NCBI RefSeq assembly: GCF_030812675.1
Contig: NZ_JAUSTE010000001.1
Location: 1 to 64,000, forward strand
DNA from: Sinomonas atrocyanea
Lineage (GTDB): Bacteria; Actinomycetota; Actinomycetes; Actinomycetales; Micrococcaceae
Reading direction: 5' to 3'
Length of the DNA: 64,000 bases
In this document: positions 1-64,000 of the stretch, in pieces
How the letters are laid out: the number at the start of each line of letters is the position of its first letter
How positions within the stretch are numbered: the first letter of the stretch is position 1
Notes under the pieces: generated by a model
Seen by the model: the letters and a program-made list of their open reading frames with translations, nothing else
Told to the model about the DNA's origin: nothing
Database searches by the model: none
Translations under genes and position numbers: made by a program

Positions 1-135
1 CCGGGCAGGGACTTCTGTCCGGTAACCCACGAATCTGCGTGAGCGAGGCCCCGGCCCGCAACCACCCACTAAGGCGGCCACTCCATACCGTCTAGTCCCC
101 GTCTGTCCGGCCCGGCCGGACGGCCGGGACCACGC

Positions 136-176
136 ACGACGGCGCCGCTCCCCCGCGCGGGGTGCGGCGCCGTCGT
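136..176. terminator. Terminator-like hairpin (ACGACGGCG-core family)
   Basis: Positions 136-148 are an exact inverted repeat of 164-176, with more C/G pairing inside. There is no downstream T-tract. The arm carries the ACGACGGCG core that recurs in other hairpins at gene ends in this window. Confidence 0.65.
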
Positions 177-246
177 CGTCCGGGATCGTCCCGCAACGTC
201 CACCGGCCGTTAACGCCCGGTTGGCCCGGACCGCACGCGGGCGCGG

Positions 247-252
247 CATGCT
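247..252 (+). promoter_or_regulatory. Candidate -10 (CATGCT) of a leaderless promoter
   Basis: CATGCT ends exactly 6 nt before the ATG at 259. The same hexamer at the same distance precedes zwf. No Shine-Dalgarno sequence is seen before 259. No convincing -35. Confidence 0.35.
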
Positions 253-258
253 CGGCCC

Positions 259-1899
259 ATGACGAACCCCCCAGAGAACTCCCCCGTCACCCGCCGGCGC
301 CTGCTCCTGGGCGCCGGGCTCGCGGCCGCCGCCGGCAGCGTGGCCTTCGCCGCCCCCGCAGACGCGGCCCCCGGACGCCCGGCGTCCAGCAGGGACCTGC
401 CCGGCTCGCTCTCGGCGACGGATCCCACGGCCGTGCCGACGGTCGACGGCCTCCACCTCCAGTTCGGTTCGGATGCCTCGAGCGAGATGGTGGTCTCGTG
501 GCACACGCTCCAGCCGGTGCGGGACGCCCGCGTGGTCCTGGGCGACGGGCATGGCACATTCGCCAAGGCGGTGGCGGCGGAGACCCGGAGCTACGTCGAC
601 GCGAAGTCCGGCCGGACCGTGTACGCGCACCACGCAGTCCTGACCGGCCTGGCCGGACAGACGGGCTACCTCTACGCGGCGGTCCATGACGGAGCGGCGC
701 CGCAGTTCGGCACCTTCACCACCGCGCCCCACGGCCGCGCGCGCGTGACCTTCACGAGCTTCGGCGACCAGGGGACCCCGACGCTCGGCAGGAAGCTGGG
801 CACCGCGTGGGCCAACGACAACCTCGGCTCCCCCGCCGCGGGCGACACGACCGGCGGCGTCGAGCGGGTCCAACCCATGTTCCATCTCTTCAACGGCGAC
901 CTCTGCTATGCGAACCTCGCGACGGACAGGATCCGTTCGTGGTGGGACTTCTGGGCCAACAACTCCCGCAGTGCCCGGAACCGGCCGTGGATGCCCTCGG
1001 CGGGGAACCACGAGAACGAGCTGGGCAACGGCCCCATCGGCTACGCCGCGTACCAGACCTACTTCGAGGTCCCCGAGGCCGCGGGCCAGACCGAGGTGAC
1101 GCGCGGGCTCTGGTACAGCTTCACGGCCGGCGCCGTGCGGGTCATCTCGATCGCGAATGACGACGTGTGCTACCAGGACGGCGGCGACTCGTATGTGCGC
1201 GGCTACTCGGGCGGCGCGCAGAAGGCCTGGCTCGAGAAGGAGCTCTCCGCGGCCCGGTCGAGCCGCGAGATCGACTGGATCGTGGTGTGCATGCACCAGG
1301 TGGCCATCAGCACTGCCAACAACTTCAACGGCGCCGACCTGGGCATCCGCCAGGAGTGGGTGCCGCTGTTCGACAGGTACGGAGTCGACCTCGTGGTGTG
1401 CGGGCATGAGCACCACTACGAGCGCTCGCACCCCATCCGCGGCCACGAGGCGAACCAGACGCTGACCCCGCTGCCTGCCGCGACGGACACGCGGACGATC
1501 GACACGACCCGGGGCACCGTGCACATGATCCTGGGCGGCGGCGGGACGTCCGCGCCGTCCAACCAGCTCCTGTTCACCCCGCCCGAGTGCCGGGTGATCG
1601 TCTCGGTCTCGGACCAGCCGAGCCCGACGACGCATCACCGCGTCCCCGTGTACGTCCACGAGCCGGCGGCATGGTCCGCCGCCCGCGACGCCGCAAACTC
1701 GTACGGCTTCGGCGCCTTCGAGGTCGATCCGGGCAGGCCCGGCGGGGACACCACGATGACCGTCACCTACTACAACGTCACCGGCGTCGGCGGCGGCCTC
1801 GAGGCCTTCGAGACGTTCACGCTGCGCCGCCCGCGCTCCGATTCCGGCCAGCCGTCCGGCCGGCCGGGACAGCAAGGCAAGCAGGGCCAGCAGGGCTGA
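259..1899 (+). CDS. Tat-exported purple acid phosphatase-like metallophosphoesterase
   Basis: Predicted secreted phosphatase of 546 aa. The N-terminus has a twin-arginine signal (TRRRLLLG) followed by an alanine-rich hydrophobic stretch and an ADAAPG-type cleavage region near residue 37. A fibronectin-like purple-acid-phosphatase N-domain (about residues 65-155) is followed by the calcineurin-like domain with the metal-ligand motifs in order: FGDQG, NGDLCY, GNHENE, VCMHQ and GHEHHYE. These are the family's dinuclear metal ligands. The last ~20 residues are a Q/G/S-rich tail. Release of phosphate from organic phosphomonoesters outside the membrane is inferred from the family; the substrate is unknown. 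The gene stands alone between two hairpins, so it is probably monocistronic. No Shine-Dalgarno is visible; a -10-like hexamer 6 nt upstream suggests a leaderless mRNA. Confidence 0.88.
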   Translation: MTNPPENSPVTRRRLLLGAGLAAAAGSVAFAAPADAAPGRPASSRDLPGSLSATDPTAVPTVDGLHLQFGSDASSEMVVSWHTLQPVRDARVVLGDGHGTFAKAVAAETRSYVDAKSGRTVYAHHAVLTGLAGQTGYLYAAVHDGAAPQFGTFTTAPHGRARVTFTSFGDQGTPTLGRKLGTAWANDNLGSPAAGDTTGGVERVQPMFHLFNGDLCYANLATDRIRSWWDFWANNSRSARNRPWMPSAGNHENELGNGPIGYAAYQTYFEVPEAAGQTEVTRGLWYSFTAGAVRVISIANDDVCYQDGGDSYVRGYSGGAQKAWLEKELSAARSSREIDWIVVCMHQVAISTANNFNGADLGIRQEWVPLFDRYGVDLVVCGHEHHYERSHPIRGHEANQTLTPLPAATDTRTIDTTRGTVHMILGGGGTSAPSNQLLFTPPECRVIVSVSDQPSPTTHHRVPVYVHEPAAWSAARDAANSYGFGAFEVDPGRPGGDTTMTVTYYNVTGVGGGLEAFETFTLRRPRSDSGQPSGRPGQQGKQGQQG

Positions 1900-1927
1900 C
1901 GGCCAGGCGGCCGCACGGCCGTTCCAC

Positions 1928-1973
1928 GCACGACGGCGCCGCCCACCTCGTAGGGTGGGCGGCGCCGTCGTGC
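1928..1973. terminator. Bidirectional terminator-like hairpin (ACGACGGCG-core family)
   Basis: A perfect 20-bp stem (1928-1947 with 1954-1973) has a 6-nt loop. It lies between the convergent ends of the phosphatase and gnd genes and has no T-tract. It belongs to the hairpin family sharing the GCACGACGGCG outer arm. Confidence 0.8.
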
Positions 1974-2039
1974 TCCCGGAGGTGACCCCCGGAAGGTGAC
2001 CCCCAGAAGGTGGCTCCTGGATCTGTTGGGCTGGGTGCC

Positions 2040-3479
2040 TCAGTGGGTGTCGACGGCCGAGATCTCGGACCGGTCCTCGCCCCAGAGGGTGTGGAAGGTG
2101 CCCTCGGCGTCCACACGCCGGTACGTGTGCGCTCCGAAGAGGTCGCGCTGGCCCTGGATCACGGCGGCGGGGAGGCGCTTGGCCCGCAGCGCGTCGTAGT
2201 AGGCCAGCGAGGACGAGAAGACCGGGACGGGGATGCCGAGCTGGACGGCCGTGGCCACGACACGCCGCCAGGCCGGGACGGCCTTCCCCACGGACTCCAC
2301 GAAGGCGGGGGCGAAGAGGAGGTTCGCCGGCGCCTGGTCGCCCTTGTAGGCCTCCATGATGACCTTGAGCAGGTCGGCGCGGATGATGCAGCCCGCGCGC
2401 CACAGCGACGCGATCTCGTCCAGCTTGAGGTCCCAGCCGTACTCCTTGGCGGCGCTGGTGAGCATGTCGAGCCCCTGCGCGTAGGAGACGAGCTTCGACG
2501 CGTAGAGCGCCTGGCGGATGTCCTCGACGAAGTCCTCCGGGAGGGCGACCTCGGCCTCGTGCCCGGCGAGGGTCGTCTGGGCGATCTCCCGCTGGGCCGC
2601 CTGCGAGGAGATCCCGCGGGCGAAGACGGACTCGGCGATGCCCGAGACGGGCGATCCGAGGTCGAGCGCCGACTGGACGGTCCAGCGGCCAGTCCCCTTC
2701 TGGCCGGCCGCATCCACGACCACGTCGACGAACGGCTTGCCGGTCTTCGCATCCACGTGCCCGAGCACCTGGGCGGTGATCTCGATGAGGAAGGACGAGA
2801 GCTCGCCCTGGTTCCACTCCTCGAAGATGGCGGCCTGCTCGGCCGGCTCGATGCCGGCGGCACCGCGGAGGAGGCTGTACGCCTCGCCGATGACCTGCAT
2901 GTCGGCGTACTCGATGCCGTTGTGCACCATCTTCACGAAGTGGCCGGCGCCGTCGGTGCCGATCCACGCGCAGCAGGGGGCGCCGTCGTCGGCCTTCGCC
3001 GAGATCTTCTCGAGGAGGGGGCCGAGCGCATCGTAGGACTCCTTGGAGCCCCCGGGCATGATGGAGGGGCCGTTGAGCGCGCCCTCCTCGCCGCCGGAGA
3101 CGCCCACGCCCACGAAGTGGAGTCCCTTCTCGGCGAGGGCGGCCTCCCGGCGCCTCGTGTCCTGGTAGTGGGAGTTGCCGCCGTCGATGACGATGTCCCC
3201 CTCCTCGAGGAGCGGCACGAGCTGGTCGACGACCGCGTCCACGGGAGCACCGGCCTTGACCATGATGAGCACCCGGCGGGGCTTCTCGAGGGCGTCCACG
3301 AGTTCCTGGAGCGTCTCGGTGCGCACGAACTCGCCCTCGTCGCCGTGCTTGGCCAGCAGGGTGTCCGTCTTCTCGACGGACCGGTTGTGCAGCGCGACGG
3401 TGAAGCCGTTGCGGGCGAGGTTGCGGGCGAGGTTGGCGCCCATCACCGCAAGGCCGGTGACGCCGATCTGTGCAGACAT
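2040..3479 (-). CDS. gnd: 6-phosphogluconate dehydrogenase, decarboxylating
   Basis: Catalyses the oxidative decarboxylation of 6-phosphogluconate to ribulose 5-phosphate with production of NADPH (pentose phosphate pathway, cytosol). The protein is 479 aa, normal for the long-chain family. The N-terminal Rossmann fold shows GLAVMGANLARNLA. The substrate and catalytic signature includes GGEEGALNGPSIMPGG and KMVHNGIEYADMQ, with the Lys, Asn and Glu expected at the active site. The long helical C-domain is complete. The start at 3479 is preferred over one 25 codons upstream because a GGAGA sequence lies a few bases before it and homologous proteins begin MxxxIGVxGLAVMG. The window also encodes a glucose-6-phosphate dehydrogenase (zwf) 27 kb away, so the two oxidative steps are not in one operon here. 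Confidence 0.96.
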   Translation of the reverse strand: MSAQIGVTGLAVMGANLARNLARNGFTVALHNRSVEKTDTLLAKHGDEGEFVRTETLQELVDALEKPRRVLIMVKAGAPVDAVVDQLVPLLEEGDIVIDGGNSHYQDTRRREAALAEKGLHFVGVGVSGGEEGALNGPSIMPGGSKESYDALGPLLEKISAKADDGAPCCAWIGTDGAGHFVKMVHNGIEYADMQVIGEAYSLLRGAAGIEPAEQAAIFEEWNQGELSSFLIEITAQVLGHVDAKTGKPFVDVVVDAAGQKGTGRWTVQSALDLGSPVSGIAESVFARGISSQAAQREIAQTTLAGHEAEVALPEDFVEDIRQALYASKLVSYAQGLDMLTSAAKEYGWDLKLDEIASLWRAGCIIRADLLKVIMEAYKGDQAPANLLFAPAFVESVGKAVPAWRRVVATAVQLGIPVPVFSSSLAYYDALRAKRLPAAVIQGQRDLFGAHTYRRVDAEGTFHTLWGEDRSEISAVDTH

Positions 3480-3701
3480 GTACTCTCCGTCTCTTCGTGG
3501 GGTCTCAAGGACCAAGGCTAGTTGAGGCACGGGATCCTGACTTCCGTTTGACATCGTATTTCGGTGCGCCTCACTTTTGGCAAGCGATTGCCAGTCCGTG
3601 CCAGCCGGACGATCGCCAGACGGCTGCCAGGCGCAGGCCAGCGTGCCGGCCCGGGGGCGGCGGCGGGACGCCGCACCGGGAGAGCTTTCTGCTCATCTGT
3701 T

Positions 3702-3730
3702 TTGAATTCGCCGGGGATTGGTCCTATATT
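3702..3730 (+). promoter_or_regulatory. Sigma-70-type promoter, TTGAAT-17-TATATT
   Basis: TTGAAT (3702-3707) and TATATT (3725-3730) are separated by exactly 17 nt. This is one of the closest matches to the housekeeping consensus in the window, yet no plus-strand protein gene follows. Expected start of transcription is about 3736-3739. Confidence 0.65.
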
Positions 3731-3736
3731 CGTCTG

Positions 3737-3785
3737 CAGAGCCTCCCGTCGCGGCAACCCCCCCAATGGCCGCGGCGGGAGGCTC
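3737..3785 (+). ncRNA. Candidate small RNA with a C7-loop hairpin
   Basis: A 17-bp stem (3739-3755 with 3769-3785, all pairs Watson-Crick except one G-U) encloses a 13-nt loop containing seven consecutive C residues (3758-3764). It starts at the predicted transcription start of the TTGAAT-17-TATATT promoter. C-rich loops are typical of regulatory small RNAs of high-GC Gram-positive bacteria, including the actinobacterial 6C RNA. The second C-rich stem-loop of 6C RNA is not evident, so no family is assigned. The 3' end is unknown; it could stop at this hairpin or run towards 3887. Confidence 0.4.
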
Positions 3786-3868
3786 GTTCCATGCCCGGAC
3801 GTCCTTTGCGGAGTGCCGAGGTCTGGAGGCAGGGGACCCTCAGGGCGTCGGTTGCGGCGCGGGGACGA

Positions 3869-3887
3869 CGCGACGCTGCGCGTCGCG
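3869..3887 (-). terminator. Hairpin downstream of tRNA-Val
   Basis: A perfect 8-bp stem (3869-3876 with 3880-3887) with a 3-nt loop lies 25 nt beyond the 3' end of the minus-strand tRNA. A short G/C stem without a T-tract, so termination is an inference from position. Confidence 0.35.
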
Positions 3888-3912
3888 GAATGAAGATGGG
3901 TCGAATGAGGGT

Positions 3913-3984
3913 GGGTCCTACCGGGATCGAACCGATGACATCCACGGTGTAAGCGTGGCGCTCTACCAGCTGAGCTAAAGACCC
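3913..3984 (-). tRNA. tRNA-Val (anticodon TAC)
   Basis: On the minus strand the sequence folds as a complete 72-nt cloverleaf: acceptor GGGTCTT paired with AGGACCC (one G-U), D-arm TAGCTCAGCTGGTAGAGC, anticodon stem CCACG/CGTGG with loop CTTACAC (anticodon TAC), and T-arm with GGTTCGATCCC. The CCA end is not encoded. It decodes GTA and, through wobble, probably GTG valine codons. Confidence 0.96.
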
Positions 3985-4086
3985 TTGAGACGGACCGCTC
4001 CGCGGCCCGACGGGGTTCAACAGTACCGCAGAGGCCGGGGAGCCGCGAACCGCGGGCGGGCGCTCCGGTCGCCGGGACCCTGCGCC

Positions 4087-4569
4087 CTACGGAGCGCCCG
4101 TGCCCGTGATCTGGGCGAGCGCCCGGCGGTACTCGGCGATGTCGCGGGCCTGGCCCCGGGGATTGATGACCCGGTAGCGCACCACGCCCTCGGCATCCAT
4201 GATGAAGGTGCCCCTCAGGGCCATGCCGTCCCGCTCGTCGAAGACGCCGTAGCGACGCGCGACCTCGCCGTGCGGCCAGAAGTCGGCCAGGAGCGAGAAC
4301 TCATAGCCCTCGGCTGCCGCGTACGCCCTCTGGGCGAACTTGCTGTCCACGGAGATCGCGAGGACCTCGCAGTCGACATCGGCGAAGGCGTCCCAGCCCT
4401 CCCGCACCTCGCAGAGCTCTCCCGTGCAGATTCCGGAGAAGGCGAAGGGGAAGAAGATCACGACCACGGGACGGCCGAGGAACGACGAGAGCCGGACGGG
4501 CTCCCCGTACTGGTTGGGCAGCTCGAAGTCGGGCGCCCCCTCGCCTACCGTCGGCGCGGTTCCCCCCAT
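4087..4569 (-). CDS. Peroxiredoxin (AhpE/BCP type)
   Basis: Thiol peroxidase of the AhpC/TSA superfamily, 160 aa, expected to reduce peroxides in the cytosol. The peroxidatic cysteine is Cys48 in the motif FAFSGICTG. A second cysteine, Cys53, lies five residues later, the spacing of the resolving cysteine in E. coli BCP. Mycobacterial AhpE, whose gene neighbourhood is the same, is described as a one-cysteine enzyme, so the mechanism may differ. The start at ATG 4569 is used; a GTG at 4578 overlaps the stop of the upstream DUF3052 gene (GTGA) and is a possible alternative. It forms a two-gene operon with DUF3052, divergent from aceE. Confidence 0.88.
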   Translation of the reverse strand: MGGTAPTVGEGAPDFELPNQYGEPVRLSSFLGRPVVVIFFPFAFSGICTGELCEVREGWDAFADVDCEVLAISVDSKFAQRAYAAAEGYEFSLLADFWPHGEVARRYGVFDERDGMALRGTFIMDAEGVVRYRVINPRGQARDIAEYRRALAQITGTGAP

Positions 4570-4574
4570 GGCGG

Positions 4575-4991
4575 TCACTGCTTCTTGCGGACCAGGCGCG
4601 TGGCGCTCCAGTCCTTCGAGACCCCCACGGACGAGGTGGCATGCAGGCCCGCCGTCGGCGCCGACTCCTGCACCTCGACGGGGCGCACGTGTCCGTCCCG
4701 GCCCTGCTTGGGGGTGAGGAGCCAGACGACGCCGGCCTCGTTGAGGGTGGTCTGCGCGTCCATGAGCATGTCGACGAGATCGCCGTCGTCCTCGCGCCAC
4801 CAGATGATCACGCCGTCGACGACGTCGTGGTCCTCCTCATCGAGGAGGTCGGAGCCGACCTGCTCCTCGATCGCCTCCCGCAGACCGAAGTCCACGTCCT
4901 CGTCGTAGCCGAACTCCTGGATCAGGTCACCGTCCTTGAAACCCAATCGCGCCGCCACATTGCTGCCCGCGGCGGTGTCGGTCTCGCCCAC
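4575..4991 (-). CDS. DUF3052 family protein
   Basis: A 138-aa acidic cytosolic protein of the actinobacterial DUF3052 family, function not established. Visible features are the N-terminal GFKDGDLIQEFGYDEDVDF segment, an acidic run (DEEDHDVVDG), a hydrophobic WW-containing strand, and a C-terminal HATSSVGVSKDWSATRL segment that is highly typical of the family. The GTG start at 4991 is set by an AGGAGGA sequence 6-8 nt upstream. The stop overlaps the start region of the peroxiredoxin gene. In mycobacteria the homologue is also between ahpE and aceE, which supports a conserved but unexplained link to pyruvate dehydrogenase or redox defence. Confidence 0.9.
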   Translation of the reverse strand: MGETDTAAGSNVAARLGFKDGDLIQEFGYDEDVDFGLREAIEEQVGSDLLDEEDHDVVDGVIIWWREDDGDLVDMLMDAQTTLNEAGVVWLLTPKQGRDGHVRPVEVQESAPTAGLHATSSVGVSKDWSATRLVRKKQ

Positions 4992-5466
4992 GTCGTCTCC
5001 TCCTCGTCTTTCGCTGTGCACTTCGGCACTGTCCCGGCAGGCGGCGCGGGCCGCATCCACCGGATGCGGCGCAGCACACAGCCCTGCCGTAGCTATAAGC
5101 CAACTACGTTTGGCCCCCAGCTTCAAGCACGCGCCCTGCGGAGGCGCGCCCCGCCGGGCCCGTCGCGCCCGTTCAGGGCCGCTTCGGAGTCCGCGGACCG
5201 CGAGGGGACTGGGGGTCCGCAGGGCGCCCGCCGCCCGGCGCGCGTCCCTGCCGGCGCGAAGATGAACGGGCGGCGCCGCCGCCGGCTAACGGTCCCTTCC
5301 CGCGCGCGGCTAGAGTGGCATCTGAGTGCCCACCGCCCGGCAGACCCCTCGGGCCGCGCGGCGCTCACAGTACCAACGGCCCTGCACGCACAGGGCACCG
5401 CGACGAGACTGCCCGCATCCGGCTGCCACCAGCTCCGGCCCTACGGGCTCGAAGAGAGGTTTGGAC
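4992..5466. other. Divergent intergenic region DUF3052 / aceE
   Basis: This 475-nt stretch separates the divergent operons. A TAGAGT hexamer at 5311-5316 could be a plus-strand -10 giving aceE a leader of about 150 nt, but no convincing -35 is seen. The AT-richer stretch around 5088-5112 (TAGCTATAAGCCAACTA) is the most likely site for the opposite promoter or a regulator. No riboswitch or ORF is recognised. Confidence 0.4.
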
Positions 5467-8208
<2,742 letters not shown>

Positions 8209-8253
8209 CCCGCAGCGCTCCCGGCGCGCTTCGGCCGCCTGCAGGCGACCACC

Positions 8254-8299
8254 GCACGACGGCGGCCCTCCCCACTCCCGGGGAGGGCCGCCGTCGTGC
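8254..8299. terminator. Terminator-like hairpin after aceE (ACGACGGCG-core family)
   Basis: A perfect 20-bp stem (8254-8273 with 8280-8299) with a 6-nt loop starts 45 nt after the aceE stop. The outer arm GCACGACGGCG is the same as in the hairpin at 1928-1973. No T-tract. Confidence 0.8.
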
Positions 8300-8360
8300 G
8301 TGACCGGTGCCGTGGAGGCGCGCCCGGGCCGCTCCTGCCTGTGGCACCGGGCACGGGCCC

Positions 8361-8377
8361 TTGTAGCCTTCACACAA
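8361..8377 (+). promoter_or_regulatory. Candidate FasR operator upstream of the regulator gene
   Basis: The 17-mer TTGTAGCCTTCACACAA matches the one before fabD (9678-9694) at 15 of 17 positions. It is an imperfect inverted repeat with TTGT and ACAA ends, and contains a TANNNT hexamer (8364-8369). Sharing between the two promoters suggests one regulator, probably the product of the gene that follows. Confidence 0.55.
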
Positions 8378-8402
8378 AACTGGCCCCCACCTGAGTGCTC
8401 GC

Positions 8403-8408
8403 TATGCT
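8403..8408 (+). promoter_or_regulatory. Candidate -10 (TATGCT), leaderless geometry
   Basis: TATGCT ends exactly 6 nt before the ATG at 8415, and no Shine-Dalgarno is visible before that ATG. Confidence 0.4.
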
Positions 8409-8414
8409 CTTCAC

Positions 8415-9653
8415 ATGCCCCAGCCGCAGCACCCCTCCGCCATCCCGCCGAACGGGAAGCTGACCATCTCGCCGGCCAAGGCCGAGACGGTCAAGAAGCT
8501 GCGGGCCAATGTGGGCCAGCTGTCCACGAGCACGATGCGCGAGCTCGAGCGGTCCCTGCCGTGGTACACCCGGCTGAGCGCCGACGAACGCTCCGCGCTC
8601 GGACTCGTCGCCCAGAACGGGATCGCGGCGTTCGTCACCTGGTACGAGCGCCCCACCCTGCCGACCTGGATCCTCTCCGACGTGTTCGGCACGGCCCCGA
8701 CGGAGCTCACACGGTCCATCAGCCTGCAGAAGGCACTCCAGCTGATCCGGATCGTCGTCGAGACGGTCGAGGACCAGGTGCCGCACCTCGCCCCCGAGGA
8801 GGACCAGCCCGCGCTGCGGGAGGCCGTGCTGCGCTACTCCCGCGAGGTCGCCTTCGCGGCAGCGGACGTGTACGCGCGGGCCGCCGAGACCCGCGGCTCG
8901 TGGGACACCCGCCTCGAGGCCCTCATCGTGGACGCGATCCTGCGCGGCGAGAACACCGACGCCCTGCGGTCCCGCATCGCGGCGCTCGGGTGGAAGGCCC
9001 AGGAGCGCTTCACGGTCATGGTGGGGTCCTCCCCGCTGGAGCCGAGCCCAACCTACGTGGGCGAGCTGCGGCGGATCGCGGGGAGGCACGCGCAGGATGC
9101 GCTGGTCGGCATCCAGGGCGACCGCCTGATCCTCATCCTCGGTGGCCTCCAGGAGCCGGCCACGGCCCTGGCGCGGCTCGCCGAGCTCTTCGCCCCCGGC
9201 CCCGTGGTGTACGGGCCCGAGGCTGCCACCCTGCCCGAGGCGAGCACCTCCGCGCAGGCGGCCTTCGCGGGCCTCTCGGCCGCCCGGGCCTGGCCCAACG
9301 CCCCGCGGCCCGTCTCGGCGGACGACCTGCTACCCGAACGGGTGGCGGCGGGTGACGACGCCGCCCGCCGGGCGCTCGTCCAGAAGATCTACCGCCCACT
9401 CGTGGCCGCCTCGAATGGACTGGTCGAGACCCTCAGCGCCTACTTCGAGCTCGGCCACTCGCTCGAGGCGACGGCCAGGGAGCTCTTCGTCCACGCGAAC
9501 ACCGTCCGCTACCGGCTGCGCCGGGTCTGCGACGTCACCGGGTGGGACCCGCTCCTGCCCCGCGAGGCCTTCGTGCTGCAGACCGCGCTCGTTGTGGGAC
9601 GCCTCGCCGCTGCCCCGAAACCGGGCCCCGAGCGGCATCCGCAGCGCTCCTGA
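8415..9653 (+). CDS. FasR-like transcriptional regulator of fatty-acid synthesis (PucR-type HTH)
   Basis: A 412-aa regulator with no N-terminal HTH. The C-terminal ~65 residues form a PucR/CdaR-type helix-turn-helix: a LVETLSAYFELGHSLEATA segment followed by LFVHANTVRYRLRRV. The central part (residues ~150-300) resembles the GGDEF-like fold region of such regulators but without recognisable catalytic motifs. The position between aceE and fabD matches Rv2242 of M. tuberculosis and the Streptomyces FasR gene, which activates fabD-fabH-acpP-fabF. I therefore infer the same role here. The gene may regulate itself, because the sequence found before fabD is also found before this gene. The ATG at 8415 lacks a Shine-Dalgarno and may be leaderless. 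Confidence 0.8.
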   Translation: MPQPQHPSAIPPNGKLTISPAKAETVKKLRANVGQLSTSTMRELERSLPWYTRLSADERSALGLVAQNGIAAFVTWYERPTLPTWILSDVFGTAPTELTRSISLQKALQLIRIVVETVEDQVPHLAPEEDQPALREAVLRYSREVAFAAADVYARAAETRGSWDTRLEALIVDAILRGENTDALRSRIAALGWKAQERFTVMVGSSPLEPSPTYVGELRRIAGRHAQDALVGIQGDRLILILGGLQEPATALARLAELFAPGPVVYGPEAATLPEASTSAQAAFAGLSAARAWPNAPRPVSADDLLPERVAAGDDAARRALVQKIYRPLVAASNGLVETLSAYFELGHSLEATARELFVHANTVRYRLRRVCDVTGWDPLLPREAFVLQTALVVGRLAAAPKPGPERHPQRS

Positions 9654-9677
9654 TGCGGGGTCCGCGCCCGGGGCACG

Positions 9678-9694
9678 TTGTAGACTTCCCACAA
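9678..9694 (+). promoter_or_regulatory. Candidate FasR operator / promoter of the fab operon
   Basis: TTGTAGACTTCCCACAA, nearly identical to the 17-mer at 8361-8377. The included TAGACT (9681-9686) fits an actinobacterial -10 (TANNNT), placing transcription start near 9693. Operator and -10 would overlap, which would favour repression over activation unless the hexamer is fortuitous. Confidence 0.55.
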
Positions 9695-9712
9695 ACCGCA
9701 TGGAGGAGCTTC

Positions 9713-9769
9713 GTGCGCGCTCTCCCCACTCAGAGCATCCCCGATTTGGAAAGCTTGGTTACGTGCTAG
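9713..9769 (+). CDS. Possible 18-codon leader peptide of the fab operon
   Basis: GGAGGAG at 9702-9708, the best Shine-Dalgarno in this leader, lies 4 nt before a GTG that opens an 18-codon frame (VRALPTQSIPDLESLVTC). The frame stops at TAG 9767-9769, overlapping the fabD GTG at 9763 by 7 nt, so termination could re-deliver ribosomes to fabD. Conservation is unknown and the frame may be fortuitous. Confidence 0.3.
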   Translation: MRALPTQSIPDLESLVTC

Positions 9770-10704
9770 CAATTGTCTGCCCTGGACAGGGCTCCCAGAC
9801 GCCCGGCTTCCTGGCCCCCTGGCTCGAGCTGCCCTCCGTTGCCGACCGCCTCGGGGCCCTCGGCGAGGTGGTGGGCCTCGATCTCGTGGCGCACGGGACG
9901 ACCTCGGACGAGGAGACGATCAAGGACACGGCCGTCGCCCAGCCGCTCATCGTGGCCGCCGGCATCGTCGCGGCCGAGGCGATGTTCGACGCCGAGCTCT
10001 CCGACCTCCCGGTCGTGCTCGCGGGGCACTCGGTCGGCGAGATCACCGCCTCGGCGCTGGCCGGCGTGCTCAGCGCCGAGGATGCCATGCGCTTCGTCGG
10101 CGTCCGCGCCCGTGGCATGGCCAAGGCGGCCGCCGTAACCCCGACCGGCATGAGCGCCGTCGTGGGCGGAGACCGCGACGAGGTCCTCGCGGCCATCGAG
10201 GCCGCCGGCGCCGAACCGGCCAACGTCAATGGCGGCGGCCAGATCGTGGCCGCGGGCACGTTCGAGGCCCTCAAGCAGCTCGCGGACAACCCGCCGGCCA
10301 AGGCCCGGGTCATCCCGCTCAAGGTCGCCGGGGCCTTCCACACGCAGCACATGGCCTCGGCCGTGGCGGACCTCGAGGCACTCCGGCCGGAACTGGCCGT
10401 GAGCGACCCGGCCGTCCCCCTGCTCTCGAACTACGACGGCGCGGAGGTCGCCTCGGGCGAGTCCGCGCTCGAGAGCCTCATCGCCCAGGTCTCCCGCCCG
10501 GTCCGCTGGGACCTGTGCATGGAGACGCTCGCCGCGCGCGGCGTGACCGGCGTGATCGAGCTCGCCCCCGCCGGAACGCTCGTGGGCCTGGCGAAGCGGG
10601 GCATGCCCGGCATCAAGACCGTGGCCGTGAAGGGCCCCTCCGACGTCGACGCGGCTCTCGAGCTGTTCGCCGCCGACGCGAGCAGCGACAAGGAGACCGT
10701 GTGA
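9763..10704 (+). CDS. fabD: Malonyl-CoA:ACP transacylase
   Basis: Transfers malonyl groups from CoA to acyl carrier protein, giving the extender unit for type II fatty-acid synthesis. The protein is 313 aa. The N-terminal CPGQGSQTPGF, the nucleophile elbow AGHSVGEITA (Ser) and the AFHTQHM histidine motif are all present. The GTG at 9763 is taken as start because the protein then begins VLAIVCPGQGSQ as in actinobacterial homologues. An in-frame ATG at 9700 would add 21 unusual residues and would sit only about 7 nt after the predicted transcription start, without a Shine-Dalgarno. First gene of fabD-fabH-acpP-fabF; its stop overlaps the fabH start (GTGTGA). Confidence 0.93.
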   Translation: MLAIVCPGQGSQTPGFLAPWLELPSVADRLGALGEVVGLDLVAHGTTSDEETIKDTAVAQPLIVAAGIVAAEAMFDAELSDLPVVLAGHSVGEITASALAGVLSAEDAMRFVGVRARGMAKAAAVTPTGMSAVVGGDRDEVLAAIEAAGAEPANVNGGGQIVAAGTFEALKQLADNPPAKARVIPLKVAGAFHTQHMASAVADLEALRPELAVSDPAVPLLSNYDGAEVASGESALESLIAQVSRPVRWDLCMETLAARGVTGVIELAPAGTLVGLAKRGMPGIKTVAVKGPSDVDAALELFAADASSDKETV

Positions 10705-11762
10705 GCACCCCTACCCTCAAGCAGGCCGAGACCCACGCGCACTCGCGCATCCTCGGCATCGGCGGCTACCGCCCCTCGGTTGTTGTCACCAATGACGACG
10801 TCTGCCAGTGGATCGACTCCTCCGACGAGTGGATCCGCCAGCGCACCGGCATCGTGACCCGCCGCCGCGCCCCCGAGGACGTCAGCGTCCTGGACATGGC
10901 GGAGGGCGCGTCCCGCGAGGCCCTCGCCTCGGCCGGCATCGAGGCGAGCCAGCTCGGCGCCGTCATCATCTCGACGGTGTCCCACCCGTACGCCACGCCG
11001 TCGGCGGCCGCGGCCCTCGCGGACCGCCTCGGGGCCACTCCGGCCCCCGCCTACGACATCTCGGCCGCCTGCGCCGGCTACTGCTACGGCATCGCCCAGG
11101 GCGACGCGCTCGTGCGGTCCGGAGCGGCGGACTACGTGCTCGTGGTCGGCGCCGAGAAGCTCAGCGACTTCATCGACAACACGGAGCGCAGCATCTCCTT
11201 CCTGCTCGGCGACGGCGCGGGCGCCGTGGTGATCGGCCCCTCCGACACCCCCGGCATCGGACCGTCCGTGTGGGGCTCCGACGGCAGCAAGTGGAACGTC
11301 ATCGGCATGACCCACTCGCTCCTCGACATCCGTGACCTCTCCGACGAGGCCGAGCACAATGGCGCGAGCAACGCCGCGGCCGTGCTGGGCACCGAGGCGA
11401 AGATCTGGCCGACCCTGCGCCAGGACGGCCAGAGCGTCTTCCGCTGGGCCGTGTGGGAGATGGCGAAGGTGGCCCGGCGTGCCCTCGACGCCGCCGGGAT
11501 CGAGCCGGAGGACCTCGCCGCATTCATCCCGCACCAGGCGAACATGCGCATCATCGACGAGATGGTCAAGCAGCTCAAGCTGCCCGAGACGGTCATCGTG
11601 GGCCGCGACATCGCCGAGTCCGGGAACACCTCCGCGGCCTCGATCCCGCTCGCCACGGTGCGGCTGCTCGAGGAGCACCCCGACCTCCACGGCAAGCTGG
11701 CCCTCCAGATCGGCTTCGGCGCAGGCCTCGTCTTCGGCGCCCAAGTCATCGTCCTCCCCTGA
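10701..11762 (+). CDS. fabH: 3-oxoacyl-ACP synthase III
   Basis: Initiating condensing enzyme that joins an acyl-CoA primer to malonyl-ACP. The protein is 353 aa, slightly longer than the E. coli enzyme because of an N-terminal extension before RILGIGGYRP. The catalytic triad is visible: Cys in ISAACAGYCYG, His in FIPHQANMRI, Asn in ESGNTSAAS. The GTG start overlaps the fabD stop by 4 nt, indicating translational coupling. In actinobacteria with branched-chain membranes FabH prefers branched primers; this is family knowledge and cannot be read from the sequence. A 101-nt gap separates it from acpP. Confidence 0.95.
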   Translation: MSTPTLKQAETHAHSRILGIGGYRPSVVVTNDDVCQWIDSSDEWIRQRTGIVTRRRAPEDVSVLDMAEGASREALASAGIEASQLGAVIISTVSHPYATPSAAAALADRLGATPAPAYDISAACAGYCYGIAQGDALVRSGAADYVLVVGAEKLSDFIDNTERSISFLLGDGAGAVVIGPSDTPGIGPSVWGSDGSKWNVIGMTHSLLDIRDLSDEAEHNGASNAAAVLGTEAKIWPTLRQDGQSVFRWAVWEMAKVARRALDAAGIEPEDLAAFIPHQANMRIIDEMVKQLKLPETVIVGRDIAESGNTSAASIPLATVRLLEEHPDLHGKLALQIGFGAGLVFGAQVIVLP

Positions 11763-11863
11763 GACCACGGCGCTGCCCACACGGGCCGCGCTGAGACCAG
11801 GCCGCGCACAGCGGCTGGAACCCTGATCCGGCGGACCGCCGGGAACCGAGAAAAGGAGCCGAC

Positions 11864-12109
11864 ATGGCAACCAACGAAGAGATCCTCGCCGGTCTGGCCG
11901 AGATCGTCAACGAGGAGACGGGGCTCGCCACCGACGCCGTCCAGCTCGACAAGTCGTTCACCGATGACCTCGACATCGACTCGATCTCGATGATGACCAT
12001 CGTGGTCAACGCCGAGGAGAAGTTCGGCGTCCGCATCCCCGACGAGGAGGTCAAGAACCTCACCACGGTTGGCGACGCCGTCGACTTCATCGCCAAGGCC
12101 CAGGCCTAA
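11864..12109 (+). CDS. acpP: Acyl carrier protein
   Basis: 81-aa acidic carrier for growing acyl chains. The phosphopantetheine attachment serine lies in DIDSIS; the usual DSL is replaced by DSI, as is common in actinobacterial ACPs. Start is set by AAAAGGAG about 6 nt before the ATG. It sits between the two condensing enzymes in the fab operon, and the 100-nt gaps on each side are the only spaces in the operon. Confidence 0.97.
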   Translation: MATNEEILAGLAEIVNEETGLATDAVQLDKSFTDDLDIDSISMMTIVVNAEEKFGVRIPDEEVKNLTTVGDAVDFIAKAQA

Positions 12110-12208
12110 GGGCCTCGCGCCCCGGCGGCCGGCGCACCGCGCCGGCCGCCTCCTGTTGACGAGGCCAGAGCACTCTGGCCTCCTCCTGCACCACGAAAGT
12201 AGCGAAGC

Positions 12209-13444
12209 ATGGCGCGCAAAGTTGTTGTGACCGGCCTTGGTGCCACGACGCCCATCGGCGGCGACGTCCCGACCCTGTGGCAGAACGCCCTCAAGGGGGT
12301 CTCCGGCGTCCGCAGGCTCACCGATGACTGGGTCGAGCAGTACGAGCTGCCGGTCAAGATCGCCGCCAAGCTCTCCACCCCCGCCGACCAGGTGCTCAGC
12401 CGCGTCGAGATGAAGCGGATGGACCCCTCCACGCAGTACGGCGTGATCGCCGCCCGCGAGGCCTGGCGGGACTCCGGCATCGAGGAGATCGACCACGATC
12501 GCCTCGCGGTCGCCTTCGCCACCGGGATCGGCGGCGTCTGGACCCTGCTCAACGGGTGGGACACGCTCAAGGAGAAGGGCCCCCGGCGGGTCCTACCCAT
12601 GACCGTGCCGATGCTGATGCCCAACGGCGTGGCCGCGGCGGTCAGCCTCGACCTCGGCGCGCGGGCCGGCGCCCACACGCCCGTCTCTGCGTGCGCCTCC
12701 GGGACCGAGGCCATGGCGGTGGGCCAGGAGCTCATCCGGGCCGGCAAGGCCGACGTGGTGATGGTCGGCGGCGCAGAGGCTGCGATCCACCCGATGCCGC
12801 TCGCCTCCTTCGCCGCGATGCAGGCCCTCTCCAAGCGCAACGACGACCCCGAGCGCGCCTCGCGGCCCTACGACCTCGACCGGGACGGATTCGTCATGGG
12901 CGAGGGCGCCGGTGCCCTCGTGCTGGAGGCGGAGGAGCACGCCCTCGCGCGCGGCGCCCGCATCTACGCCGAGCTCGCGGGCACCTCTGTCACGGCCGAC
13001 GCCTACCACATCACCGCGCCGGACCCGGAGGGCCTGGGTGCCACCCGCGCCCTGAAGGCCGCGATGTTCGACGCCCGCGTCCAGCCGGAGGACGTGGTGC
13101 ACGTCAACGCCCATGCGACGTCCACCCCGGTTGGCGACAAGCCCGAGTACACCGCGCTCAAGGCTGCGCTCGGCAACCACGTGGACAATGTGGCGGTCTC
13201 CGCGACGAAGTCGCAGATGGGCCACCTCCTCGGCGCCTCGGGTGCCGTCGAGGCAGTGCTCACCGTGCTCGCCGTGCAGGAGCGCCGCGCCCCGGCCACG
13301 ATCAACCTCGACCACCAGGACCCCGAGATCCCGCTCGATGTGGTCACGACCGCGCGTGAGCTGCCCCAGGGGGACATCGTCGCCCTCAGCAACTCCTTCG
13401 GCTTCGGGGGCCACAACGCCGTCGTGGTGATCCGGAACCACTGA
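12209..13444 (+). CDS. fabF: 3-oxoacyl-ACP synthase II
   Basis: Elongating beta-ketoacyl-ACP synthase, 411 aa, homologous to the mycobacterial KasA/KasB position in the same gene order. The Cys-His-His triad is visible in VSACASGTEA, NAHATSTPVGD and FGFGGHNAV. The N-terminus begins KVVVTGLGATTPIG. Last gene of the operon, followed 23 nt later by a 20-bp hairpin. Confidence 0.96.
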   Translation: MARKVVVTGLGATTPIGGDVPTLWQNALKGVSGVRRLTDDWVEQYELPVKIAAKLSTPADQVLSRVEMKRMDPSTQYGVIAAREAWRDSGIEEIDHDRLAVAFATGIGGVWTLLNGWDTLKEKGPRRVLPMTVPMLMPNGVAAAVSLDLGARAGAHTPVSACASGTEAMAVGQELIRAGKADVVMVGGAEAAIHPMPLASFAAMQALSKRNDDPERASRPYDLDRDGFVMGEGAGALVLEAEEHALARGARIYAELAGTSVTADAYHITAPDPEGLGATRALKAAMFDARVQPEDVVHVNAHATSTPVGDKPEYTALKAALGNHVDNVAVSATKSQMGHLLGASGAVEAVLTVLAVQERRAPATINLDHQDPEIPLDVVTTARELPQGDIVALSNSFGFGGHNAVVVIRNH

Positions 13445-13467
13445 CGCGGGCGCACGCCCGGGACGCG

Positions 13468-13511
13468 CGAACAGGGAGGGGCCAGTCGTGAGACTGGCCC
13501 CTCCCTGTTCG
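13468..13511. terminator. Bidirectional hairpin terminator fabF / DUF3145
   Basis: A perfect 20-bp stem (13468-13487 with 13492-13511) with a GTGA loop lies between convergent genes. Its sequence is not of the ACGACGGCG family. Confidence 0.85.
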
Positions 13512-13547
13512 TCTCAAACGGACTGTGACAGGCGGGGCTGGTGGAGG

Positions 13548-14051
13548 TCAGCCGACCTGGTGCAGCCAGCGGACGGGCGCGCCCTCGGCTGCGTGGCGGA
13601 ACGGCTCGAGCTCCTCGTCCCAGGCCTCGCCGAGGGCGAGGGAGAGCTCGTGGTACACGGCCGCCGCGTCCCCGCCCGCGGACTCGTAGGCGTACCGGAT
13701 CCGGTCCTCCGAGATGACGATGTTGCCGTGGACGTCCGTCATGGCATGGAAGATCCCGAGCTCCGGGGTATGCGACCAACGGCCACCGTCCACGCTCGGG
13801 CTCGGCTCCTCGGTGACCTCGTAGCGCAGGTGCGCCCAGCCCCGGAGGGCCGAGGCGAGGTGTGCGCCCGTCCCCGGCTTGCCGATCCACGAAAGCTCGG
13901 CACGGAACATTCCCGGAGCGGCAGGCTGCGCCGTCCAGTCGAGGTCTGTCCGCTTGTCCACCACCGAGCTGATCGCCCACTCGACGTGCGGGCACAGCGC
14001 GCTCGGTGCCGAGTGCACGAACAGCAGACCACGGGTCATCACTGCAGACAT
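13548..14051 (-). CDS. DUF3145 family protein
   Basis: 167-aa cytosolic protein of the actinobacterial DUF3145 family, function unknown. Typical family segments are RGLLFVHSAPSALCPHVEWAI at the N-terminus and the SxTPELGIFHAMTDVHGNI region in the middle, followed by a C-terminal helix ending in the WLHQVG motif. The ATG at 14051 is chosen because GGAGG lies 5 nt upstream; two further ATGs upstream lack this support. It stands alone between fabF and xerC. Confidence 0.88.
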   Translation of the reverse strand: MSAVMTRGLLFVHSAPSALCPHVEWAISSVVDKRTDLDWTAQPAAPGMFRAELSWIGKPGTGAHLASALRGWAHLRYEVTEEPSPSVDGGRWSHTPELGIFHAMTDVHGNIVISEDRIRYAYESAGGDAAAVYHELSLALGEAWDEELEPFRHAAEGAPVRWLHQVG

Positions 14052-14252
14052 TCCATCCTCCATCGCTGTCGGTACGTCTTCCCCTACGACCGTCAGCTGG
14101 CGGATCCAGCGATGCATGGCTATTGAGTTGTCCCTCCGGGCGGAGGTGCCCCACGCCTTCAAGGTGCGGGACCTGCTCCGACTGGGGCTTCGCGACCATT
14201 CTGCCGGACGAATCTGCCAGATGCCAGTACGCCCCGCCCGTGGGGCCGTCGG

Positions 14253-15176
14253 CTACGCGCGCGGATGGGACGCGAGGTAGCTTGCCCGGAGCCGTTCGAC
14301 GGACACATGGGTGTACAGCTGGGTGGTCGCGAGGCTCGCGTGGCCGAGGAGCTCCTGCACGCTGCGGAGATCGGCGCCGCCGTCGAGGAGGTGGGTGGCC
14401 GCCGTGTGGCGGAGGGCGTGGGGACCGCTGGCCGAGGTGTCGCCCAGCCCCCGCAGGGCGCGGTCGACGACGGCGCGGGCCTGCCGCTGCCCGAGCCGGC
14501 CGCCCCGGGCGCCGAGGAAGAGCGCGGCCCCGCTGGCACTGGTCGTGAGCGCGGCCCGGGCGCCGAGCCAGCGCGTGAGGGCGTCTGCGGCAGGGACCCC
14601 GAACGGGACGGTCCTCTCCTTGTTGCCCTTCCCGAGCACCCGGACGGTCCGACGGCCGAAGTCCGCGTCGTCGACGTCGAGGGCCACGAGTTCACCGACC
14701 CGTACCCCGGTCGCATAGAGGAGCTCGACGATCGCGAGGTCCCTGACCGCCACCGGGTCGCCCCCGCCGGCGGCCGTCGAGGCGTCGCCGAGCAGGCGCT
14801 CCGCCTGGTCGCGGTGCAGGACCTCGGGGAGGTGGGCCTGCCGCTTGGGCGCCGCGAGCCGGATGGCCGGATCAGCATCGACATGGCCCTCCCGCGCCGC
14901 CCACGAGAGGAACGAGCGCGCGGCCGCCGAACGCCGGGCCAGGGTCGAGCGCGCGAGCCCGGCCTCACTCTGGCGGCCGAGCCAGCGGCGCAGCATGGCC
15001 AGGTCGACGGCGCGCAGGTCCACCGCGCCATCGTCGGCGGCGGAAGCGAGCATCGAGGTCAGGTCCGATTCGTAGGCGCGCACCGTGTGGACTGATCGCC
15101 CGCGCTCCAGTGCCAGATAGCGCAGGAACGACCGCAGGGGCCCCTCCAGCCCCTCAGGCACCGCGTCGCTGCCCAC
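14253..15176 (-). CDS. xerC: Tyrosine recombinase XerC (dimer resolution)
   Basis: Site-specific recombinase of 307 aa that with XerD resolves chromosome dimers at dif. The N-terminal SAM-like core-binding domain covers residues ~8-105. The catalytic set is complete: Arg159 (TGVRVGE), Lys186 (GNKERTV), His253 and Arg256 (HALRH), His279 (LLGHAS) and nucleophile Tyr288 (TQLYTH). The GTG at 15176 has GGAGG 4 nt upstream. Its location downstream of dprA in a chromosomal housekeeping block argues for XerC rather than a phage integrase. Confidence 0.92.
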
Positions 15177-15305
15177 ACAGCCTCCTTGTCCCGGCCCCGG
15201 CCTCCTCCATCTTTCGCGGCGCGTGACGCCGCGGCAAGCCCGACACGCGCAGGGGGCGGCAGGTCCAGGGCCGGAGCGCGGCCCGGCGGAGCCGGATCGG
15301 TGCAA

Positions 15306-16568
15306 TCACCCCTTCCTGCTGCGCCTCCAGCCGCCCTCGGACCGCTCGCACAGGCCCACGAGGCAGAGCCGCCCCAGGGCAGCCCGGACCTCTGCCTCGC
15401 TCAGGCCGGCGACCACCGCCAGGCTCTCCACCCCTGCGCCCCGCCGCACGGGGAGCGCCTCGAGGACCATGAGGTCCACGAGGGAGAGCCCGTCATGGGC
15501 GCGGACCTGCCCCTCCGGGTCCTCGGTCAGTCCTTCCCCCGACGGCGCCACCAGTTCGTAGGCCTCCTTCGCGTCGGTGACGCAGGCGGCGCCGTCCCGG
15601 AGGAGCCGGTGGCATCCGGCCGAGTTCGCGCTGTACACCGATCCGGGGACCGCGGCGACGAGCCGGCCGAGGTCCGCCGCCCGGCGGGCGGTGCTCAGCG
15701 CCCCGGACCGCCACCGGGCCTCGACCACCACGGTGAGCGCCGACAGGGCCGCAATCAGGCGGTTGCGCTTAAGGAAGCGGTGCTTGGAGGGCGAAGCACC
15801 GGGAGGCAGCTCGGAGACGAGATGGCCCCGCCGGGCGACCTCCCGGAGGAGTTCCTCGTTGCCTGAGGGGTAATAGCGGTCCACTCCCCCGGCCATGACG
15901 GCGACCGTGGGGACCGCGGGCGTGCAGGACGTGAGCGCGGCCCGATGCGCCTGCCCGTCGACGCCGTAGGCCCCGCCGCTGACCACGGTCAGCCCGAGGT
16001 CCGCCATCCCCCTGGCCAGCTCGCCCGCCACGGAGATCCCGTACCCGGTGGCGTCCCGTGATCCGACGATGGCCACACTGCGCTCCGCTGCCGGGAGCGA
16101 CTCGTCGCCGCGCACCCACAGGCACAGGGGTCCCTCGGCCCCGAGTCCGAGGAGCCCGGCTGGCCATTCGGCGTCCTCGGGGATCACCAGCCGTCCGCCG
16201 AGCCGTGCCATCGCCTCGAGGTCCCGCTCGGGTGCCAGGTGCGGCACCCGCGGCGCCCACCGCTCGAGCGCGCTGGCGAGCGCGCCGGGTCTGGCGGCGG
16301 CCGCGCGCGGCCCGGACGCATCTCCGTGGTCCGCACCGGCCGCTCCCTGGAGGGAGCTCGCAAGGGCGCCCACCTCCTCGGCGGGCGCGCGACCGGCGGC
16401 GATCCTGAGGGCCTCCGCGGGCCCGAAGGCCTCCACGAGGAGCGTCCCCACAGGATCCAGTGGCTCGAAGAGCCGGGACAGGGCCGCCCGGGCCACCCGC
16501 ACCTGATCCATGCCGCTGCCCCCCGCCTGCTGGGGCCGGCCGCCGCGCGCCTGCTGTCCCCCCGTCAT
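15306..16568 (-). CDS. dprA: DNA-processing protein DprA
   Basis: DprA/Smf protein of 420 aa, a RecA loader in natural transformation that is also kept in many bacteria not known to be competent. The Rossmann-like core shows SVAIVGSRDATGYG, VVSGGAYGVDGQAHRAAL, SELPPGASPSKHRFLKRN and VEARWRSGALSTAR. A winged-helix-like C-terminal domain follows (residues ~350-420). The ATG at 16568 overlaps the comM stop (ATGA); an ATG at 16511 (MDQVRVARAALSRL) would remove a low-complexity Gly/Gln stretch and may be the true start. Adjacent comM also has a role in transformation in other bacteria. Confidence 0.92.
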   Translation of the reverse strand: MTGGQQARGGRPQQAGGSGMDQVRVARAALSRLFEPLDPVGTLLVEAFGPAEALRIAAGRAPAEEVGALASSLQGAAGADHGDASGPRAAAARPGALASALERWAPRVPHLAPERDLEAMARLGGRLVIPEDAEWPAGLLGLGAEGPLCLWVRGDESLPAAERSVAIVGSRDATGYGISVAGELARGMADLGLTVVSGGAYGVDGQAHRAALTSCTPAVPTVAVMAGGVDRYYPSGNEELLREVARRGHLVSELPPGASPSKHRFLKRNRLIAALSALTVVVEARWRSGALSTARRAADLGRLVAAVPGSVYSANSAGCHRLLRDGAACVTDAKEAYELVAPSGEGLTEDPEGQVRAHDGLSLVDLMVLEALPVRRGAGVESLAVVAGLSEAEVRAALGRLCLVGLCERSEGGWRRSRKG

Positions 16569-18115
16569 GCCGCCACCGCCTGCCTGAGGAGGAGCGCCTG
16601 CCCTACCTCGTCGCCTCCTGGCCGTTCGAGGCCGGCGAGGTCGGCGATGGACCAGGCGAGCCGGAGGACTCGGTCGAACCCCCTGGCCGTGAGCGTGTTC
16701 GCCACCATGGCCCGGTCCAGCAGAGCGGTGGAGCCCGGATCGAGCCGGAGCTGGTCCCGCAGCAGGCGGCCGGGCACCTGCGCGTTGGTCTCGAGCCCGT
16801 ACTGCTGCAGCCGCTCCGCCTGCCTGCGACGGGCCGCGAGGACGCGCGGGGCGACCTCCGCCGTCGCCTCTCCCACGGGCACCTGCCCGAAATCGAGGGC
16901 CGAGACCTTGTTCACGCGCAGCTGGATGTCCACCCTGTCCAGCAGCGGGCCCGAGAGGCGGCCGAAGTAGCGCCTCTTCGCCTGCGCCGTGCACGTGCAC
17001 TCGAGCGCCTTGCCCGTCCCCTGTCCGCACGGGCACGGGTTCGCCGCGATGACGAGCTGGAAGCGCGCGGGATAGGCGGCGGTGCCCGCGGCCCGATGGA
17101 TCACGAGTTCGCCGCTCTCGAGCGGCTGGCGGAGGGAGTCGAGCACCCTTCGCTCGTACTCGGGCGCCTCGTCGAGGAAGAGGACGCCGCGGTGCGCCCG
17201 GGACGCTGCCCCGGGCCGGGGGATGCCCGAACCGCCGCCGACGATCGCCGGAGCGCTCGCAGTGTGGTGCGGGCTCTCGAACGGCGGCCGGCGGATGAGC
17301 TCGCTCGTACCGGGCTCACCCGAGAGCGAGTGGATCGCGGTCACCTCCATGGCGGCCTCGTCGTCGAGGTCGGGCAGGATGCCCGGGAGCCGCTCGGCGA
17401 GCATCGTCTTGCCCGCCCCGGGCGGTCCCACCAGCATGATGTGGTGGCCGCCGGCCGCAGCCACCTCGACGGCGATACGCGCCTCGGGCTGGCCCGCGAC
17501 GTCCCTCAGGTCGGGGACGGCCAGGGCGTGGCGCGCCGGCCGGGCGCCGTCTGCCTCCGGTCCCGTCCCGCCGTCCTCGTGCGCGGGCACCGCCACCGCC
17601 TCGGGGTCGGCACCGAGGTCGAGGGCAAGCTGCCCGAGGGAGTCGTAGGCATGCACCCTCGCCCCCGGGACGAGCGAGGCCTCACGGGCATTCGCGCCCG
17701 CGACGACCACGTCGGGCCGTCCGCCCCGCACGGCCGCCATGACCGCCGGCAGCACACCGCGGACGGGCCGGAGCCTGCCGTCGAGGCCCAGCTCGGCGAG
17801 GAAGACGACGCCCGCAGGGGGCCGCAGGTCGCCCGCGGCGGCGAGCGAGGCCACCGCGATCGCCAAGTCGAAGGCCGTGCCCCGCTTCGGCAGCGACGCG
17901 GGGATCAGGTTCACGGTGAGCTTGCGCCGGCTCAGCGGCAGGCCGCTGTTCTTGGCGGCGCTGCGGATCCGTTCACGCGCCTCGCTCAGCGCCGAGTCCG
18001 GCAGGCCGAGCAGGACGAAGCTGGGAAGGGTCTGGCCGATGTCCGCCTCGACCTCGACGAGGTAGCCGTTCAGCCCGACGAGTGCGACACCGAGCGCGCG
18101 CCCGACGCCGGCCAT
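16565..18115 (-). CDS. comM: ComM/YifB family AAA+ ATPase (Mg-chelatase-like)
   Basis: 516-aa protein of the YifB/ComM family. In Vibrio ComM is a branch-migration helicase acting on integrated transforming DNA. The N-terminal Lon-protease-like domain (residues ~20-160) lacks a need for proteolysis in this family. The AAA+ domain has Walker A GPPGAGKT, Walker B LFLDEAPEY and the cysteine-rich ANPCPCGQ motif. The start overlaps the stop of the upstream yraN gene in a TGATG, and its stop overlaps the dprA start. The order yraN-comM-dprA is common in actinobacteria. Confidence 0.93.
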   Translation of the reverse strand: MAGVGRALGVALVGLNGYLVEVEADIGQTLPSFVLLGLPDSALSEARERIRSAAKNSGLPLSRRKLTVNLIPASLPKRGTAFDLAIAVASLAAAGDLRPPAGVVFLAELGLDGRLRPVRGVLPAVMAAVRGGRPDVVVAGANAREASLVPGARVHAYDSLGQLALDLGADPEAVAVPAHEDGGTGPEADGARPARHALAVPDLRDVAGQPEARIAVEVAAAGGHHIMLVGPPGAGKTMLAERLPGILPDLDDEAAMEVTAIHSLSGEPGTSELIRRPPFESPHHTASAPAIVGGGSGIPRPGAASRAHRGVLFLDEAPEYERRVLDSLRQPLESGELVIHRAAGTAAYPARFQLVIAANPCPCGQGTGKALECTCTAQAKRRYFGRLSGPLLDRVDIQLRVNKVSALDFGQVPVGEATAEVAPRVLAARRRQAERLQQYGLETNAQVPGRLLRDQLRLDPGSTALLDRAMVANTLTARGFDRVLRLAWSIADLAGLERPGGDEVGQALLLRQAVAA

Positions 18116-18471
18116 CAGGCCACGCCCCGCAGGTGCTCGATCTGGGCCGCCCCGCCGTCTGGGCCCGTCACGGCGATGACGTCCACCCGCCGGGCCCGGG
18201 CCCGGACACCGTGCGCCTCGGCCCACGCCGCGAGCAGGCGCACGAGCCGTCCCAGCTTGGCGGCGTCGATGGCCTCGAACGGGTGCCCGTAGTCCCACGA
18301 GCGGCGGGCCTTCACCTCGACAGCGACGAGGAACCCGCCGTCGGCGGCGACGATGTCGAGCTCCCCGTCCCGGCACCGCCAGTTGCGGTCCAGGATGGCC
18401 GCACCGGCCCTCCGCAGATACTCCTCCGCGAGGCGTTCCCCGCGCTGACCGAGTCTGTCCTTGGCTCTCAT
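18115..18471 (-). CDS. yraN: YraN family (UPF0102) putative nuclease
   Basis: 118-aa protein with the PD-(D/E)XK nuclease-like core: RDGELDIVA followed by VAVEVKAR, preceded by GERLAEEYLRRAG. The family is widespread and usually linked to comM/dprA and rnhB, as here, but its biochemical role is not established. The stop overlaps the comM start by one base (TGATG). Confidence 0.9.
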   Translation of the reverse strand: MRAKDRLGQRGERLAEEYLRRAGAAILDRNWRCRDGELDIVAADGGFLVAVEVKARRSWDYGHPFEAIDAAKLGRLVRLLAAWAEAHGVRARARRVDVIAVTGPDGGAAQIEHLRGVA

Positions 18472-18572
18472 GGGACCAGACTCGCGCCGCGGCGGACGCC
18501 GCAGCGCGGGCGTCCCGGCCTATGTGGGCAACCTGCCCGGCCAACCGCCTGTGGAGGAGAAGTGGTGCCCTG

Positions 18573-18896
18573 CTAGGCCCCCAGACCGCCCTTGGGCAGG
18601 CCCAGGTCCTCGACCTTGGGCAGTTCCTCGACGTTGACGTCCTTGAAGGTGATGACGCGGACGCTCTTGACGAACCGTGCACTGCGGTACACGTCCCAGA
18701 CCCAGGCGTCCTGTAGGGTCAGGTCGAAGTACACCTCGCCGTCGGCGGAGCGGGCCTGCAGGTCCACGTGGTTGGCGAGGTAGAACCGCCGCTCCGTCTC
18801 CACCACGTAGCTGAACAGCGAGATGACATCCCGGTATTCGCGGTAGAGCTGGAGCTCCATGTCCGTCTCGTAGTTCTCAAGGTCTTCGGCGCTCAT
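18573..18896 (-). CDS. DUF2469 family protein
   Basis: 107-aa, strongly conserved actinobacterial protein of unknown function. It begins MSAEDLENYETDMELQLYRE and contains the family's YRDVIxxFxYVVETERRFYLAN segment, then a beta-rich region with DVWVWDVYR-type aromatic residues. The ATG overlaps the rnhB stop (ATGA), so it is translationally coupled. A 101-nt gap separates it from yraN. Confidence 0.9.
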   Translation of the reverse strand: MSAEDLENYETDMELQLYREYRDVISLFSYVVETERRFYLANHVDLQARSADGEVYFDLTLQDAWVWDVYRSARFVKSVRVITFKDVNVEELPKVEDLGLPKGGLGA

Positions 18897-19690
18897 AGTC
18901 CTATCTTCCTCCCCTCGAGATCCTGCTCGGCCGCGGCGCGCTCCTGCGCGGCGGCCTCGATCTCGTCCTCGGTGTCCGCGTCCGCGGTTCCCAGGCGCCA
19001 CGAGCGCCGGTGGAGCACGGTGGGCCCGTGCTCCAGGAGCGCCGCCCGGTGCTCGGCCGTGGCGTAGCCCTTGTTGACTGCCCAGCCGAAGCGCGGGTCC
19101 TCGGTCCCGTAGCCGACCATGAGCCCGTCCCGGGCCACCTTGGCGAGGATGCTGGCCGCGGCCACGGCCTGGCATGCAAGGTCGGCCTTGATCGTGGTCT
19201 GGACCGGGAGCAGGGGACCGGCGTCGGGCTCGTCGAACAGCGAGCCCTGGCCGCCCCGCGAGAGCCAGTCGTAGTTGCCGTCGAGGTGCACGGCGTCCGG
19301 CACGACGCCCTGGGCGGCGATCTCGGCCAGGGCGCGGCGTCCGGCCCGGCGCAGCGCCTCCATGATGCCCACCTCGTCGATCTCCTCCGCACCCGAGTGC
19401 CCCACGGCGGAGCCGACGCCCCACGCGCGGATCATCGGGACCAGCTCGACGCGGCGCTCGGGGGTGAGGAGCTTGCTGTCGCGCAGCACGGTGCGGGTCA
19501 CGACCCGCCGCGCGTCCACGACCACGATCCCGACGGAGACGGGGCCGGCGAGCGCCCCGCGGCCGACCTCGTCGCAGCCCGCGATGAGGGGTCCGTAGGC
19601 GCCCGCGAGCCGGTTCACGAACCGCAGCGTGGGAGCCGTGGAGCGACGCGGCCGTGGCGCCCGGGCCCCTGCGGCCATGCGGGTGCTCAT
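18893..19690 (-). CDS. rnhB: Ribonuclease HII
   Basis: Removes RNA from RNA-DNA hybrids and initiates ribonucleotide excision repair. 265 aa including an N-terminal ~40-residue basic extension and an acidic C-terminal tail beyond the E. coli length. Active-site acidic residues are visible in IAGCDEVGRGALAGP (Asp, Glu), HLDGNYDW (Asp) and the KADLACQAVAAASILAKVARD region. The start overlaps the lepB stop (ATGA), the stop overlaps the DUF2469 start. Part of the rplS-lepB-lepB-rnhB-DUF2469 run. Confidence 0.94.
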   Translation of the reverse strand: MSTRMAAGARAPRPRRSTAPTLRFVNRLAGAYGPLIAGCDEVGRGALAGPVSVGIVVVDARRVVTRTVLRDSKLLTPERRVELVPMIRAWGVGSAVGHSGAEEIDEVGIMEALRRAGRRALAEIAAQGVVPDAVHLDGNYDWLSRGGQGSLFDEPDAGPLLPVQTTIKADLACQAVAAASILAKVARDGLMVGYGTEDPRFGWAVNKGYATAEHRAALLEHGPTVLHRRSWRLGTADADTEDEIEAAAQERAAAEQDLEGRKIGL

Positions 19691-20436
19691 TTCGGTGCGG
19701 GCACGTCCTTGAACGTGTCCGGGTAGCTGTCGAGGGAGCGGATGCGGTTCAGCGGCCATGCGATCACGGCGGCCTGGCCTTCGACGTCGCCGATCGAGAC
19801 GAAGCCCGCACCCGGCTGGACCGAATTGTGGTAGCGCGAGTCCGAGGAGTGGTTCCTGTTGTCGCCCATCACCCAGATGCTGCCGGCCGGGACGGTGACG
19901 TCGAAGGGCACCACGTGCGGGGTCTCGGCGGGATTGACGTACGGCTCGTTGAGGGCGGCGCCGTTGACGGTGATGTGCTGGGAGGCGTCACAGCAGACCA
20001 CGTGGTCCCCGGGCAGCCCGATGACGCGCTTGATGAGGTGCTGCTGGGAGGTGTCCGGCAGCAGGCCCACGAACTCGAGCGCCTCCTGCACGGGGTTCGG
20101 TGCAGGCTGGGGCACTTCGGGGAGCCAGCCCTTCGTGTCCCTGAAGACCACGACCTCGCCCCTCTGCAGCGCGAAGTTGCGCGGCACGAACAGGTTCACG
20201 AAGATCCGGTCGTTCTCCTCGAGGGTGGGCACCATCGACTCTGACGGGATGTAGAACGCCTTGAAGAGGAAGGTCTTGATGAGGAAGGACAGCACGATGG
20301 CCACGCCGAGGATGATCGCGATCTCGCGGATCCACGCCATGAGGCCTCCGCGGCGCGGGGCCCCGTCGCCGCCTTCGCCGGGCGCTTCCGGCCCCGCTCC
20401 TGCGGCGTCGGCCCCGGCATCTCGGCTGCGCATCAC
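19687..20436 (-). CDS. lepB: Signal peptidase I, copy 1
   Basis: Membrane protease that removes Sec and Tat signal peptides; 249 aa. A charged cytosolic N-terminus precedes one transmembrane helix (residues ~35-57). The catalytic serine is in IPSESMVPTLE and the lysine in LIKRVIGLPGD; GDNRNHSSDSR is the conserved box E. Start codon is GTG 20436 or the adjacent ATG 20433, both overlapping the stop of the second lepB. Because two lepB genes lie in tandem, this one may differ in substrate range from its neighbour. Confidence 0.93.
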   Translation of the reverse strand: MMRSRDAGADAAGAGPEAPGEGGDGAPRRGGLMAWIREIAIILGVAIVLSFLIKTFLFKAFYIPSESMVPTLEENDRIFVNLFVPRNFALQRGEVVVFRDTKGWLPEVPQPAPNPVQEALEFVGLLPDTSQQHLIKRVIGLPGDHVVCCDASQHITVNGAALNEPYVNPAETPHVVPFDVTVPAGSIWVMGDNRNHSSDSRYHNSVQPGAGFVSIGDVEGQAAVIAWPLNRIRSLDSYPDTFKDVPAPK

Positions 20437-21116
20437 TGGGTGTCCTTCGTTGTCGGGGAGGCGGTGAACCCGCCCAATCTATCAAGTGGCCACAGGATCG
20501 CCACCGGTCGGCCGATCACCTTGTCCGCCCGGACGAGGCCGCCCCCGGGGGCGCCCAGCAGCGCTCGGGAATCGGCGGACTCCGAGCGGTGGTCGCCCAG
20601 CAGCCACAGCCGCCCGGCCGGCACGATGACGTCGAACCGCTGCTCGCTGGGCGCGTCGCCCGGGAACAGGTACGGCTCGTCGAGGGGCTGGCCGTTCACC
20701 TCGATTTTCCCACCGGCGGTGCAGCAGCGGACGTGGTCGCCGCCCACGCCGATGACCCGCTTGACGTACACGGTCTCGGTGGGCACGACGCCGAGCCACT
20801 CGGCCGCCCCCTGGAGGACGTCCCCCGCCCACCCGCGCCCCGAGGTGAGGGGTGCGAAGGAGCCCCTGCCGTCGAACACGACCACGTCTCCGCGGCGGAT
20901 CGGCGCCGGGTCGACCCCCGCACGGACGACGCCGATCCGGTCGCCCGGCTCGAGCAGCGGCTGCATGGACGCGGAGGGGATGTAGAAGACGTCGACGACG
21001 AACGAGCGGATGACCGCCCACACGACGAAGGCCAGCACGACGGCCAGAACGACCGAACGCCAGCCCCTCAGCCGGGACTGGCGTTCGGATCGTGCCATGG
21101 AGGTGGCGTTCAGCAC
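20433..21116 (-). CDS. lepB: Signal peptidase I, copy 2
   Basis: A second type I signal peptidase, 227 aa. One transmembrane helix (residues ~20-42) is followed by FYIPSASMQPLLEPGD (catalytic Ser), VKRVIGVGGDHV (catalytic Lys) and GDHRSESADSR. The box-E Asn of the first copy is replaced by His. It shares a CC dipeptide (HVRCC here, HVVCC in copy 1) after the box-D region, suggesting a disulfide or a lineage-specific feature. The start is uncertain: GTG 21116 or ATG 21098; neither has a clear Shine-Dalgarno. It lies 18 nt after rplS. Confidence 0.9.
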   Translation of the reverse strand: MLNATSMARSERQSRLRGWRSVVLAVVLAFVVWAVIRSFVVDVFYIPSASMQPLLEPGDRIGVVRAGVDPAPIRRGDVVVFDGRGSFAPLTSGRGWAGDVLQGAAEWLGVVPTETVYVKRVIGVGGDHVRCCTAGGKIEVNGQPLDEPYLFPGDAPSEQRFDVIVPAGRLWLLGDHRSESADSRALLGAPGGGLVRADKVIGRPVAILWPLDRLGGFTASPTTKDTQ

Positions 21117-21134
21117 GCTGGGAGCAGCCTGGGG

Positions 21135-21494
21135 CTACTTGGTGCGGCTGAAGTCGCGCTTCTCCTTGATCTTGGCGGCCTTGCCGCGCAGCTCGCGCAT
21201 GTAGTACAGCTTGGCGCGGCGCACGTCGCCCCGGGTCACGACCTCGATCTTGTCGATGATCGGGGAGTGCACGGGGAACGTGCGCTCGACGCCGACACCG
21301 AAGGAGACCTTGCGGACCGTGAAGGTCTCGCGCACGCCCTGGCCCTGACGGCCGAGGACGAAGCCCTGGAAGACCTGGACGCGCGAGTTCTTGCCCTCGA
21401 TGATGTTCACGTGCACCTTGATGGTGTCACCCGGCGCGAACGCGGGGATGTCAGAGCGCAGCGACGCGGCGTCGACGGAGTCGAGGATGTTCAT
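21135..21494 (-). CDS. rplS: 50S ribosomal protein L19
   Basis: 119-aa ribosomal protein at the 30S-50S interface. Typical segments are [29 protein letters not shown] and [15 protein letters not shown]. The second of two nearby ATGs (21494) is chosen because AGGAG then lies 8 nt upstream; the first ATG (21500) would be only 2 nt away. It heads a run with lepB, lepB, rnhB and DUF2469. Confidence 0.96.
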
Positions 21495-21672
21495 TGTCAT
21501 CTCTCCTGGCAGATGCCACAGGTCACCCGCTTTGGTGTGCGGCCCGCACCGCGCTCGGGCGATCGGGCCGGAATCCATGACCGCCCGCCGAAGGGCCCGG
21601 CAGGGCGGCGTGTCCATCACCGTTGGCTCAGGCCCCCTGTGGCAGGTCCAATGCCCGGCAGACACAACGCTC

Positions 21673-21682
21673 CATTGTGCCA
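21673..21682 (-). promoter_or_regulatory. Candidate promoter of rplS (TGGCACAATG element)
   Basis: The minus strand reads TGGCACAATG, identical to elements before rpsP (24094-24103) and smc (42730-42739). CACAAT would be the -10, with TG one base before it as in extended -10 promoters. It gives rplS a leader of about 170 nt. Confidence 0.45.
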
Positions 21683-21716
21683 TATCGGGGGCGGGGCCGT
21701 CATGTCGGCGGCCGCG

Positions 21717-22595
21717 TCAGGCGCGGGGCGCGGCCCGCCGGATCCGCCCGTCCGCCACCTCGTACCCGAGCTCACGCAGCACGGCGCGCTCGGCCTTGCC
21801 GTAGGGCGCGGCGTCCGCGCCGTCGAGGAGCTCGGGGCGGCGCGCCGCGGTCCGCCGCAGCTGCTGCTCGAGGCGCCAGGAGGCCACCTTGCCGTGGTTC
21901 CCGGACAGGAGCACCTCGGGCACCCCGTGGCCCCGCCAGAGCGAGGGCTTGGTGTAGACGGGGTACTCGAGCAGCCCGTCCGCGTGGGACTCCTCCACGA
22001 GGGACTCGGGGTTGCCGACGACGCCGGGCAGGAGCCGTCCGACCGCCTCGACCATGGCCATGACCGCCACCTCTCCCCCGTTGAGCACGTAGTCCCCGAG
22101 GCTCACGGGGCGCACGTCGAAGCGCTGGGCCGCCCAGTCCAGGACGCGCTCGTCGATGCCCTCGTACCGCCCGCACGCGAATGCGAGCGTGGGCTCCTCG
22201 GAGAGCTCGTAGGCCATCGCCTGGGTGAAGACCGCGCCCGCGGGGGACGGCACGATGAGCACCGGGCGGCGCGCGGAGGCCGGGCCGGCGTCGTGCGCGG
22301 CCTCCTCCGTCGGCGCGGCCTGCCCGGCCTCCCCCATGCTGCCCGGCTGCTCCGCCGTGGCTGCCTGCGACGCGAGGACGTGCTCGAGGGCCAGCGCCCA
22401 CGGCTCGGCCTTCATGACCATGCCGGCGCCGCCGCCGTAGGGCGTGTCGTCCACCGTCCGGTGGCGGTCGAAGGTGAAGTCGCGCAGGTCATGCACTGCC
22501 AGCTCCAGCAGCCCGTCCTCCTGGGCGCGGCCCAGGAGGGAGAGCCGCAGCGGGGCGAGGTACTCGGGGAAGATGCTGACGACGTCGATGCGCAC
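21717..22595 (-). CDS. trmD: tRNA (guanine-37-N1)-methyltransferase
   Basis: Methylates G37 next to the anticodon, preventing frameshifting. 292 aa. The SPOUT trefoil-knot region is visible: [21 protein letters not shown] and [13 protein letters not shown]; the C-terminal domain contains [11 protein letters not shown] and the [13 protein letters not shown] motif. Residues ~75-109 are an Ala/Gln/Glu-rich low-complexity insertion absent from most homologues. The GTG start abuts the rimM stop, consistent with translational coupling in rpsP-khpA-rimM-trmD. Confidence 0.95.
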
Positions 22596-23171
22596 CTAGG
22601 CCTCCGACCCCGGCTGCCGCTCCGGGCCGCCGCCGGCGGCCCCGGCGTCGGCCCCGGCGTCGCCGGTGTCGAGGTTGAGCTCGAGGAGGCCGGGCGGCGG
22701 GACGAGGACGATGAAGCCGCCCTCGACGTCGACTTCGGGCACGATCTCCTCCACGAACGGGACGAGCACCTCCCCAGCGGGCGTGTCGAGGACGAGGAGG
22801 TCCTGCACGGGCATGGTCTGGAGCGCGGCGACCGTGCCGACGTCGCGGCCGTCGACGCGGACGGCCAGGCCCACGAGCTCGTGCTCGTACCAGCCCTCGT
22901 CGTCGTCCTCGAGGTCCTCCGACTCGAGGTAAAGCTTGACTCCGCGGAGCTGCTCGGCGCGGGTCCGGTCGGGCACCTCGGCGAAGGCGAGCAGGAGGAT
23001 GTCCTTGTTCCAGCGCGCGCCCTCGAGCGTCAGCGGGCCGCTCGAGGCGGGCTCGACGATGAATGCGGTGCCGGGGACGAACCGGTCCTCGGGGGCGTCG
23101 GTGAGGACCTGGACGGTGACCTCGCCGCGGATGCCGTGCGGCTTGCCGATCCGTGCGACCTGGACCTGCAT
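22596..23171 (-). CDS. rimM: Ribosome maturation factor RimM
   Basis: 191-aa 16S processing factor that binds S19 and helps mature the 30S head. The N-terminal barrel starts VARIGKPHGIRGEVTVQVLTD, and the C-terminal PRC-barrel has the YEHELVGLAVRV and VPFVEEIVPEVD segments. An extra ~25-residue Gly/Ala tail ends the protein. Start is set by AGGAGG 7 nt before the ATG. A strong hairpin lies between this gene and khpA, so it may have its own promoter or be reached by read-through. Confidence 0.93.
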   Translation of the reverse strand: MQVQVARIGKPHGIRGEVTVQVLTDAPEDRFVPGTAFIVEPASSGPLTLEGARWNKDILLLAFAEVPDRTRAEQLRGVKLYLESEDLEDDDEGWYEHELVGLAVRVDGRDVGTVAALQTMPVQDLLVLDTPAGEVLVPFVEEIVPEVDVEGGFIVLVPPPGLLELNLDTGDAGADAGAAGGGPERQPGSEA

Positions 23172-23250
23172 GGGATGGGCCTCCTGCGTCGTGGGCCGGG
23201 AAGGCCCGTCGGGGTGCGGTGCGCGGCTGGCCGCCGCGAGGGTGGAAACA

Positions 23251-23290
23251 GCTCCGGCCCCTCCACCCTGGTGGGAGGAGGGGCCGGAGC
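23251..23290 (-). terminator. Hairpin between khpA and rimM
   Basis: A 14-bp perfect stem (23251-23264 with 23277-23290) has additional inner pairing. It lies 15 nt beyond the khpA stop and 80 nt before the rimM start, so it may terminate or attenuate transcription from rpsP into rimM-trmD. Confidence 0.6.
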
Positions 23291-23304
23291 GGGGTGAGGC
23301 AGTG

Positions 23305-23547
23305 TCAGCGGCGGCGGTCCGTGTCGACCACGTCGACGCGGACCGGCTCGCCGTCGGCGAGGGCCGCGACCACAGTGCGCAGTGCACGCGCCGTGCGCCC
23401 CTGGCGGCCGATGACGCGTCCGAGGTCGTCCTCGTGGACGCGCACCTCGAGGACGTCGCCGCGGCGGCCGCTCTTGGCCTGGACCGCGACGTCATCGGGG
23501 TTGTCCACGATGCCGCGGACCAGGTGCTCGAGTGCCTCGGCCAGCAA
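23305..23547 (-). CDS. khpA: KH-domain RNA-binding protein KhpA
   Basis: 80-aa single KH-domain protein. The RNA-binding loop GRVIGRQGRTARALR has the GxxG signature. KhpA homologues act with KhpB in small-RNA or mRNA binding and cell elongation control in Gram-positives. The start codon is TTG 23547, one base after the rpsP stop; no ATG or GTG start that keeps the KH domain is available. The rpsP-khpA-rimM-trmD order is widespread. Confidence 0.9.
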   Translation of the reverse strand: MLAEALEHLVRGIVDNPDDVAVQAKSGRRGDVLEVRVHEDDLGRVIGRQGRTARALRTVVAALADGEPVRVDVVDTDRRR

Positions 23548-23548
23548 G

Positions 23549-23956
23549 TTACTCAGCCTCGGCCTCTGCGGGGGCCTCGGCGGACTCCTCGGCCTCCTTG
23601 GACGCCTTCGGTGCCTCGGGGAGGATCACGGAGCCCTTCTCGGGGGCCACGAACGGCTCCTTGCCCTTCGGGTACTTCAGGGTGCCCTCGGTGCCCGGGA
23701 GGCCCTTGAACTTCTGCCAGTCGCCGGTGATCTTGAGGAGCACCTGGACCTGCTCGGTCGGCTGGGCGCCGACGCCGAGCCAGTACTGGGCACGCTCGGA
23801 GTTGACCTCGATGAACGAGGGCTCCTCGGTGGGGTGGTACTTGCCGATCTCCTCGATCGCACGGCCATCGCGCTTGGTGCGCGAGTCGGCGACGACGATG
23901 CGGTAGTACGGGGCGCGCATCTTGCCGAAGCGCTTGAGTCGAATCTTAACGGCCAC
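23549..23956 (-). CDS. rpsP: 30S ribosomal protein S16
   Basis: 135-aa ribosomal protein. The core [21 protein letters not shown] and [14 protein letters not shown] are typical; the last ~45 residues are a Glu/Ala-rich acidic tail common in actinobacterial S16. The GTG start at 23956 is used because it gives the conserved VAVKIRL N-terminus. AGGAG lies about 11 nt upstream, slightly far. First gene of the operon with khpA. Confidence 0.95.
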
Positions 23957-24093
23957 GGTTGTGGTCACTCCTGTTTCTGCACATGAGGCGAGCCCGGACT
24001 TTTCCGCTCCCGTGGGGCGGGCCGTACTTCGCCAGGGCTCCGATGGACACAACCGCACGCGGAGAGAGGGGGCCGCGCGGATTGGTACCTGAC

Positions 24094-24103
24094 CATTGTG
24101 CCA
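24094..24103 (-). promoter_or_regulatory. Candidate promoter of rpsP (TGGCACAATG element)
   Basis: The minus strand reads TGGCACAATG, the same 10-mer as before rplS and smc. If CACAAT is the -10, transcription starts about 24087, giving an rpsP leader of about 130 nt. Confidence 0.45.
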
Positions 24104-24142
24104 GATCCGGGGGCGATTCGCATGCCGCCGGACCGCGGCGCG

Positions 24143-24598
24143 TCAGGAACTCGCCCAGACGAAGAGCTCCTGCCGGTTCGAGTCGTCGACGTCGGCGGCC
24201 AGCTTGGCCAGCTGCTCGACGTAGTCGTACGCCTCCCGCGCGTCGAACGGGAGGTCCTCCTGGTCGACCCAGGCCGCCGCAACGCGCTCCACGGCGTTGC
24301 CCTCCCCCTCCTCGGATTCGAAGACGAGGAGGTCGGCGAGGGCCCGGACCATGGTGGAGGGCACCGCGAGGAGGCTGTCCGAGGAGACGTCGACCATGGT
24401 GAGCTCGTAGTCGGCGCCGGGGGCGTGCACCGCGGTTCCCACCAGGGAGCCGAGCTGCTCGATCTCGTAGTCCGAGACGCCCGGGATCCTCAGGCCCCCG
24501 GTGTCCTCGGCATCGCCGCCGTCGAGCTGGGAAGCCCGGGCGAGCGCGTCGGCGTGCGTGGAGACGAAGATCTCGGCGAACGGACTGGGAGCGGACAC
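24143..24598 (-). CDS. Hypothetical acidic protein
   Basis: I do not recognise this 151-aa protein. It is strongly acidic (many Asp/Glu), has no signal peptide, membrane segment or cysteine motif, and ends in a hydrophobic FVWASS. The predicted structure is mixed helical: a helix near residues 105-120 (AVERVAAAWVDQED) and YDYVEQLAKLAADV. The GTG at 24598 has GGGGGA upstream. It is a single gene between VOC and rpsP with codon use like its neighbours, which supports it as real. Confidence 0.7.
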   Translation of the reverse strand: MSAPSPFAEIFVSTHADALARASQLDGGDAEDTGGLRIPGVSDYEIEQLGSLVGTAVHAPGADYELTMVDVSSDSLLAVPSTMVRALADLLVFESEEGEGNAVERVAAAWVDQEDLPFDAREAYDYVEQLAKLAADVDDSNRQELFVWASS

Positions 24599-24686
24599 GT
24601 CTTCCCCCTCTGTGGGCGCTGGACTGCGGTTCGGGCTGCAGGTGCCCGCGGCGGCCGCGGACTTTCCGAGCGTAGCGCAGGGAACG

Positions 24687-25583
24687 TCAGGCGTGCACGG
24701 ACGCCATGCGGATCTGGTTGCGCCACGGGTCCTCGAAGCGCAGCTCGGCGCCGGTGTGGCGGGTGGCGACGCCGGCCACCTTGAGCCGGTCCGCGGCCGC
24801 GAGGACGTCGTCCTGGGTGCCGACCCTGATGAGGACCTCGCCGAGCCCCAGCGTGTCCTTGCGCGGGCCGGCGCCGCGCGAGTTCCACACGTTCATCGCC
24901 ATGTGGTGGTGGTAGCGGCCGGCCGAGACGAACAGGGCCTGGCCGTGCCAGCCCGAGGTCTTCTCGAATCCGAGCGTGTCGACATAGAACTTCTGCGCCG
25001 TCTCGACGTCGCCGACCTGGAGGTGGACATGGCCGACGCCGGCCTCCGCCTCCCGCTGCCCCTCGAGGGACGCCTCGGTCAGGTTCTGGTTGAGGAAGGC
25101 CTGCGGGGCCAGCGGCAGCGAGTCCATGACCACCTGGCCGGCGTTCCACTGCCAGGTCTCGCGCGGCTTGTCGAAGTAGAGCTCCACGCCGTTGCCCTCG
25201 GGGTCGGTGAAGTAGAACGCCTCGGAGACGAGGTGGTCGGCGCTGCCGGCGAAGAGCCGCGGGTCGTACTGGGCCGCGGTGGCGACGGTCGCCGCGAGGT
25301 CCGCGCGGCGCTCGAACAGGATGGCGGTGTGGAAGAGGCCGGCCTCGCCGCGCCCGGGGAGCTGCAGCCCCGCGGCGGGACTGAGGTGGATGACCGGCAG
25401 GCCCTGGCGGCCCAGGTACACCCCGCCGAGCGACTCGCTGATCGGCACGAGGCCCAGGGCGCGCTCGTAGTAGTCGAGCATGAGCTTCATGTCGCCGACC
25501 TTGAGCATGACGGTGCCCATCGCGAGGTCGGCCGGAAGCAGGTCTCCGGGGGCGGGCTGGGTGGGGGCGGCGGATGTGGTCAC
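24687..25583 (-). CDS. VOC-family dioxygenase-like protein (two glyoxalase-fold modules)
   Basis: 298-aa protein with two vicinal-oxygen-chelate modules. The first (residues ~30-150) contains GTVMLKVGDM, FHTAILF and VELYFD; the second (~180-285) contains GHVHLQVGD, a GRYHHHMAMNVW segment and LRFEDPW. His and Glu residues at these places fit the metal ligands of the catechol-2,3-dioxygenase-like group, but the substrate cannot be read. GTG 25583 is chosen as start because AAGGAG lies 6 nt upstream. A perfect 12-bp palindrome 45 nt upstream suggests control by a MarR-type regulator, typical of quinone or aromatic-stress VOC genes. Confidence 0.8.
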   Translation of the reverse strand: MTTSAAPTQPAPGDLLPADLAMGTVMLKVGDMKLMLDYYERALGLVPISESLGGVYLGRQGLPVIHLSPAAGLQLPGRGEAGLFHTAILFERRADLAATVATAAQYDPRLFAGSADHLVSEAFYFTDPEGNGVELYFDKPRETWQWNAGQVVMDSLPLAPQAFLNQNLTEASLEGQREAEAGVGHVHLQVGDVETAQKFYVDTLGFEKTSGWHGQALFVSAGRYHHHMAMNVWNSRGAGPRKDTLGLGEVLIRVGTQDDVLAAADRLKVAGVATRHTGAELRFEDPWRNQIRMASVHA

Positions 25584-25628
25584 GGGGAGCTCCTTGGCTG
25601 TCGGGGTCTGCATCAAGCGTACGTTTAC

Positions 25629-25640
25629 TTGAAGCTTCAA
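25629..25640. promoter_or_regulatory. Palindromic operator TTGAAGCTTCAA
   Basis: A perfect 12-bp palindrome sits 46 nt upstream of the VOC start, between it and the amidohydrolase stop. The low-GC sequence is unusual in this genome. MarR-family repressors bind such ATTGAA/TTCAAT-type palindromes, so this is a likely repressor site for the VOC gene. No MarR gene is in the window. Confidence 0.6.
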
Positions 25641-25657
25641 TCAAGCCCGGGTATTCC

Positions 25658-26761
25658 CTAGACCGCGGCCGCCTCCGCTGCCCCGGCGATCCGCTGCCCG
25701 TCCCGCAGCACGTGCAGCGGGGCCGCGAGCGTCCCGACGTCGGCACGGGGGTCCTCCCTGACGACCACGGCGTCCGCGGGGTCGCCCTCGGCGAGGCCGG
25801 CGGCGCCCAGCCATCCCCGCGCGGCCCAGCACGCGGCGTCGACCGCGGCGGCCGGCCCGATCGCCGCGGCGAGCTCGGCGACCTCGTCCGCGATCCGCCC
25901 GTGCGCGATCACCGTGCCGGCGTCGGTGCCCGCGTAGATCCGCACCCCGGCATCGTGCGCTGCGGCCACGCGCTCGTGCCGGCGTTCCCACAGGGCGCGC
26001 ATGTGCGCCGCATAGCGAGGGAACTTCGCGTGGCCCTGGGCGGCGATGTCGGGGAAGGTCGCGATGTTGACCAGTGTCGGGACGATGGGGATACCGGCCT
26101 CGGCCAAGCGGGGCAGATGCCGTTCCTGCAGGCCCGTCGCGTGCTCGAGGCAGTCGATCCCGGCGTCGATGAGGTGGTCGATGGTCTCCTCCGCGAACGT
26201 GTGCGCGGTGACGCGGGCCCCCTCGGCGTGCGCGGCGGAGACGGCCTCGCGGAGCACGGCGGGCGGGAACGCGGGTGCCAGGTCTCCGGCGTCGCGGTCG
26301 ATCCAGTCGGCGACGAGCTTGACCCAGCCGTCGCCGGCCCGCGCCTGCGCCACGACGGCCTCCATGAGGTCCTCGGGATCCACCTCGTGCGCGAGGCCGC
26401 GGAGGTAGCGGCGGGACCGAGCCAGGTGGCGGCCGGCGCGCACGAGGCGCGGGACGTCGTCGCGCGCCTGCAGCCAGCGGGTGTCGGTGGGGCTGCCGCA
26501 GTCGCGGACCAGGAGGACGCCGGCCGCCGCCTCGGAGCGCGCGTGGGCGAGGGCCGCGGCGTCATCCGGCGCACCGCCGGGCACCAGCCCCACGTGGCAG
26601 TGCGCGTCCACGAGGCCGGGGAGCACCCATCCGCGGAGCGTCGTGGCCGGGGGCGCCTCGGGGCGGCGGAAGGTGATCCGCCCGTCGGCGATCCAGGCCT
26701 CCGGCCGCAGGTCGGCGGGGCCGGCGAGGACGGGGCCGCTGAGGTGGACGACGTCATGCAT
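25658..26761 (-). CDS. Amidohydrolase (imidazolonepropionase/prolidase-like)
   Basis: 367-aa metal-dependent hydrolase of the amidohydrolase superfamily. Visible metal or catalytic motifs are DAHCHVG (HxH), WVKLVADW (Lys), VTAHTF (His), CLEHATG (His) and YAGTDAGT (Asp). The order fits the imidazolonepropionase-like branch, but the substrate is unknown. ATG 26761 is used; a TAGGCT hexamer ends 7 nt before it and no Shine-Dalgarno is seen, so it may be leaderless. It is divergent from the riboswitch-controlled thiC, with the two promoters nearly touching, but a role in thiamine metabolism is only a guess. Confidence 0.82.
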   Translation of the reverse strand: MHDVVHLSGPVLAGPADLRPEAWIADGRITFRRPEAPPATTLRGWVLPGLVDAHCHVGLVPGGAPDDAAALAHARSEAAAGVLLVRDCGSPTDTRWLQARDDVPRLVRAGRHLARSRRYLRGLAHEVDPEDLMEAVVAQARAGDGWVKLVADWIDRDAGDLAPAFPPAVLREAVSAAHAEGARVTAHTFAEETIDHLIDAGIDCLEHATGLQERHLPRLAEAGIPIVPTLVNIATFPDIAAQGHAKFPRYAAHMRALWERRHERVAAAHDAGVRIYAGTDAGTVIAHGRIADEVAELAAAIGPAAAVDAACWAARGWLGAAGLAEGDPADAVVVREDPRADVGTLAAPLHVLRDGQRIAGAAEAAAV

Positions 26762-26768
26762 GCCGCCC

Positions 26769-26790
26769 AGCCTAGCGGCCGTGCTAGGGT
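26769..26790. promoter_or_regulatory. Divergent -10 hexamers (amidohydrolase / thiC)
   Basis: On the minus strand TAGGCT (26769-26774) lies 7 nt before the amidohydrolase ATG. On the plus strand TAGGGT (26785-26790) lies about 10 nt before the TPP riboswitch. Both fit TANNNT. Only 10 nt separate them, so the two promoters probably interfere. No clear -35 for either. Confidence 0.45.
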
Positions 26791-26798
26791 CCAAGGCG

Positions 26799-28651
<1,853 letters not shown>

Positions 28652-28674
28652 GGTCGGTCAGGGGCGGCTCGCCG

Positions 28675-28767
28675 GAAGTGCGGTTCTCGCCCTGCAGTGC
28701 GCGAATCGTGGACTGCAGGGCGAAACGCGCACTGCAGTCAGAGCCTGCGGCGGAAGGCGCACTTCTC
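28675..28767. repeat. Compound CTGCAG-rich inverted repeat
   Basis: Three units related to AGTGCGNNTTTCGCCCTGCAGT occur within 93 bp: one plus-oriented (28677-28698), one minus-oriented (28711-28732), and a more diverged minus-oriented one reaching 28767. A 12-bp arm at 28692-28703 is repeated inverted at 28726-28737, and the ends GAAGTGC/GCACTTC also pair. It resembles a dispersed palindromic repeat cluster of the REP type. No second copy is seen in this window. Confidence 0.5.
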
Positions 28768-28868
28768 GTCGACTGGGGGACAGCGCCGGCGGGCGCGATC
28801 AGGGCCAGGCGCTGCTGGGCGACCTCGCGCACCCACGGGGCGACCTCGCGCGGGGCGGACGACGGCGG

Positions 28869-28899
28869 AAGGGGCGCCTCCCAGAGGGAGGCGCCCCTT
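28869..28899. terminator. Bidirectional terminator thiC / ffh (ACGACGGCG-core family)
   Basis: A perfect 14-bp stem (28869-28882 with 28886-28899) with a 3-nt loop is flanked by an outer stem carrying GACGACGGCG on the left and CGTCGTGC on the right, with a bulge. Confidence 0.75.
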
Positions 28900-28956
28900 C
28901 GGCGTCGTGCGCGAACGGTCCTGCGGCTCGCCCGGACGGGCCCCGCCGGCTCAGAG

Positions 28957-30543
28957 CTACTTGCCCAGGTACTTCTCGAAGCCCTTGGGCAGGTTGAGGG
29001 CCGACGGATCGAAGTCCTCGGCCGACTGGCCGCCGAACGCGGACCCCTGGCCGCTGAGGGCCTTCGAGGCGCCCGCGGTCCGGCGCGCCTCGGCCTCGCG
29101 GCGCTCCTGCGCTGCCTTGGCCGGGTTGCCGGACTTCGCCTTCTTCTTGCCCTTGGCCGGGCCCTTCTTCGAGCCGCCGAAGCCGCCCGGGCCGGGCATG
29201 CCCGGCATCCCCGGGATGCCGCCGCCGGAGGCCATCTTGCGCATCATCTTCTGCGCCTGGCCGAAGCGCTCCAGCAGGCCGTTGACCTCGGAGACGTGCA
29301 CGCCCGAGCCGCGGGCGATGCGGGCGCGGCGGGAGCCGTTGATGATCTTGGGCGCGAGGCGCTCGTGCGGGGTCATCGAGCGGACGATGGCCTCGACGCG
29401 GTCGATCTCGCGCTCGTCGAACTGCTCGAGCTGCTGCCGGAACTGGGCGGCACCCGGCATCATCATGAGCATCTTCTTCATCGAGCCCATCTTGCGGATC
29501 TGCTGCATCTGGGACAGGAAGTCCTCGAGGGTGAAGTCCTCCTGGTCGGCGAACTTCTTCGCCATCCGGGCGGCCTCGTCCTTGTCCCAGCTCTTCTCGG
29601 CCTGCTCGATGAGCGTCAGGACGTCGCCCATGTCGAGGATGCGGGAGGCCATGCGGTCCGGGTGGAAGAGCTCGAAGTCGTCCAGGCCCTCGCCCGTGGA
29701 GGCGAACATGACGGGGCGGCCGGTCACGGAGGCGACGGACAGCGCCGCGCCGCCGCGGGCATCGCCGTCGAGCTTGGAGAGCACGACGCCGGTGAAGTCG
29801 ACGCCCTCCTCGAAGGCCTTGGCCGTGTTGACGGCGTCCTGGCCGATCATGGCGTCGATGACGAAGAGGACCTCGTCGGGGTTGACCGCCGAGCGGATGT
29901 CCGCGGCCTGCTGCATGAGCTCGGCGTCCACGCCCAGTCGGCCGGCGGTGTCCACGATCACGATGTCGTGCAGCTTCGCGCGGGCCTCGGCCACGCCGTC
30001 GCGGGCCACGGCGACCGGGTCGCCGGTGGGGGCCTCGAACTCGGACTGGATGCCGGGATGCGGGGCGTACACGGCCACGCCGGCGCGCTTGGCCACGACC
30101 TCGAGCTGGGTGACGGCGTTGGGGCGCTGGAGGTCCGCCGCAACCAGAAGGGGCGAATGGCCCTGGCCCTTGAGCCACTTGCCCAGCTTGCCGGCGAGGG
30201 TGGTCTTGCCGGCGCCCTGGAGGCCGGCGAGCATGATCACGGTCGGCGGGTTCTTCGCCAGGCGCAGGCGTCGGGTCTCGCCGCCGAGGATCGCCTGGAG
30301 CTCCTCGTTGACGATCTTGACGACCTGCTGGCTCGGGTTGAGCGCGCCGGAGACCTCGGCGCCGAGCGCGCGCTCGCGGATGCGTGCGGCGAAGTCGCGC
30401 ACCACCGGGACGGCGACGTCCGCGTCGAGGAGGGCGCGGCGGATCTCGCGGACCGTGGCGTCGACGTCCGCCTCGCTCAGGCGGCCCTTGCCGCGGAGAT
30501 TCTTGAACGTCGCAGTGAGACGGTCCGAGAGGGAGTTGAACAC
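28957..30543 (-). CDS. ffh: Signal recognition particle protein
   Basis: GTPase of the signal recognition particle that targets nascent membrane proteins with 4.5S RNA and FtsY. 528 aa. The N domain begins FNSLSDRLTATFKNLRGKGRLSE. The G domain has GLQGAGKTT, DTAGR and SKLDGDARGG. The methionine-rich M domain contains the RNA-binding RIARGSGV and methionine clusters, then a Lys/Gly/Ala-rich tail of ~60 residues. GTG start at 30543. The receptor gene ftsY is 7 kb downstream in a separate operon. No 4.5S RNA gene is recognised in the window. Confidence 0.96.
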   Translation of the reverse strand: MFNSLSDRLTATFKNLRGKGRLSEADVDATVREIRRALLDADVAVPVVRDFAARIRERALGAEVSGALNPSQQVVKIVNEELQAILGGETRRLRLAKNPPTVIMLAGLQGAGKTTLAGKLGKWLKGQGHSPLLVAADLQRPNAVTQLEVVAKRAGVAVYAPHPGIQSEFEAPTGDPVAVARDGVAEARAKLHDIVIVDTAGRLGVDAELMQQAADIRSAVNPDEVLFVIDAMIGQDAVNTAKAFEEGVDFTGVVLSKLDGDARGGAALSVASVTGRPVMFASTGEGLDDFELFHPDRMASRILDMGDVLTLIEQAEKSWDKDEAARMAKKFADQEDFTLEDFLSQMQQIRKMGSMKKMLMMMPGAAQFRQQLEQFDEREIDRVEAIVRSMTPHERLAPKIINGSRRARIARGSGVHVSEVNGLLERFGQAQKMMRKMASGGGIPGMPGMPGPGGFGGSKKGPAKGKKKAKSGNPAKAAQERREAEARRTAGASKALSGQGSAFGGQSAEDFDPSALNLPKGFEKYLGK

Positions 30544-30627
30544 GTGCCCGAGTCGCTTTCAGTCGTGGTCCAGGGATCTGACGCTGGGTCAGGAGGTCGG
30601 GCAGACCCGCCGGGAGCGGATCTGGCC

Positions 30628-30639
30628 ACCCTTAAGGGT
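30628..30639. promoter_or_regulatory. 12-bp palindrome between ffh and zwf
   Basis: ACCCTTAAGGGT is a perfect palindrome located midway between the divergent ffh and zwf genes, 32 nt upstream of the zwf start. It may be a regulator site for zwf, ffh or both. The regulator is not identified. Confidence 0.35.
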
Positions 30640-30659
30640 ACCAACGGACCGGGCAATGG

Positions 30660-30665
30660 CATGCT
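30660..30665 (+). promoter_or_regulatory. Candidate -10 (CATGCT) of zwf, leaderless geometry
   Basis: CATGCT ends 6 nt before the zwf GTG. Hexamer and distance are the same as before the phosphatase gene at 259. Confidence 0.35.
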
Positions 30666-30671
30666 GGCCTC

Positions 30672-32105
30672 GTGACGACGCCTCGAGAGACCGCCCCGCC
30701 CGTGCGCAGCCTGCTCATCCTCGGTGCCTCCGGGGACCTGACCGGCCGCCTCCTCTTCCCCGGGCTCGCCCGGCTCCTCGCCACCGGCCGGCACGCCGGG
30801 CTCACGGTGGTGGGCGCGGGCGCGGAGGACTGGAGCGCCGAGCAGTGGAGCGGCCGTGTGCACGATGCCACCGAGGCGGCCCTGGCGGCCGCCACCGAGA
30901 CCGGCCGTGCCGAGCTCGAGCGGATCCGCCGGGACTCGGTCTACGTGCGCCTCGACGTCACGGCGCCCGGGGAGCTCGCGCGCGAGGTCGCCGCGCTCCC
31001 GGGTCCGGTCGCCGTGTACTTCGCGCTGCCTCCCGCCGTGAGCCAGAAGGCCTGCGAGCTGCTGGAGCCGGGGGACCTGCCCGAGGGCACCCGGCTCGTG
31101 CTGGAGAAGCCGTTCGGGTCCTCGGAGGCCTCCGCCGCCGAGCTGAACGAGACGCTGCGCAGGCTGGTGCCGGAGAGCCGGATCCACCGGGTGGACCACT
31201 TCCTCGGCAAGGGCACAGTCCTGAACATCCTCGGCCTGCGCTTCGCCAACAACTTCCTCGAGCCCGTGTGGAACAGGGACCACGTCGAGAAGGTGGAGAT
31301 CTTCTTCGACGAGGACCTCGCCCTCGAGGGACGGGCCGGGTACTACGACCGCGCCGGCGCCCTGCGGGACATGATCCAGAGCCACCTCCTGCAGGTCCTG
31401 GCCGTCCTCGCGATGGACGCGCCGGCGCGCCTCGACGAGCGGGACGTCCGCGACCGCATCAGCACCGTGCTCCGCTCCGCGAAGGTCCCGGAGCCGTTCG
31501 CGGACTCGACGCGCCGGGCGCGGTACACCGCCGGGACCATCGGCGAGCGCCAGGTGCCCGACTACACGGACGAGCCGGGGGTCGATCCGTCCCGCGGCAC
31601 CGAGACCCTGGCCGAGATCACGGTCCTGCTCTCCAGCTGGCGGTGGGCGGGGGTGCCGTTCATCCTCCGCTCGGGCAAGGCGCTCGGCACCCGGCGCAAG
31701 GAGGCCGTCGTGACGTTCCGCCCCGTCCCGCACCTGCCCGAGGGCTTCCGCGGCGTGGACGAGCCGAACCGGCTCCGCATCGGCTTCGGCCCGGACGTGC
31801 TCCAGCTCGACGTCGACGTCAACGGCCCCGGGGACGTGCTGACGCTGAACCGCGTGACGCTCGACGCGGACCTCGGCGAGGCGGACCTGCTCCCCTACGG
31901 CGAGGTGCTGGAGGGCGTGCTCGACGGCGATCCGCTCCTGTCGGTGCGGGCGGACACGGCCGAGAGCTGCTGGCGGATCGTCGAGCCTGTGCTGGACGCG
32001 TGGGCCGCGGGAGCGGTCCCCCTGGACACCTACCCCGCGGGCAGCGGCGGGCCGGCGGGCTGGGCCACCTCGGCCGCCGGCGAGGACGGTGCTGCCGCGT
32101 CCTGA
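30672..32105 (+). CDS. zwf: Glucose-6-phosphate dehydrogenase
   Basis: Oxidises glucose 6-phosphate with NADP, the entry step of the pentose phosphate pathway. 477 aa. The nucleotide-binding motif is GASGDLTGR, the substrate motif VDHFLGK (usual form RIDHYLGK, so Ile/Tyr are replaced by Val/Phe), and EKPFG is present. The gene is alone; actinobacterial housekeeping zwf is usually in tkt-tal-zwf-opcA, so this may be a second isozyme. GTG start, no Shine-Dalgarno, -10-like CATGCT 6 nt upstream. Confidence 0.93.
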   Translation: MTTPRETAPPVRSLLILGASGDLTGRLLFPGLARLLATGRHAGLTVVGAGAEDWSAEQWSGRVHDATEAALAAATETGRAELERIRRDSVYVRLDVTAPGELAREVAALPGPVAVYFALPPAVSQKACELLEPGDLPEGTRLVLEKPFGSSEASAAELNETLRRLVPESRIHRVDHFLGKGTVLNILGLRFANNFLEPVWNRDHVEKVEIFFDEDLALEGRAGYYDRAGALRDMIQSHLLQVLAVLAMDAPARLDERDVRDRISTVLRSAKVPEPFADSTRRARYTAGTIGERQVPDYTDEPGVDPSRGTETLAEITVLLSSWRWAGVPFILRSGKALGTRRKEAVVTFRPVPHLPEGFRGVDEPNRLRIGFGPDVLQLDVDVNGPGDVLTLNRVTLDADLGEADLLPYGEVLEGVLDGDPLLSVRADTAESCWRIVEPVLDAWAAGAVPLDTYPAGSGGPAGWATSAAGEDGAAAS

Positions 32106-32133
32106 CCCGTGGCGGGGCGAGCCCACGGAGGAG

Positions 32134-32177
32134 CCGGACGGACGACGGCGGGCGGGCGCCCGCCGTCGTCCGTCCGG
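32134..32177. terminator. Bidirectional terminator zwf / glnB (ACGACGGCG-core family)
   Basis: Perfect inverted repeat: 32134-32150 pairs with 32161-32177, and the inner GGCG/CGCC extends it to 21 bp with a 2-nt loop. Lies between convergent zwf and the first glnB. Carries the GGACGACGGCG arm. Confidence 0.85.
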
Positions 32178-32192
32178 CCCGCGTCTCTGAGG

Positions 32193-32531
32193 TCAGATCG
32201 CGGAGTCGCCGCGTTCGCCCGTGCGCACCCGGACAGCGTCCTGCACCTCGACGACCCAGACCTTGCCGTCGCCCTGCGAGCCGGTCGAGGCCGCGACGAC
32301 GATCGTCTCGAGGATCTCGTCGGCGTGCTTGTCGGTGGCGAGCACCTCCACCCTCACCTTGGGGATGAGGTCCACGCTGTACTCGGCGCCCCGGTACACC
32401 TGGACGTAGCCGCGCTGGCGGCCGTAGCCGCTCGCGGCGCTGACGGTCAGTCCCTGGACTCCCTCGGCCTCGAGGTGCTCGCGGATGGAATCGAGCTTCT
32501 CGGGCCGGACGATGGCGGTGATGAGCTTCAC
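32193..32531 (-). CDS. glnB: Nitrogen regulatory protein P-II, copy 1
   Basis: 112-aa PII signal protein of the GlnK/GlnB family. Binds ATP/ADP and 2-oxoglutarate and blocks the ammonium transporter when nitrogen is sufficient. T-loop residue Tyr51 (in YRGAEYSVD), the nucleotidylation site in actinobacteria, is present. The KLITAIVRPEKLDSIRE and GDGKVWV segments are typical. The GTG start overlaps the stop of the transporter gene (GTGA), so the two are co-translated. Confidence 0.94.
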   Translation of the reverse strand: MKLITAIVRPEKLDSIREHLEAEGVQGLTVSAASGYGRQRGYVQVYRGAEYSVDLIPKVRVEVLATDKHADEILETIVVAASTGSQGDGKVWVVEVQDAVRVRTGERGDSAI

Positions 32532-33958
32532 GAGCCCACAGTACCGGCCGGCGAGGCCCCGGCCAGAACCTCCTCGCGCTGGGCGTGCGCGCCGTCCGCG
32601 GGCCGCTGGCCGAGGCGGCGCTCGAGGTGCTGCTCGAGCAGGGTCTCCACGGTGTGCCGGACGCCGAGCGGGTGGAACCCGCCGCCCGTGGTGGCGGACG
32701 GCGACGAGTAGGCGGTCTCGGCGTGGATGACGAGGTCGACGCCGGTCTCCTCGACGTCCTTCGCGACGCGGAAGCCCATGACGGCCTTGATCGCGAGGCC
32801 GAGCGCGAGGGCCACGCCGAACGAGTAGCCGAGCACGGCGCCGGCGCCGAGGGCCTGGGTGCCCAGCAGGGCGAGCCCGCCGCCGTAGAGCAGGCCGCGG
32901 CCGGGCACCGGGGCGGCGGGGTCGGCGGCGAGGCCGATGAAGAGCGTCCCGACGAGGCCGCCGACGAGGTGCACGCCGACCACGTCGAGCGAGTCGTCGA
33001 AGCCGAGGCGGTACTTCAGGCCCACGGCCAGCGCGCAGACGGCGCCGGCGAGGAGGCCGAGGACGATCGCCCAGACCGGGTCGATGGTGGCGCAGGAGGG
33101 CGTGATCGCCACGAGCCCGGCAACGGCACCGGACGCGGCGCCGAACGAGGTCGCGTGCCCGTCGCGGACCTTCTCGACGACCAGCCAGGACAGGATCGCG
33201 GCGCACGGGGCCACGAGCGTGTTGATCCATGCGAAGCCGGCCTCGCCGTTGGCAGCGAGCGCGGAGCCGGCGTTGAAGCCGAACCACCCGAACCAGAGCA
33301 GGCCGCAGCCGAGCATGACGAGCGGAAGGTTGTGGGGGCGGTGCTCGGGGTCCTTGCCGAAGCCGACGCGCTTGCCGAGGACGAGGGCCAGCGCGAGGCC
33401 TGCGGCGCCTGCGAGGACCTCGACCGCGGTGCCGCCGGCGAAGTCGATGAGGCCGAGGTGGTTGAGCCAGCCGCCGATGAACGTCCCGTGCGCGTCCTTC
33501 TTCGAGTCGAACACCCAGTGCGCCACGGGGAAGTACACGAGCACGGCGAAGGCGCCGGCGAAGACCATCCAGGACCCGAATTTGGCGCGGTCCGCGATGG
33601 CGCCGGAGACCAGGGCCACGGTCACGGTGGCGAAGACCCCCTGGAAGCCCACGAACACGATCTCCGGGATCGTGCCGACGAGGGGCATCGAGCCGCCCGT
33701 GGCGAGCAGGTTGTGGAGGCCGAAGTCCTCGAAGGGGTTGCCGAACAGGCCGTCCCCCGCGTCCGTGCCGAACGCGATGGAGTAGCCGAAGAGGACCCAC
33801 AGGACGCCGACCAGGGCGAGGGCCCCGAAGCTCATCATCATCATGTTGAGCATCGACTTCACGCGGGTCATGCCCCCGTAGAAGATGGCGAGGCCGGGTG
33901 ACATGAGGAGGACGAGGGCTGCCGAGACGAGGACCCAGGCGGTGTCGCCAGCGTTCAT
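32528..33958 (-). CDS. amt: Ammonium transporter, copy 1 (first pore His replaced by Glu)
   Basis: Eleven-helix ammonium channel/transporter of the Amt/Mep/Rh family, 476 aa. Family segments DTAWVLVSAALVLLM, SPGLAIFYGGM and DFAGGTAVE are present. The central pore twin-His pair is changed: the first His is Glu180 (AVEVLAG) and the second remains as His330 (VGVHLVGG). The adjacent copy 2 keeps both. A Glu at the first position occurs in yeast Mep1/Mep3, so transport is expected to be kept but altered. ATG 33958 has AAAGG 8 nt upstream. A four-box GlnR-like array lies ~150 nt upstream. Operon with glnB. Confidence 0.94.
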   Translation of the reverse strand: MNAGDTAWVLVSAALVLLMSPGLAIFYGGMTRVKSMLNMMMMSFGALALVGVLWVLFGYSIAFGTDAGDGLFGNPFEDFGLHNLLATGGSMPLVGTIPEIVFVGFQGVFATVTVALVSGAIADRAKFGSWMVFAGAFAVLVYFPVAHWVFDSKKDAHGTFIGGWLNHLGLIDFAGGTAVEVLAGAAGLALALVLGKRVGFGKDPEHRPHNLPLVMLGCGLLWFGWFGFNAGSALAANGEAGFAWINTLVAPCAAILSWLVVEKVRDGHATSFGAASGAVAGLVAITPSCATIDPVWAIVLGLLAGAVCALAVGLKYRLGFDDSLDVVGVHLVGGLVGTLFIGLAADPAAPVPGRGLLYGGGLALLGTQALGAGAVLGYSFGVALALGLAIKAVMGFRVAKDVEETGVDLVIHAETAYSSPSATTGGGFHPLGVRHTVETLLEQHLERRLGQRPADGAHAQREEVLAGASPAGTVGS

Positions 33959-34109
33959 GGGTGAGGCCTTTCGAGGGACGTTCACGGATCTCGGCCCCCG
34001 TCCGCCGTCCCCGGCGACGGTCTGCGGGACCACCTGAACCAGAATCCCGTGGCGGTGTTACCGGTCCGCTCCGTCCGTGTTGCCCTCGTGTTACAGGAAT
34101 CCCCCCGGG

Positions 34110-34147
34110 GTTAAGCGTTCGTCACGGCCGTGTTAACGGGGTGTTTC
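34110..34147 (-). promoter_or_regulatory. GlnR-like box array upstream of amt copy 1
   Basis: On the minus strand four pentamers are spaced by exactly 6 nt: GAAAC-n6-TTAAC-n6-GTGAC-n6-TTAAC. This is the 11-bp periodic a-site/b-site layout (gTnAC / GaAAC) of actinobacterial GlnR. A TGTAAC hexamer 20 nt downstream would place the array at about -27 to -64, an activator position. Direct demonstration is lacking. Confidence 0.75.
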
Positions 34148-34227
34148 GTGGCCCGCTCCGTCGCCCCCGTGCCGCCCCCTTTCCGCGCCCTGCGCCGGCC
34201 TCCCGGTGTCAGCCCGGTCGCCGACGC

Positions 34228-34266
34228 GGGCGGACGACGGCGGGTGGTCCCCGCCGTCGTCCGCCC
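34228..34266 (-). terminator. Terminator after glnB copy 2 (ACGACGGCG-core family)
   Basis: A perfect 17-bp stem (34228-34244 with 34250-34266) with a 5-nt loop begins 19 nt after the stop of the second glnB. Confidence 0.85.
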
Positions 34267-34285
34267 TCCGCGGCGCTTGGTGCGC

Positions 34286-34624
34286 CTAGATCGCCGCTGC
34301 CCCGCGCTCCCCCGTCCGGACGCGGATCGCCTCGTGCACGTCCACGGTCCACACCTTGCCGTCCCCCGCGCGGCCGGTGTTGGAGGTGGTGATGAGCACA
34401 TCGAGGATGTCGTCCGTCTGGTCGTCGGTGGCGAGCACCTCGATCCTCACCTTCGGGACGAGGTCCACGCTGTACTCGGCGCCGCGGTACACCTCGGTGT
34501 ACCCGCGCTGGCGGCCGTAGCCGCTCGCCGCGCTGACGGTGAGCCCCTGGACCCCGTAGGCCTCGAGGCCCTCGCGGATGGAATCGAGCTTCTCCGGGCG
34601 GACGATCGCGGTGATGAGCTTCAC
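34286..34624 (-). CDS. glnB: Nitrogen regulatory protein P-II, copy 2
   Basis: 112-aa PII protein, highly similar to copy 1 (both begin VKLITAIVRPEKLDSIRE and end VRTGERG-A-AI). Tyr51 of the T-loop is present. The main differences are in the region after the T-loop (residues 60-90), the part that contacts the partner transporter or nucleotide. The GTG start overlaps the stop of the amt gene (GTGA). No glnD (adenylyl/uridylyl-transferase) follows, unlike the common amt-glnK-glnD order. Confidence 0.94.
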   Translation of the reverse strand: MKLITAIVRPEKLDSIREGLEAYGVQGLTVSAASGYGRQRGYTEVYRGAEYSVDLVPKVRIEVLATDDQTDDILDVLITTSNTGRAGDGKVWTVDVHEAIRVRTGERGAAAI

Positions 34625-36012
34625 GCCTGGACCTTCTTCCGTGCCGCCTCGGTGAGCAGGTCGTCCGCGTTGAACGCCGCGACCTCGGCCTCGTTCTTCG
34701 CCCCGAGCGGGTGGAACGCCGCCCCGGACGAGCCGCCCATGCTGTTGCCGGAGTATGCCGTCTCGGCGTGCAGGGCGATGTCCACGCCCGCTTCCTCGGC
34801 CTCGCTCGAGACCCGGAAGCCCATGGTCTTGCTGATGATCCAGCCAATGGCCAGGGAGAGGGCGAACGAGTACACGAGGACTGTGCCGGCGCCGAGGGCC
34901 TGCTTGCCCAGGAGCTCGAAGCCGCCGCCGTAGAACAGGCCGTGGCCGCCGGAGGGGGCGCCCGGGTTGGCCGCGAGCCCGATGAACAGGGTGCCGATGA
35001 TGCCGCCGACGAGGTGGACGCCCACCACATCGAGCGAGTCGTCGTAGCCGAAGCGGTACTTCAGGCCCACGGCGAGGGCGCAGGCCGCGCCGGCGAGGAG
35101 GCCGAGGACGATCGCCCACAGGGGCGAGACCGCGGCGCAGGCCGGGGTGATGGCCACGAGCCCGGCCACGGCGCCCGAGGCGGCGCCGAGCGAGGTCGCA
35201 TGGCCGTCGCGCAGCTTCTCCACCACGAGCCAGCCGAGGACCGCGGCGCACGGCGCGACGAGCGTGTTGATCCACGCGAACGCGGCCACGCCGTTGGCGC
35301 CCAGGGCCGAGCCCGCGTTGAAGCCGAACCAGCCGAACCAGAGCAGGCCCGCGCCTAGCATGACGAACGGCAGGTTGTGGGGGCGGTGGTTGGGGTCCTT
35401 GCCGAAGCCGTTGCGGCGGCCGAGGATGAGCGCGAGGGCCAGGCCCGCGGCGCCGGCGTTGATGTGGACGGCCGTGCCGCCGGCGAAGTCGATCACGCCG
35501 AGGCCGTTGAGCCAGCCGCCGATGAAGGTGCCGTTCGCGTCCTTGTTCGCGTCGAACACCCAGTGCGCGACCGGGAAGTAGACGAGGATCGAGAAGAAGA
35601 ACGCGAAGACCATCCAGGCGCCGAACTTGGCCCGGTCCGCGATGGAGCCCGAGATGAGCGCGACCGTGATGATCGCGAACACGCCCTGGAAGCCCACGAA
35701 GGCGAGCTCGGGGATGGTGCCGGCCAGGGCCGTGCCGTCGCCCGTGGCGAGGATGCCGTGGAGGGCGAACTTGTCCAGGTTGCCGACGAGGCCGCCGAAC
35801 CAGTCGGTGCCGAAGGACATAGAGTAGCCGACGAGGATCCAGAGCACGCCCACGAGGGCGATGGCGCCGAAGCTCATCATCATCATGTTCAGGACCGACT
35901 TGGCGCGCGTCATGCCGCCGTAGAAGAACGCGAGCCCGGGCGTCATGAGCAGCACGAGCGCTGCCGAGGCGAGCACCCAGGCGGTGTCTCCCGCGCTGAG
36001 GGTGGGGGTCAT
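34621..36012 (-). CDS. amt: Ammonium transporter, copy 2 (canonical twin His)
   Basis: 463-aa Amt family transporter, tandem paralogue of the gene at 32528-33958. Both pore histidines are kept: His183 (AVHINAG) and the VGVHLVGG His. The cytosolic tail differs from copy 1 (SSGAAFHPLGAKNE). ATG 36012 has AAAGG 7 nt upstream, the same arrangement as copy 1. A GlnR-like array lies about 145 nt upstream and the module ends in its own terminator, so the two amt-glnB modules are separate transcription units. Confidence 0.95.
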   Translation of the reverse strand: MTPTLSAGDTAWVLASAALVLLMTPGLAFFYGGMTRAKSVLNMMMMSFGAIALVGVLWILVGYSMSFGTDWFGGLVGNLDKFALHGILATGDGTALAGTIPELAFVGFQGVFAIITVALISGSIADRAKFGAWMVFAFFFSILVYFPVAHWVFDANKDANGTFIGGWLNGLGVIDFAGGTAVHINAGAAGLALALILGRRNGFGKDPNHRPHNLPFVMLGAGLLWFGWFGFNAGSALGANGVAAFAWINTLVAPCAAVLGWLVVEKLRDGHATSLGAASGAVAGLVAITPACAAVSPLWAIVLGLLAGAACALAVGLKYRFGYDDSLDVVGVHLVGGIIGTLFIGLAANPGAPSGGHGLFYGGGFELLGKQALGAGTVLVYSFALSLAIGWIISKTMGFRVSSEAEEAGVDIALHAETAYSGNSMGGSSGAAFHPLGAKNEAEVAAFNADDLLTEAARKKVQA

Positions 36013-36155
36013 GGTGTGCCTTTCAGGGATGGAACGGGACCTGCCCGGCCCGGCGCCGTTCCCGGCGTCCGAGGGCCGCTGAGAAAAGATTCCTCCCGCG
36101 GTGTTTCCGCCGCTGTCGGCCCACATTGCGCGCCCGTTACATCTTGCTCCTGTGC

Positions 36156-36193
36156 GTTAAGGGGGCGTCACGCACGCGTTTCGACGATGTTTC
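36156..36193 (-). promoter_or_regulatory. GlnR-like box array upstream of amt copy 2
   Basis: On the minus strand: GAAAC-n6-GAAAC-n6-GTGAC-n6-TTAAC, all spacers exactly 6 nt. A TGTAAC hexamer (36136-36141) lies 20 nt downstream, the same offset as in copy 1. It fits a GlnR activator array. Confidence 0.78.
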
Positions 36194-36271
36194 GCCCGTC
36201 CCCCGCCCCGCGCGGCAGCGCCGCGGTACCCCCGCGCCTCGGCCGCCGTGCCGCCGTCGTACCGCCGTCGC

Positions 36272-36277
36272 TAAGGT
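36272..36277 (+). promoter_or_regulatory. Candidate -10 (TAAGGT), leaderless geometry
   Basis: TAAGGT ends exactly 6 nt before the MFS ATG at 36284. No Shine-Dalgarno is visible. Confidence 0.4.
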
Positions 36278-36283
36278 GGTCCC

Positions 36284-37534
36284 ATGCCCCGCACCTCCCC
36301 GCGGACGCCGGTGCCCCGCGACGTCTGGGTCCTCGTCGCCGCCGCGTTCGTCATCGCCGTCGGCTTCGGTCTCGTGGCCCCCGTCCTGCCGCAGCTGGCC
36401 ACGAGCTTCGGCGTGGGGGCCACGGCGGCCTCCGTGATCGTGAGCGCGTTCGCGCTCGCCCGGCTCGTCCTCGCGCCCGCGGCCGGGTCCCTGGTCGACC
36501 GGCTCGGCGAACGGCCCGTGTACGTCACGGGCCTGCTCCTCGTCGCCGCCTCCAGCGCGGCGTGCGCGTTCGCCCCCGACTACTGGACGCTGCTGGCCGT
36601 GCGGGGGCTGGGCGGCATCGGGTCCACGATGTTCACGATCTCTGCCTCCGGCCTGATCGTGCGCCTCGCCCCGCCGGATGCGCGGGGGCGGGTCAGCGGC
36701 CTCTACGCCGCCTCGTTCCTCCTCGGCAATATCGCCGGGCCGGTGATCGGCGGGCTCCTGGCGGCCTTCGGCCTGCGCGTGCCGTTCCTCGTCTACGCGG
36801 GGGCGCTCGTGGTCGCCGCAGCCGTGGTCCACACGTTCCTCGGGCGGCGGTCCGCCGCACCCGCCCGCACGGGGGCCGGGGCCCGGCCGCAGCTCCTGCT
36901 CGCGGAGGCCCTCGCCCACGCGCCCTATCGGGCGGCCGTGGGCTCGAACTTCGCCAACGGCTGGGCCGCGCTGGGGATCCGGATGGCCCTCGTGCCCCTG
37001 TTCGCCACAGCGGCCCTCGGTGCCGGGCCCCAGGCAGCCGGGCTCGCCCTGGCCCTGTACGCCGGGGGGACCGCGGCGGCCCTGAGCTTCACCGGGCGGC
37101 TCGTGGACCGCTGGGGCCGGCGTCCCGTGGCCATCGTGGGCCTCGTGGGCACCGCGCTCCCGACGGCGTTCCTCGGCGTGAGCGGCTCCGAGCCGGTGTT
37201 CCTCGCGCTGTCCGTCGCCGCCGGCTTCGGAGCGGGGTTCCTCGGCCCGTCGCTGCAGGCGACGGTGGCGGACACCATCGGCTCCGGCCGCAGCGGCGGG
37301 CGGCCGCTGGCCGTGTTCCAGATGGCCTCCGACGTGGGCAGCATCCTCGGCCCGCTGGCCGCGGGCGCACTCGCGGACGGCCTCGGGTACGGGTGGGCGT
37401 TCGCCGTCTCCGGGGCGTGCCTCCTCGCCGCGGTGCCGCTGTGGGCCACGCGCACGCCGGCCAGCGCGCCAGCGGCCGGGGCCTCGGAGGCAGACCCGGA
37501 GGACCTGGCGGCGGAGCGCCCCGACGCCCCCTGA
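36284..37534 (+). CDS. MFS transporter (DHA1-like efflux)
   Basis: 416-aa membrane protein with about 12 predicted transmembrane segments in two halves. The motif-A loops GSLVDRLGERPVY (after TM2) and GRLVDRWGRRPVA (after TM8) are clear, and a motif-C-like GNIAGPVIGG lies in TM5, as in drug:H+ antiporters. The substrate is unknown. It is divergent from the second amt module; the distance to the GlnR array (~90 nt) leaves open shared control. Followed by a hairpin and the triple 32-nt repeat. Confidence 0.85.
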   Translation: MPRTSPRTPVPRDVWVLVAAAFVIAVGFGLVAPVLPQLATSFGVGATAASVIVSAFALARLVLAPAAGSLVDRLGERPVYVTGLLLVAASSAACAFAPDYWTLLAVRGLGGIGSTMFTISASGLIVRLAPPDARGRVSGLYAASFLLGNIAGPVIGGLLAAFGLRVPFLVYAGALVVAAAVVHTFLGRRSAAPARTGAGARPQLLLAEALAHAPYRAAVGSNFANGWAALGIRMALVPLFATAALGAGPQAAGLALALYAGGTAAALSFTGRLVDRWGRRPVAIVGLVGTALPTAFLGVSGSEPVFLALSVAAGFGAGFLGPSLQATVADTIGSGRSGGRPLAVFQMASDVGSILGPLAAGALADGLGYGWAFAVSGACLLAAVPLWATRTPASAPAAGASEADPEDLAAERPDAP

Positions 37535-37568
37535 GGCTGCCCTGCCGCCTGCCTTCCCGCCCGACGCG

Positions 37569-37607
37569 CGACGGCGCCCGCCCCCGGGAAGGAGGCGGGC
37601 GCCGTCG
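37569..37607. terminator. Bidirectional terminator MFS / ftsY (ACGACGGCG-core family)
   Basis: A perfect 14-bp stem (37569-37582 with 37594-37607) has an 11-nt loop. The arm carries CGACGGCG. It lies between convergent genes. Confidence 0.75.
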
Positions 37608-37634
37608 TGTATCCGCTGCACCTGCCTGTCCGCT

Positions 37635-37711
37635 GTACCCGCAACGCCGCAGAGGCGACGAGATGCGTACCCGGAACGGGAGAACCGCGACGAGATGCGT
37701 ACCGGAAACGG
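37635..37711 (+). repeat. Triple repeat, 32-nt period (intergenic copy)
   Basis: GTACC occurs at 37635, 37667 and 37699, exactly 32 nt apart. Each is followed by a CGNAACG-like run, and the second and third are preceded by GCGACGAGATGC. A homologous three-unit array with the same 32-nt period is inside smc (40880-40949, opposite strand). Lies between the MFS terminator and the ftsY stop. Confidence 0.75.
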
Positions 37712-37744
37712 TGCTGGATGGGCGGGGCGAGTGGGCGGGGAGGG

Positions 37745-38965
37745 TCAGGCGAGGATGGCGTCCACGAAGCCCTCGGCGTCGAACGGCGCGAGGTCGTCCG
37801 GGCCCTCGCCGAGGCCCACGAGCTTGACGGGCACGCCGAGCTGCTTCTGGATCGCGACGACGATGCCGCCCTTCGCGGTGCCGTCGAGCTTGGTCAGCAC
37901 GATCCCGGTGATGTCGACGACCTCGCCGAACACCTTGGCCTGGTTCAGGCCGTTCTGCCCGGTGGTGGCGTCGAGGACGAGGAGGACCTCGTCCACCTCG
38001 GCCTGCTTCTCGATGACGCGCTTGACCTTGCCGAGCTCGTCCATGAGCCCGACCTTGTTCTGCAGCCGCCCGGCGGTGTCGACCATGACGACGTCGACCT
38101 CCTGCTCGATGCCGGCCTTGACCGCCTCGAACGCCACCGACGCGGGGTCTGCCCCCTCGACGTCGGAGGTCACCGTGGGCACGCCGACGCGGGCGCCCCA
38201 CGTGGCCAGCTGCTGGGCCGCGGCGGCCCGGAAGGTGTCCGCGGCGCCCAGCAGGACGTCCTTGTCCTCGGCCACGAGGACGCGGGCGAGCTTGCCCACC
38301 GTGGTGGTCTTGCCCACCCCGTTGACGCCGACCACCAGCACGACGGCGGGCTTGCCGTCGGCGCGGGCGACCTTGAGCGAGCGGTCCATGGAGGGGTCGA
38401 CGAGCTTGACGAGCTCCTCCCGGAGCATGGCCTTGACGTGCTCGGGGCTGCGGGTGCCCATGACCTTCACGCGGTCGCGGAGCGTGTCGACGAGCTCGAG
38501 GCTCGGCTCGGTGCCGATGTCGGCGAGCAGGAGGGTCTCCTCGACCTCGTCCCACACGTTCTCGTCGATGCTGTCGCTCGAGAGCAGGGCGAGCAGTCCC
38601 TTGCCGAAGAGGTTGTTGCTCTTGACGAGCCGCTCGCGCAGGCGCTGGAGCCGGCCGGCCACCGGAGCGGGCGTCTCGGTCGGGACGCGTTCGATGACCG
38701 CCTCGTCGAGGACGTCCTCGGTGGGCGCCGCTCCCTCGGGCTCGGCCGGTGCGGGCAGAGTGCCGACTCCCCCGGGCGGGGCCTCCTCGCCCTCGGAGGT
38801 GCCGGGCCGGGGCGGGGCGATGACCTGGTCGTTGGCGTCTCGGGGGCCGGTGTAGGTGATCTTCTTCCGGCGGCCGCTCACGAGGCCGATGACGACCCCG
38901 GCGACGACGAGGATCACGATCGCGACGATGATGATGACGGGCAGCAGGGCGGAAAGGTCTGTCAC
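37745..38965 (-). CDS. ftsY: Signal recognition particle receptor FtsY
   Basis: 406-aa GTPase receptor for the signal recognition particle. Unlike E. coli FtsY it has an N-terminal transmembrane helix (residues ~5-30) followed by a Pro/Glu-rich linker, the actinobacterial form. The NG domain shows GVNGVGKTTT, DTAGRLQNK, TKLDGTAKGG and GEGPDDL. GTG start with AGGA close upstream. Lies 69 nt downstream of smc, as in many Gram-positives. Confidence 0.96.
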   Translation of the reverse strand: MTDLSALLPVIIIVAIVILVVAGVVIGLVSGRRKKITYTGPRDANDQVIAPPRPGTSEGEEAPPGGVGTLPAPAEPEGAAPTEDVLDEAVIERVPTETPAPVAGRLQRLRERLVKSNNLFGKGLLALLSSDSIDENVWDEVEETLLLADIGTEPSLELVDTLRDRVKVMGTRSPEHVKAMLREELVKLVDPSMDRSLKVARADGKPAVVLVVGVNGVGKTTTVGKLARVLVAEDKDVLLGAADTFRAAAAQQLATWGARVGVPTVTSDVEGADPASVAFEAVKAGIEQEVDVVMVDTAGRLQNKVGLMDELGKVKRVIEKQAEVDEVLLVLDATTGQNGLNQAKVFGEVVDITGIVLTKLDGTAKGGIVVAIQKQLGVPVKLVGLGEGPDDLAPFDAEGFVDAILA

Positions 38966-39034
38966 GGTTCCTAGCTTCTCACAGGGCGGCCCACCGCCTG
39001 TGGCGGCCGCGGCGCCGCCCCGGCGCCCGGGCGC

Positions 39035-42000
39035 CTAGGCCTCGACGCGGTCGAGCTTCTGGCTGATCACCGTCGAGACCCCGTCGCCGCGCATCGAGAC
39101 GCCGTAGAGCGCGTCCGCGACCTCCATGGTGCGCTTCTGGTGCGTGATGACGATGAGCTGGCTCGACTCCCGCAGCTCCTCGAAGATCGTGATGAGCCGG
39201 CCGAGGTTCGTGTCGTCGAGCGCGGCCTCGACCTCGTCCATGACGTAGAAGGGCGACGGGCGGGCCTTGAAGATCGCCACGAGGAGCGCCACGGCGGTGA
39301 GCGAGCGCTCCCCGCCGGAGAGGAGCGAGAGCCGCTTGATCTTCTTGCCCGCGGGGCGCGCCTCGACCTCGATCCCGGTGGTGAGGAGGTCCTCGGGGTC
39401 GGTGAGCACGAGCCGGCCCTCACCGCCGGGGAAGAGCCGGCCGAAGACGCGCTCGAACTGGACCGCGGTGTCGGCGAAGGCCTCGGCGAACACCCGCTGC
39501 ACGCGCTCGTCCACCTCGGCGATGATCTGGAGGAGGTCCTTGCGGCTCTTCTGCAGGTCCTCGAGCTGGGTCGCGAGGAAGCGGTGGCGCTCCTCGAGGG
39601 CCGCGAACTCCTCGAGGGCGAGCGGGTTGACCTTGCCGAGCGCGGCGAGGTCCCGCTCGGCCTTCCTCAGCCGCTTCTCCTGCTCGGCACGGACGAACGG
39701 CACGCCGTCCTGGAGGGGGTTGCCCTCGTCGTCGACCTCCATGCGGAGCGCGGCCCACTTGTCCCCGCCCTCCTCGGGTGGCACCGGGACGGGCCGGTGC
39801 GGGCCGAAGTCGCGCACGAGCTCCTCCGCGGCCATGCCCAGCTCGTCCACGACGCGTTCCTCGAGCGCCTCGAGCCGGAGGCGCTGCTCGGCGCGCGCGA
39901 GCTCGTCACGGTGCACGGCGTCATTGAGGTCGGCGAGTTCGCGGGCGAGCTCGTCGTTGCGGCGGCGCAGGGCGCCGAGGCGCTCGTCCAGCTCGGCGCG
40001 CCGCTCCTCGGCGGCATCACGCTCGCCGGCGGCGCGGTCGACGGCTCCGTCGAGCCGGGACAGGCCCTCGCGGGCGGCGGCCGCGACGGCGCCGGCGCGT
40101 GCGGCCTCGCGGGCGCGGCGCTCGGCCCGGCGGCGGGCCTCCTCGGCGGCGCGCCGCTCCGATTCCGCGGCGCGCTCGAGGGACTGGGCGCGCGCCTCGA
40201 GCGTGCGGTGCTGCTCCTCGGCCGCGCGGAGGGCGAGCCGGGCCTCGAGCTCGCGGGCCCGGGCGGCGGCGGCCTCGGCTTGGAGCCGGTCGCGGTCGGA
40301 GGAATCCGGCTCCTCGGCGTCCGGCGCCTCCTCGGCGAGCTCGAGCCGCTCGGCCGCCGCCTCGAGCGAGACCTGCTCTGCCTCGAGCTGGGTGCGCGCT
40401 GCCTCGAGGGCGGCGCGCTGGCGCTGCTCCTCGGCCTCGGCGCCGCGCAGCTGGGTGCCCAGGGCCGCGAGCTTCTCGGCCACCGCGGCGAAGCGCGCGT
40501 CCGAGTCGTGCAGCGCGGCAAGGGCCGCCTCCGCGCGCCCGCGGGCCTCACGCTCGCGCTCCTGCGCGCCGGCCAGGGCGAAGCCGCACCGCTCGTGCTC
40601 CGCCTGGGCGGCCGCAAGGCGGTCCCGGGCGGCGTCGAGGAGTCCCTGCAGCTCGATCGTCGAGGGAGCTCCGGCAGAGCCGCCGAGCAGTCCCGCGGCG
40701 GTGACCACATCGCCGTCCTGCGTGGCGGCGGCGAGCTGCGGGTGCTCGGCGACGAGCGCGACGGCCGCCTCGAGCGTCGGAACGGCCGCGGCGTCCCGCA
40801 GCAGGCGGAAGACGGCTGCGGCCACGGGCGGCTCAGGCTCGGCGACGTCCGCGAGCCACCGGGCGCCCTGCGGCAGCGCGGGTACGGATCTCGCCCCAGA
40901 TTCCCCGTCTCGGGTACGCATCTCGTCGCCGATCCGCGGTTCCGGGTACGCGGGGCCCTCGGGCGAGCCGACGAGCAGGGCCGCCTGGCCGGCGTCGTCC
41001 GCCTTGAGACCGCCGAGGGCTCCCGCCGCCGCGGCCGTCCCCGCCATCGCGAGGCCCTCGGCGAAGGGCCCGAGGACAGCCGCGACGGCGGCCTCGTACC
41101 CCGGTTCGACGCGGACCAGGTCCGCCACCCGGCCGAGCACCCCGGCGGCGGAGGCTGCGACGGACGCCGTGGCGTCGCGGTCCTTGAAGCCCGTCAGGAG
41201 CGCCTCGATCCGCGCCTCCTGGGCCTGCCGGTCCGCTGCGGCGCGCCGCCGGCGCTCGAGGAGGGACTCGCGCTCCGCCTCTGCCTCCTCGAGCTCTGCG
41301 GCGGCCTCCTCGTAGGCCGTGTCGAGGTCCTCCTCGCCGGCCTCGACCCCGGCGATCTGCGACTCGAGGGCCGTGTACTCGGCGGCCGCGGAGCGCTGCC
41401 GCTCGGCGGCTCCGGCCAGCGTGTCGCGGAGGCGCCCGACCTCGCCCTCGGCGGACTCGACGCGGCTGCGGGCCGCCGCGACCTGGCCCGCGAGCCGGGC
41501 GAGGCCCTCGCGCCGGTCGGCCTGGGCGCGCAGGAGTGCGGTGTGGCGGCGGTCCTCCGCGGAGGCTGCCTCCTCGGCCGCCGCGCGCGCGTCCTCTGCA
41601 TCGGCGAGGGCCTCTACCCGGATCTCGACGCCGTCCGTGACGGCCTCGAGCTCGGTTCGGAGCTGGCGTGCCTGCCGTTCGAGGGCCTCCGGGTCGCGGC
41701 CCCGGACCGGGGGCTCAGAGGACCCCAGCAGGCGCCGGCGCTCGTCCGCGAGCGACGCGAGGGCCCGGAGCCGCTCCCGGCTCTGGGAGAGCCTGTACCA
41801 CGTGTCGCGCGCGGCGTTCACGTGCGGGGTGGCCGCGGCCGCGGACCGCTCGACGTCCGCCTGGGCGCGGCGCCCGGCGTCGAGCTCGCCCTGCGCCGCG
41901 GCGCGCCGGGCGTCGAGCGCCCCCTGGTCCGCCTCCTCCTGCTCCATTGCGGCGCGCAGCGTGGCGATGTCGTCCGCGAGGAGGCGTGCGCGCGCGTCGC

Positions 42001-42667
42001 GGACGTCGGCCTGGATAGTCTGCGCGCGGCGCGCGACCTGCGCCTGCCGGCCCAGCGGGCCGAGCTGCCGCCGCAGCTCCGCGGTGAGGTCGCCGAGCCG
42101 GGAGAGGTTGGCCTGCATTGCCTCGAGCTTGCGGACGGTGCGTTCCTTGCGCCGGCGGTGCTTGAGGATGCCGGCGGCCTCCTCGATGAACCCGCGCCGG
42201 TCCTCGGGGGTCGCGTGCAGGACCCGGTCGAGCTGGCCCTGCCCGACGATCACGTGCATCTCACGCCCGAGCCCCGAGTCTGAGAGGAGCTCCTGGATGT
42301 CGAGCAGCCGGCACTGGCTGCCGTTGATCGCGTACTCGGACCCGCCCGAGCGGAAGAGCGTCCGCGAGATCGTCACCTCGGCGTACTCGATGGGGAGCGC
42401 GCCGTCGGCGTTGTCGATCGTGAGGGAGACGTGCGCCCTGCCCAGCGGGGGGCGCCCTGCCGTGCCGGCGAAGATGACGTCCTCCATCTTGCCGCCGCGC
42501 AGGGTCTTGGCGCCCTGCTCCCCCATGACCCAGGCCAGGGCGTCGACGACGTTCGACTTGCCCGAGCCGTTGGGCCCGACGACGGCCGTCACGCCGGGCT
42601 CGAACTCGAACGTCGTGGCCGAGGCGAACGACTTGAAGCCTCGGATCGTCAGGGTCTTGAGGTGCAA
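39035..42667 (-). CDS. smc: Chromosome partition protein Smc (with repeat-derived hinge insert)
   Basis: 1210-aa ATPase that forms the condensin-like complex with ScpAB. Walker A is GPNGSGKSNVVDALAWVMGE, the signature is LLSGGERSLTA and Walker B YVMDEVEAALDD. Long coiled coils flank a hinge at about residues 500-690. Within the hinge, residues ~573-597 (including GDEMRTRDGESGARSV) are encoded by a copy of the triple 32-nt repeat. The start is TTG 42667 (HLKTLTIRGFKSFA follows); the Shine-Dalgarno is far away. A TGGCACAATG promoter element lies 63 nt upstream, and the gene follows mutM. Confidence 0.96.
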   Translation of the reverse strand: MHLKTLTIRGFKSFASATTFEFEPGVTAVVGPNGSGKSNVVDALAWVMGEQGAKTLRGGKMEDVIFAGTAGRPPLGRAHVSLTIDNADGALPIEYAEVTISRTLFRSGGSEYAINGSQCRLLDIQELLSDSGLGREMHVIVGQGQLDRVLHATPEDRRGFIEEAAGILKHRRRKERTVRKLEAMQANLSRLGDLTAELRRQLGPLGRQAQVARRAQTIQADVRDARARLLADDIATLRAAMEQEEADQGALDARRAAAQGELDAGRRAQADVERSAAAATPHVNAARDTWYRLSQSRERLRALASLADERRRLLGSSEPPVRGRDPEALERQARQLRTELEAVTDGVEIRVEALADAEDARAAAEEAASAEDRRHTALLRAQADRREGLARLAGQVAAARSRVESAEGEVGRLRDTLAGAAERQRSAAAEYTALESQIAGVEAGEEDLDTAYEEAAAELEEAEAERESLLERRRRAAADRQAQEARIEALLTGFKDRDATASVAASAAGVLGRVADLVRVEPGYEAAVAAVLGPFAEGLAMAGTAAAAGALGGLKADDAGQAALLVGSPEGPAYPEPRIGDEMRTRDGESGARSVPALPQGARWLADVAEPEPPVAAAVFRLLRDAAAVPTLEAAVALVAEHPQLAAATQDGDVVTAAGLLGGSAGAPSTIELQGLLDAARDRLAAAQAEHERCGFALAGAQEREREARGRAEAALAALHDSDARFAAVAEKLAALGTQLRGAEAEEQRQRAALEAARTQLEAEQVSLEAAAERLELAEEAPDAEEPDSSDRDRLQAEAAAARARELEARLALRAAEEQHRTLEARAQSLERAAESERRAAEEARRRAERRAREAARAGAVAAAAREGLSRLDGAVDRAAGERDAAEERRAELDERLGALRRRNDELARELADLNDAVHRDELARAEQRLRLEALEERVVDELGMAAEELVRDFGPHRPVPVPPEEGGDKWAALRMEVDDEGNPLQDGVPFVRAEQEKRLRKAERDLAALGKVNPLALEEFAALEERHRFLATQLEDLQKSRKDLLQIIAEVDERVQRVFAEAFADTAVQFERVFGRLFPGGEGRLVLTDPEDLLTTGIEVEARPAGKKIKRLSLLSGGERSLTAVALLVAIFKARPSPFYVMDEVEAALDDTNLGRLITIFEELRESSQLIVITHQKRTMEVADALYGVSMRGDGVSTVISQKLDRVEA
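40880..40949 (-). repeat. Triple repeat, 32-nt period, inside smc
   Basis: On the minus strand GTACCC begins at 40949, 40917 and 40885, exactly 32 nt apart. The first unit ends in GGCGACGAGATGC as in the intergenic copy at 37654-37666. The array keeps the smc frame open and adds roughly 25 residues. Confidence 0.75.
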
Positions 42668-42729
42668 GGGACTGCGGGTCTCCTCTGGGCTGGCCGGGAC
42701 GGCAGTGGCGGGCGGGGGCGGTTGTCCGT

Positions 42730-42739
42730 CATTGTGCCA
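42730..42739 (-). promoter_or_regulatory. Candidate promoter of smc (TGGCACAATG element)
   Basis: The minus strand reads TGGCACAATG, as before rpsP and rplS. Lies in the 94-nt gap between mutM and smc, so smc-ftsY may have its own start of transcription. Confidence 0.45.
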
Positions 42740-42761
42740 CCGGGCACCGACGGAACCGGGC

Positions 42762-43715
42762 CTACCAGCGGGCGTTGCGCGGAACCGGCTGGCAGCGCGT
42801 GCAGCGGTAGGAGGAGCGGTTCATGAACGGTTCCCGGACGATCACGCCGCTCTCCCCCGCCGCCGCGCACCGCCGGCACGCGCGCCCGGCCCGGCCGTAG
42901 GCGTCCAGCGAGCGGGAGAAGTAGCCCGAGGCCCCGTTGACGTTGACGTAGAGCGAGTCGAAGCTGGTGCCGCCGGCCACGAGGGCCCGGCCCATGACGT
43001 CCCGGACGGCGTGCACGAGCCGGTCCGTCTCGGGCCGGCGGAGCGTGTCGGTCGGCCGGGCGTAGTGCAGGCGCGCGCTCCAGAGGGCCTCGTCGGCGTA
43101 GATGTTCCCGATCCCGGACACGAGGCGTTGGTCCAGGAGGGCCCGCTTGATGCCCGTGCGCCGCGCCCGCAGGCGCCGGTGGAACGCCTCGGGGTCGAAC
43201 AGCGGATCGAGCGGGTCGCGCCCGATGTGCGCGGCCTCCCCCGGGATGAGCGCGAGGTCGGAGCCGCCGCGGCCGCCGGGCCCGCCGTCGTGCGTCGCCA
43301 CGAGGGGCACCACGGCGAGGCCGCCGAAGATCCGCTGGTCCACGAAGCGCAGCTCACGGGGCATGCCGGGGACGTCGCTGAGGGTGAGCCGGACCTTGAG
43401 GTGCTTCTCGTCGGGCGCGTCGGGCTCCTCGACGAGCAGCTGGCCGCTCATGCCCAGGTGCGCGAGGAGGGCGGTGTGCGGCGCCGTGCCGGAGTCCGGC
43501 GCGGCGGGGTCCGACAGCGGGAGCCAGAGGTACTTGCCGCGACGGACGGCGTCGACCACCCGGGCTCCCTCGAGCTGGCCGCGGAAGTCCTCGGCGCCGA
43601 GCGCGTGGCGCCGCACCGAGCGGGCGTCCACCACGTCCACCGCCCCGACGGTCCGCCCCGCCACCCAGGAGGCGAGGCCGCGGCGCACCACCTCGACTTC
43701 GGGCAGTTCGGGCAT
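42762..43715 (-). CDS. mutM: Formamidopyrimidine-DNA glycosylase
   Basis: Bifunctional DNA glycosylase/AP lyase that removes 8-oxoguanine and formamidopyrimidines. 317 aa. The catalytic N-terminus [13 protein letters not shown] gives the Pro nucleophile and Glu. The conserved beta-lysine is in RRGKYLWL. The helix-two-turn-helix motif is followed by the zinc finger CRRC...CTRC near the C-terminus. An insertion with Gly/Arg residues ([11 protein letters not shown]) precedes the C-domain. 6 nt after rnc. Confidence 0.95.
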
Positions 43716-43721
43716 TGCGCC

Positions 43722-44423
43722 TCAGGCCTGCGCGGAGGCGGCGGAATCGGTCCCGAGGACCTTCCAGGCGTTCGCCGCCGACTGCTGCTCGGCTTCCTTC
43801 TTGGAGTTCCCCGTTCCGGTCCCGTACTCGGTGCCGCCGATGAGGAGCGTGGCCGTGTACGTGCGCGCGTGGTCCGGGCCGTCCCCGATTACGGCGTAGT
43901 GGATCGGACCGAGCTGCCGGCTCGCGGCGAGCTCCTGGATGTGGGTCTTCCAGTCGGTCCCCGCCCCGAGCACAGCGGCGTCCGCGAGCAGCGGCTCGAT
44001 GAGGCCGACGACGAAGCGGCGCGCCGGCTCGAGCCCGTTGGAGATGTAGGTCGCCCCGATGAGGGCCTCCATCGTGTCCGCGAGGATCGAGGACTTGTTC
44101 TTCCCGCCGGTGACCTTCTCGCCCTGACCCAGGTAGATGAACTCCCCCACGCCGAGGCGCCGGGCAATCGAGGCGAGGGCACGGGTGCTCACGACGGCGG
44201 CACGCCGCTTCGCGAGGTCGCCCTCGCTCAGGTCGGGGTACTCCCTGTAGAGGTGCTCCGTGACGGAGAAGCCGAGGACCGAGTCGCCGAGGAACTCGAG
44301 GCGCTCGTTGGTCGGAATGCCGCCGTTCTCGTACGCGAACGAACGGTGTGTGAGGGCAAGACGAAGCGTCTCGGCGTCGATGTCGACGCCGAGACGCTTC
44401 AAAAGCTCGTCATGAGGGCTCAT
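43722..44423 (-). CDS. rnc: Ribonuclease III
   Basis: Double-strand RNA endonuclease that processes rRNA precursors. 233 aa. The signature NERLEFLGDSVLG with its acidic residues, and the second metal site DTMEALIGA, are present, followed by the dsRNA-binding domain (residues ~160-225) containing GTGTGNSKKEAEQQSA. Lies in DUF177-rpmF-rnc-mutM, a common actinobacterial order. Confidence 0.95.
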   Translation of the reverse strand: MSPHDELLKRLGVDIDAETLRLALTHRSFAYENGGIPTNERLEFLGDSVLGFSVTEHLYREYPDLSEGDLAKRRAAVVSTRALASIARRLGVGEFIYLGQGEKVTGGKNKSSILADTMEALIGATYISNGLEPARRFVVGLIEPLLADAAVLGAGTDWKTHIQELAASRQLGPIHYAVIGDGPDHARTYTATLLIGGTEYGTGTGNSKKEAEQQSAANAWKVLGTDSAASAQA

Positions 44424-44441
44424 GCGCGAGATTCCGCCGGA

Positions 44442-44645
44442 TCAGACGTCGGCGACCTTGCGGCCCTTGTACTCGAGGAACAGCTCGGTCCCGGCCGAGT
44501 CGGTGACGACCTTGGCCTGGTGGGGGAGGCTGTACGTCACGCGGCCGTTCTCAACGGTCTTGACCAGCGTGGGGACGGAGGCCTTCCACTGCGAGCGGCG
44601 GGCGCGGGTATTCGAGCGAGACATCTTCCGCTTGGGAACAGCCAC
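44442..44645 (-). CDS. rpmF: 50S ribosomal protein L32
   Basis: 67-aa ribosomal protein beginning [20 protein letters not shown], typical for L32. The zinc-binding cysteines present in some L32 proteins are absent, so this is the cysteine-free (C-) form. Located between DUF177 and rnc in the usual order. Confidence 0.96.
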
Positions 44646-44676
44646 GGCTAACTCATTTCTCTCTTAGTGCCAACAC

Positions 44677-45204
44677 TTACTCATCGTCGTGCCGGTCTGG
44701 CTTCGCCAGATCTGCCAAGGCAGCCCACCGGGGGTCGACGACCTCATGGTGGTGCCCCGGCTCGTCCGCGAGACGCACTCCGCATTCGGAGCACAGGCCC
44801 TCGCAGTCTTCCCGGCACACCGGCTGGAACGGCAGCAGCGGTACCACTGCGTCCCGCAACACCGGCTCAAGATCGATGGAATCGTGCTCGACTCGACGTT
44901 GCTCTTCATCGTCTTCTCCGTCCGAGAGCCCAAGGGCCTCGAAGAAGAAAAGCTCTTGCACCTCGGCGTCGAGTCCGTACTCGATGGGATCCAGGCAGCG
45001 GCCGCACTCGCCCGTTACCGTGACGTGCGCGGTCCCCGAGACCAGGATCCCCTCGTGCACTGACTCGAAGGTCAGGTCCAGGTCCACGGGGGATCCTTCC
45101 CTGACGCCGATGAGCGCCACGCCGAGTTCACCCGGCGCGGGTACATGCTCCTCAAGGGTCCGCATACTCCCCGGGCTGCGCCCGAGGTCCTTGACGTCGA
45201 ACAT
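44677..45204 (-). CDS. YceD/DUF177 family protein
   Basis: 175-aa protein of the DUF177 (YceD) family, usually encoded just before rpmF and implicated in 23S rRNA biogenesis. Two cysteine motifs are visible: GECGRCLDPI and CREDCEGLCSECG, which could bind zinc. An acidic stretch lies between them. ATG 45204 is used (an adjacent TTG at 45207 is in frame); Shine-Dalgarno is weak. A good promoter lies 60 nt upstream, so this is the first gene of DUF177-rpmF-rnc-mutM. Confidence 0.9.
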   Translation of the reverse strand: MFDVKDLGRSPGSMRTLEEHVPAPGELGVALIGVREGSPVDLDLTFESVHEGILVSGTAHVTVTGECGRCLDPIEYGLDAEVQELFFFEALGLSDGEDDEEQRRVEHDSIDLEPVLRDAVVPLLPFQPVCREDCEGLCSECGVRLADEPGHHHEVVDPRWAALADLAKPDRHDDE

Positions 45205-45263
45205 CAAAGGCGAACGTGCTTCCCGCTTAATGAGAACTCCTGTAGAACATAGACCGACACACT

Positions 45264-45292
45264 ATCCTAGCCGCTGCGGCATCGAGGCCCAA
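45264..45292 (-). promoter_or_regulatory. Promoter of DUF177-rpmF-rnc operon, TTGGGC-17-TAGGAT
   Basis: On the minus strand TTGGGC (45287-45292) and TAGGAT (45264-45269) are separated by exactly 17 nt. Predicted start of transcription is about 45257, with a ~53-nt leader before DUF177. Confidence 0.65.
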
Positions 45293-45369
45293 AACGAGCA
45301 GTGCCGCCGCGCACCGGGACAGTGTCCAGCGTGCGGTGCCCGTTCATTCTAGCCGCTCCCGCGGCATCC

Positions 45370-45852
45370 TCAGTGCTGCGGCCGGGTCTCGGCGAGCCGC
45401 GCGAGCACCGATCGCGGCACGTAGTCCGCGACGTTCCCCCCCAGGTCGTGGACTTCCTTGACGAGGGTCGAGGACAGATGGACGTAGTGGGCCTCGGCGG
45501 GCAGGAACACGGTCTCGACCCCGGTGAGCTGCCGGTTCATGATGGCCATCGGCAGCTCGTAGTCGAAGTCGGACGACGAGCGGAGCCCCTTCACGATGGC
45601 GCTCGCTCCCCGTTCCCGGCAGAAGTCGGCGAGGAGGCCCTCGCCCATCGGCTCGACGAGGATCCCGCTGATGGCCCCAAGGGTCCGGCGCGCCATGGTG
45701 AGGCGCTCCTCGAGGGCGAAGCGGTACTTCTTGGCGTAATTGGTCGACACCGCGACGATGACCTCGTCGAAGAGGTTCGCGGCCCTGGCGATGACCTCGA
45801 GATGCCCGTTGTGGATGGGGTCGAAGGAGCCAGGGCACACCGCGCGTCGCAT
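45370..45852 (-). CDS. coaD: Phosphopantetheine adenylyltransferase
   Basis: Penultimate step of coenzyme A synthesis, 160 aa. The nucleotidyltransferase motif PGSFDPIHNGHLEVI (HxGH) and the C-terminal VHLSSTLVKEV (ISSTxxR-like, with Lys in place of Arg) are present. The ATG at 45852 has no Shine-Dalgarno; TATGTT ends 6 nt before it, indicating a leaderless mRNA. Divergent from an aminotransferase gene that shows the same layout. Confidence 0.95.
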   Translation of the reverse strand: MRRAVCPGSFDPIHNGHLEVIARAANLFDEVIVAVSTNYAKKYRFALEERLTMARRTLGAISGILVEPMGEGLLADFCRERGASAIVKGLRSSSDFDYELPMAIMNRQLTGVETVFLPAEAHYVHLSSTLVKEVHDLGGNVADYVPRSVLARLAETRPQH

Positions 45853-45858
45853 AGCGCC

Positions 45859-45925
45859 AACATACTGCATGCCCCCTCCCCCGCCGCCTGCGCGCAGCCA
45901 CCGGCGTGGCCCGCGCCGATAGCAT
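45859..45925. promoter_or_regulatory. Divergent leaderless -10 hexamers (coaD / aminotransferase)
   Basis: On the minus strand TATGTT (45859-45864) ends 6 nt before the coaD ATG. On the plus strand TAGCAT (45920-45925) ends 6 nt before the aminotransferase GTG. Both genes lack a Shine-Dalgarno. Confidence 0.45.
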
Positions 45926-45931
45926 GGGCAG

Positions 45932-47161
45932 GTGACTTCCGCAGGGCAGGGACCAGCAGGACAGCACGCCTCGGCGTGGCAGCGCACGGCGGCCGGGGCG
46001 AACCTCCTCGGCGCCGACGGCAGGCTCGGTGTGACGATCTTCGAGGAGATGACGGGCCTCGCCGTCCGGCACGGCGCGATCAACCTGGGCCAGGGCTTCC
46101 CCGACGAGGACGGCCCGGCCGAGATGGCGGAGGCCGCCCGGTCTGCGATCCTCTCGGGCGCGAACCAGTACGCCCCCGGGCAGGGCATCCCGCGGCTGCG
46201 CGAGGCGGTCGCGGCGCATCAGGCGCGCTTCTACGGGATCGGGCTCGACCCCTGGCGCGAGGTCATCGTCACCACCGGCGCCACGGAGGGCATCGCGGCC
46301 GCCGTCCTCGCGCTCGCCGGCCCGGGCGACGAGGTCGTCACCTTCGAGCCGTTCTACGACTCGTACGGGGCCATGATCGGCTTCGCCGGCGCCGAGCACG
46401 TCACCGTCCCGCTCGGCGCGCCCTCGTTCCAGCCCGACCCGGCCGAGCTCGAGGCCGCCTTCGGCCCCCGGACACGGGTCGTCGTGGTGAACAACCCGCA
46501 CAACCCCACCGGCGCCGTGTTCGGCCGCGACGTGCTGGCCCGGATCGTCGCGCTCGCGGCGGAGCACGACGCCGTGATCGTCACCGACGAGGTCTACGAG
46601 CACCTCGTCTTCGGGCCCCGCCATGTGCCGGTGGCGTCCCTCCCGGGCGCGGCAGAGCGCACCCTGACGATCTCATCGGCCGGGAAGACGTTCTCCTTCA
46701 CCGGCTGGAAGGTGGGCTGGGTCACCGGACCCGAGGAGCTCGTGGCGCGCGTCCGCACGATCAAGCAGTTCCTCACCTACAGCTCCGGGACGCCGTTCCA
46801 GGAGGCGGTGGCCCTCGGCCTGGGCTACCCGGACAGCTTCTTCGAAGGAATCGCCGCGGCGCTGAGCGCCAAGCGGGACATCCTCGCCGCAGGCCTGGAG
46901 GCGGCCGGCCTGGAGGTCTTCCGCCCCGAGGGCACGTACTTCATCACGGCGGACGCGGCGGGACTCGGGTTCGACAGCGCGGTGGACCTCGCGCGCCGGC
47001 TCCCTGAGCTGGTGGGGGTCGCCGCCATTCCGGTCTCCGTCTTCTGCCATCCCGAGGGCGCCGAGCGCACCCGGACGCTCCTGCGCTTCGCCTTCTGCAA
47101 GAAGGAGCCGCTCCTGCAGGAGGCCGCCAGCCGGCTCTCGCGGCTCGCGGAGCTCGTATGA
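45932..47161 (+). CDS. PLP aminotransferase class I/II (DapC/KAT-like)
   Basis: 409-aa fold-type I aminotransferase. The PLP lysine is in SSAGKTFSFTGWKVGW, and NNPHNPTGAVF, TDEVYEHLVF and the GQGFPDEDGP region are typical of the N-succinyldiaminopimelate aminotransferase / kynurenine aminotransferase group. The exact substrate (DapC in lysine synthesis versus broad aromatic or methionine transamination) cannot be fixed from sequence. GTG start with the -10-like TAGCAT 6 nt upstream. The stop overlaps the next start by 4 nt (ATGA). Confidence 0.88.
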   Translation: MTSAGQGPAGQHASAWQRTAAGANLLGADGRLGVTIFEEMTGLAVRHGAINLGQGFPDEDGPAEMAEAARSAILSGANQYAPGQGIPRLREAVAAHQARFYGIGLDPWREVIVTTGATEGIAAAVLALAGPGDEVVTFEPFYDSYGAMIGFAGAEHVTVPLGAPSFQPDPAELEAAFGPRTRVVVVNNPHNPTGAVFGRDVLARIVALAAEHDAVIVTDEVYEHLVFGPRHVPVASLPGAAERTLTISSAGKTFSFTGWKVGWVTGPEELVARVRTIKQFLTYSSGTPFQEAVALGLGYPDSFFEGIAAALSAKRDILAAGLEAAGLEVFRPEGTYFITADAAGLGFDSAVDLARRLPELVGVAAIPVSVFCHPEGAERTRTLLRFAFCKKEPLLQEAASRLSRLAELV

Positions 47162-47940
47162 CGGCCGGCCCCGGCCCGGGCCGGTACCTCCGCGGCATCG
47201 GCGCGCACGCTTCCGTGGAGCCGGACCCCCTCGTGCCGGGGGCGTACGTGCTCTCGATCGGCGGCGCGGAGCAGTCCCACGTGGACCTCGCGCGCCCGGG
47301 CCACGTCTTCTATGCCTACCTGCGCCGCATCGCGAACGTGGTCGACGCCATCGCCCCGGCCGGAGCGCCGGTCCGGGCCCTGCATCTGGGCGCCGGCGCG
47401 CTCACCCTCGCCAGGTACATCGCGGCGACCCGGCCGGGATCGGTCCAGGCCGCGGTCGAGCTGGAGCGCGAGCTGCTCGACTTCGTGCTCGAGCGCCTCC
47501 CCCTTGCACCCGGGACCGATCTGAGCATCCATCTGGGCGATGCCCGGTGGCAGCTTCCGGAGGCCGCCGCACGGGGGCCGTTCGACGTGATCGTGCTGGA
47601 CATCTTCTCCGGGCCCGAGGCACCGGGGCACCTCGCGGAGCCCGGCTTCTATGCCGAGGCGGCGGAGCTCCTCGCCCCGGCCGGCGCGCTCCTGGTCAAT
47701 ATCGGCGATGATCCTCCGCTGACCCTCGTGCGCTCGCAGCTGGCGGCCCTGCGGTCGGTGTTCGGGGAAGTCGCAGCCCTGGCCGAGCCGGAGATGTTCA
47801 CGGCCAGATTCCCGGGCAACATCGTTGCGATCGGGCTCCGGGGCCCGTGGCCGGAATCGTGGACGGCCCAGCTGCCCGCCGCCGGGCCGCACCCGACGCG
47901 CCTGGTCCGCGGGGTCGACCTCGACCCGCTCGCGGGCTGA
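47158..47940 (+). CDS. Spermidine-synthase-like methyltransferase-fold protein
   Basis: 260-aa protein with the Rossmann-like fold of spermidine synthases: ALHLGAGALTLARYI, an acidic residue after the second strand (AAVELE), and DVIVLDIFSGPEAP. The aminopropyltransferase substrate residues of true spermidine synthases cannot be confirmed, and many actinobacterial members have unknown function. Translationally coupled to the aminotransferase by ATGA, so a shared pathway is possible. Confidence 0.75.
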   Translation: MTAGPGPGRYLRGIGAHASVEPDPLVPGAYVLSIGGAEQSHVDLARPGHVFYAYLRRIANVVDAIAPAGAPVRALHLGAGALTLARYIAATRPGSVQAAVELERELLDFVLERLPLAPGTDLSIHLGDARWQLPEAAARGPFDVIVLDIFSGPEAPGHLAEPGFYAEAAELLAPAGALLVNIGDDPPLTLVRSQLAALRSVFGEVAALAEPEMFTARFPGNIVAIGLRGPWPESWTAQLPAAGPHPTRLVRGVDLDPLAG

Positions 47941-47943
47941 CCG

Positions 47944-48141
47944 TCAGCTCGCGAGCTTCTGCTCGGCGAGGCGCTTGACCCACTCGGGGGTCGGCCGGTT
48001 GAGCCGTTCGTCGAGGACGACGCGGAGCTTGGCCGCGGCAATCTGGACCCGGCGGTCCGAGGCGCCCGGACGCCGCTCGCCGGCCTTCTCGCCGGTGTGC
48101 CGCCCCGTGTCCTCGCCGGGAAGCGCCTCGTGCTTGCTCAC
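47944..48141 (-). CDS. Small conserved-looking protein
   Basis: 65-aa protein that I do not recognise. It is basic and helical: a flexible Gly/Glu/Arg-rich N-terminal half precedes a RVQIAAAKLRVVLDERLNRPTPEWVKRLAEQKL segment read in two parts (RVQIAAAKLRVVLDERLN and RPTPEWVKRLAEQKL). The GTG at 48141 has a near-perfect GGAGGA Shine-Dalgarno. It is convergent with the spermidine-synthase-like gene. Confidence 0.65.
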   Translation of the reverse strand: MSKHEALPGEDTGRHTGEKAGERRPGASDRRVQIAAAKLRVVLDERLNRPTPEWVKRLAEQKLAS

Positions 48142-48295
48142 GGCTCCTCCTTCTCGTGCCTGGCCGTCCCCGCCGCGGAGGGCCCGCAGGGCAGGGCCTG
48201 CGCCGCAGGCTCCCTTCCAGTATCGCCTCAGCAGGCCCCGACCGTCCACGGCCCCCCCACGGGCCCGCCGCGGCCGTCAACCGGTCCGGGGCCGC

Positions 48296-48748
48296 CTAGG
48301 GCCGGTCGGGGCCCCGCTCGTGTTCGGAACCGTCGTCCTCGCCGTCGCCGAGCTCCTCGTCGAGGCCCGCCTCCTCGGCCTCCGCGATCGGGTCGATCCA
48401 CACGGCATCGAGCAGCTGCAGCTCCTCGTCACTGGCGATGAGGTCGCTCTTGGCGAGGCTCGCCAGGACCATGGTGCCCATGGCCGCGAGCTGCGGGTCC
48501 TGGGACGTCGACGCCTCGAGGGCCCACTCGGTCCGCCGCCAGAACTCGGCGCGGCGGTCCGAGTAGGAGCGCTGGCGGATGGTGCCGAGCCCGACGACGG
48601 CCGCAACGAGCGCTGCCGCGAGCGTGCCCACGGGGGCCAGCGCGGCGACGATCTCCCACCACTGCGGCACGGCGGCGGCGACGTCGGCGCCGGGCACGGG
48701 CGCGGGCAGGGTGGCGGCGAGCTGGGCGACCGCGAGCTGGGCACTCAT
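48296..48748 (-). CDS. Hypothetical single-pass membrane protein
   Basis: 150-aa protein not recognised. A hydrophobic segment (residues ~32-56, IVAALAPVGTLAAALVAAVVGLG) is read as EIVAALAPVGTL followed by AAALVAAVVGLG and forms one likely transmembrane helix. It is followed by a basic helix (RQRSYSDRRAEFWRRTEW) and a long acidic tail. The start overlaps the rsmD stop (ATGA), so it is coupled to rsmD, but a role in RNA methylation is not implied. Confidence 0.7.
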   Translation of the reverse strand: MSAQLAVAQLAATLPAPVPGADVAAAVPQWWEIVAALAPVGTLAAALVAAVVGLGTIRQRSYSDRRAEFWRRTEWALEASTSQDPQLAAMGTMVLASLAKSDLIASDEELQLLDAVWIDPIAEAEEAGLDEELGDGEDDGSEHERGPDRP

Positions 48749-49359
48749 GGCGACACGGCCTCCGGGGACCCTGACGGTGCCGCCGCCCCGTCGGCCACCG
48801 GCTCCGCGAACCACAGGCGCGTCTCCCCGTACTTGCGTTCCCCGAAGTGCTCCAGCCCGTGCGGCCAGTCGGGCTCGGGCGAGCGGGAGGACCGTTCGAC
48901 GACGACGAGGGCGTCCTCGGCCAGGTGGGGCGCGAGCGCCTCGAGGACGCGCGCGAGCTGGTCCTCCCCGAGCGGATACGGCGGGTCCATGAAGACGAGG
49001 TCCCAGTGCCGGCCGGGCCCGGTCGCATCGAGGAAGGATCCCACCTTGCCCCGGTGCACGGTGACGGCGCGGCGGCCCACGGCATCGTTGACGAGCCGAG
49101 CGTTGCGCTGGCACACGCCCACGGCCTTGGCGTCCGCCTCGACGAGCTCGGCGGTGGAGGCCCCTCGGCTCACGGCCTCCACCCCGAGGGCGCCGGAGCC
49201 GGCGTAGAGGTCGAGGACGCGGGCCCGCGAGACCATGCCCAGCGCGTCGAGGCGCGAGAAGAGCGCCTCCTTGACGCGGTCGGTCGTGGGGCGGGTCGCC
49301 GATCCCGGCACCGAGGCCAGGGGCGTGCCGCCGATGATGCCGGCGATGATCCTGCTCAT
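48745..49359 (-). CDS. rsmD: 16S rRNA (guanine-966-N2)-methyltransferase
   Basis: 204-aa SAM-dependent methyltransferase. Family motifs are RIIAGIIGGTPL, PTTDRVKEALFSRL, VLDLYAGSGALGVEA (SAM binding) and FMDPPYPL (catalytic NPPY-type). The C-terminal ~15 residues are a Pro/Ser-rich tail. It lies 18 nt after recG in recG-rsmD, the usual actinobacterial order before coaD, though here coaD is 3 kb away. Confidence 0.93.
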   Translation of the reverse strand: MSRIIAGIIGGTPLASVPGSATRPTTDRVKEALFSRLDALGMVSRARVLDLYAGSGALGVEAVSRGASTAELVEADAKAVGVCQRNARLVNDAVGRRAVTVHRGKVGSFLDATGPGRHWDLVFMDPPYPLGEDQLARVLEALAPHLAEDALVVVERSSRSPEPDWPHGLEHFGERKYGETRLWFAEPVADGAAAPSGSPEAVSP

Positions 49360-49377
49360 CGGGCGGCCCGAGTCGTC

Positions 49378-51603
49378 TCAGCCACGCTCGAGGAACACCT
49401 CCTTCTCCGGTTCCAGGTAGGCGTCGATGGCGGTCTTCAGCGCGGGGTGCGCCTCGAGCCCCGGGTCCTCGGCCACGATGCCGAGGGCGTCCGCGCGGGC
49501 CCGCTCGATGACGTCGGCGTCCCGCAGGACGCGCAGGAGCCGCAGGGTCGAGCGGCGCCCGGACTGGGACGCCCCCAGGATGTCGCCCTCCCGGCGGTGC
49601 TCGAGGTCCTTCTGGGCCAGGACGAACCCGTCCGTGCTCGCGGCGACGGCGTCGAGCCGTGCCCGGCTCGGGTGCCCGGGCTCGAGCGAGGTCACGAGGA
49701 GGCACGTCCCGGCGTGTCCGCCGCGGCCCACGCGCCCGCGCAGCTGGTGCAGCTGGGCGATGCCGAAGCGGTCCGCGTCGAGGATCACCATGAGGGTCGC
49801 GTTCGGGACGTCGACCCCGACCTCGATCACGGTGGTCGCGACGAGCAGGTCGGTGGCCCCCGCGGCGAAGCCCTCCATCGCTGCGGCCTTCTCGGCGCCG
49901 TCGAGCCGGCCGTGGAGGGCGGCGATCCGGGTGCCGCCGAGGGCAGACTCCCCGGCCAGCTGCTCCAGAGTGGCCGAGACGGAGGCCGCGGGGCTGCGTT
50001 CCTCGGGCGGTCCGAGCGCGCTCCCTCCCCAGGTCGCCTCGTCGAGCGCCTCCAGGTCGCCCTCGTCCTCTCCCGACTCCCCGATGGTCGGGCAGACCAC
50101 GTAGACCTGGCGTCCCGCGTCGATCTCCTCGCGGGCGCGCGCCCAGATGCGCCGCTCCCACGACGGGTTCTCGGCGAGGCCCACCACATGGGTCGCGATC
50201 GGCGAGCGGCCGGCGGGCAGTTCGCGCAGCATCGAGGTCTCGAGGTCGCCGAACACGGTCATGGCCACGGTCCGCGGGATGGGGGTCGCCGTCATGACGA
50301 GCAGGTGCGGGGTGGCGAGGCTCTTGGCACGCAGGGCGTCCCGCTGCTCGACGCCGAAACGGTGCTGCTCGTCCACCACGACGAGGCCGAGGTCGGCGAA
50401 CTGCACGTGCTCGGAGAGCAGGGCGTGGGTGCCCACCACGATCCCGGCCTCGCCGCTGGCCGCGGCGAGGAGGGACCTCTTGCGCTCGGCACCGCTCTGG
50501 CCCCCGGTGAGCAGGACCACCTCGACGCCGTCGGCCGATCCGAGGATGCCATCCCGCGCAAGCGGTCCGAGCGTGCGGCGGATCGACTCGTAGTGCTGCG
50601 CGGCGAGCACCTCGGTCGGGGCCAGGAGCGCGGCCTGGCCGCCGTCGTCGACAACCTGGAGCATGGCCCGCAGGGCCACGACGGTCTTGCCGGAACCGAC
50701 CTCGCCCTGCAGGAGCCGGTTCATCGGGTGCGCGGCGGACAGCTCGCGCGCGAGCACCTCCCCGACCTCCCGCTGCCCTTGGGTGAGCGTGAACGGCAGC
50801 CCGGCGTCGAACGCGTCGAGCAGGCCGCCCCTGCGCGCGGGACTCGGCCTCGACGGGAGCTCTGCGTGCTGGGCCTTGCGCCGCGCGAGCGCGGTCTGGA
50901 GCACGAGGGCTTCCTCGTACTGGAACCTCCGCCGGGCGGCGGCCCACTCCTCGGCGGTGGCGGGGACGTGGATCATCCGGTAGGCCTCGGCGATCCCGGG
51001 CAGGCGGTGCTTGGCGCGCAGCTGCTGCGGGAGCGGGTCCTCGAGGCTCTCGAGGTCGACCTGCCCGAGGACCGTCGCGACGGCCTGGGCGATCCGCCAG
51101 CTCGGCAGCTTGGCCGTGGCGGGGTAGACCGGAATGGGCTTGCCGGCCAGTTCCTCGGCGCTCGCGCCGTCCTCGGCCTCGCCGTCGAGCAGGACATAGT
51201 CGGGGTTGGTCAGCTGGAGGCGTCCCCGGTAGGAGCCGACGCGCCCGGAGAACATGGCCACCGTCCCGGGCCTGAGTTGCCGCGAGGCAGCGAAGCTGTT
51301 GAAGAACGTCAGGCTGATCGTGTCGAGGGCGCCCTCGACGCCGTCCGTCACCACGACGTCGGTGATCGTGCCCTTGCGCGTGGCCATCTTCCGGCTCGTG
51401 GCCTTCACCACGCGCGCCAGCAGGGTCACGTCGGAGTCGAGCGGCAGCCCGGCGATGCTGGTCAGCTCGCCGCGCTCGGCGTAGCGCCGCGGGAAGTAGT
51501 CGAGCAGGTCACCGGCCGTGGCGAGGCCGAGGTGGTCCTTGAGCTTCTTCGCCGAGGCGCCCCCGACGAGCCGGGTGAGGTCCCGGCCGCGCTCAGTGGC
51601 CAC
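49378..51603 (-). CDS. recG: ATP-dependent DNA helicase RecG
   Basis: 741-aa helicase that remodels stalled replication forks. The N-terminal wedge (OB-fold) domain covers residues ~60-170. Helicase motifs are GEVGSGKT (I), VVVDEQHRFG (II, DEQH), MTATPIPRT (III) and the QLRGRVGRGG segment of motif VI. GTG start at 51603 overlaps the stop of the DAK2 gene by 11 nt. Confidence 0.95.
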   Translation of the reverse strand: MATERGRDLTRLVGGASAKKLKDHLGLATAGDLLDYFPRRYAERGELTSIAGLPLDSDVTLLARVVKATSRKMATRKGTITDVVVTDGVEGALDTISLTFFNSFAASRQLRPGTVAMFSGRVGSYRGRLQLTNPDYVLLDGEAEDGASAEELAGKPIPVYPATAKLPSWRIAQAVATVLGQVDLESLEDPLPQQLRAKHRLPGIAEAYRMIHVPATAEEWAAARRRFQYEEALVLQTALARRKAQHAELPSRPSPARRGGLLDAFDAGLPFTLTQGQREVGEVLARELSAAHPMNRLLQGEVGSGKTVVALRAMLQVVDDGGQAALLAPTEVLAAQHYESIRRTLGPLARDGILGSADGVEVVLLTGGQSGAERKRSLLAAASGEAGIVVGTHALLSEHVQFADLGLVVVDEQHRFGVEQRDALRAKSLATPHLLVMTATPIPRTVAMTVFGDLETSMLRELPAGRSPIATHVVGLAENPSWERRIWARAREEIDAGRQVYVVCPTIGESGEDEGDLEALDEATWGGSALGPPEERSPAASVSATLEQLAGESALGGTRIAALHGRLDGAEKAAAMEGFAAGATDLLVATTVIEVGVDVPNATLMVILDADRFGIAQLHQLRGRVGRGGHAGTCLLVTSLEPGHPSRARLDAVAASTDGFVLAQKDLEHRREGDILGASQSGRRSTLRLLRVLRDADVIERARADALGIVAEDPGLEAHPALKTAIDAYLEPEKEVFLERG

Positions 51604-52618
51604 GGCGGCTGTCCTCGGCGACCTGTCCGGCCGCGTCCTCCGCCCCGGCGCCGGGACCCTGTGAGCGGAGCTCCGTGAACGCGACCCGCTCGGGCTCGCC
51701 GATCTCGCGGATGAGGCCGACGGCGGCCTCGGGGTCCGCCACGTGGACGTGCACGCGCCAGCGGCACAGGCCCGCCTCGTCGTCGAACGCGCCGACGGGG
51801 CTCATGATCACCGACTCGCCGATCTCGTCCAGCCGCTGGCGCAGGACGGCGGCGTCGAGCGGGCTGAGCTGGATCGTGCACATGATCTCGACGCCGACCG
51901 CCTCGGGCTGGGCGCCGTGGATGTGGGGGTCCTGGACCCGGAAGCCGTGGAGCGTCTCGAGGGTATCCTCCGGGATGCCCTCGCCCAGGACGGTGGTGCG
52001 CAGCGCGGCGAGGACGAGGAGCAGGCCCACTCCCCCGGCATCGACCACGCGGGCGTTGGTCAGGACGCCCAGCTGGGCCTCGGTCTCGACCACGGCGCCG
52101 AGCGCCGCCTCGACCGCGCCGTCGAGCGCCGCCGCGAGGGCGAGGTTGCTGTCCTCGTGGGCTCCGGCGCCGGCAGCGGCGGCGGCGCCGCCGGCCGCGG
52201 CCTCGAGCACGCTGAGCATCGTGCCGCCGACCGGCTCGCTCAGCGCGGACCACGCCCGGATCTGGGCGCGGTGCAGGGCGCGCGCCAAGAGGGGCGCGCT
52301 GAGCCTCGTGTGTCCCGCGAGCGAGGCGGCGAAGGCGTCGAGGAAGACGGCGAAGAGGGTGCCGGAGTTTCCCCAGGCCTCCTCCATGGCGGCCTGGCCC
52401 GCGGCGCCGAGGAGCAGGCCGAGGTCCGTGCCCTCGGTCGCCGCCGCGGCCGTGGAGGCGGCGCGGACGGTGTGGTAGAGGTTCGTGCCGGTGTCGCCGT
52501 CGGCCACGGGGAAGATGTTGATCGCGTTGAGCCGGTCGCTGTGGTTGGCGAGGGCGGTCTCCGCGTCGGCGAGCCACCGCCGCATCGCAGCGGCGTTCGA
52601 GGCGATCTTAGCGTGCAA
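51593..52618 (-). CDS. DAK2-domain protein (FakA-like kinase domain)
   Basis: 341-aa protein with a DAK2 (dihydroxyacetone-kinase L-like) domain: INIFPVADGDTGTNLYHT is the Mg-ATP site, with the GNSGTLFAVFLDAF and DAGGVGLLLVL segments. The C-terminal ~100 residues contain a domain that resembles part of FakA. Whole FakA proteins are about 550 aa, so this is the short actinobacterial form found before recG. A fatty-acid-kinase role is possible but unproven. TTG 52618 is used as start (overlap of 11 nt with thiL); a GTG at 52669 is the alternative. Confidence 0.8.
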   Translation of the reverse strand: MHAKIASNAAAMRRWLADAETALANHSDRLNAINIFPVADGDTGTNLYHTVRAASTAAAATEGTDLGLLLGAAGQAAMEEAWGNSGTLFAVFLDAFAASLAGHTRLSAPLLARALHRAQIRAWSALSEPVGGTMLSVLEAAAGGAAAAAGAGAHEDSNLALAAALDGAVEAALGAVVETEAQLGVLTNARVVDAGGVGLLLVLAALRTTVLGEGIPEDTLETLHGFRVQDPHIHGAQPEAVGVEIMCTIQLSPLDAAVLRQRLDEIGESVIMSPVGAFDDEAGLCRWRVHVHVADPEAAVGLIREIGEPERVAFTELRSQGPGAGAEDAAGQVAEDSRRGH

Positions 52619-53627
52619 AGTGGTCCCATCCGCTCGGTTCCGCGGGGCGCCCGCCGATGGCCACCCCACCCGGCCCGCCGGCCGGAGGCACCACCGAGCC
52701 TATCGCAGTGAATCCCTCAGGCAGCTGTGAGGACGGCGGGAACGTCGCGAGGAGGCCGTGGTCCTCTCCGCCGCCCAGGACCCAGCGGAGGGGATCCGCC
52801 CCGAGGTCCGCCGCGGGTCCGGCCAGGAGCGCGGCGTGCGCCGCGAGCACGGAGGCGTCGAGGTCGAGCACGACGCCGCTCGCCCGCCCCAGACGGTCCC
52901 CGTCCTTGAGCAGGCCGTCGGAGAGGTCCATGAGCGCGGTGGCGCCGGCGCGCGCGGCGGAGGGTCCGGCCGCGAGGGGCGGTCGCGGGCGGCAGAAGGA
53001 ACGGATGACGCCGCGCGCCTCCCCGCCGAGCTCGGCGTACCGGGGGCCGTGCTCGAGCAGGGCGAGTCCGGCGGCGGCGGTGCCGAGCCGTCCCGCCACG
53101 GCCACGACGTCGCCGGGCCGGGCCCCGGAGCGGAGCACGGGCGCCCGGCCCTCGAGGCTGCCGAGGACCGTGACGGTCACCGAGAGTTCGCCGCCGAGGC
53201 CGAGGTCGCCTCCGGCCACCGTGCAGCCGCCGGCCTCCAGCCCGGTGATGGCCTCGACGAGGCCGTCCGCGAGGCCCTCGACCCAGGCCACCTCGGTCTC
53301 CGCGGGAAGGGTCAGGCTCACCACCATGCCGGTGGCGACCGCTCCCATGGCGTTGATGTCGCTGAGGTTCTGCGCCGCGGCCTTCCAGCCGACGTCCGCG
53401 CCGGTGGTGCGGTACCCGTCGGGCCAGGCGAGCCGGAAGTCCTGTCCCTCGGTCTGGGTGTCCGTGCTCACCACGACCCGCCCGTCGGGGGCCGCGAGCA
53501 CCGCGGCGTCGTCGCCCGGGCCGAGGATCGGCGATCCGAGCACCGCCAGCCGGGGGAAGATCCGCTCGAGCAGCTCGCGCTCGCTCACCTCGCGCACACG
53601 CGCCGCCAGACGCTGGGAATCCGTCAC
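52608..53627 (-). CDS. thiL: Thiamine-monophosphate kinase
   Basis: Phosphorylates thiamine monophosphate to thiamine pyrophosphate, 339 aa. AIR-synthase-like motifs are LGPGDDAAVL, STDTQTEGQDF, NLSDINAMGA, GGDLG and LMDLSDGL. Its product is the ligand of the TPP riboswitch before thiC at 26.8 kb. GTG start at 53627 has TAGGCT ending 6 nt before it and no Shine-Dalgarno. First gene of thiL-DAK2-recG-rsmD. Confidence 0.94.
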   Translation of the reverse strand: MTDSQRLAARVREVSERELLERIFPRLAVLGSPILGPGDDAAVLAAPDGRVVVSTDTQTEGQDFRLAWPDGYRTTGADVGWKAAAQNLSDINAMGAVATGMVVSLTLPAETEVAWVEGLADGLVEAITGLEAGGCTVAGGDLGLGGELSVTVTVLGSLEGRAPVLRSGARPGDVVAVAGRLGTAAAGLALLEHGPRYAELGGEARGVIRSFCRPRPPLAAGPSAARAGATALMDLSDGLLKDGDRLGRASGVVLDLDASVLAAHAALLAGPAADLGADPLRWVLGGGEDHGLLATFPPSSQLPEGFTAIGSVVPPAGGPGGVAIGGRPAEPSGWDHFAR

Positions 53628-53633
53628 GGTCCC

Positions 53634-53639
53634 AGCCTA
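53634..53639 (-). promoter_or_regulatory. Candidate -10 (TAGGCT) of thiL, leaderless geometry
   Basis: On the minus strand TAGGCT ends exactly 6 nt before the thiL GTG. Confidence 0.4.
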
Positions 53640-53707
53640 TCGGCGCAGGCGGCGCCGTCGGCGGCGGTAGTCTGGAGGCACCCCCTCGGCCCCCCGGATG
53701 GAGAAGC

Positions 53708-54271
53708 ATGTCCGCACGAAGCCACGCCCGCGCAGCCCGGTACGGCATCCCGGTGGTCCTCCTGGGCCTCGTCGCAGCGCTGGCCGGATGCTCAGCCCCG
53801 GTCTCCGTGCAGCCCGCCGCGGATGCGGCCGATCCCGCGTGCGCACCGCTCATGCTGGCCCTCCCGGACACCATCGGCGACGCCAAGCTGCGGACCACGA
53901 CGAGCCAGGCCACGGCGGCGTGGGGCGACCCGGCCGCCGTCGTGCTCCGCTGCGGCGTCCCCTCGCCGGGGCCGACCACGGACCGGTGCGTGAGCGTCAA
54001 CGGCGTCGACTGGGTGATCAGGCAGGACTCTGCCGCGAGTGCGGGAGCGCCGTCGCCCACCGCGAGCGGGAGCGCGCCCGGGCCGGGCGACGGGGGGACC
54101 TACACGCTCACCACGTTCGGGCGCCAGCCCGCCACGGAGCTGCTGCTGGATACGGGCCGGGCCAGCTCCGCGACCGTCCTGGCCAGCCTGTCCCCGGCCG
54201 TGGCGAAGGTCCCGGCCACCCGCCACTGCGTGGGCCAGGAGGACCTGGCCACGCTGCCGGCGAACGGCTGA
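53708..54271 (+). CDS. DUF3515 family lipoprotein-like protein
   Basis: 187-aa exported protein of the DUF3515 family, function unknown. Basic N-terminus, hydrophobic core VVLLGLVAALAGC with a lipobox (LAGC), then an extracytoplasmic domain with several Cys residues (DPACAPL, VLRCGVP, RHCVG). Pro/Ser/Gly linker near residues 115-130. In actinobacteria the gene sits between ddl and thiL, as here. GGAG lies just before the ATG. Confidence 0.85.
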   Translation: MSARSHARAARYGIPVVLLGLVAALAGCSAPVSVQPAADAADPACAPLMLALPDTIGDAKLRTTTSQATAAWGDPAAVVLRCGVPSPGPTTDRCVSVNGVDWVIRQDSAASAGAPSPTASGSAPGPGDGGTYTLTTFGRQPATELLLDTGRASSATVLASLSPAVAKVPATRHCVGQEDLATLPANG

Positions 54272-54284
54272 GTCCGCTCGCCCG

Positions 54285-55403
54285 CTACCGCAGGCCGGTG
54301 GGGCGCTCGAGGGCGAGCTGGATGAGCTCGTCGATCAGCTCCCGGTAGCCCAGGCCGGTCGCGGCCCACATCGCCGGATACATGCTGATCGGCGTGAACC
54401 CGGGCATGGTGTTGATCTCGTTGATGACGAACTCGCCCTCGGGCGTGTAGAAGAAGTCGACGCGGCTGAGCCCCTCGGCGGAGACGGCGTCGAACGCGGT
54501 CGCGGCGAGCCCGCGGACCTGCTCGATCGCCTCCGGCGGCAGGTCGGCCGGGCACGAGAGCGAGGCCGCGTCGTTCTCGACGTACTTCGCGGCGAAGTCG
54601 TAGAACGTGTGCGCGCCGCCCTGGACCACGATCTCTCCCGGGAGCGACGTGCGGGGCGCGTCGCAGCCGCGGCCCTCGAGCACCCCGCACTCGATTTCGC
54701 GGCCCACGATCGCGGCCTCGATCACGAGGCGCAGGTCGTGCCGGCGCGCCTCGGCGATCGCGGCGTCGAGATCCTCCGGACGGTCCACCTTGGAGATGCC
54801 CACGGAGGAGCCGGCCCGGCACGGCTTGACGAAGACGGGGTAGCCGAGGCGGTCGACGGCGTCGCGCACCCCCTGCGGGTCCCGGCGCCACTGCTTGTCG
54901 GTCACCGTGGTGTAGGGGCCGACGGCGAGCCCCGCCGCCGCGAAGGCGACCTTCATGAAGTGCTTGTCCATCCCGACGGCGGAGGCGAGGACGCCGGCGC
55001 CCACGTACCGGACGTCGGCGAGCTCGAGGAGGCCCTGGATGGTGCCGTCCTCGCCGAAGGCGCCGTGCAGGAGCGGGAAGACGACGTCCACGTCGCCGAG
55101 CTCGCGCGGCACCTGGCCGGGCTCGCTCACCACGAGCCTGGCTGCGCCGTCGTTCTCGGCGAGCCGGACGGTGGCCCCGCTGGCCTCGACCTCGGGCGGT
55201 GTGCCCGCATCGAGCGCCCACTGGTGCCAGTCGCTCTGGGAGAGGACCCACTGTCCCGCCCGGGTGATGCCGACGGGCACCACCTCGTACTTGTCGGGGT
55301 CAATGGCGCCCATGACGCCCGCGGCGGTCACGCAGCTCACGGCGTGCTCGCTCGAGCGGCCGCCGAAGAGGAGGGCAACGCGGGTCTTGCTGGTCTCTGT
55401 CAC
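54285..55403 (-). CDS. ddl: D-alanine--D-alanine ligase
   Basis: Makes the D-Ala-D-Ala dipeptide of peptidoglycan, 372 aa. ATP-grasp segments are LFGGRSSEHAVSC, LHGAFGEDGTIQGLLEL, VKPCRAGSSVGISKV and NEINTMPGFTPIS. The GTG start at 55403 follows the gpsA stop after 2 nt. Last gene of the murA-plsC-gpsA-ddl group, which joins wall and membrane lipid synthesis. Confidence 0.95.
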   Translation of the reverse strand: MTETSKTRVALLFGGRSSEHAVSCVTAAGVMGAIDPDKYEVVPVGITRAGQWVLSQSDWHQWALDAGTPPEVEASGATVRLAENDGAARLVVSEPGQVPRELGDVDVVFPLLHGAFGEDGTIQGLLELADVRYVGAGVLASAVGMDKHFMKVAFAAAGLAVGPYTTVTDKQWRRDPQGVRDAVDRLGYPVFVKPCRAGSSVGISKVDRPEDLDAAIAEARRHDLRLVIEAAIVGREIECGVLEGRGCDAPRTSLPGEIVVQGGAHTFYDFAAKYVENDAASLSCPADLPPEAIEQVRGLAATAFDAVSAEGLSRVDFFYTPEGEFVINEINTMPGFTPISMYPAMWAATGLGYRELIDELIQLALERPTGLR

Positions 55404-55405
55404 GC

Positions 55406-56452
55406 TTAGTCGCCTTCTGACTTGAGCTGCCGCGCCAGCAGCAGCGGTTCGAGCTTCTCCACCGGCAGCTCGCCCCGCAGGACGGCCACGACCGCGGCGG
55501 TGATGGGCATGTCCACCCCATGGCGCTGCGCGAGCTCCAGGACGGCCGGGGCCGACTTGATCCCCTCGGCGACCTGGGTCATGCGGGCGCCCACGGCCTC
55601 GGTGTCGAGGCCCTGCCCCAGGAGCCGCCCGGCGGTGTGGTTGCGCGAGAGCTTGGATGAGCAGGTGGCCACGAGGTCGCCGAGTCCGGCGAGCCCGGCC
55701 ATGGTGGTGAGGTCCGCCCCGAGCGCCACGGCGAGCCGGGTGGTCTCTGCCAGGCCGCGGGTGATGACGGTGGCCTTCGTGTTGTCGCCCATCTCCTTGC
55801 CCTCGCAGATGCCGACGGCGAGGGCGATCACGTTCTTGACGATGCCGCCGATCTCCGCGCCGGTCACGTCGGTGCTCATGTAGGGGCGGAAGTACGGCGC
55901 CGTGCAGGACTCGGCGATCCACTGGGCGGTGGCGTGGTCGGTGCACGCGACGACGGCGCCGGTGGGCTGGGACCGGGCGATCTCCATGGCGAGGTTGGGG
56001 CCCGAGAGCACGGCGATCTGCTCGGGGGGAAGCGACGTGACCTCGGCGATGACCTCGCTCATCCGCTTGTCCGTCCCGAGTTCGAGCCCCTTCATGAGGG
56101 AGAGCACGACGGCGTCGCGCGGCACGTGCGCGCTCCACGCCGTGAGCTGGGCGCGCAGGGACTGCGCGGGGACCGCCAGGACCACGAGCTGCGCCCCCTC
56201 GAGCGCCTCGGACGGGTCGAGGGTGGCCGTGATGGCGGCAGGCAGCTCGATGTCGCCCAGGTAGCGGGCGTTGCGGTGGCGGGCCACGTCGGCGACCACC
56301 TCGGGGTTGCGGCCCCACAGCCGGATCGACCGCGGGCTGCCGTGGTTCGCCGCCGCGTCGCCCAGGACCTTGGCGAAGGTGGTCCCCCAGCTCCCTGCGC
56401 CCATGACGGCGATGCGCTCGAGCGGCCCGCGGGCCTGAGGCTCAGCGGCCAC
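55406..56452 (-). CDS. gpsA: Glycerol-3-phosphate dehydrogenase [NAD(P)+]
   Basis: Makes sn-glycerol 3-phosphate from dihydroxyacetone phosphate for phospholipids, 348 aa. The nucleotide motif is AVMGAGSWGTTFAKVL; further signatures are SGPNLAMEIA, KNVIALAVGI and MAGLAGLGDLVATC with SRNHTAGR. GTG 56452 has GAGG immediately before it and lies 2 nt after the acyltransferase stop. Confidence 0.95.
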   Translation of the reverse strand: MAAEPQARGPLERIAVMGAGSWGTTFAKVLGDAAANHGSPRSIRLWGRNPEVVADVARHRNARYLGDIELPAAITATLDPSEALEGAQLVVLAVPAQSLRAQLTAWSAHVPRDAVVLSLMKGLELGTDKRMSEVIAEVTSLPPEQIAVLSGPNLAMEIARSQPTGAVVACTDHATAQWIAESCTAPYFRPYMSTDVTGAEIGGIVKNVIALAVGICEGKEMGDNTKATVITRGLAETTRLAVALGADLTTMAGLAGLGDLVATCSSKLSRNHTAGRLLGQGLDTEAVGARMTQVAEGIKSAPAVLELAQRHGVDMPITAAVVAVLRGELPVEKLEPLLLARQLKSEGD

Positions 56453-56454
56453 CC

Positions 56455-57237
56455 TCAGGCCCCGCCGCGCTCGACGTCGCGCCCGTGGAGGGACTGCTGG
56501 TGCTGGGCCGGGTCCCACCGCTCGGCCGGGGGCTGCTCGCCGCGCAGCTGGGCCAGCAGCGCCGTGATCGCGTCCATGATCCGCTCGGTCGCCTCGACGA
56601 GTGTCGTCTTGTCCAGCGGACGGCCGATGAGGTCGGACAGGTCCACCGGGTCCCCGACGAGGACCACCGCCTTCTTGCGCGGGAAGGGATAGAGCCGCTT
56701 GGCGTAGCGCGGGAACAGCTCGTGGTCCCCCCAATGGGCGATCGGGACCACGGGAGCGCCGGTCTTGAGGGCCAGGCGGGCGGCGCCGGTGTGGCCCTTC
56801 ATGGGCCAGAGCGCGGGGTCGCGGGTGAGCGTGCCCTCGGGGTAGACGATGATCGCCCCGCCCTCGTCGATGACCTCGCGGGCCACCTCGAGCGAGGTGC
56901 CGGCGCCGGTCCCGCCGCGGTCAACGGGGATCTGCTTGGTGCCCCGCATGATCTGGCCCAGCAGCGGCGGCTTGAACAGGCCGGCCTTGGCCAAGAAGTG
57001 CGGCGGGCGTCCCTGGTTGTAGAGCATGTGGCCAACGGTGAGGGGGTCGATCTCGGTGCAGTGGTTCACGCACGCGATGAAGCCCCCGCGGCCTGGGAAC
57101 CCCGCGAGCTTCTCCGTGCCGCGCCACTCCTTGCGCATCAGCATGTTCAGGAGGGGCCGGACCACGGCGCCGGCGATCGCGAACGCGACCCTCTCCCCGG
57201 CGCTCTCCCTCAGGGCCGTCTTCGGCGCGCGGCTCAC
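56455..57237 (-). CDS. plsC: 1-acyl-sn-glycerol-3-phosphate acyltransferase
   Basis: 260-aa PlsC-family acyltransferase for phosphatidic acid synthesis. Catalytic motif VNHCTEIDPL (NHX4D), FPGRG upstream, PVDRGG, and YPEGTLTRD (motif III) are visible. It probably associates with the membrane through a hydrophobic N-terminal segment (FAIAGAVVRPLLNMLM). The GTG start overlaps the murA stop (GTGA). Confidence 0.92.
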   Translation of the reverse strand: MSRAPKTALRESAGERVAFAIAGAVVRPLLNMLMRKEWRGTEKLAGFPGRGGFIACVNHCTEIDPLTVGHMLYNQGRPPHFLAKAGLFKPPLLGQIMRGTKQIPVDRGGTGAGTSLEVAREVIDEGGAIIVYPEGTLTRDPALWPMKGHTGAARLALKTGAPVVPIAHWGDHELFPRYAKRLYPFPRKKAVVLVGDPVDLSDLIGRPLDKTTLVEATERIMDAITALLAQLRGEQPPAERWDPAQHQQSLHGRDVERGGA

Positions 57238-58559
57238 TGGCCCTCCTCGAGGTCGAAGTCGGCGCCCAGCGCGCCGAGCTTCTCGGTGAAGTACTCGTAG
57301 CCGCGGCGGATGACGCCCACCCCGGTGGCGCGGGAGACGCCGTCGGCCGCGAGGGCCGCGATGAGGTGGCTGAAGCCGCCGCGGAGGTCCGGGACGTCGA
57401 AGTCGGCCCCGTGCAGCGGGGTGGCACCCGAGATGACCGCCGAGTGCAGGAAGTTCCGCTGGCCGAAGCGGCACGGCACGCTGCCCAGGCACTCGCGGTG
57501 CAGCTGGATGGTCGCGCCCATGCGGCCCAGGGCCTCGGTGAAGCCGAAGCGGTTCTCGTACACGGTCTCGTGCACGATCGACACACCCTCGGCCTGGGTC
57601 AGGGCGACGACCAGGGGCTGCTGCCAGTCGGTCATGAAGCCGGGGTGGACGTCCGTCTCGAGCACGAGCGGGGAGAGCTTCCCGCCCGGGTGGAAGAACC
57701 GGATGCCCTCGTCCTCGATCGACAGGCCGCCGCCGAGCTTGCGGTAGACGTTGAGGAAGGTCATCATGTCGCGCTGGCTCGCGCCCTCGACGAAGATGTC
57801 GCCGTGGGTCGCGAGGGCCGCCGAGGCCCACGATGCGGCCTCGTTGCGGTCCGAGAGGGCGCGGTGCGTGTAGCCGCCGAGCTCGCGCACGCCCTCGATG
57901 CGGATGGTGCGGTCGTTGAGGACGGCGATGATCGCCCCCATCTTCTGCAGCACTGCGACGAGGTCCATGATCTCGGGCTCGATCGCCGCGCCCTTGAGCT
58001 CGGTGACGCCCTCGGCCCGGGTCGCGGTGAGGAGCACCTGCTCCGTGGCGCCCACGCTCGGGTACGGGAGCATGATCTTTGCGCCCCTGAGCCCGCGCGG
58101 CGCCGAGATGCTGATGCCGCCGGGGCGCTTGTCCACGACGGCGCCGAACTGCCGCAGGACGTCGAGATGGTAGTCGATGGGGCGGTCGCCGATCCGGCAG
58201 CCGCCGAGGTCGGGGATGAACGCCTCGCCGATCGAGTGGATGAGCGGCCCGCAGAGCAGGATCGGGATGCGGGAGTCGCCGGCGTGGGCGTCGATGTCCG
58301 CGACCTTTGCGGTCTTCGCGTTCGTGGGATCCAGCGTCAGGTCGCCGGTGGCCGCGTCCCGCTCGACGGCGACGCCGTGCAGCTGCAGCAGGCTCGTGAC
58401 GATGTCCACGTCCTGGATCTCCGGCACGTTGCGGAGCCTGGACGGCTCGTTCCCGAGCAGCGCCGCGACCATGGCCTTGGGGACGAGGTTCTTCGCGCCC
58501 CGGACCGTCACCTTGCCCGAAAGGGGGATGCCGCCCCGGATGGTCAGAACACTGCTCAT
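57234..58559 (-). CDS. murA: UDP-N-acetylglucosamine 1-carboxyvinyltransferase
   Basis: First committed step of peptidoglycan synthesis, 441 aa. GAKNLVPK contains the active-site Lys-Asn pair; the catalytic loop is DLGGCRIGDRP with Cys121. The cysteine is the residue modified by fosfomycin; M. tuberculosis MurA has Asp here. AAGG lies 5 nt before ATG 58559. Head of the murA-plsC-gpsA-ddl group with overlapping or nearly touching genes. Confidence 0.95.
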   Translation of the reverse strand: MSSVLTIRGGIPLSGKVTVRGAKNLVPKAMVAALLGNEPSRLRNVPEIQDVDIVTSLLQLHGVAVERDAATGDLTLDPTNAKTAKVADIDAHAGDSRIPILLCGPLIHSIGEAFIPDLGGCRIGDRPIDYHLDVLRQFGAVVDKRPGGISISAPRGLRGAKIMLPYPSVGATEQVLLTATRAEGVTELKGAAIEPEIMDLVAVLQKMGAIIAVLNDRTIRIEGVRELGGYTHRALSDRNEAASWASAALATHGDIFVEGASQRDMMTFLNVYRKLGGGLSIEDEGIRFFHPGGKLSPLVLETDVHPGFMTDWQQPLVVALTQAEGVSIVHETVYENRFGFTEALGRMGATIQLHRECLGSVPCRFGQRNFLHSAVISGATPLHGADFDVPDLRGGFSHLIAALAADGVSRATGVGVIRRGYEYFTEKLGALGADFDLEEGQ

Positions 58560-58632
58560 GCGCACCTTTTCCTCACTGGCCCCCATAGCCCTGCTGCGGC
58601 CCCGCCCGTGCGGAGACCCTGCTAAGCATAGA

Positions 58633-58670
58633 AGCTCGCGCCCGGGGCAGTGAAAACCCCGGGGCGAGCT
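58633..58670 (-). terminator. Terminator after leuD
   Basis: Arms 58633-58647 and 58657-58670 pair over 14 bp with one bulged base and a 9-nt loop. Starts 20 nt beyond the leuD stop. Confidence 0.75.
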
Positions 58671-58689
58671 CCTCGGCGCGTCGGCCCGC

Positions 58690-59289
58690 TCAGGCGCGCG
58701 CCGGCAGGGTGGTGGGCTTGAAGGAAGCGCGCGAGGCCTCGTAGTCCGTGATGGCGTCCTCGTGCTGCAGGGTCAGGCCGATGTCGTCGAGGCCCTCGAG
58801 CAGCCGCCAGCGCGTGTAGTCGTCGATCTCGAACGGGGCGACGATGTTCGCGCACGTGACCGTCTTGGAGGCGAGGTCGACCGTGACCTGCGTGCCGGGG
58901 TGGTTCTCGAGCTCCTTCCAGATGAGCTCGATGTCGTCCTGGGCCACGACGGCGGCGAGGAGCCCCTGCTTGCCGGAGTTGCCGCGGAAGATGTCCGCGA
59001 ACCGGGACGAGAGGACCGCCTTGAAGCCGTAGTCCTTGAGGGCCCACACGGCGTGCTCGCGGGAGGACCCGGTGCCGAAGTCGGGGCCCGCCACGAGGAC
59101 CGAGCCCTGGCTGAACGGCTCCTGGTTGAGGATGAAGGACTCGTCCTTGCGCCACGAGGCGAAGAGGGCGTCCTCGAACCCGGTGCGGGTGATGCGCTTG
59201 AGGAACACCGCGGGGATGATCTGATCGGTGTCCACGTTGGACTGGCGCAGCGGCACGCCGATGCCGGTGTGGGTGGTGAACTTCTCCAT
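58690..59289 (-). CDS. leuD: 3-isopropylmalate dehydratase, small subunit
   Basis: 199-aa small subunit of the isomerase that converts 2- to 3-isopropylmalate in leucine synthesis. Typical motifs are [14 protein letters not shown] and [20 protein letters not shown] is 8 nt before the ATG at 59289. Follows leuC by 14 nt and ends before a hairpin terminator. Confidence 0.95.
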
Positions 59290-59303
59290 GGCTGGGTCCT
59301 TCC

Positions 59304-60794
59304 TTAGGCTGCCGCGCCGGCGGCGGTGTCCGCGGGGACGGGGTCGAGGTCCGACGGCGACGAGAGGGTCCCGCGGACCGCCGTGGCCGCCGCGACGACG
59401 GGCGAGACGAGGTGGGTGCGGCCGCCCTTGCCCTGACGGCCCTCGAAGTTGCGGTTCGAGGTGGACGCGCACCGCTCCCCCGGCTGGAGCTGGTCCGGGT
59501 TCATGCCCAGGCACATCGAGCAGCCGGCGAAGCGCCACTCGGCTCCGAACTCGGTGAAGACCTTGTCCAGGCCCTCGGCCTCGGCTTCGAGGCGCACCCG
59601 TGCCGAGCCGGGGACCACCATCATCCGCACGTTCGGGTCCTTGGTGCGGCCCCGGACGATGTCCGCGGCTGCGCGCAGGTCCTCGAGGCGCGAGTTCGTG
59701 CAGGAGCCGAGGAAGACGGTGTCGACGCGGATGTCCTTCATGGGCGTGCCCGCGGCGAGGCCCATGTAGTCGAGGGCGCGGCGGGCGTTGGCCTTGGCGT
59801 TCTCGTCCGCCATCTGGTCCGGGTCGGGGACGGACTGCGAGAGGGACACGCCCTGGCCGGGGTTGGTGCCCCAGGTGACGAACGGCTCGAGCTCGTCGGC
59901 GTCGAGGAAGACCTCGGCGTCGAACACGGCGTCGTCGTCGGTGCGGAGGGTGTCCCAGTACTCGACCGCCGCGTCCCAGTCTGCGCCCTGCGGGGCGTGG
60001 GGACGGCCCTTCATGAAGGCGTAGGTGGTCTCGTCCGGGGCAACCATCCCGGCGCGCGCGCCGGCCTCGATCGACATGTTGCAAATCGTCATGCGGGCTT
60101 CCATGGACAGGGCCCGGATGGCCGACCCCCGGTACTCGAGGACGTACCCCTGGCCCCCGCCGGTGCCGATCTTGGCGATGACGGCGAGGATGATGTCCTT
60201 GCTGCTCACGCCCGGCTTGAGCGTGCCCTCCACGGTGATGGCCATCGTCTTGAACGGCTTCAGCGGCAGCGTCTGGGTCGCCATGACATGCTCGACCTCG
60301 GAGGTGCCGATGCCCATGGCGAGGGCGCCGAACGCGCCGTGGGTGGACGTGTGCGAGTCGCCGCAGACGATCGTCAGGCCCGGCTGGGTGAGCCCGAGCT
60401 GGGGCCCGACGACGTGCACGATGCCCTGCTCCCTGTCGCCGAGCGAGTGCAGGCGCACCCCGAACTCGGCGCAGTTGGCCCGCAGCGTCTCGATCTGGGT
60501 GCGGCTGGTCGGGTCCGCGATCGGCTTGTCGATGTCGATCGTGGGGGTGTTGTGGTCCTCGGTCGCGATCGTCAGGTCCGGGCGGCGGAGCCGCCGGCCA
60601 GCGAGGCGGAGGCCCTCGAACGCCTGCGGGGAGGTGACCTCGTGCACGAGGTGGAGGTCGATGTAGAGCAGATCGGGCTGCCCGTCCTCGCCCCTGCGCA
60701 CCACGTGCGCGTCCCAGACCTTCTCGGCCAGTGTGCGTCCCACGGCCTGCTCCCTCCGCCTCGTGCCAGTGCTGATCGTGCCGGTGGTGGTCAT
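59304..60794 (-). CDS. leuC: 3-isopropylmalate dehydratase, large subunit
   Basis: 496-aa aconitase-family subunit with a [4Fe-4S] cluster. Cluster cysteines are in [13 protein letters not shown] and [11 protein letters not shown]. Other landmarks are EDHNTPT and [12 protein letters not shown]. The start follows AGGA closely. Divergent from an IclR-type regulator; the 144-nt intergenic region contains overlapping inverted repeats next to the regulator's start. Other leu genes are not in the window. Confidence 0.95.
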
Positions 60795-60908
60795 CCGGTC
60801 CTGATCGTCGAGTGCCGATCAGGCCGGCGCCCGCCCGGCCAGCCTTCTGGCTGCCTTGTATCCAGTGGACCAGCGAGTCGGCCGCGCTGGCCACCCCGCC
60901 GACTTGCA

Positions 60909-60933
60909 TCTCAGATATTGAGACGCCAATATC
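60909..60933. promoter_or_regulatory. Overlapping inverted repeats in the leuC / IclR gap
   Basis: TCTCA-n5-TGAGA (60909-60923) and GATATTG-n6-CAATATC (60914-60933) are two perfect inverted repeats sharing bases. They cover the -10-like CAATAT of the regulator gene (60927-60932) and end 6 nt before its ATG. This is the expected site for autoregulation by the IclR-type protein and for control of leuCD. Confidence 0.65.
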
Positions 60934-60938
60934 AACCT

Positions 60939-61658
60939 ATGGACAATACTAGTGGCGTCGGCGTGATCGACAAGGCCGCCCTCGTACTCGATGCGCTGGA
61001 GGCGGGCCCCACGACGCTCGCCCAGCTGGTGGCTGCCACGGGCCTGGCCCGTCCCACGGTCCACCGCCTCGCCCTCGCGCTCGTGCACCACCGCCTCGTG
61101 GCCCGGGACATGCAGGGCCGGTTCGTCCTCGGGTCCCGCCTCGTCGAGCTCGCCTCCGCAGCCGGGGAAGACCGGCTCATCGCGGCCGCCGGCCCCATCC
61201 TCATGCAGCTGCGCGACGCGACCGGGGAGAGCGCCCAGATCTTCCGCCGCCAGGGCGACTGGCGCGTGTGCGTGGCGTCCGCGGAGCGTCCCGTGGGGCT
61301 GCGCGACACGATCCCCGTGGGCACGCAGCTGAGCATGAAGGCAGGCTCCGCGGCCCAGATCCTCGTTGCCTGGGAGGACCACGACCGGCTCCTCGAGGGG
61401 CTTCACAACGCCCGGTTCACCCCCACCGTGCTCGCCGGCGTCCGACGCCGGGGCTGGGCCCAGTCGCTCGGCGAACGCGAGCCGGGGGTCGCCTCGGTCT
61501 CCGCCCCTGTGCGTGGGCCCTCGGGCCGGGTGATCGCCGCGGTGTCCATCTCCGGCCCGATCGAGCGCTTGACCCGCCAGCCGGGCCGCCAGCATGCTGA
61601 GGTCATCTGCAACGCCGGACGGCTGCTGACCGAAGCCCTGCGCAAGGGCAACGACTAG
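60939..61658 (+). CDS. IclR-family regulator of leuCD (NdgR/LtbR-like)
   Basis: 239-aa regulator with an N-terminal winged HTH (residues ~8-60: AALVLDALEAGPTTLAQLV...GLARPTVHRLA) and an IclR effector domain (SAQIFRRQGDWRVCVAS, LSMKAGSAAQILVAW, GVASVSAPVRG). The divergent position opposite leuCD is that of NdgR in Streptomyces and LtbR in Corynebacterium, regulators of leucine and related amino-acid genes. The ATG lacks a Shine-Dalgarno and follows CAATAT by 6 nt, so the mRNA is probably leaderless. Confidence 0.88.
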   Translation: MDNTSGVGVIDKAALVLDALEAGPTTLAQLVAATGLARPTVHRLALALVHHRLVARDMQGRFVLGSRLVELASAAGEDRLIAAAGPILMQLRDATGESAQIFRRQGDWRVCVASAERPVGLRDTIPVGTQLSMKAGSAAQILVAWEDHDRLLEGLHNARFTPTVLAGVRRRGWAQSLGEREPGVASVSAPVRGPSGRVIAAVSISGPIERLTRQPGRQHAEVICNAGRLLTEALRKGND

Positions 61659-61696
61659 CCGGTCCGGCTCCAGCCACTGAAGCGGGCGGAGGTCCT

Positions 61697-62245
61697 GTGG
61701 CCGAATTCGCAGTGTTCCTGCGCGGCGTGAACGTCGGCGGCATCACCATCAGGATGGCCGCGCTGCGCGAGGCCCTCGGCGCGCTGCCCGTGAGCGGCGT
61801 GAAGACGCTGCTGGCGAGCGGGAACGCCGTGTTGTCCACCGACCTCGAGGGAGCCACCCTCAAGGCGCGCGTCGAGGAGGCCCTGCGGGCCTCGTTCGGG
61901 TACGACGCGTGGGTGGTCGTGCTCCCGCGCCAGGCCGTCGAGGCCCTCGTGCGCTCGTGCCCGTACCCGCCGGACGACCCCCAGGTCCATGCGTACGTGA
62001 CACTGTCTTCGGATCCCGCGGCGCTCGACCGGCTCGTGGCCCTCCTGGAGGGGGACGGATCCGAGGGGGCCCAGGACGACGGCGCCCACGTCCGGCTCAG
62101 CCCCGTGGCCCTCGCGTGGCGCTGCCCCAAGGGTGCGACCCTGGATGCGCCGCTGTCGAAGGCGACGGCCAAGCCGGTCTTCAAGGCCACCACGACGACG
62201 CGGAACCTCCGCACCCTCGAGAAGGTCCGGGCCGCCTTCGGCTGA
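61697..62245 (+). CDS. DUF1697 family protein
   Basis: 182-aa protein of the DUF1697 family, function unknown. Begins AEFAVFLRGVNVGG, the family's hallmark, with LLASGNAVLST and the C-terminal TTTTRNLRTLEKV segment. GGAGG lies 4 nt before the GTG at 61697. Found 38 nt after the IclR regulator gene and may be co-transcribed. Followed by a hairpin terminator. Confidence 0.88.
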   Translation: MAEFAVFLRGVNVGGITIRMAALREALGALPVSGVKTLLASGNAVLSTDLEGATLKARVEEALRASFGYDAWVVVLPRQAVEALVRSCPYPPDDPQVHAYVTLSSDPAALDRLVALLEGDGSEGAQDDGAHVRLSPVALAWRCPKGATLDAPLSKATAKPVFKATTTTRNLRTLEKVRAAFG

Positions 62246-62282
62246 TGCCCGCGGCAGCGGAACGCGGAGGACAGATGCGGAA

Positions 62283-62308
62283 AGGGCCCGGTCCGAAGAC
62301 CGGGCCCT
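62283..62308. terminator. Terminator DUF1697 / tRNA cluster
   Basis: A perfect 11-bp stem (62283-62293 with 62298-62308) has a CGAA loop. It lies between the plus-strand DUF1697 gene and the minus-strand tRNA cluster. Confidence 0.85.
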
Positions 62309-62316
62309 CCATGAGG

Positions 62317-62389
62317 TGACCCCAGCGGGATTCGAACCCGCGTTACCGCCGTGAGAGGGCGGCGTACTAGGCCGCTATACGATGGGGCC
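62317..62389 (-). tRNA. tRNA-Glu (anticodon CTC), copy 1
   Basis: A 73-nt cloverleaf on the minus strand with acceptor GGCCCCA paired to TGGGGTC, anticodon loop CCTCTCA (CTC), and GGTTCGAATCC T-arm. Identical to the second copy 160 nt away. The CCA end is not encoded. Confidence 0.97.
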
Positions 62390-62476
62390 TCGCACTGCAC
62401 ACGCCGACGAAGCGCGCGCTCCGGCCATCCGGAACGGATGGCTCTGTTCGAAGGACGGCTGCTGCCGGTCCTTCAG

Positions 62477-62549
62477 TGACCCCAGCGGGATTCGAACCCG
62501 CGTTACCGCCGTGAGAGGGCGGCGTACTAGGCCGCTATACGATGGGGCC
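62477..62549 (-). tRNA. tRNA-Glu (anticodon CTC), copy 2
   Basis: Same 73-nt sequence as the copy at 62317-62389, including the T-arm and anticodon loop. The intervening 87 nt are not duplicated. A TAAAGT hexamer lies 6 nt upstream. Confidence 0.97.
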
Positions 62550-62615
62550 GTGGTACTTTACCGTGCTCAGAAGTGAGCGATCCTTCTGCACTGCCCGAGG
62601 GCAGAACATCCGGAG

Positions 62616-62687
62616 CTGGGATACCAGGACTCGAACCTAGAATGACGGTACCAGAAACCGTAGTGTTGCCAATTACACCATATCCCA
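62616..62687 (-). tRNA. tRNA-Gln (anticodon CTG)
   Basis: A 72-nt cloverleaf on the minus strand: acceptor TGGGATA paired with TATCCCA, anticodon stem ACGGT/ACCGT with loop TTCTGGT (CTG), T-arm AGGTTCGAGTCCT. The unusual T1-A72 start is typical of bacterial tRNA-Gln. Probably the first tRNA of a Gln-Glu-Glu transcript. Confidence 0.97.
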
Positions 62688-62754
62688 CCGCACTGTCCGG
62701 GCCGTGCCCACCGGATCTCTCCGCTGCGCTCCGTGCCCCTCAGCACGAGTAATT

Positions 62755-62783
62755 ACTTTACCCGAAGCTCCCGTGCGCCACAA
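62755..62783 (-). promoter_or_regulatory. Promoter of the tRNA cluster, TTGTGG-17-TAAAGT
   Basis: On the minus strand TTGTGG (62778-62783) and TAAAGT (62755-62760) are exactly 17 nt apart, 60-70 nt upstream of tRNA-Gln. Confidence 0.6.
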
Positions 62784-62822
62784 ATCGGCGCCCCGGCCGC
62801 TTCCGGGCGCTCCCCCGGCGGG

Positions 62823-63533
62823 TCAGGCGAGGCCGAGGAGCGCCGGGATCTGCTCGAGTCCGGTGACCTGATCGGGCACGGAGGGGGCCACGGCGGCGTC
62901 CAGGACGGCGGACCGCCGGTTGAGCCAGATGCCCCGCAGGCCCGCCCCGGCGGCGCCGATCACGTCGTGCGCGGGGTTGTCGCCGATGTACACGGTCTCG
63001 TGGGCCGCGGTCCCCAGCTGGCGCAGGCCCTCGTGGAAGATCGCGGGATCCGGCTTGGCCGCCCCCACGGCGTCGATCCCCACGAGGATGCCGATGCGCT
63101 GGAGCCCGGCCGTGTCGAGCTTGGCGCGCTGGTAGTCGTGGACGTTGTTGCTCACGGCCCCGTAGGCGATCCCGGCAGCGTCGAGCGCGTCCAGGAGCGG
63201 CACGACGTCGTCGAACGCGCGGACATAGGTGGGCTGGGCCGCCTCGTACGCCGCGAGCCACCCCGCCGATTCGGCATCCGAGGCGAAGGCCCGCCCGAAG
63301 TGCGCGAGGCAGCGCTCGGCCCGCAGCACACGCTGCTGCGCGAACGTGATCTCACGCGCCACGTACCGCTCGTAGATGTCGTCCGAACCGCGGGTGAAGA
63401 TCCGGCAGAACGTGGTCCACTCCGCCTCGTCGAGGCCCGGCAGCAGGCGGGCACTCACCTCGCGCAGCGCGCGGTCCATGGCGCCCTCGAGGTCCACGAG
63501 CGTCTCGTCGATGTCGAGCAGGACCCCCTTCAC
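62823..63533 (-). CDS. HAD-superfamily hydrolase
   Basis: 236-aa phosphatase-like HAD protein. Motif I is LLDIDETLVD (DxD), followed by a helical cap (residues ~20-105), motif II GAVSNN, Lys in GAAKPDP and motif IV YIGDNPAHDV. Substrate unknown. The frame is open up to GTG 63638, which would overlap the gltX stop, but that start would place a perfect 17-bp hairpin inside the coding region. I therefore use GTG 63533 as the most likely start. Confidence 0.82.
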   Translation of the reverse strand: MKGVLLDIDETLVDLEGAMDRALREVSARLLPGLDEAEWTTFCRIFTRGSDDIYERYVAREITFAQQRVLRAERCLAHFGRAFASDAESAGWLAAYEAAQPTYVRAFDDVVPLLDALDAAGIAYGAVSNNVHDYQRAKLDTAGLQRIGILVGIDAVGAAKPDPAIFHEGLRQLGTAAHETVYIGDNPAHDVIGAAGAGLRGIWLNRRSAVLDAAVAPSVPDQVTGLEQIPALLGLA

Positions 63534-63559
63534 GAGCGCGGCGCGGTCCGCCGGGAGGC

Positions 63560-63597
63560 GACGCACGACGGCGGGTGCGGACCCGCCGTCGTGCGTC
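63560..63597 (-). terminator. Terminator after gltX (ACGACGGCG-core family)
   Basis: A perfect 17-bp stem (63560-63576 with 63581-63597) with a GCGG loop lies 34 nt after the gltX stop. Carries the GCACGACGGCG arm of the family. Confidence 0.75.
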
Positions 63598-63630
63598 CCC
63601 TCGTCCTGGGCAGGCACAGCGGCGGTGAGC

Positions 63631-64000
63631 TCAGCCACGGAAGGCCTTGATGCGCGCCAGCGAGGACTCCTTGCCGAGGATGACCATCGACTCGAACAGG
63701 GGCGGGGAGATGCGGCGGCCGGAGATGGCCGTGCGGACCGGGCCGAAGGCGAGGCGGGGCTTGATGCCGAGCCCGTCGACGAGGGCGGCACGGAGGGCGT
63801 CCTGGATGGCCTCGGCCGTCCAGTCGGCCAGCGGCTCGAGGGCGGCCAGGGCGGCGTCGAGGACCTCGGCGAGGTTCGCGGGCATCCCCTTGAGCGCGTC
63901 GTCGGCGATCGTGAGGTCCGAGTCCTCCGTGAAGAGGAAGCTGAGCATCTCCGGCGCCTCGCCGAGGAGGGCGATGCGCTCCTGGACCAGGGGGGCCGCC
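63631..64000 (-). CDS. gltX: Glutamyl-tRNA synthetase, C-terminal part (runs off the window)
   Basis: The last ~122 residues of a class I glutamyl-tRNA synthetase; the 5' part lies beyond the right edge. The segment has the anticodon-binding helical domain with [18 protein letters not shown] and the family end [12 protein letters not shown]. The HIGH and KMSKS motifs are outside. Its proximity to two tRNA-Glu genes is notable but they are on separate transcripts. Confidence 0.88.

Follow-up and report, generated by a model that had tools for sequence, protein, structure and literature searches.

The question raised by the first 64 kb of this contig, the whole of which we call the window, is why hairpins at eight gene ends should carry the same word in their arms. 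A strong hairpin fold was found at all eight places (Table 1). The original prediction had put the word in both arms of every hairpin; it was exact in six of the eight, and the hairpins at 37569 and 28859 were inexact in one arm. At 37569 the arms read GCGACGGCG and CGCCGTCGT, which leaves a terminal G-T pair that forms a wobble at the RNA level. The hairpin at 28859 is the weakest member, and its word had been assigned correctly to an outer stem (28869-28899). As had also been described, inner stems and loops varied widely among the copies, no T-tract followed any of the eight hairpins, and the terminators at 13468 and 62283 were without the word; those at 12124, 21053 and 23251 likewise did not contain it. 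The placement of all eight at gene 3′ ends held as well. Seven were assigned by called genes, being downstream of one gene or between convergent ones, and the hairpin at 136 was assigned through its ortholog in the relative G013, which lies 15 nt past a cysE-like gene that itself follows a cysK-like gene (names read off the translations, without a profile run). In the window the gene upstream of 136 is unreadable because the contig starts at base 1. The gene call placed the hairpin at 63560 within the start of the adjacent HAD-family ORF, and the HAD profile match of this ORF starts at residue 29, past the hairpin. No Rfam model matched the hairpins; in the window, gathering scores were reached by four tRNAs and one TPP riboswitch alone.

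Table 1. Hairpins with the shared arm word, and one unpaired copy, in the 64-kb window
Feature	Position	Strand	Gene context	Word in the arms
Hairpin	136..176	.		ACGACGGCG in both arms
Hairpin	1928..1973	.	Between convergent g259 and gnd	GCACGACGGCG in both arms
Hairpin	8253..8300	.	Downstream of aceE	CGCACGACGGCG in both arms
Hairpin	28859..28908	.	Convergent thiC/ffh gap	Left arm exact, right arm 1 mismatch
Hairpin	32133..32178	.	Convergent zwf/glnB copy 1 gap	GGACGACGGCGGG
Hairpin	34228..34266	.	Downstream of glnB copy 2	GGACGACGGCGGG; core conserved in all 11 of 11 genomes
Hairpin	37568..37608	.	Convergent MFS gene/ftsY gap	One arm starts with G
Hairpin	63560..63597	.	Downstream of gltX	CGCACGACGGCG in both arms
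Single unpaired CGCACGACGGCG	43283..43294	-	Within gene 42762-43715	

In this genome the arm word is RCG(C/G)ACGACGGCG, with a consensus length of 12-13 bp. There were 32 matches to ACGACGGCG in the window; shuffled sequence averaged 3.60 and peaked at 10, and none of 100 shuffles reached 32. The whole-genome count that had been proposed gave 70 copies of the inverted pair in 4.12 Mb and 0 for the reversed control, and the spacing from arm to arm was highly variable among the genome pairs. Across 864 kb of this genome, intergenic hairpins of 13 bp or more numbered 87, of which 24 held CGACGGCG in an arm; the same test gave 5 of 43 in G002 and 0 of 31 in G031. A tandem repeat also appeared among the over-represented words and is separate from the arm word.

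The 50 intergenic paired 9-mers in the same 864 kb were distributed as 16 in convergent gaps (19.8 kb in total), 34 in co-directional gaps (55.4 kb) and 0 in divergent gaps (24.8 kb), and 28 of the 34 co-directional ones stood 16-80 nt past a stop codon; gene calls came from a GC-frame heuristic, which makes the assignment to coding or intergenic DNA approximate, particularly around 67-70% GC. Unpaired intergenic 9-mers in this genome were even across gap types (0.20-0.27 per kb), as background would be, and in G002 one of 18 intergenic paired copies was in a divergent gap. The traits of I-shaped terminators are therefore present, namely a stable GC hairpin a short way past the stop and avoidance of divergent gaps, and the terminator role first proposed fits the absence of sampled pairs from such gaps. 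The hairpins are best read as putative bidirectional, U-tract-less (I-shaped) transcription terminators or 3′-end stabilisers. Ends that lack U and have strong stems are described as common in high-GC Streptomyces in the portions of two reports drawn on here (PMC12207403, PMC8269248), and they resemble the present hairpins in the very stable GC hairpin after the stop, the few or absent U residues and the bidirectional use. They differ in that those portions report no shared stem word, whereas 24 of 87 strong hairpins share one here.

Comparison with relatives, which had been suggested as a check, showed that all 14 genus relatives have the inverted pair, with 32-131 copies each. Within the family its occurrence was patchy. 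Outside the family, 17 pairs were found in G042, a member of the order, and at most 4 per genome in a phylum sample of 396 genomes that included some of 9 Mb. The word is thus near-restricted to one family, probably Micrococcaceae, given that Arthrobacter species were the best named hits of one gene. Shuffles, the reversed control and the relatives confirm that the family of shared-word hairpins at gene ends is real. Ortholog conservation was dropped as proof of special selection, because terminators without the arm word were also conserved between species.

Furthermore, sister groups spell the word differently, with reciprocal counts of two words. Copies of CGCACGACGGCG numbered 246-663 in nine of nine group A genomes and 43-92 in six of six genomes of group B, which forms one side of a branch in the FtsY tree (87/99). 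For GGACGACGGCGG there were 177-420 copies in all six group B genomes and 53-130 in eight of the nine in group A; the exception, G011, had 253 and is rich in both words. The ratio of exact to one-mismatch copies of CGCACGACGGCG was 0.25-0.46 in group A versus 0.055-0.10 in group B. Relative to its mean one-mismatch neighbour, CGCACGACGGCG was 8.9-16.5 times as frequent in the nine group A genomes, 2.0-3.7 times in the six of group B and 0.9-3.0 times in four outgroups. Classic uptake sequences have far stronger excesses. The GGACGACGGCGG counts are given without a neighbour control, and their background is not low (118 in G042, 111 in G022 and 104 in G030). The difference between the groups included unpaired copies. 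Without CGCCGTC within 30 nt, CGCACGACGGCG occurred 180-478 times in group A versus 37-84 in group B, and GGACGACGGCGG 36-94 times in group A (198 in G011) versus 155-339 in group B, values that are approximate in that nearby duplicate arms may count twice and imperfect mates count as none when paired copies are subtracted from the total. GC content is disfavoured as the cause of the split: G003 and G012 of group A have 68% and G001 of group B 68.7%, as estimated from sampled loci, and their counts are very different.

Unpaired copies were in excess in group A genomes, strongly in G002 and slightly in this genome, where a stricter test left 20 of 55 sampled copies unpaired; extrapolated to the whole genome, this is about 95 copies, not much above the group B totals. 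When hairpins were masked in the genes of G002, GCACGACGGCG ranked first of 2710 11-mers (36 versus 6.6 expected) and CGCACGACGGCG first of 393 12-mers (23 versus 4.0). An initial test of coding sequence, later extended to further DNA that took in another genome and a control, had ranked the 12-mer first of 2104. Compared with synonymous shuffles, unpaired 12-mers in coding sequence were 3.5-fold in excess in this genome (G000) and 6.8-fold in G002, and 0 of 200 shuffles reached the count. The sister word GCACGACGCCG was also above the shuffles (2.8-fold and 4.1-fold, respectively), and the 11-mer GCACGACGGCG was only 2.3-fold above them in this genome. A harsher masked test gave 5 versus 1.83 for the 12-mer in this genome and 6 versus 0.93 in G002, and 54 versus 58.8 expected for the bare 9-mer in this genome; it masked real sites but not shuffled ones, the 3.5-fold and 6.8-fold values being those of the symmetrical test. 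The top coding 11-mer of G031 was CGACGACGGCG (28 versus 4.15 expected), and because G031, which has 3 pairs, shows a like excess, part of the coding excess reflects general codon context. The left-hand R counts for little in unpaired copies, since R reaches about 72-78% in genes in the shuffles alone. In G002, 19 of 25 unpaired in-gene copies were more than 60 nt from a called gene end. The spacing of the 12-mer ranged from one per 6.6 kb in G002 to one per 16.7 kb in this genome, and it was absent from 60 kb of G002, including an IS-rich stretch, where about 8 would be expected from the other 400 kb; 3 of 20 other 20-kb pieces of G002 are likewise without it.

The original prediction had also raised, as speculation, an uptake-type sequence. 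Support for this idea comes from the sister-group dialects, from unpaired copies and from the empty 60 kb, whereas the small unpaired excess in this genome argues against it; it stands as a candidate. Each hairpin would then be built from two inverted copies of the lineage-specific word RCG(C/G)ACGACGGCG, giving the common arm. The word would most likely act as a DNA-level label of the uptake-sequence kind, kept in the chromosome because DNA carrying it would be preferentially taken up and recombined, and its inverted pairs may have been co-opted as terminator stems. Taken as a whole, the reading that the hairpins may be U-tract-less terminators or 3′-end stabilisers derived from an uptake-type lineage word is a tentative one, to which we give somewhat less than an even chance. 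More doubtful is that RCG(C/G)ACGACGGCG is a working uptake sequence, spelled CGCACGACGGCG or GGACGACGGCGG in the two sister groups and perhaps CGACGACGGCG in G031, with a Tad-competence pilin or com protein as its reader and an added use as terminator arm.

DprA and ComM-type genes were found within the window. ComEC was matched in 57 of 58 genomes and TadE in 58 of 58 (57 above the cut-off), but neither discriminates, since each is likewise present where the word is missing. Micrococcus luteus, which we infer to be a member of the family, is transformed via Flp/Tad pili and ComEC according to one report (PMC4322843), and the term ‘uptake sequence’ is absent from the main text of two M. luteus transformation papers. 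The DNA uptake sequences (DUS) of Neisseriaceae are like the present word in being 10-12 bp long, in forming inverted pairs at terminators, in having single in-gene copies, in dialects that agree with phylogeny and in their scarcity in horizontally acquired DNA (PMC3630211, PMC2397512). In meningococci about 1.15 kb separates them (PMC2397512), whereas here the density is far lower, the coding excess weaker and the host GC-rich and probably actinobacterial. The uptake signal sequences (USS) of Pasteurellaceae are alike in that oppositely oriented copies can fold into RNA hairpins where genes end and serve as terminators (PMC7811141), and unlike in the word, the phylum and the copy number, which is far smaller here.

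The word might instead be recognised in the transcript or at the polymerase, as a preferred base of U-less terminators or as the site of a termination or decay factor, with the dialects arising by drift of that factor. The intergenic pairs at 3′ ends, at a terminator-like distance from the stop, are consistent with such a reader, as are the pair being clearly the enriched unit in this genome, the frequency of strong-stem ends lacking U in Streptomyces in the portions cited above (PMC12207403, PMC8269248) and the glnB copy 2 hairpin, whose core stays the same in all 11 genomes while its outer stem letters mostly change with pairing retained. However, it leaves unexplained the unpaired excess of group A and the in-gene copies of G002 far from gene ends, and 63 of the 87 strong intergenic hairpins in the 864 kb manage without the word; we consider it rather unlikely. 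The plain preferred arm of the original prediction similarly fits the terminator role but does not explain the flanking letters of the sister groups or the extra partnerless copies. Neutral or selfish spread, by which terminators were seeded through copying or gene conversion, would make the arm a relic and the unpaired copies a mixture of decayed hairpins and codon-context background. It would suit the inner themes GGGTG or GGCCCTCCCC that are common to some unrelated hairpins, the similar arm downstream of a paralogous aceE elsewhere in this genome, the partly general coding excess, and the conservation of non-arm terminators, which makes conservation by itself nothing special. Against it, inner stems and loops in many cases look unrelated next to an exact arm, outer stems vary with pairing kept, and reciprocal dialects that include unpaired copies are not predicted by neutral copying, which makes this explanation improbable in our judgement.

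The dispersed mobile repeat offered originally is disfavoured, as inner stems and loops differ widely and the letters of the outer stem mostly change while pairing stays. REP/BIME-type repeats conserve the whole unit. The present hairpins are similar to these in being intergenic, palindromic and present in many copies, but only the arm word is common to them and the inner stem, loop and outer stem vary, some shared inner themes aside; a REP-type repeat is disfavoured. Binding of the word by a nucleoid, regulatory or recombination protein with a preference for gene ends would agree with the 12-13 bp consensus and with the equal use of strands by CGCACGACGGCG in G002 (335 forward, 328 reverse), but a fixed dimer site is unlikely because of the variable arm spacing, and we give this explanation only a slim chance. 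Least credible by far is that there is no special feature and that an 8-9-mer frequent in any GC-rich coding genome of this kind entered stems by composition. ACGACGGCG does exceed synonymous shuffles in the genes of G000, G002 and G031, and G042 has its pairs outside the family, yet the reversed control gave none against 70, no strong intergenic hairpin of G031 holds the word though its genes favour it, and even the 9-Mb genomes of the phylum sample stay at 4 pairs or fewer. Chance composition was rejected on the shuffles, the reversed control and the relatives, and in our view the counts already refute it.

The uptake-sequence literature that we found concerns Neisseriaceae and Pasteurellaceae, and a search joining DNA uptake sequence, Actinobacteria, natural transformation and overrepresentation returned no paper. 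Gene-end hairpins made of a mirrored word that sister species spell differently are a pattern known from bacteria that label DNA for uptake, and by analogy uptake may underlie the pattern here. If the word is a true uptake word, self-DNA labelling would have arisen again in a group whose envelope differs and whose machine is of the Tad type, and species barriers to gene exchange could readily be tested with the two dialects. Otherwise, it would still be a terminator arm specific to one lineage and constrained in sequence, calling for a reader at the level of RNA or polymerase.

When the 9-mer ACGACGGCG was counted in the 64 kb window, we found 32 copies compared to a mean of 3.6 in dinucleotide shuffles, and none of 100 shuffles reached 32. 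The original prediction had held that eight hairpins without T-tracts share an arm word. Folding upheld this, giving strong stems at all eight places with the word close to the stem base; six carried the exact word in both arms, and no T-tract followed any of the eight. This absence fits Streptomyces, whose mapped 3′ ends lack U and are highly structured according to two reports (PMC12207403, PMC8269248). The genome-wide count proposed as a check revealed 70 inverted pairs (gap 1–30) in 4,120,037 bases, versus 0 for the pattern read backwards. Because conserved letters reach leftward of the 9-mer in paired copies of this genome (R at −4 in 86/97, C at −3 in 66/97, G at −2 in 78/97, C or G at −1 in 92/97), the arm is about RCG(C/G)ACGACGGCG.

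Arm-word hairpins and other located features (window positions unless a sequence piece, L, is named)
Feature	Position	Remarks
Arm-word hairpin	136	At contig start; ortholog in genus relative G013 starts 15 nt past a cysE-like gene
Arm-word hairpin	1928	
Arm-word hairpin	8254	
Arm-word hairpin	28859	Right arm with one mismatch
Arm-word hairpin	32134	
Arm-word hairpin	34228	
Arm-word hairpin	37569	G-T end pair
Arm-word hairpin	63560	
Non-arm terminator stem	21053	CGCCAGTCCC common to 7/9 genus genomes where an ortholog was found; variant stem in G005 and G009
TPP riboswitch	26794-26901	Immediately upstream of thiC
Two adjoining glnB-amtB (P-II and ammonium transporter) pairs	32193-36012	Same orientation; arm-word hairpin after each
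Second aceE (86% identical)	L234 near 11372 (G000:C2 near 211372)	Followed by ACGACGGCGGCCCTCCC, which resembles the hairpin after the first aceE; mate imperfect
ISL3, IS110 and Mutator-type transposases, rve integrase, TIR-domain protein	L105-L106 (G002:C1, about 14-40 kb)	IS-rich; near dnaA
GGGACATGACCCCTCAAC clusters	L097:3066-3125, 4188-4247; L099:12535-12594; L101:19280-19339	Own genome, outside window; both orientations; two or three copies each, spacing mostly 21 bp; resembles an iteron or the end of a mobile element

Neighbouring genes, called by a GC-frame method and named from NCBIfam, were gnd, aceE, thiC, ffh, zwf, two glnB-amtB pairs, ftsY and gltX (its end), together with dprA, a ComM-type gene and one for a XerC-like recombinase. 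Across 864 kb of this genome, paired intergenic 9-mers numbered 16 in convergent gaps (19.8 kb in all) and 34 in co-directional gaps (55.4 kb), with 28 of these 34 copies 16–80 nt past a stop codon, whereas divergent gaps (24.8 kb) held none. For the genus relative G002 the convergent, co-directional and divergent counts were 9 (7.9 kb), 8 (47.3 kb) and 1 (10.8 kb). This distribution is terminator behaviour, in agreement with the predicted position of the hairpins at gene ends. Among intergenic hairpins of 13 bp or more, an arm with CGACGGCG was present in 24 of 87 in this genome, 5 of 43 in G002 and 0 of 31 in the genome G031.

The core letters are not fixed by pairing alone, as originally proposed: downstream of glnB copy 2, GACGACGGCGG persisted in the arm of all 11 sampled genomes, whereas letters of the outer stem for the most part varied from genome to genome, pairing being retained wherever an outer stem exists. 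After aceE the word was present in 8 of 9 detected hairpins (the finder missed the G002 hairpin, visible in the sequence, and the G011 piece ended before aceE). After ffh only 1 of 8 carried the exact word; the rest read ACGACGCCG, were mixed or had no word. Terminators lacking the word show sequence conservation too, so conservation alone proves little.

The pair was found in 14/14 genus relatives (32–131 copies), in 16/21 other genomes of the family (1–73 copies, at least 17 in seven) and in 14/22 other genomes of the order (1–17, the highest in G042), and no genome outside the family exceeded 4 pairs in a phylum-wide draw of 396. Within the genus, the preferred spelling divided group A (G000, this genome, with G002, G003, G004, G008, G011, G012, G013 and G014) from group B (G001, G005, G006, G007, G009 and G010). 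Copies of CGCACGACGGCG numbered 246–663 per genome in group A versus 43–92 in group B, or 8.9–16.5 and 2.0–3.7 times the mean of its 36 one-mismatch neighbours (0.9–3.0 in four outgroups). The word GGACGACGGCGG ran opposite, with 177–420 in group B and 53–130 in group A except G011 (253); as raw counts in outgroups reach 118 (G042), group A lies close to background. Copies of CGCACGACGGCG that had CGCCGTC no more than 30 nt away numbered 59–185 (group A) and 3–11 (group B), and such copies of GGACGACGGCGG 17–55 and 22–81; without this mate, approximately and by subtraction, 180–478 versus 37–84 and 36–94 (G011 198) versus 155–339. An FtsY tree had all of group B to the same side of one branch, supported at 87/99, and did not resolve group A as a clade, G004 and G011 standing at an open fork. 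The reciprocal counts and the tree may be read together as a change of dialect.

By a stricter definition of unpaired, which also barred mates with a single mismatch and looked 60 nt to either side, 20 of 55 sampled copies in this genome and 37 of 53 in G002 were unpaired, the latter comprising 25 in called genes, 19 of them >60 nt from a called gene end, and 12 outside; a few of the 37 fall within other stems of their surroundings. When real and shuffled genes were treated symmetrically, unpaired in-gene 12-mers numbered 16 versus 2.35 in G002, 13 versus 3.72 in this genome, 4 versus 0.69 when the remaining group A loci were pooled, 1 versus 0.55 in just 60 kb of group B loci, and 0 versus 0.20 in G031. 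For this genome, sampled twice, earlier versions gave 13 versus 2.1 and 12 versus 2.6, and for G002 they gave 19 versus 3.6; a harsher, biased mask gave 5 versus 1.83 in this genome and 6 versus 0.93 in G002. Arm words ranked top among 11-mers and 12-mers in G002 genes. Part of the excess is general codon context, which counts against a special reading, because GCACGACGCCG was likewise in excess in genes (2.8-fold in this genome, 4.1-fold in G002), the 11-mer GCACGACGGCG was only 2.3-fold in excess in this genome, and in G031, whose genome has 3 pairs, the top gene word was CGACGACGGCG (28 versus 4.15). This most over-represented 11-mer of G031 genes (L254-L263, L222-L223) might represent either a third dialect or autocorrelation of codons. 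Unpaired intergenic 9-mers in this genome were even across gap types.

Once transcribed, inverted copies at gene ends would fold, and the hairpins would be expected to terminate or protect transcripts arriving from either side. A reader acting at the RNA level would be a less probable explanation of the shared letters than a word of the uptake type. Among the matches listed, no earlier report of shared-word hairpins appeared for uptake sequences or signals with actinobacteria or Gram-positives, actinobacterial terminators, M. luteus competence, Sinomonas, Micrococcaceae or competence genes, and for the word itself none concerned this feature by title. ComEC (57/58 relatives) and TadE (58/58) are nearly universal and so allow DNA uptake without supporting it. 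Three adjoining 20 kb pieces of G002 from dnaA on had no 12-mer, with about 8 expected from the other 400 kb, and 3 of 20 other 20 kb pieces also had none. The dnaA stretch, a single region, holds a TIR protein and transposases of several IS families; according to one report (PMC2397512), acquired DNA carries few of the uptake sequences of meningococci. Compared with those sequences, word density here is about 6- to 15-fold lower. Judged against three reports (PMC3630211, PMC2397512, PMC7811141), the likenesses are a word of 12–13 bp that occurs on either strand, inverted pairs of it that would serve as terminators, further copies that stand singly, dialects that differ between sister groups, a possible shortage within an island and the presence of competence genes, and this set of traits appears to match uptake sequences better than the other known kinds considered. 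Tentatively, the word may be of the uptake type.
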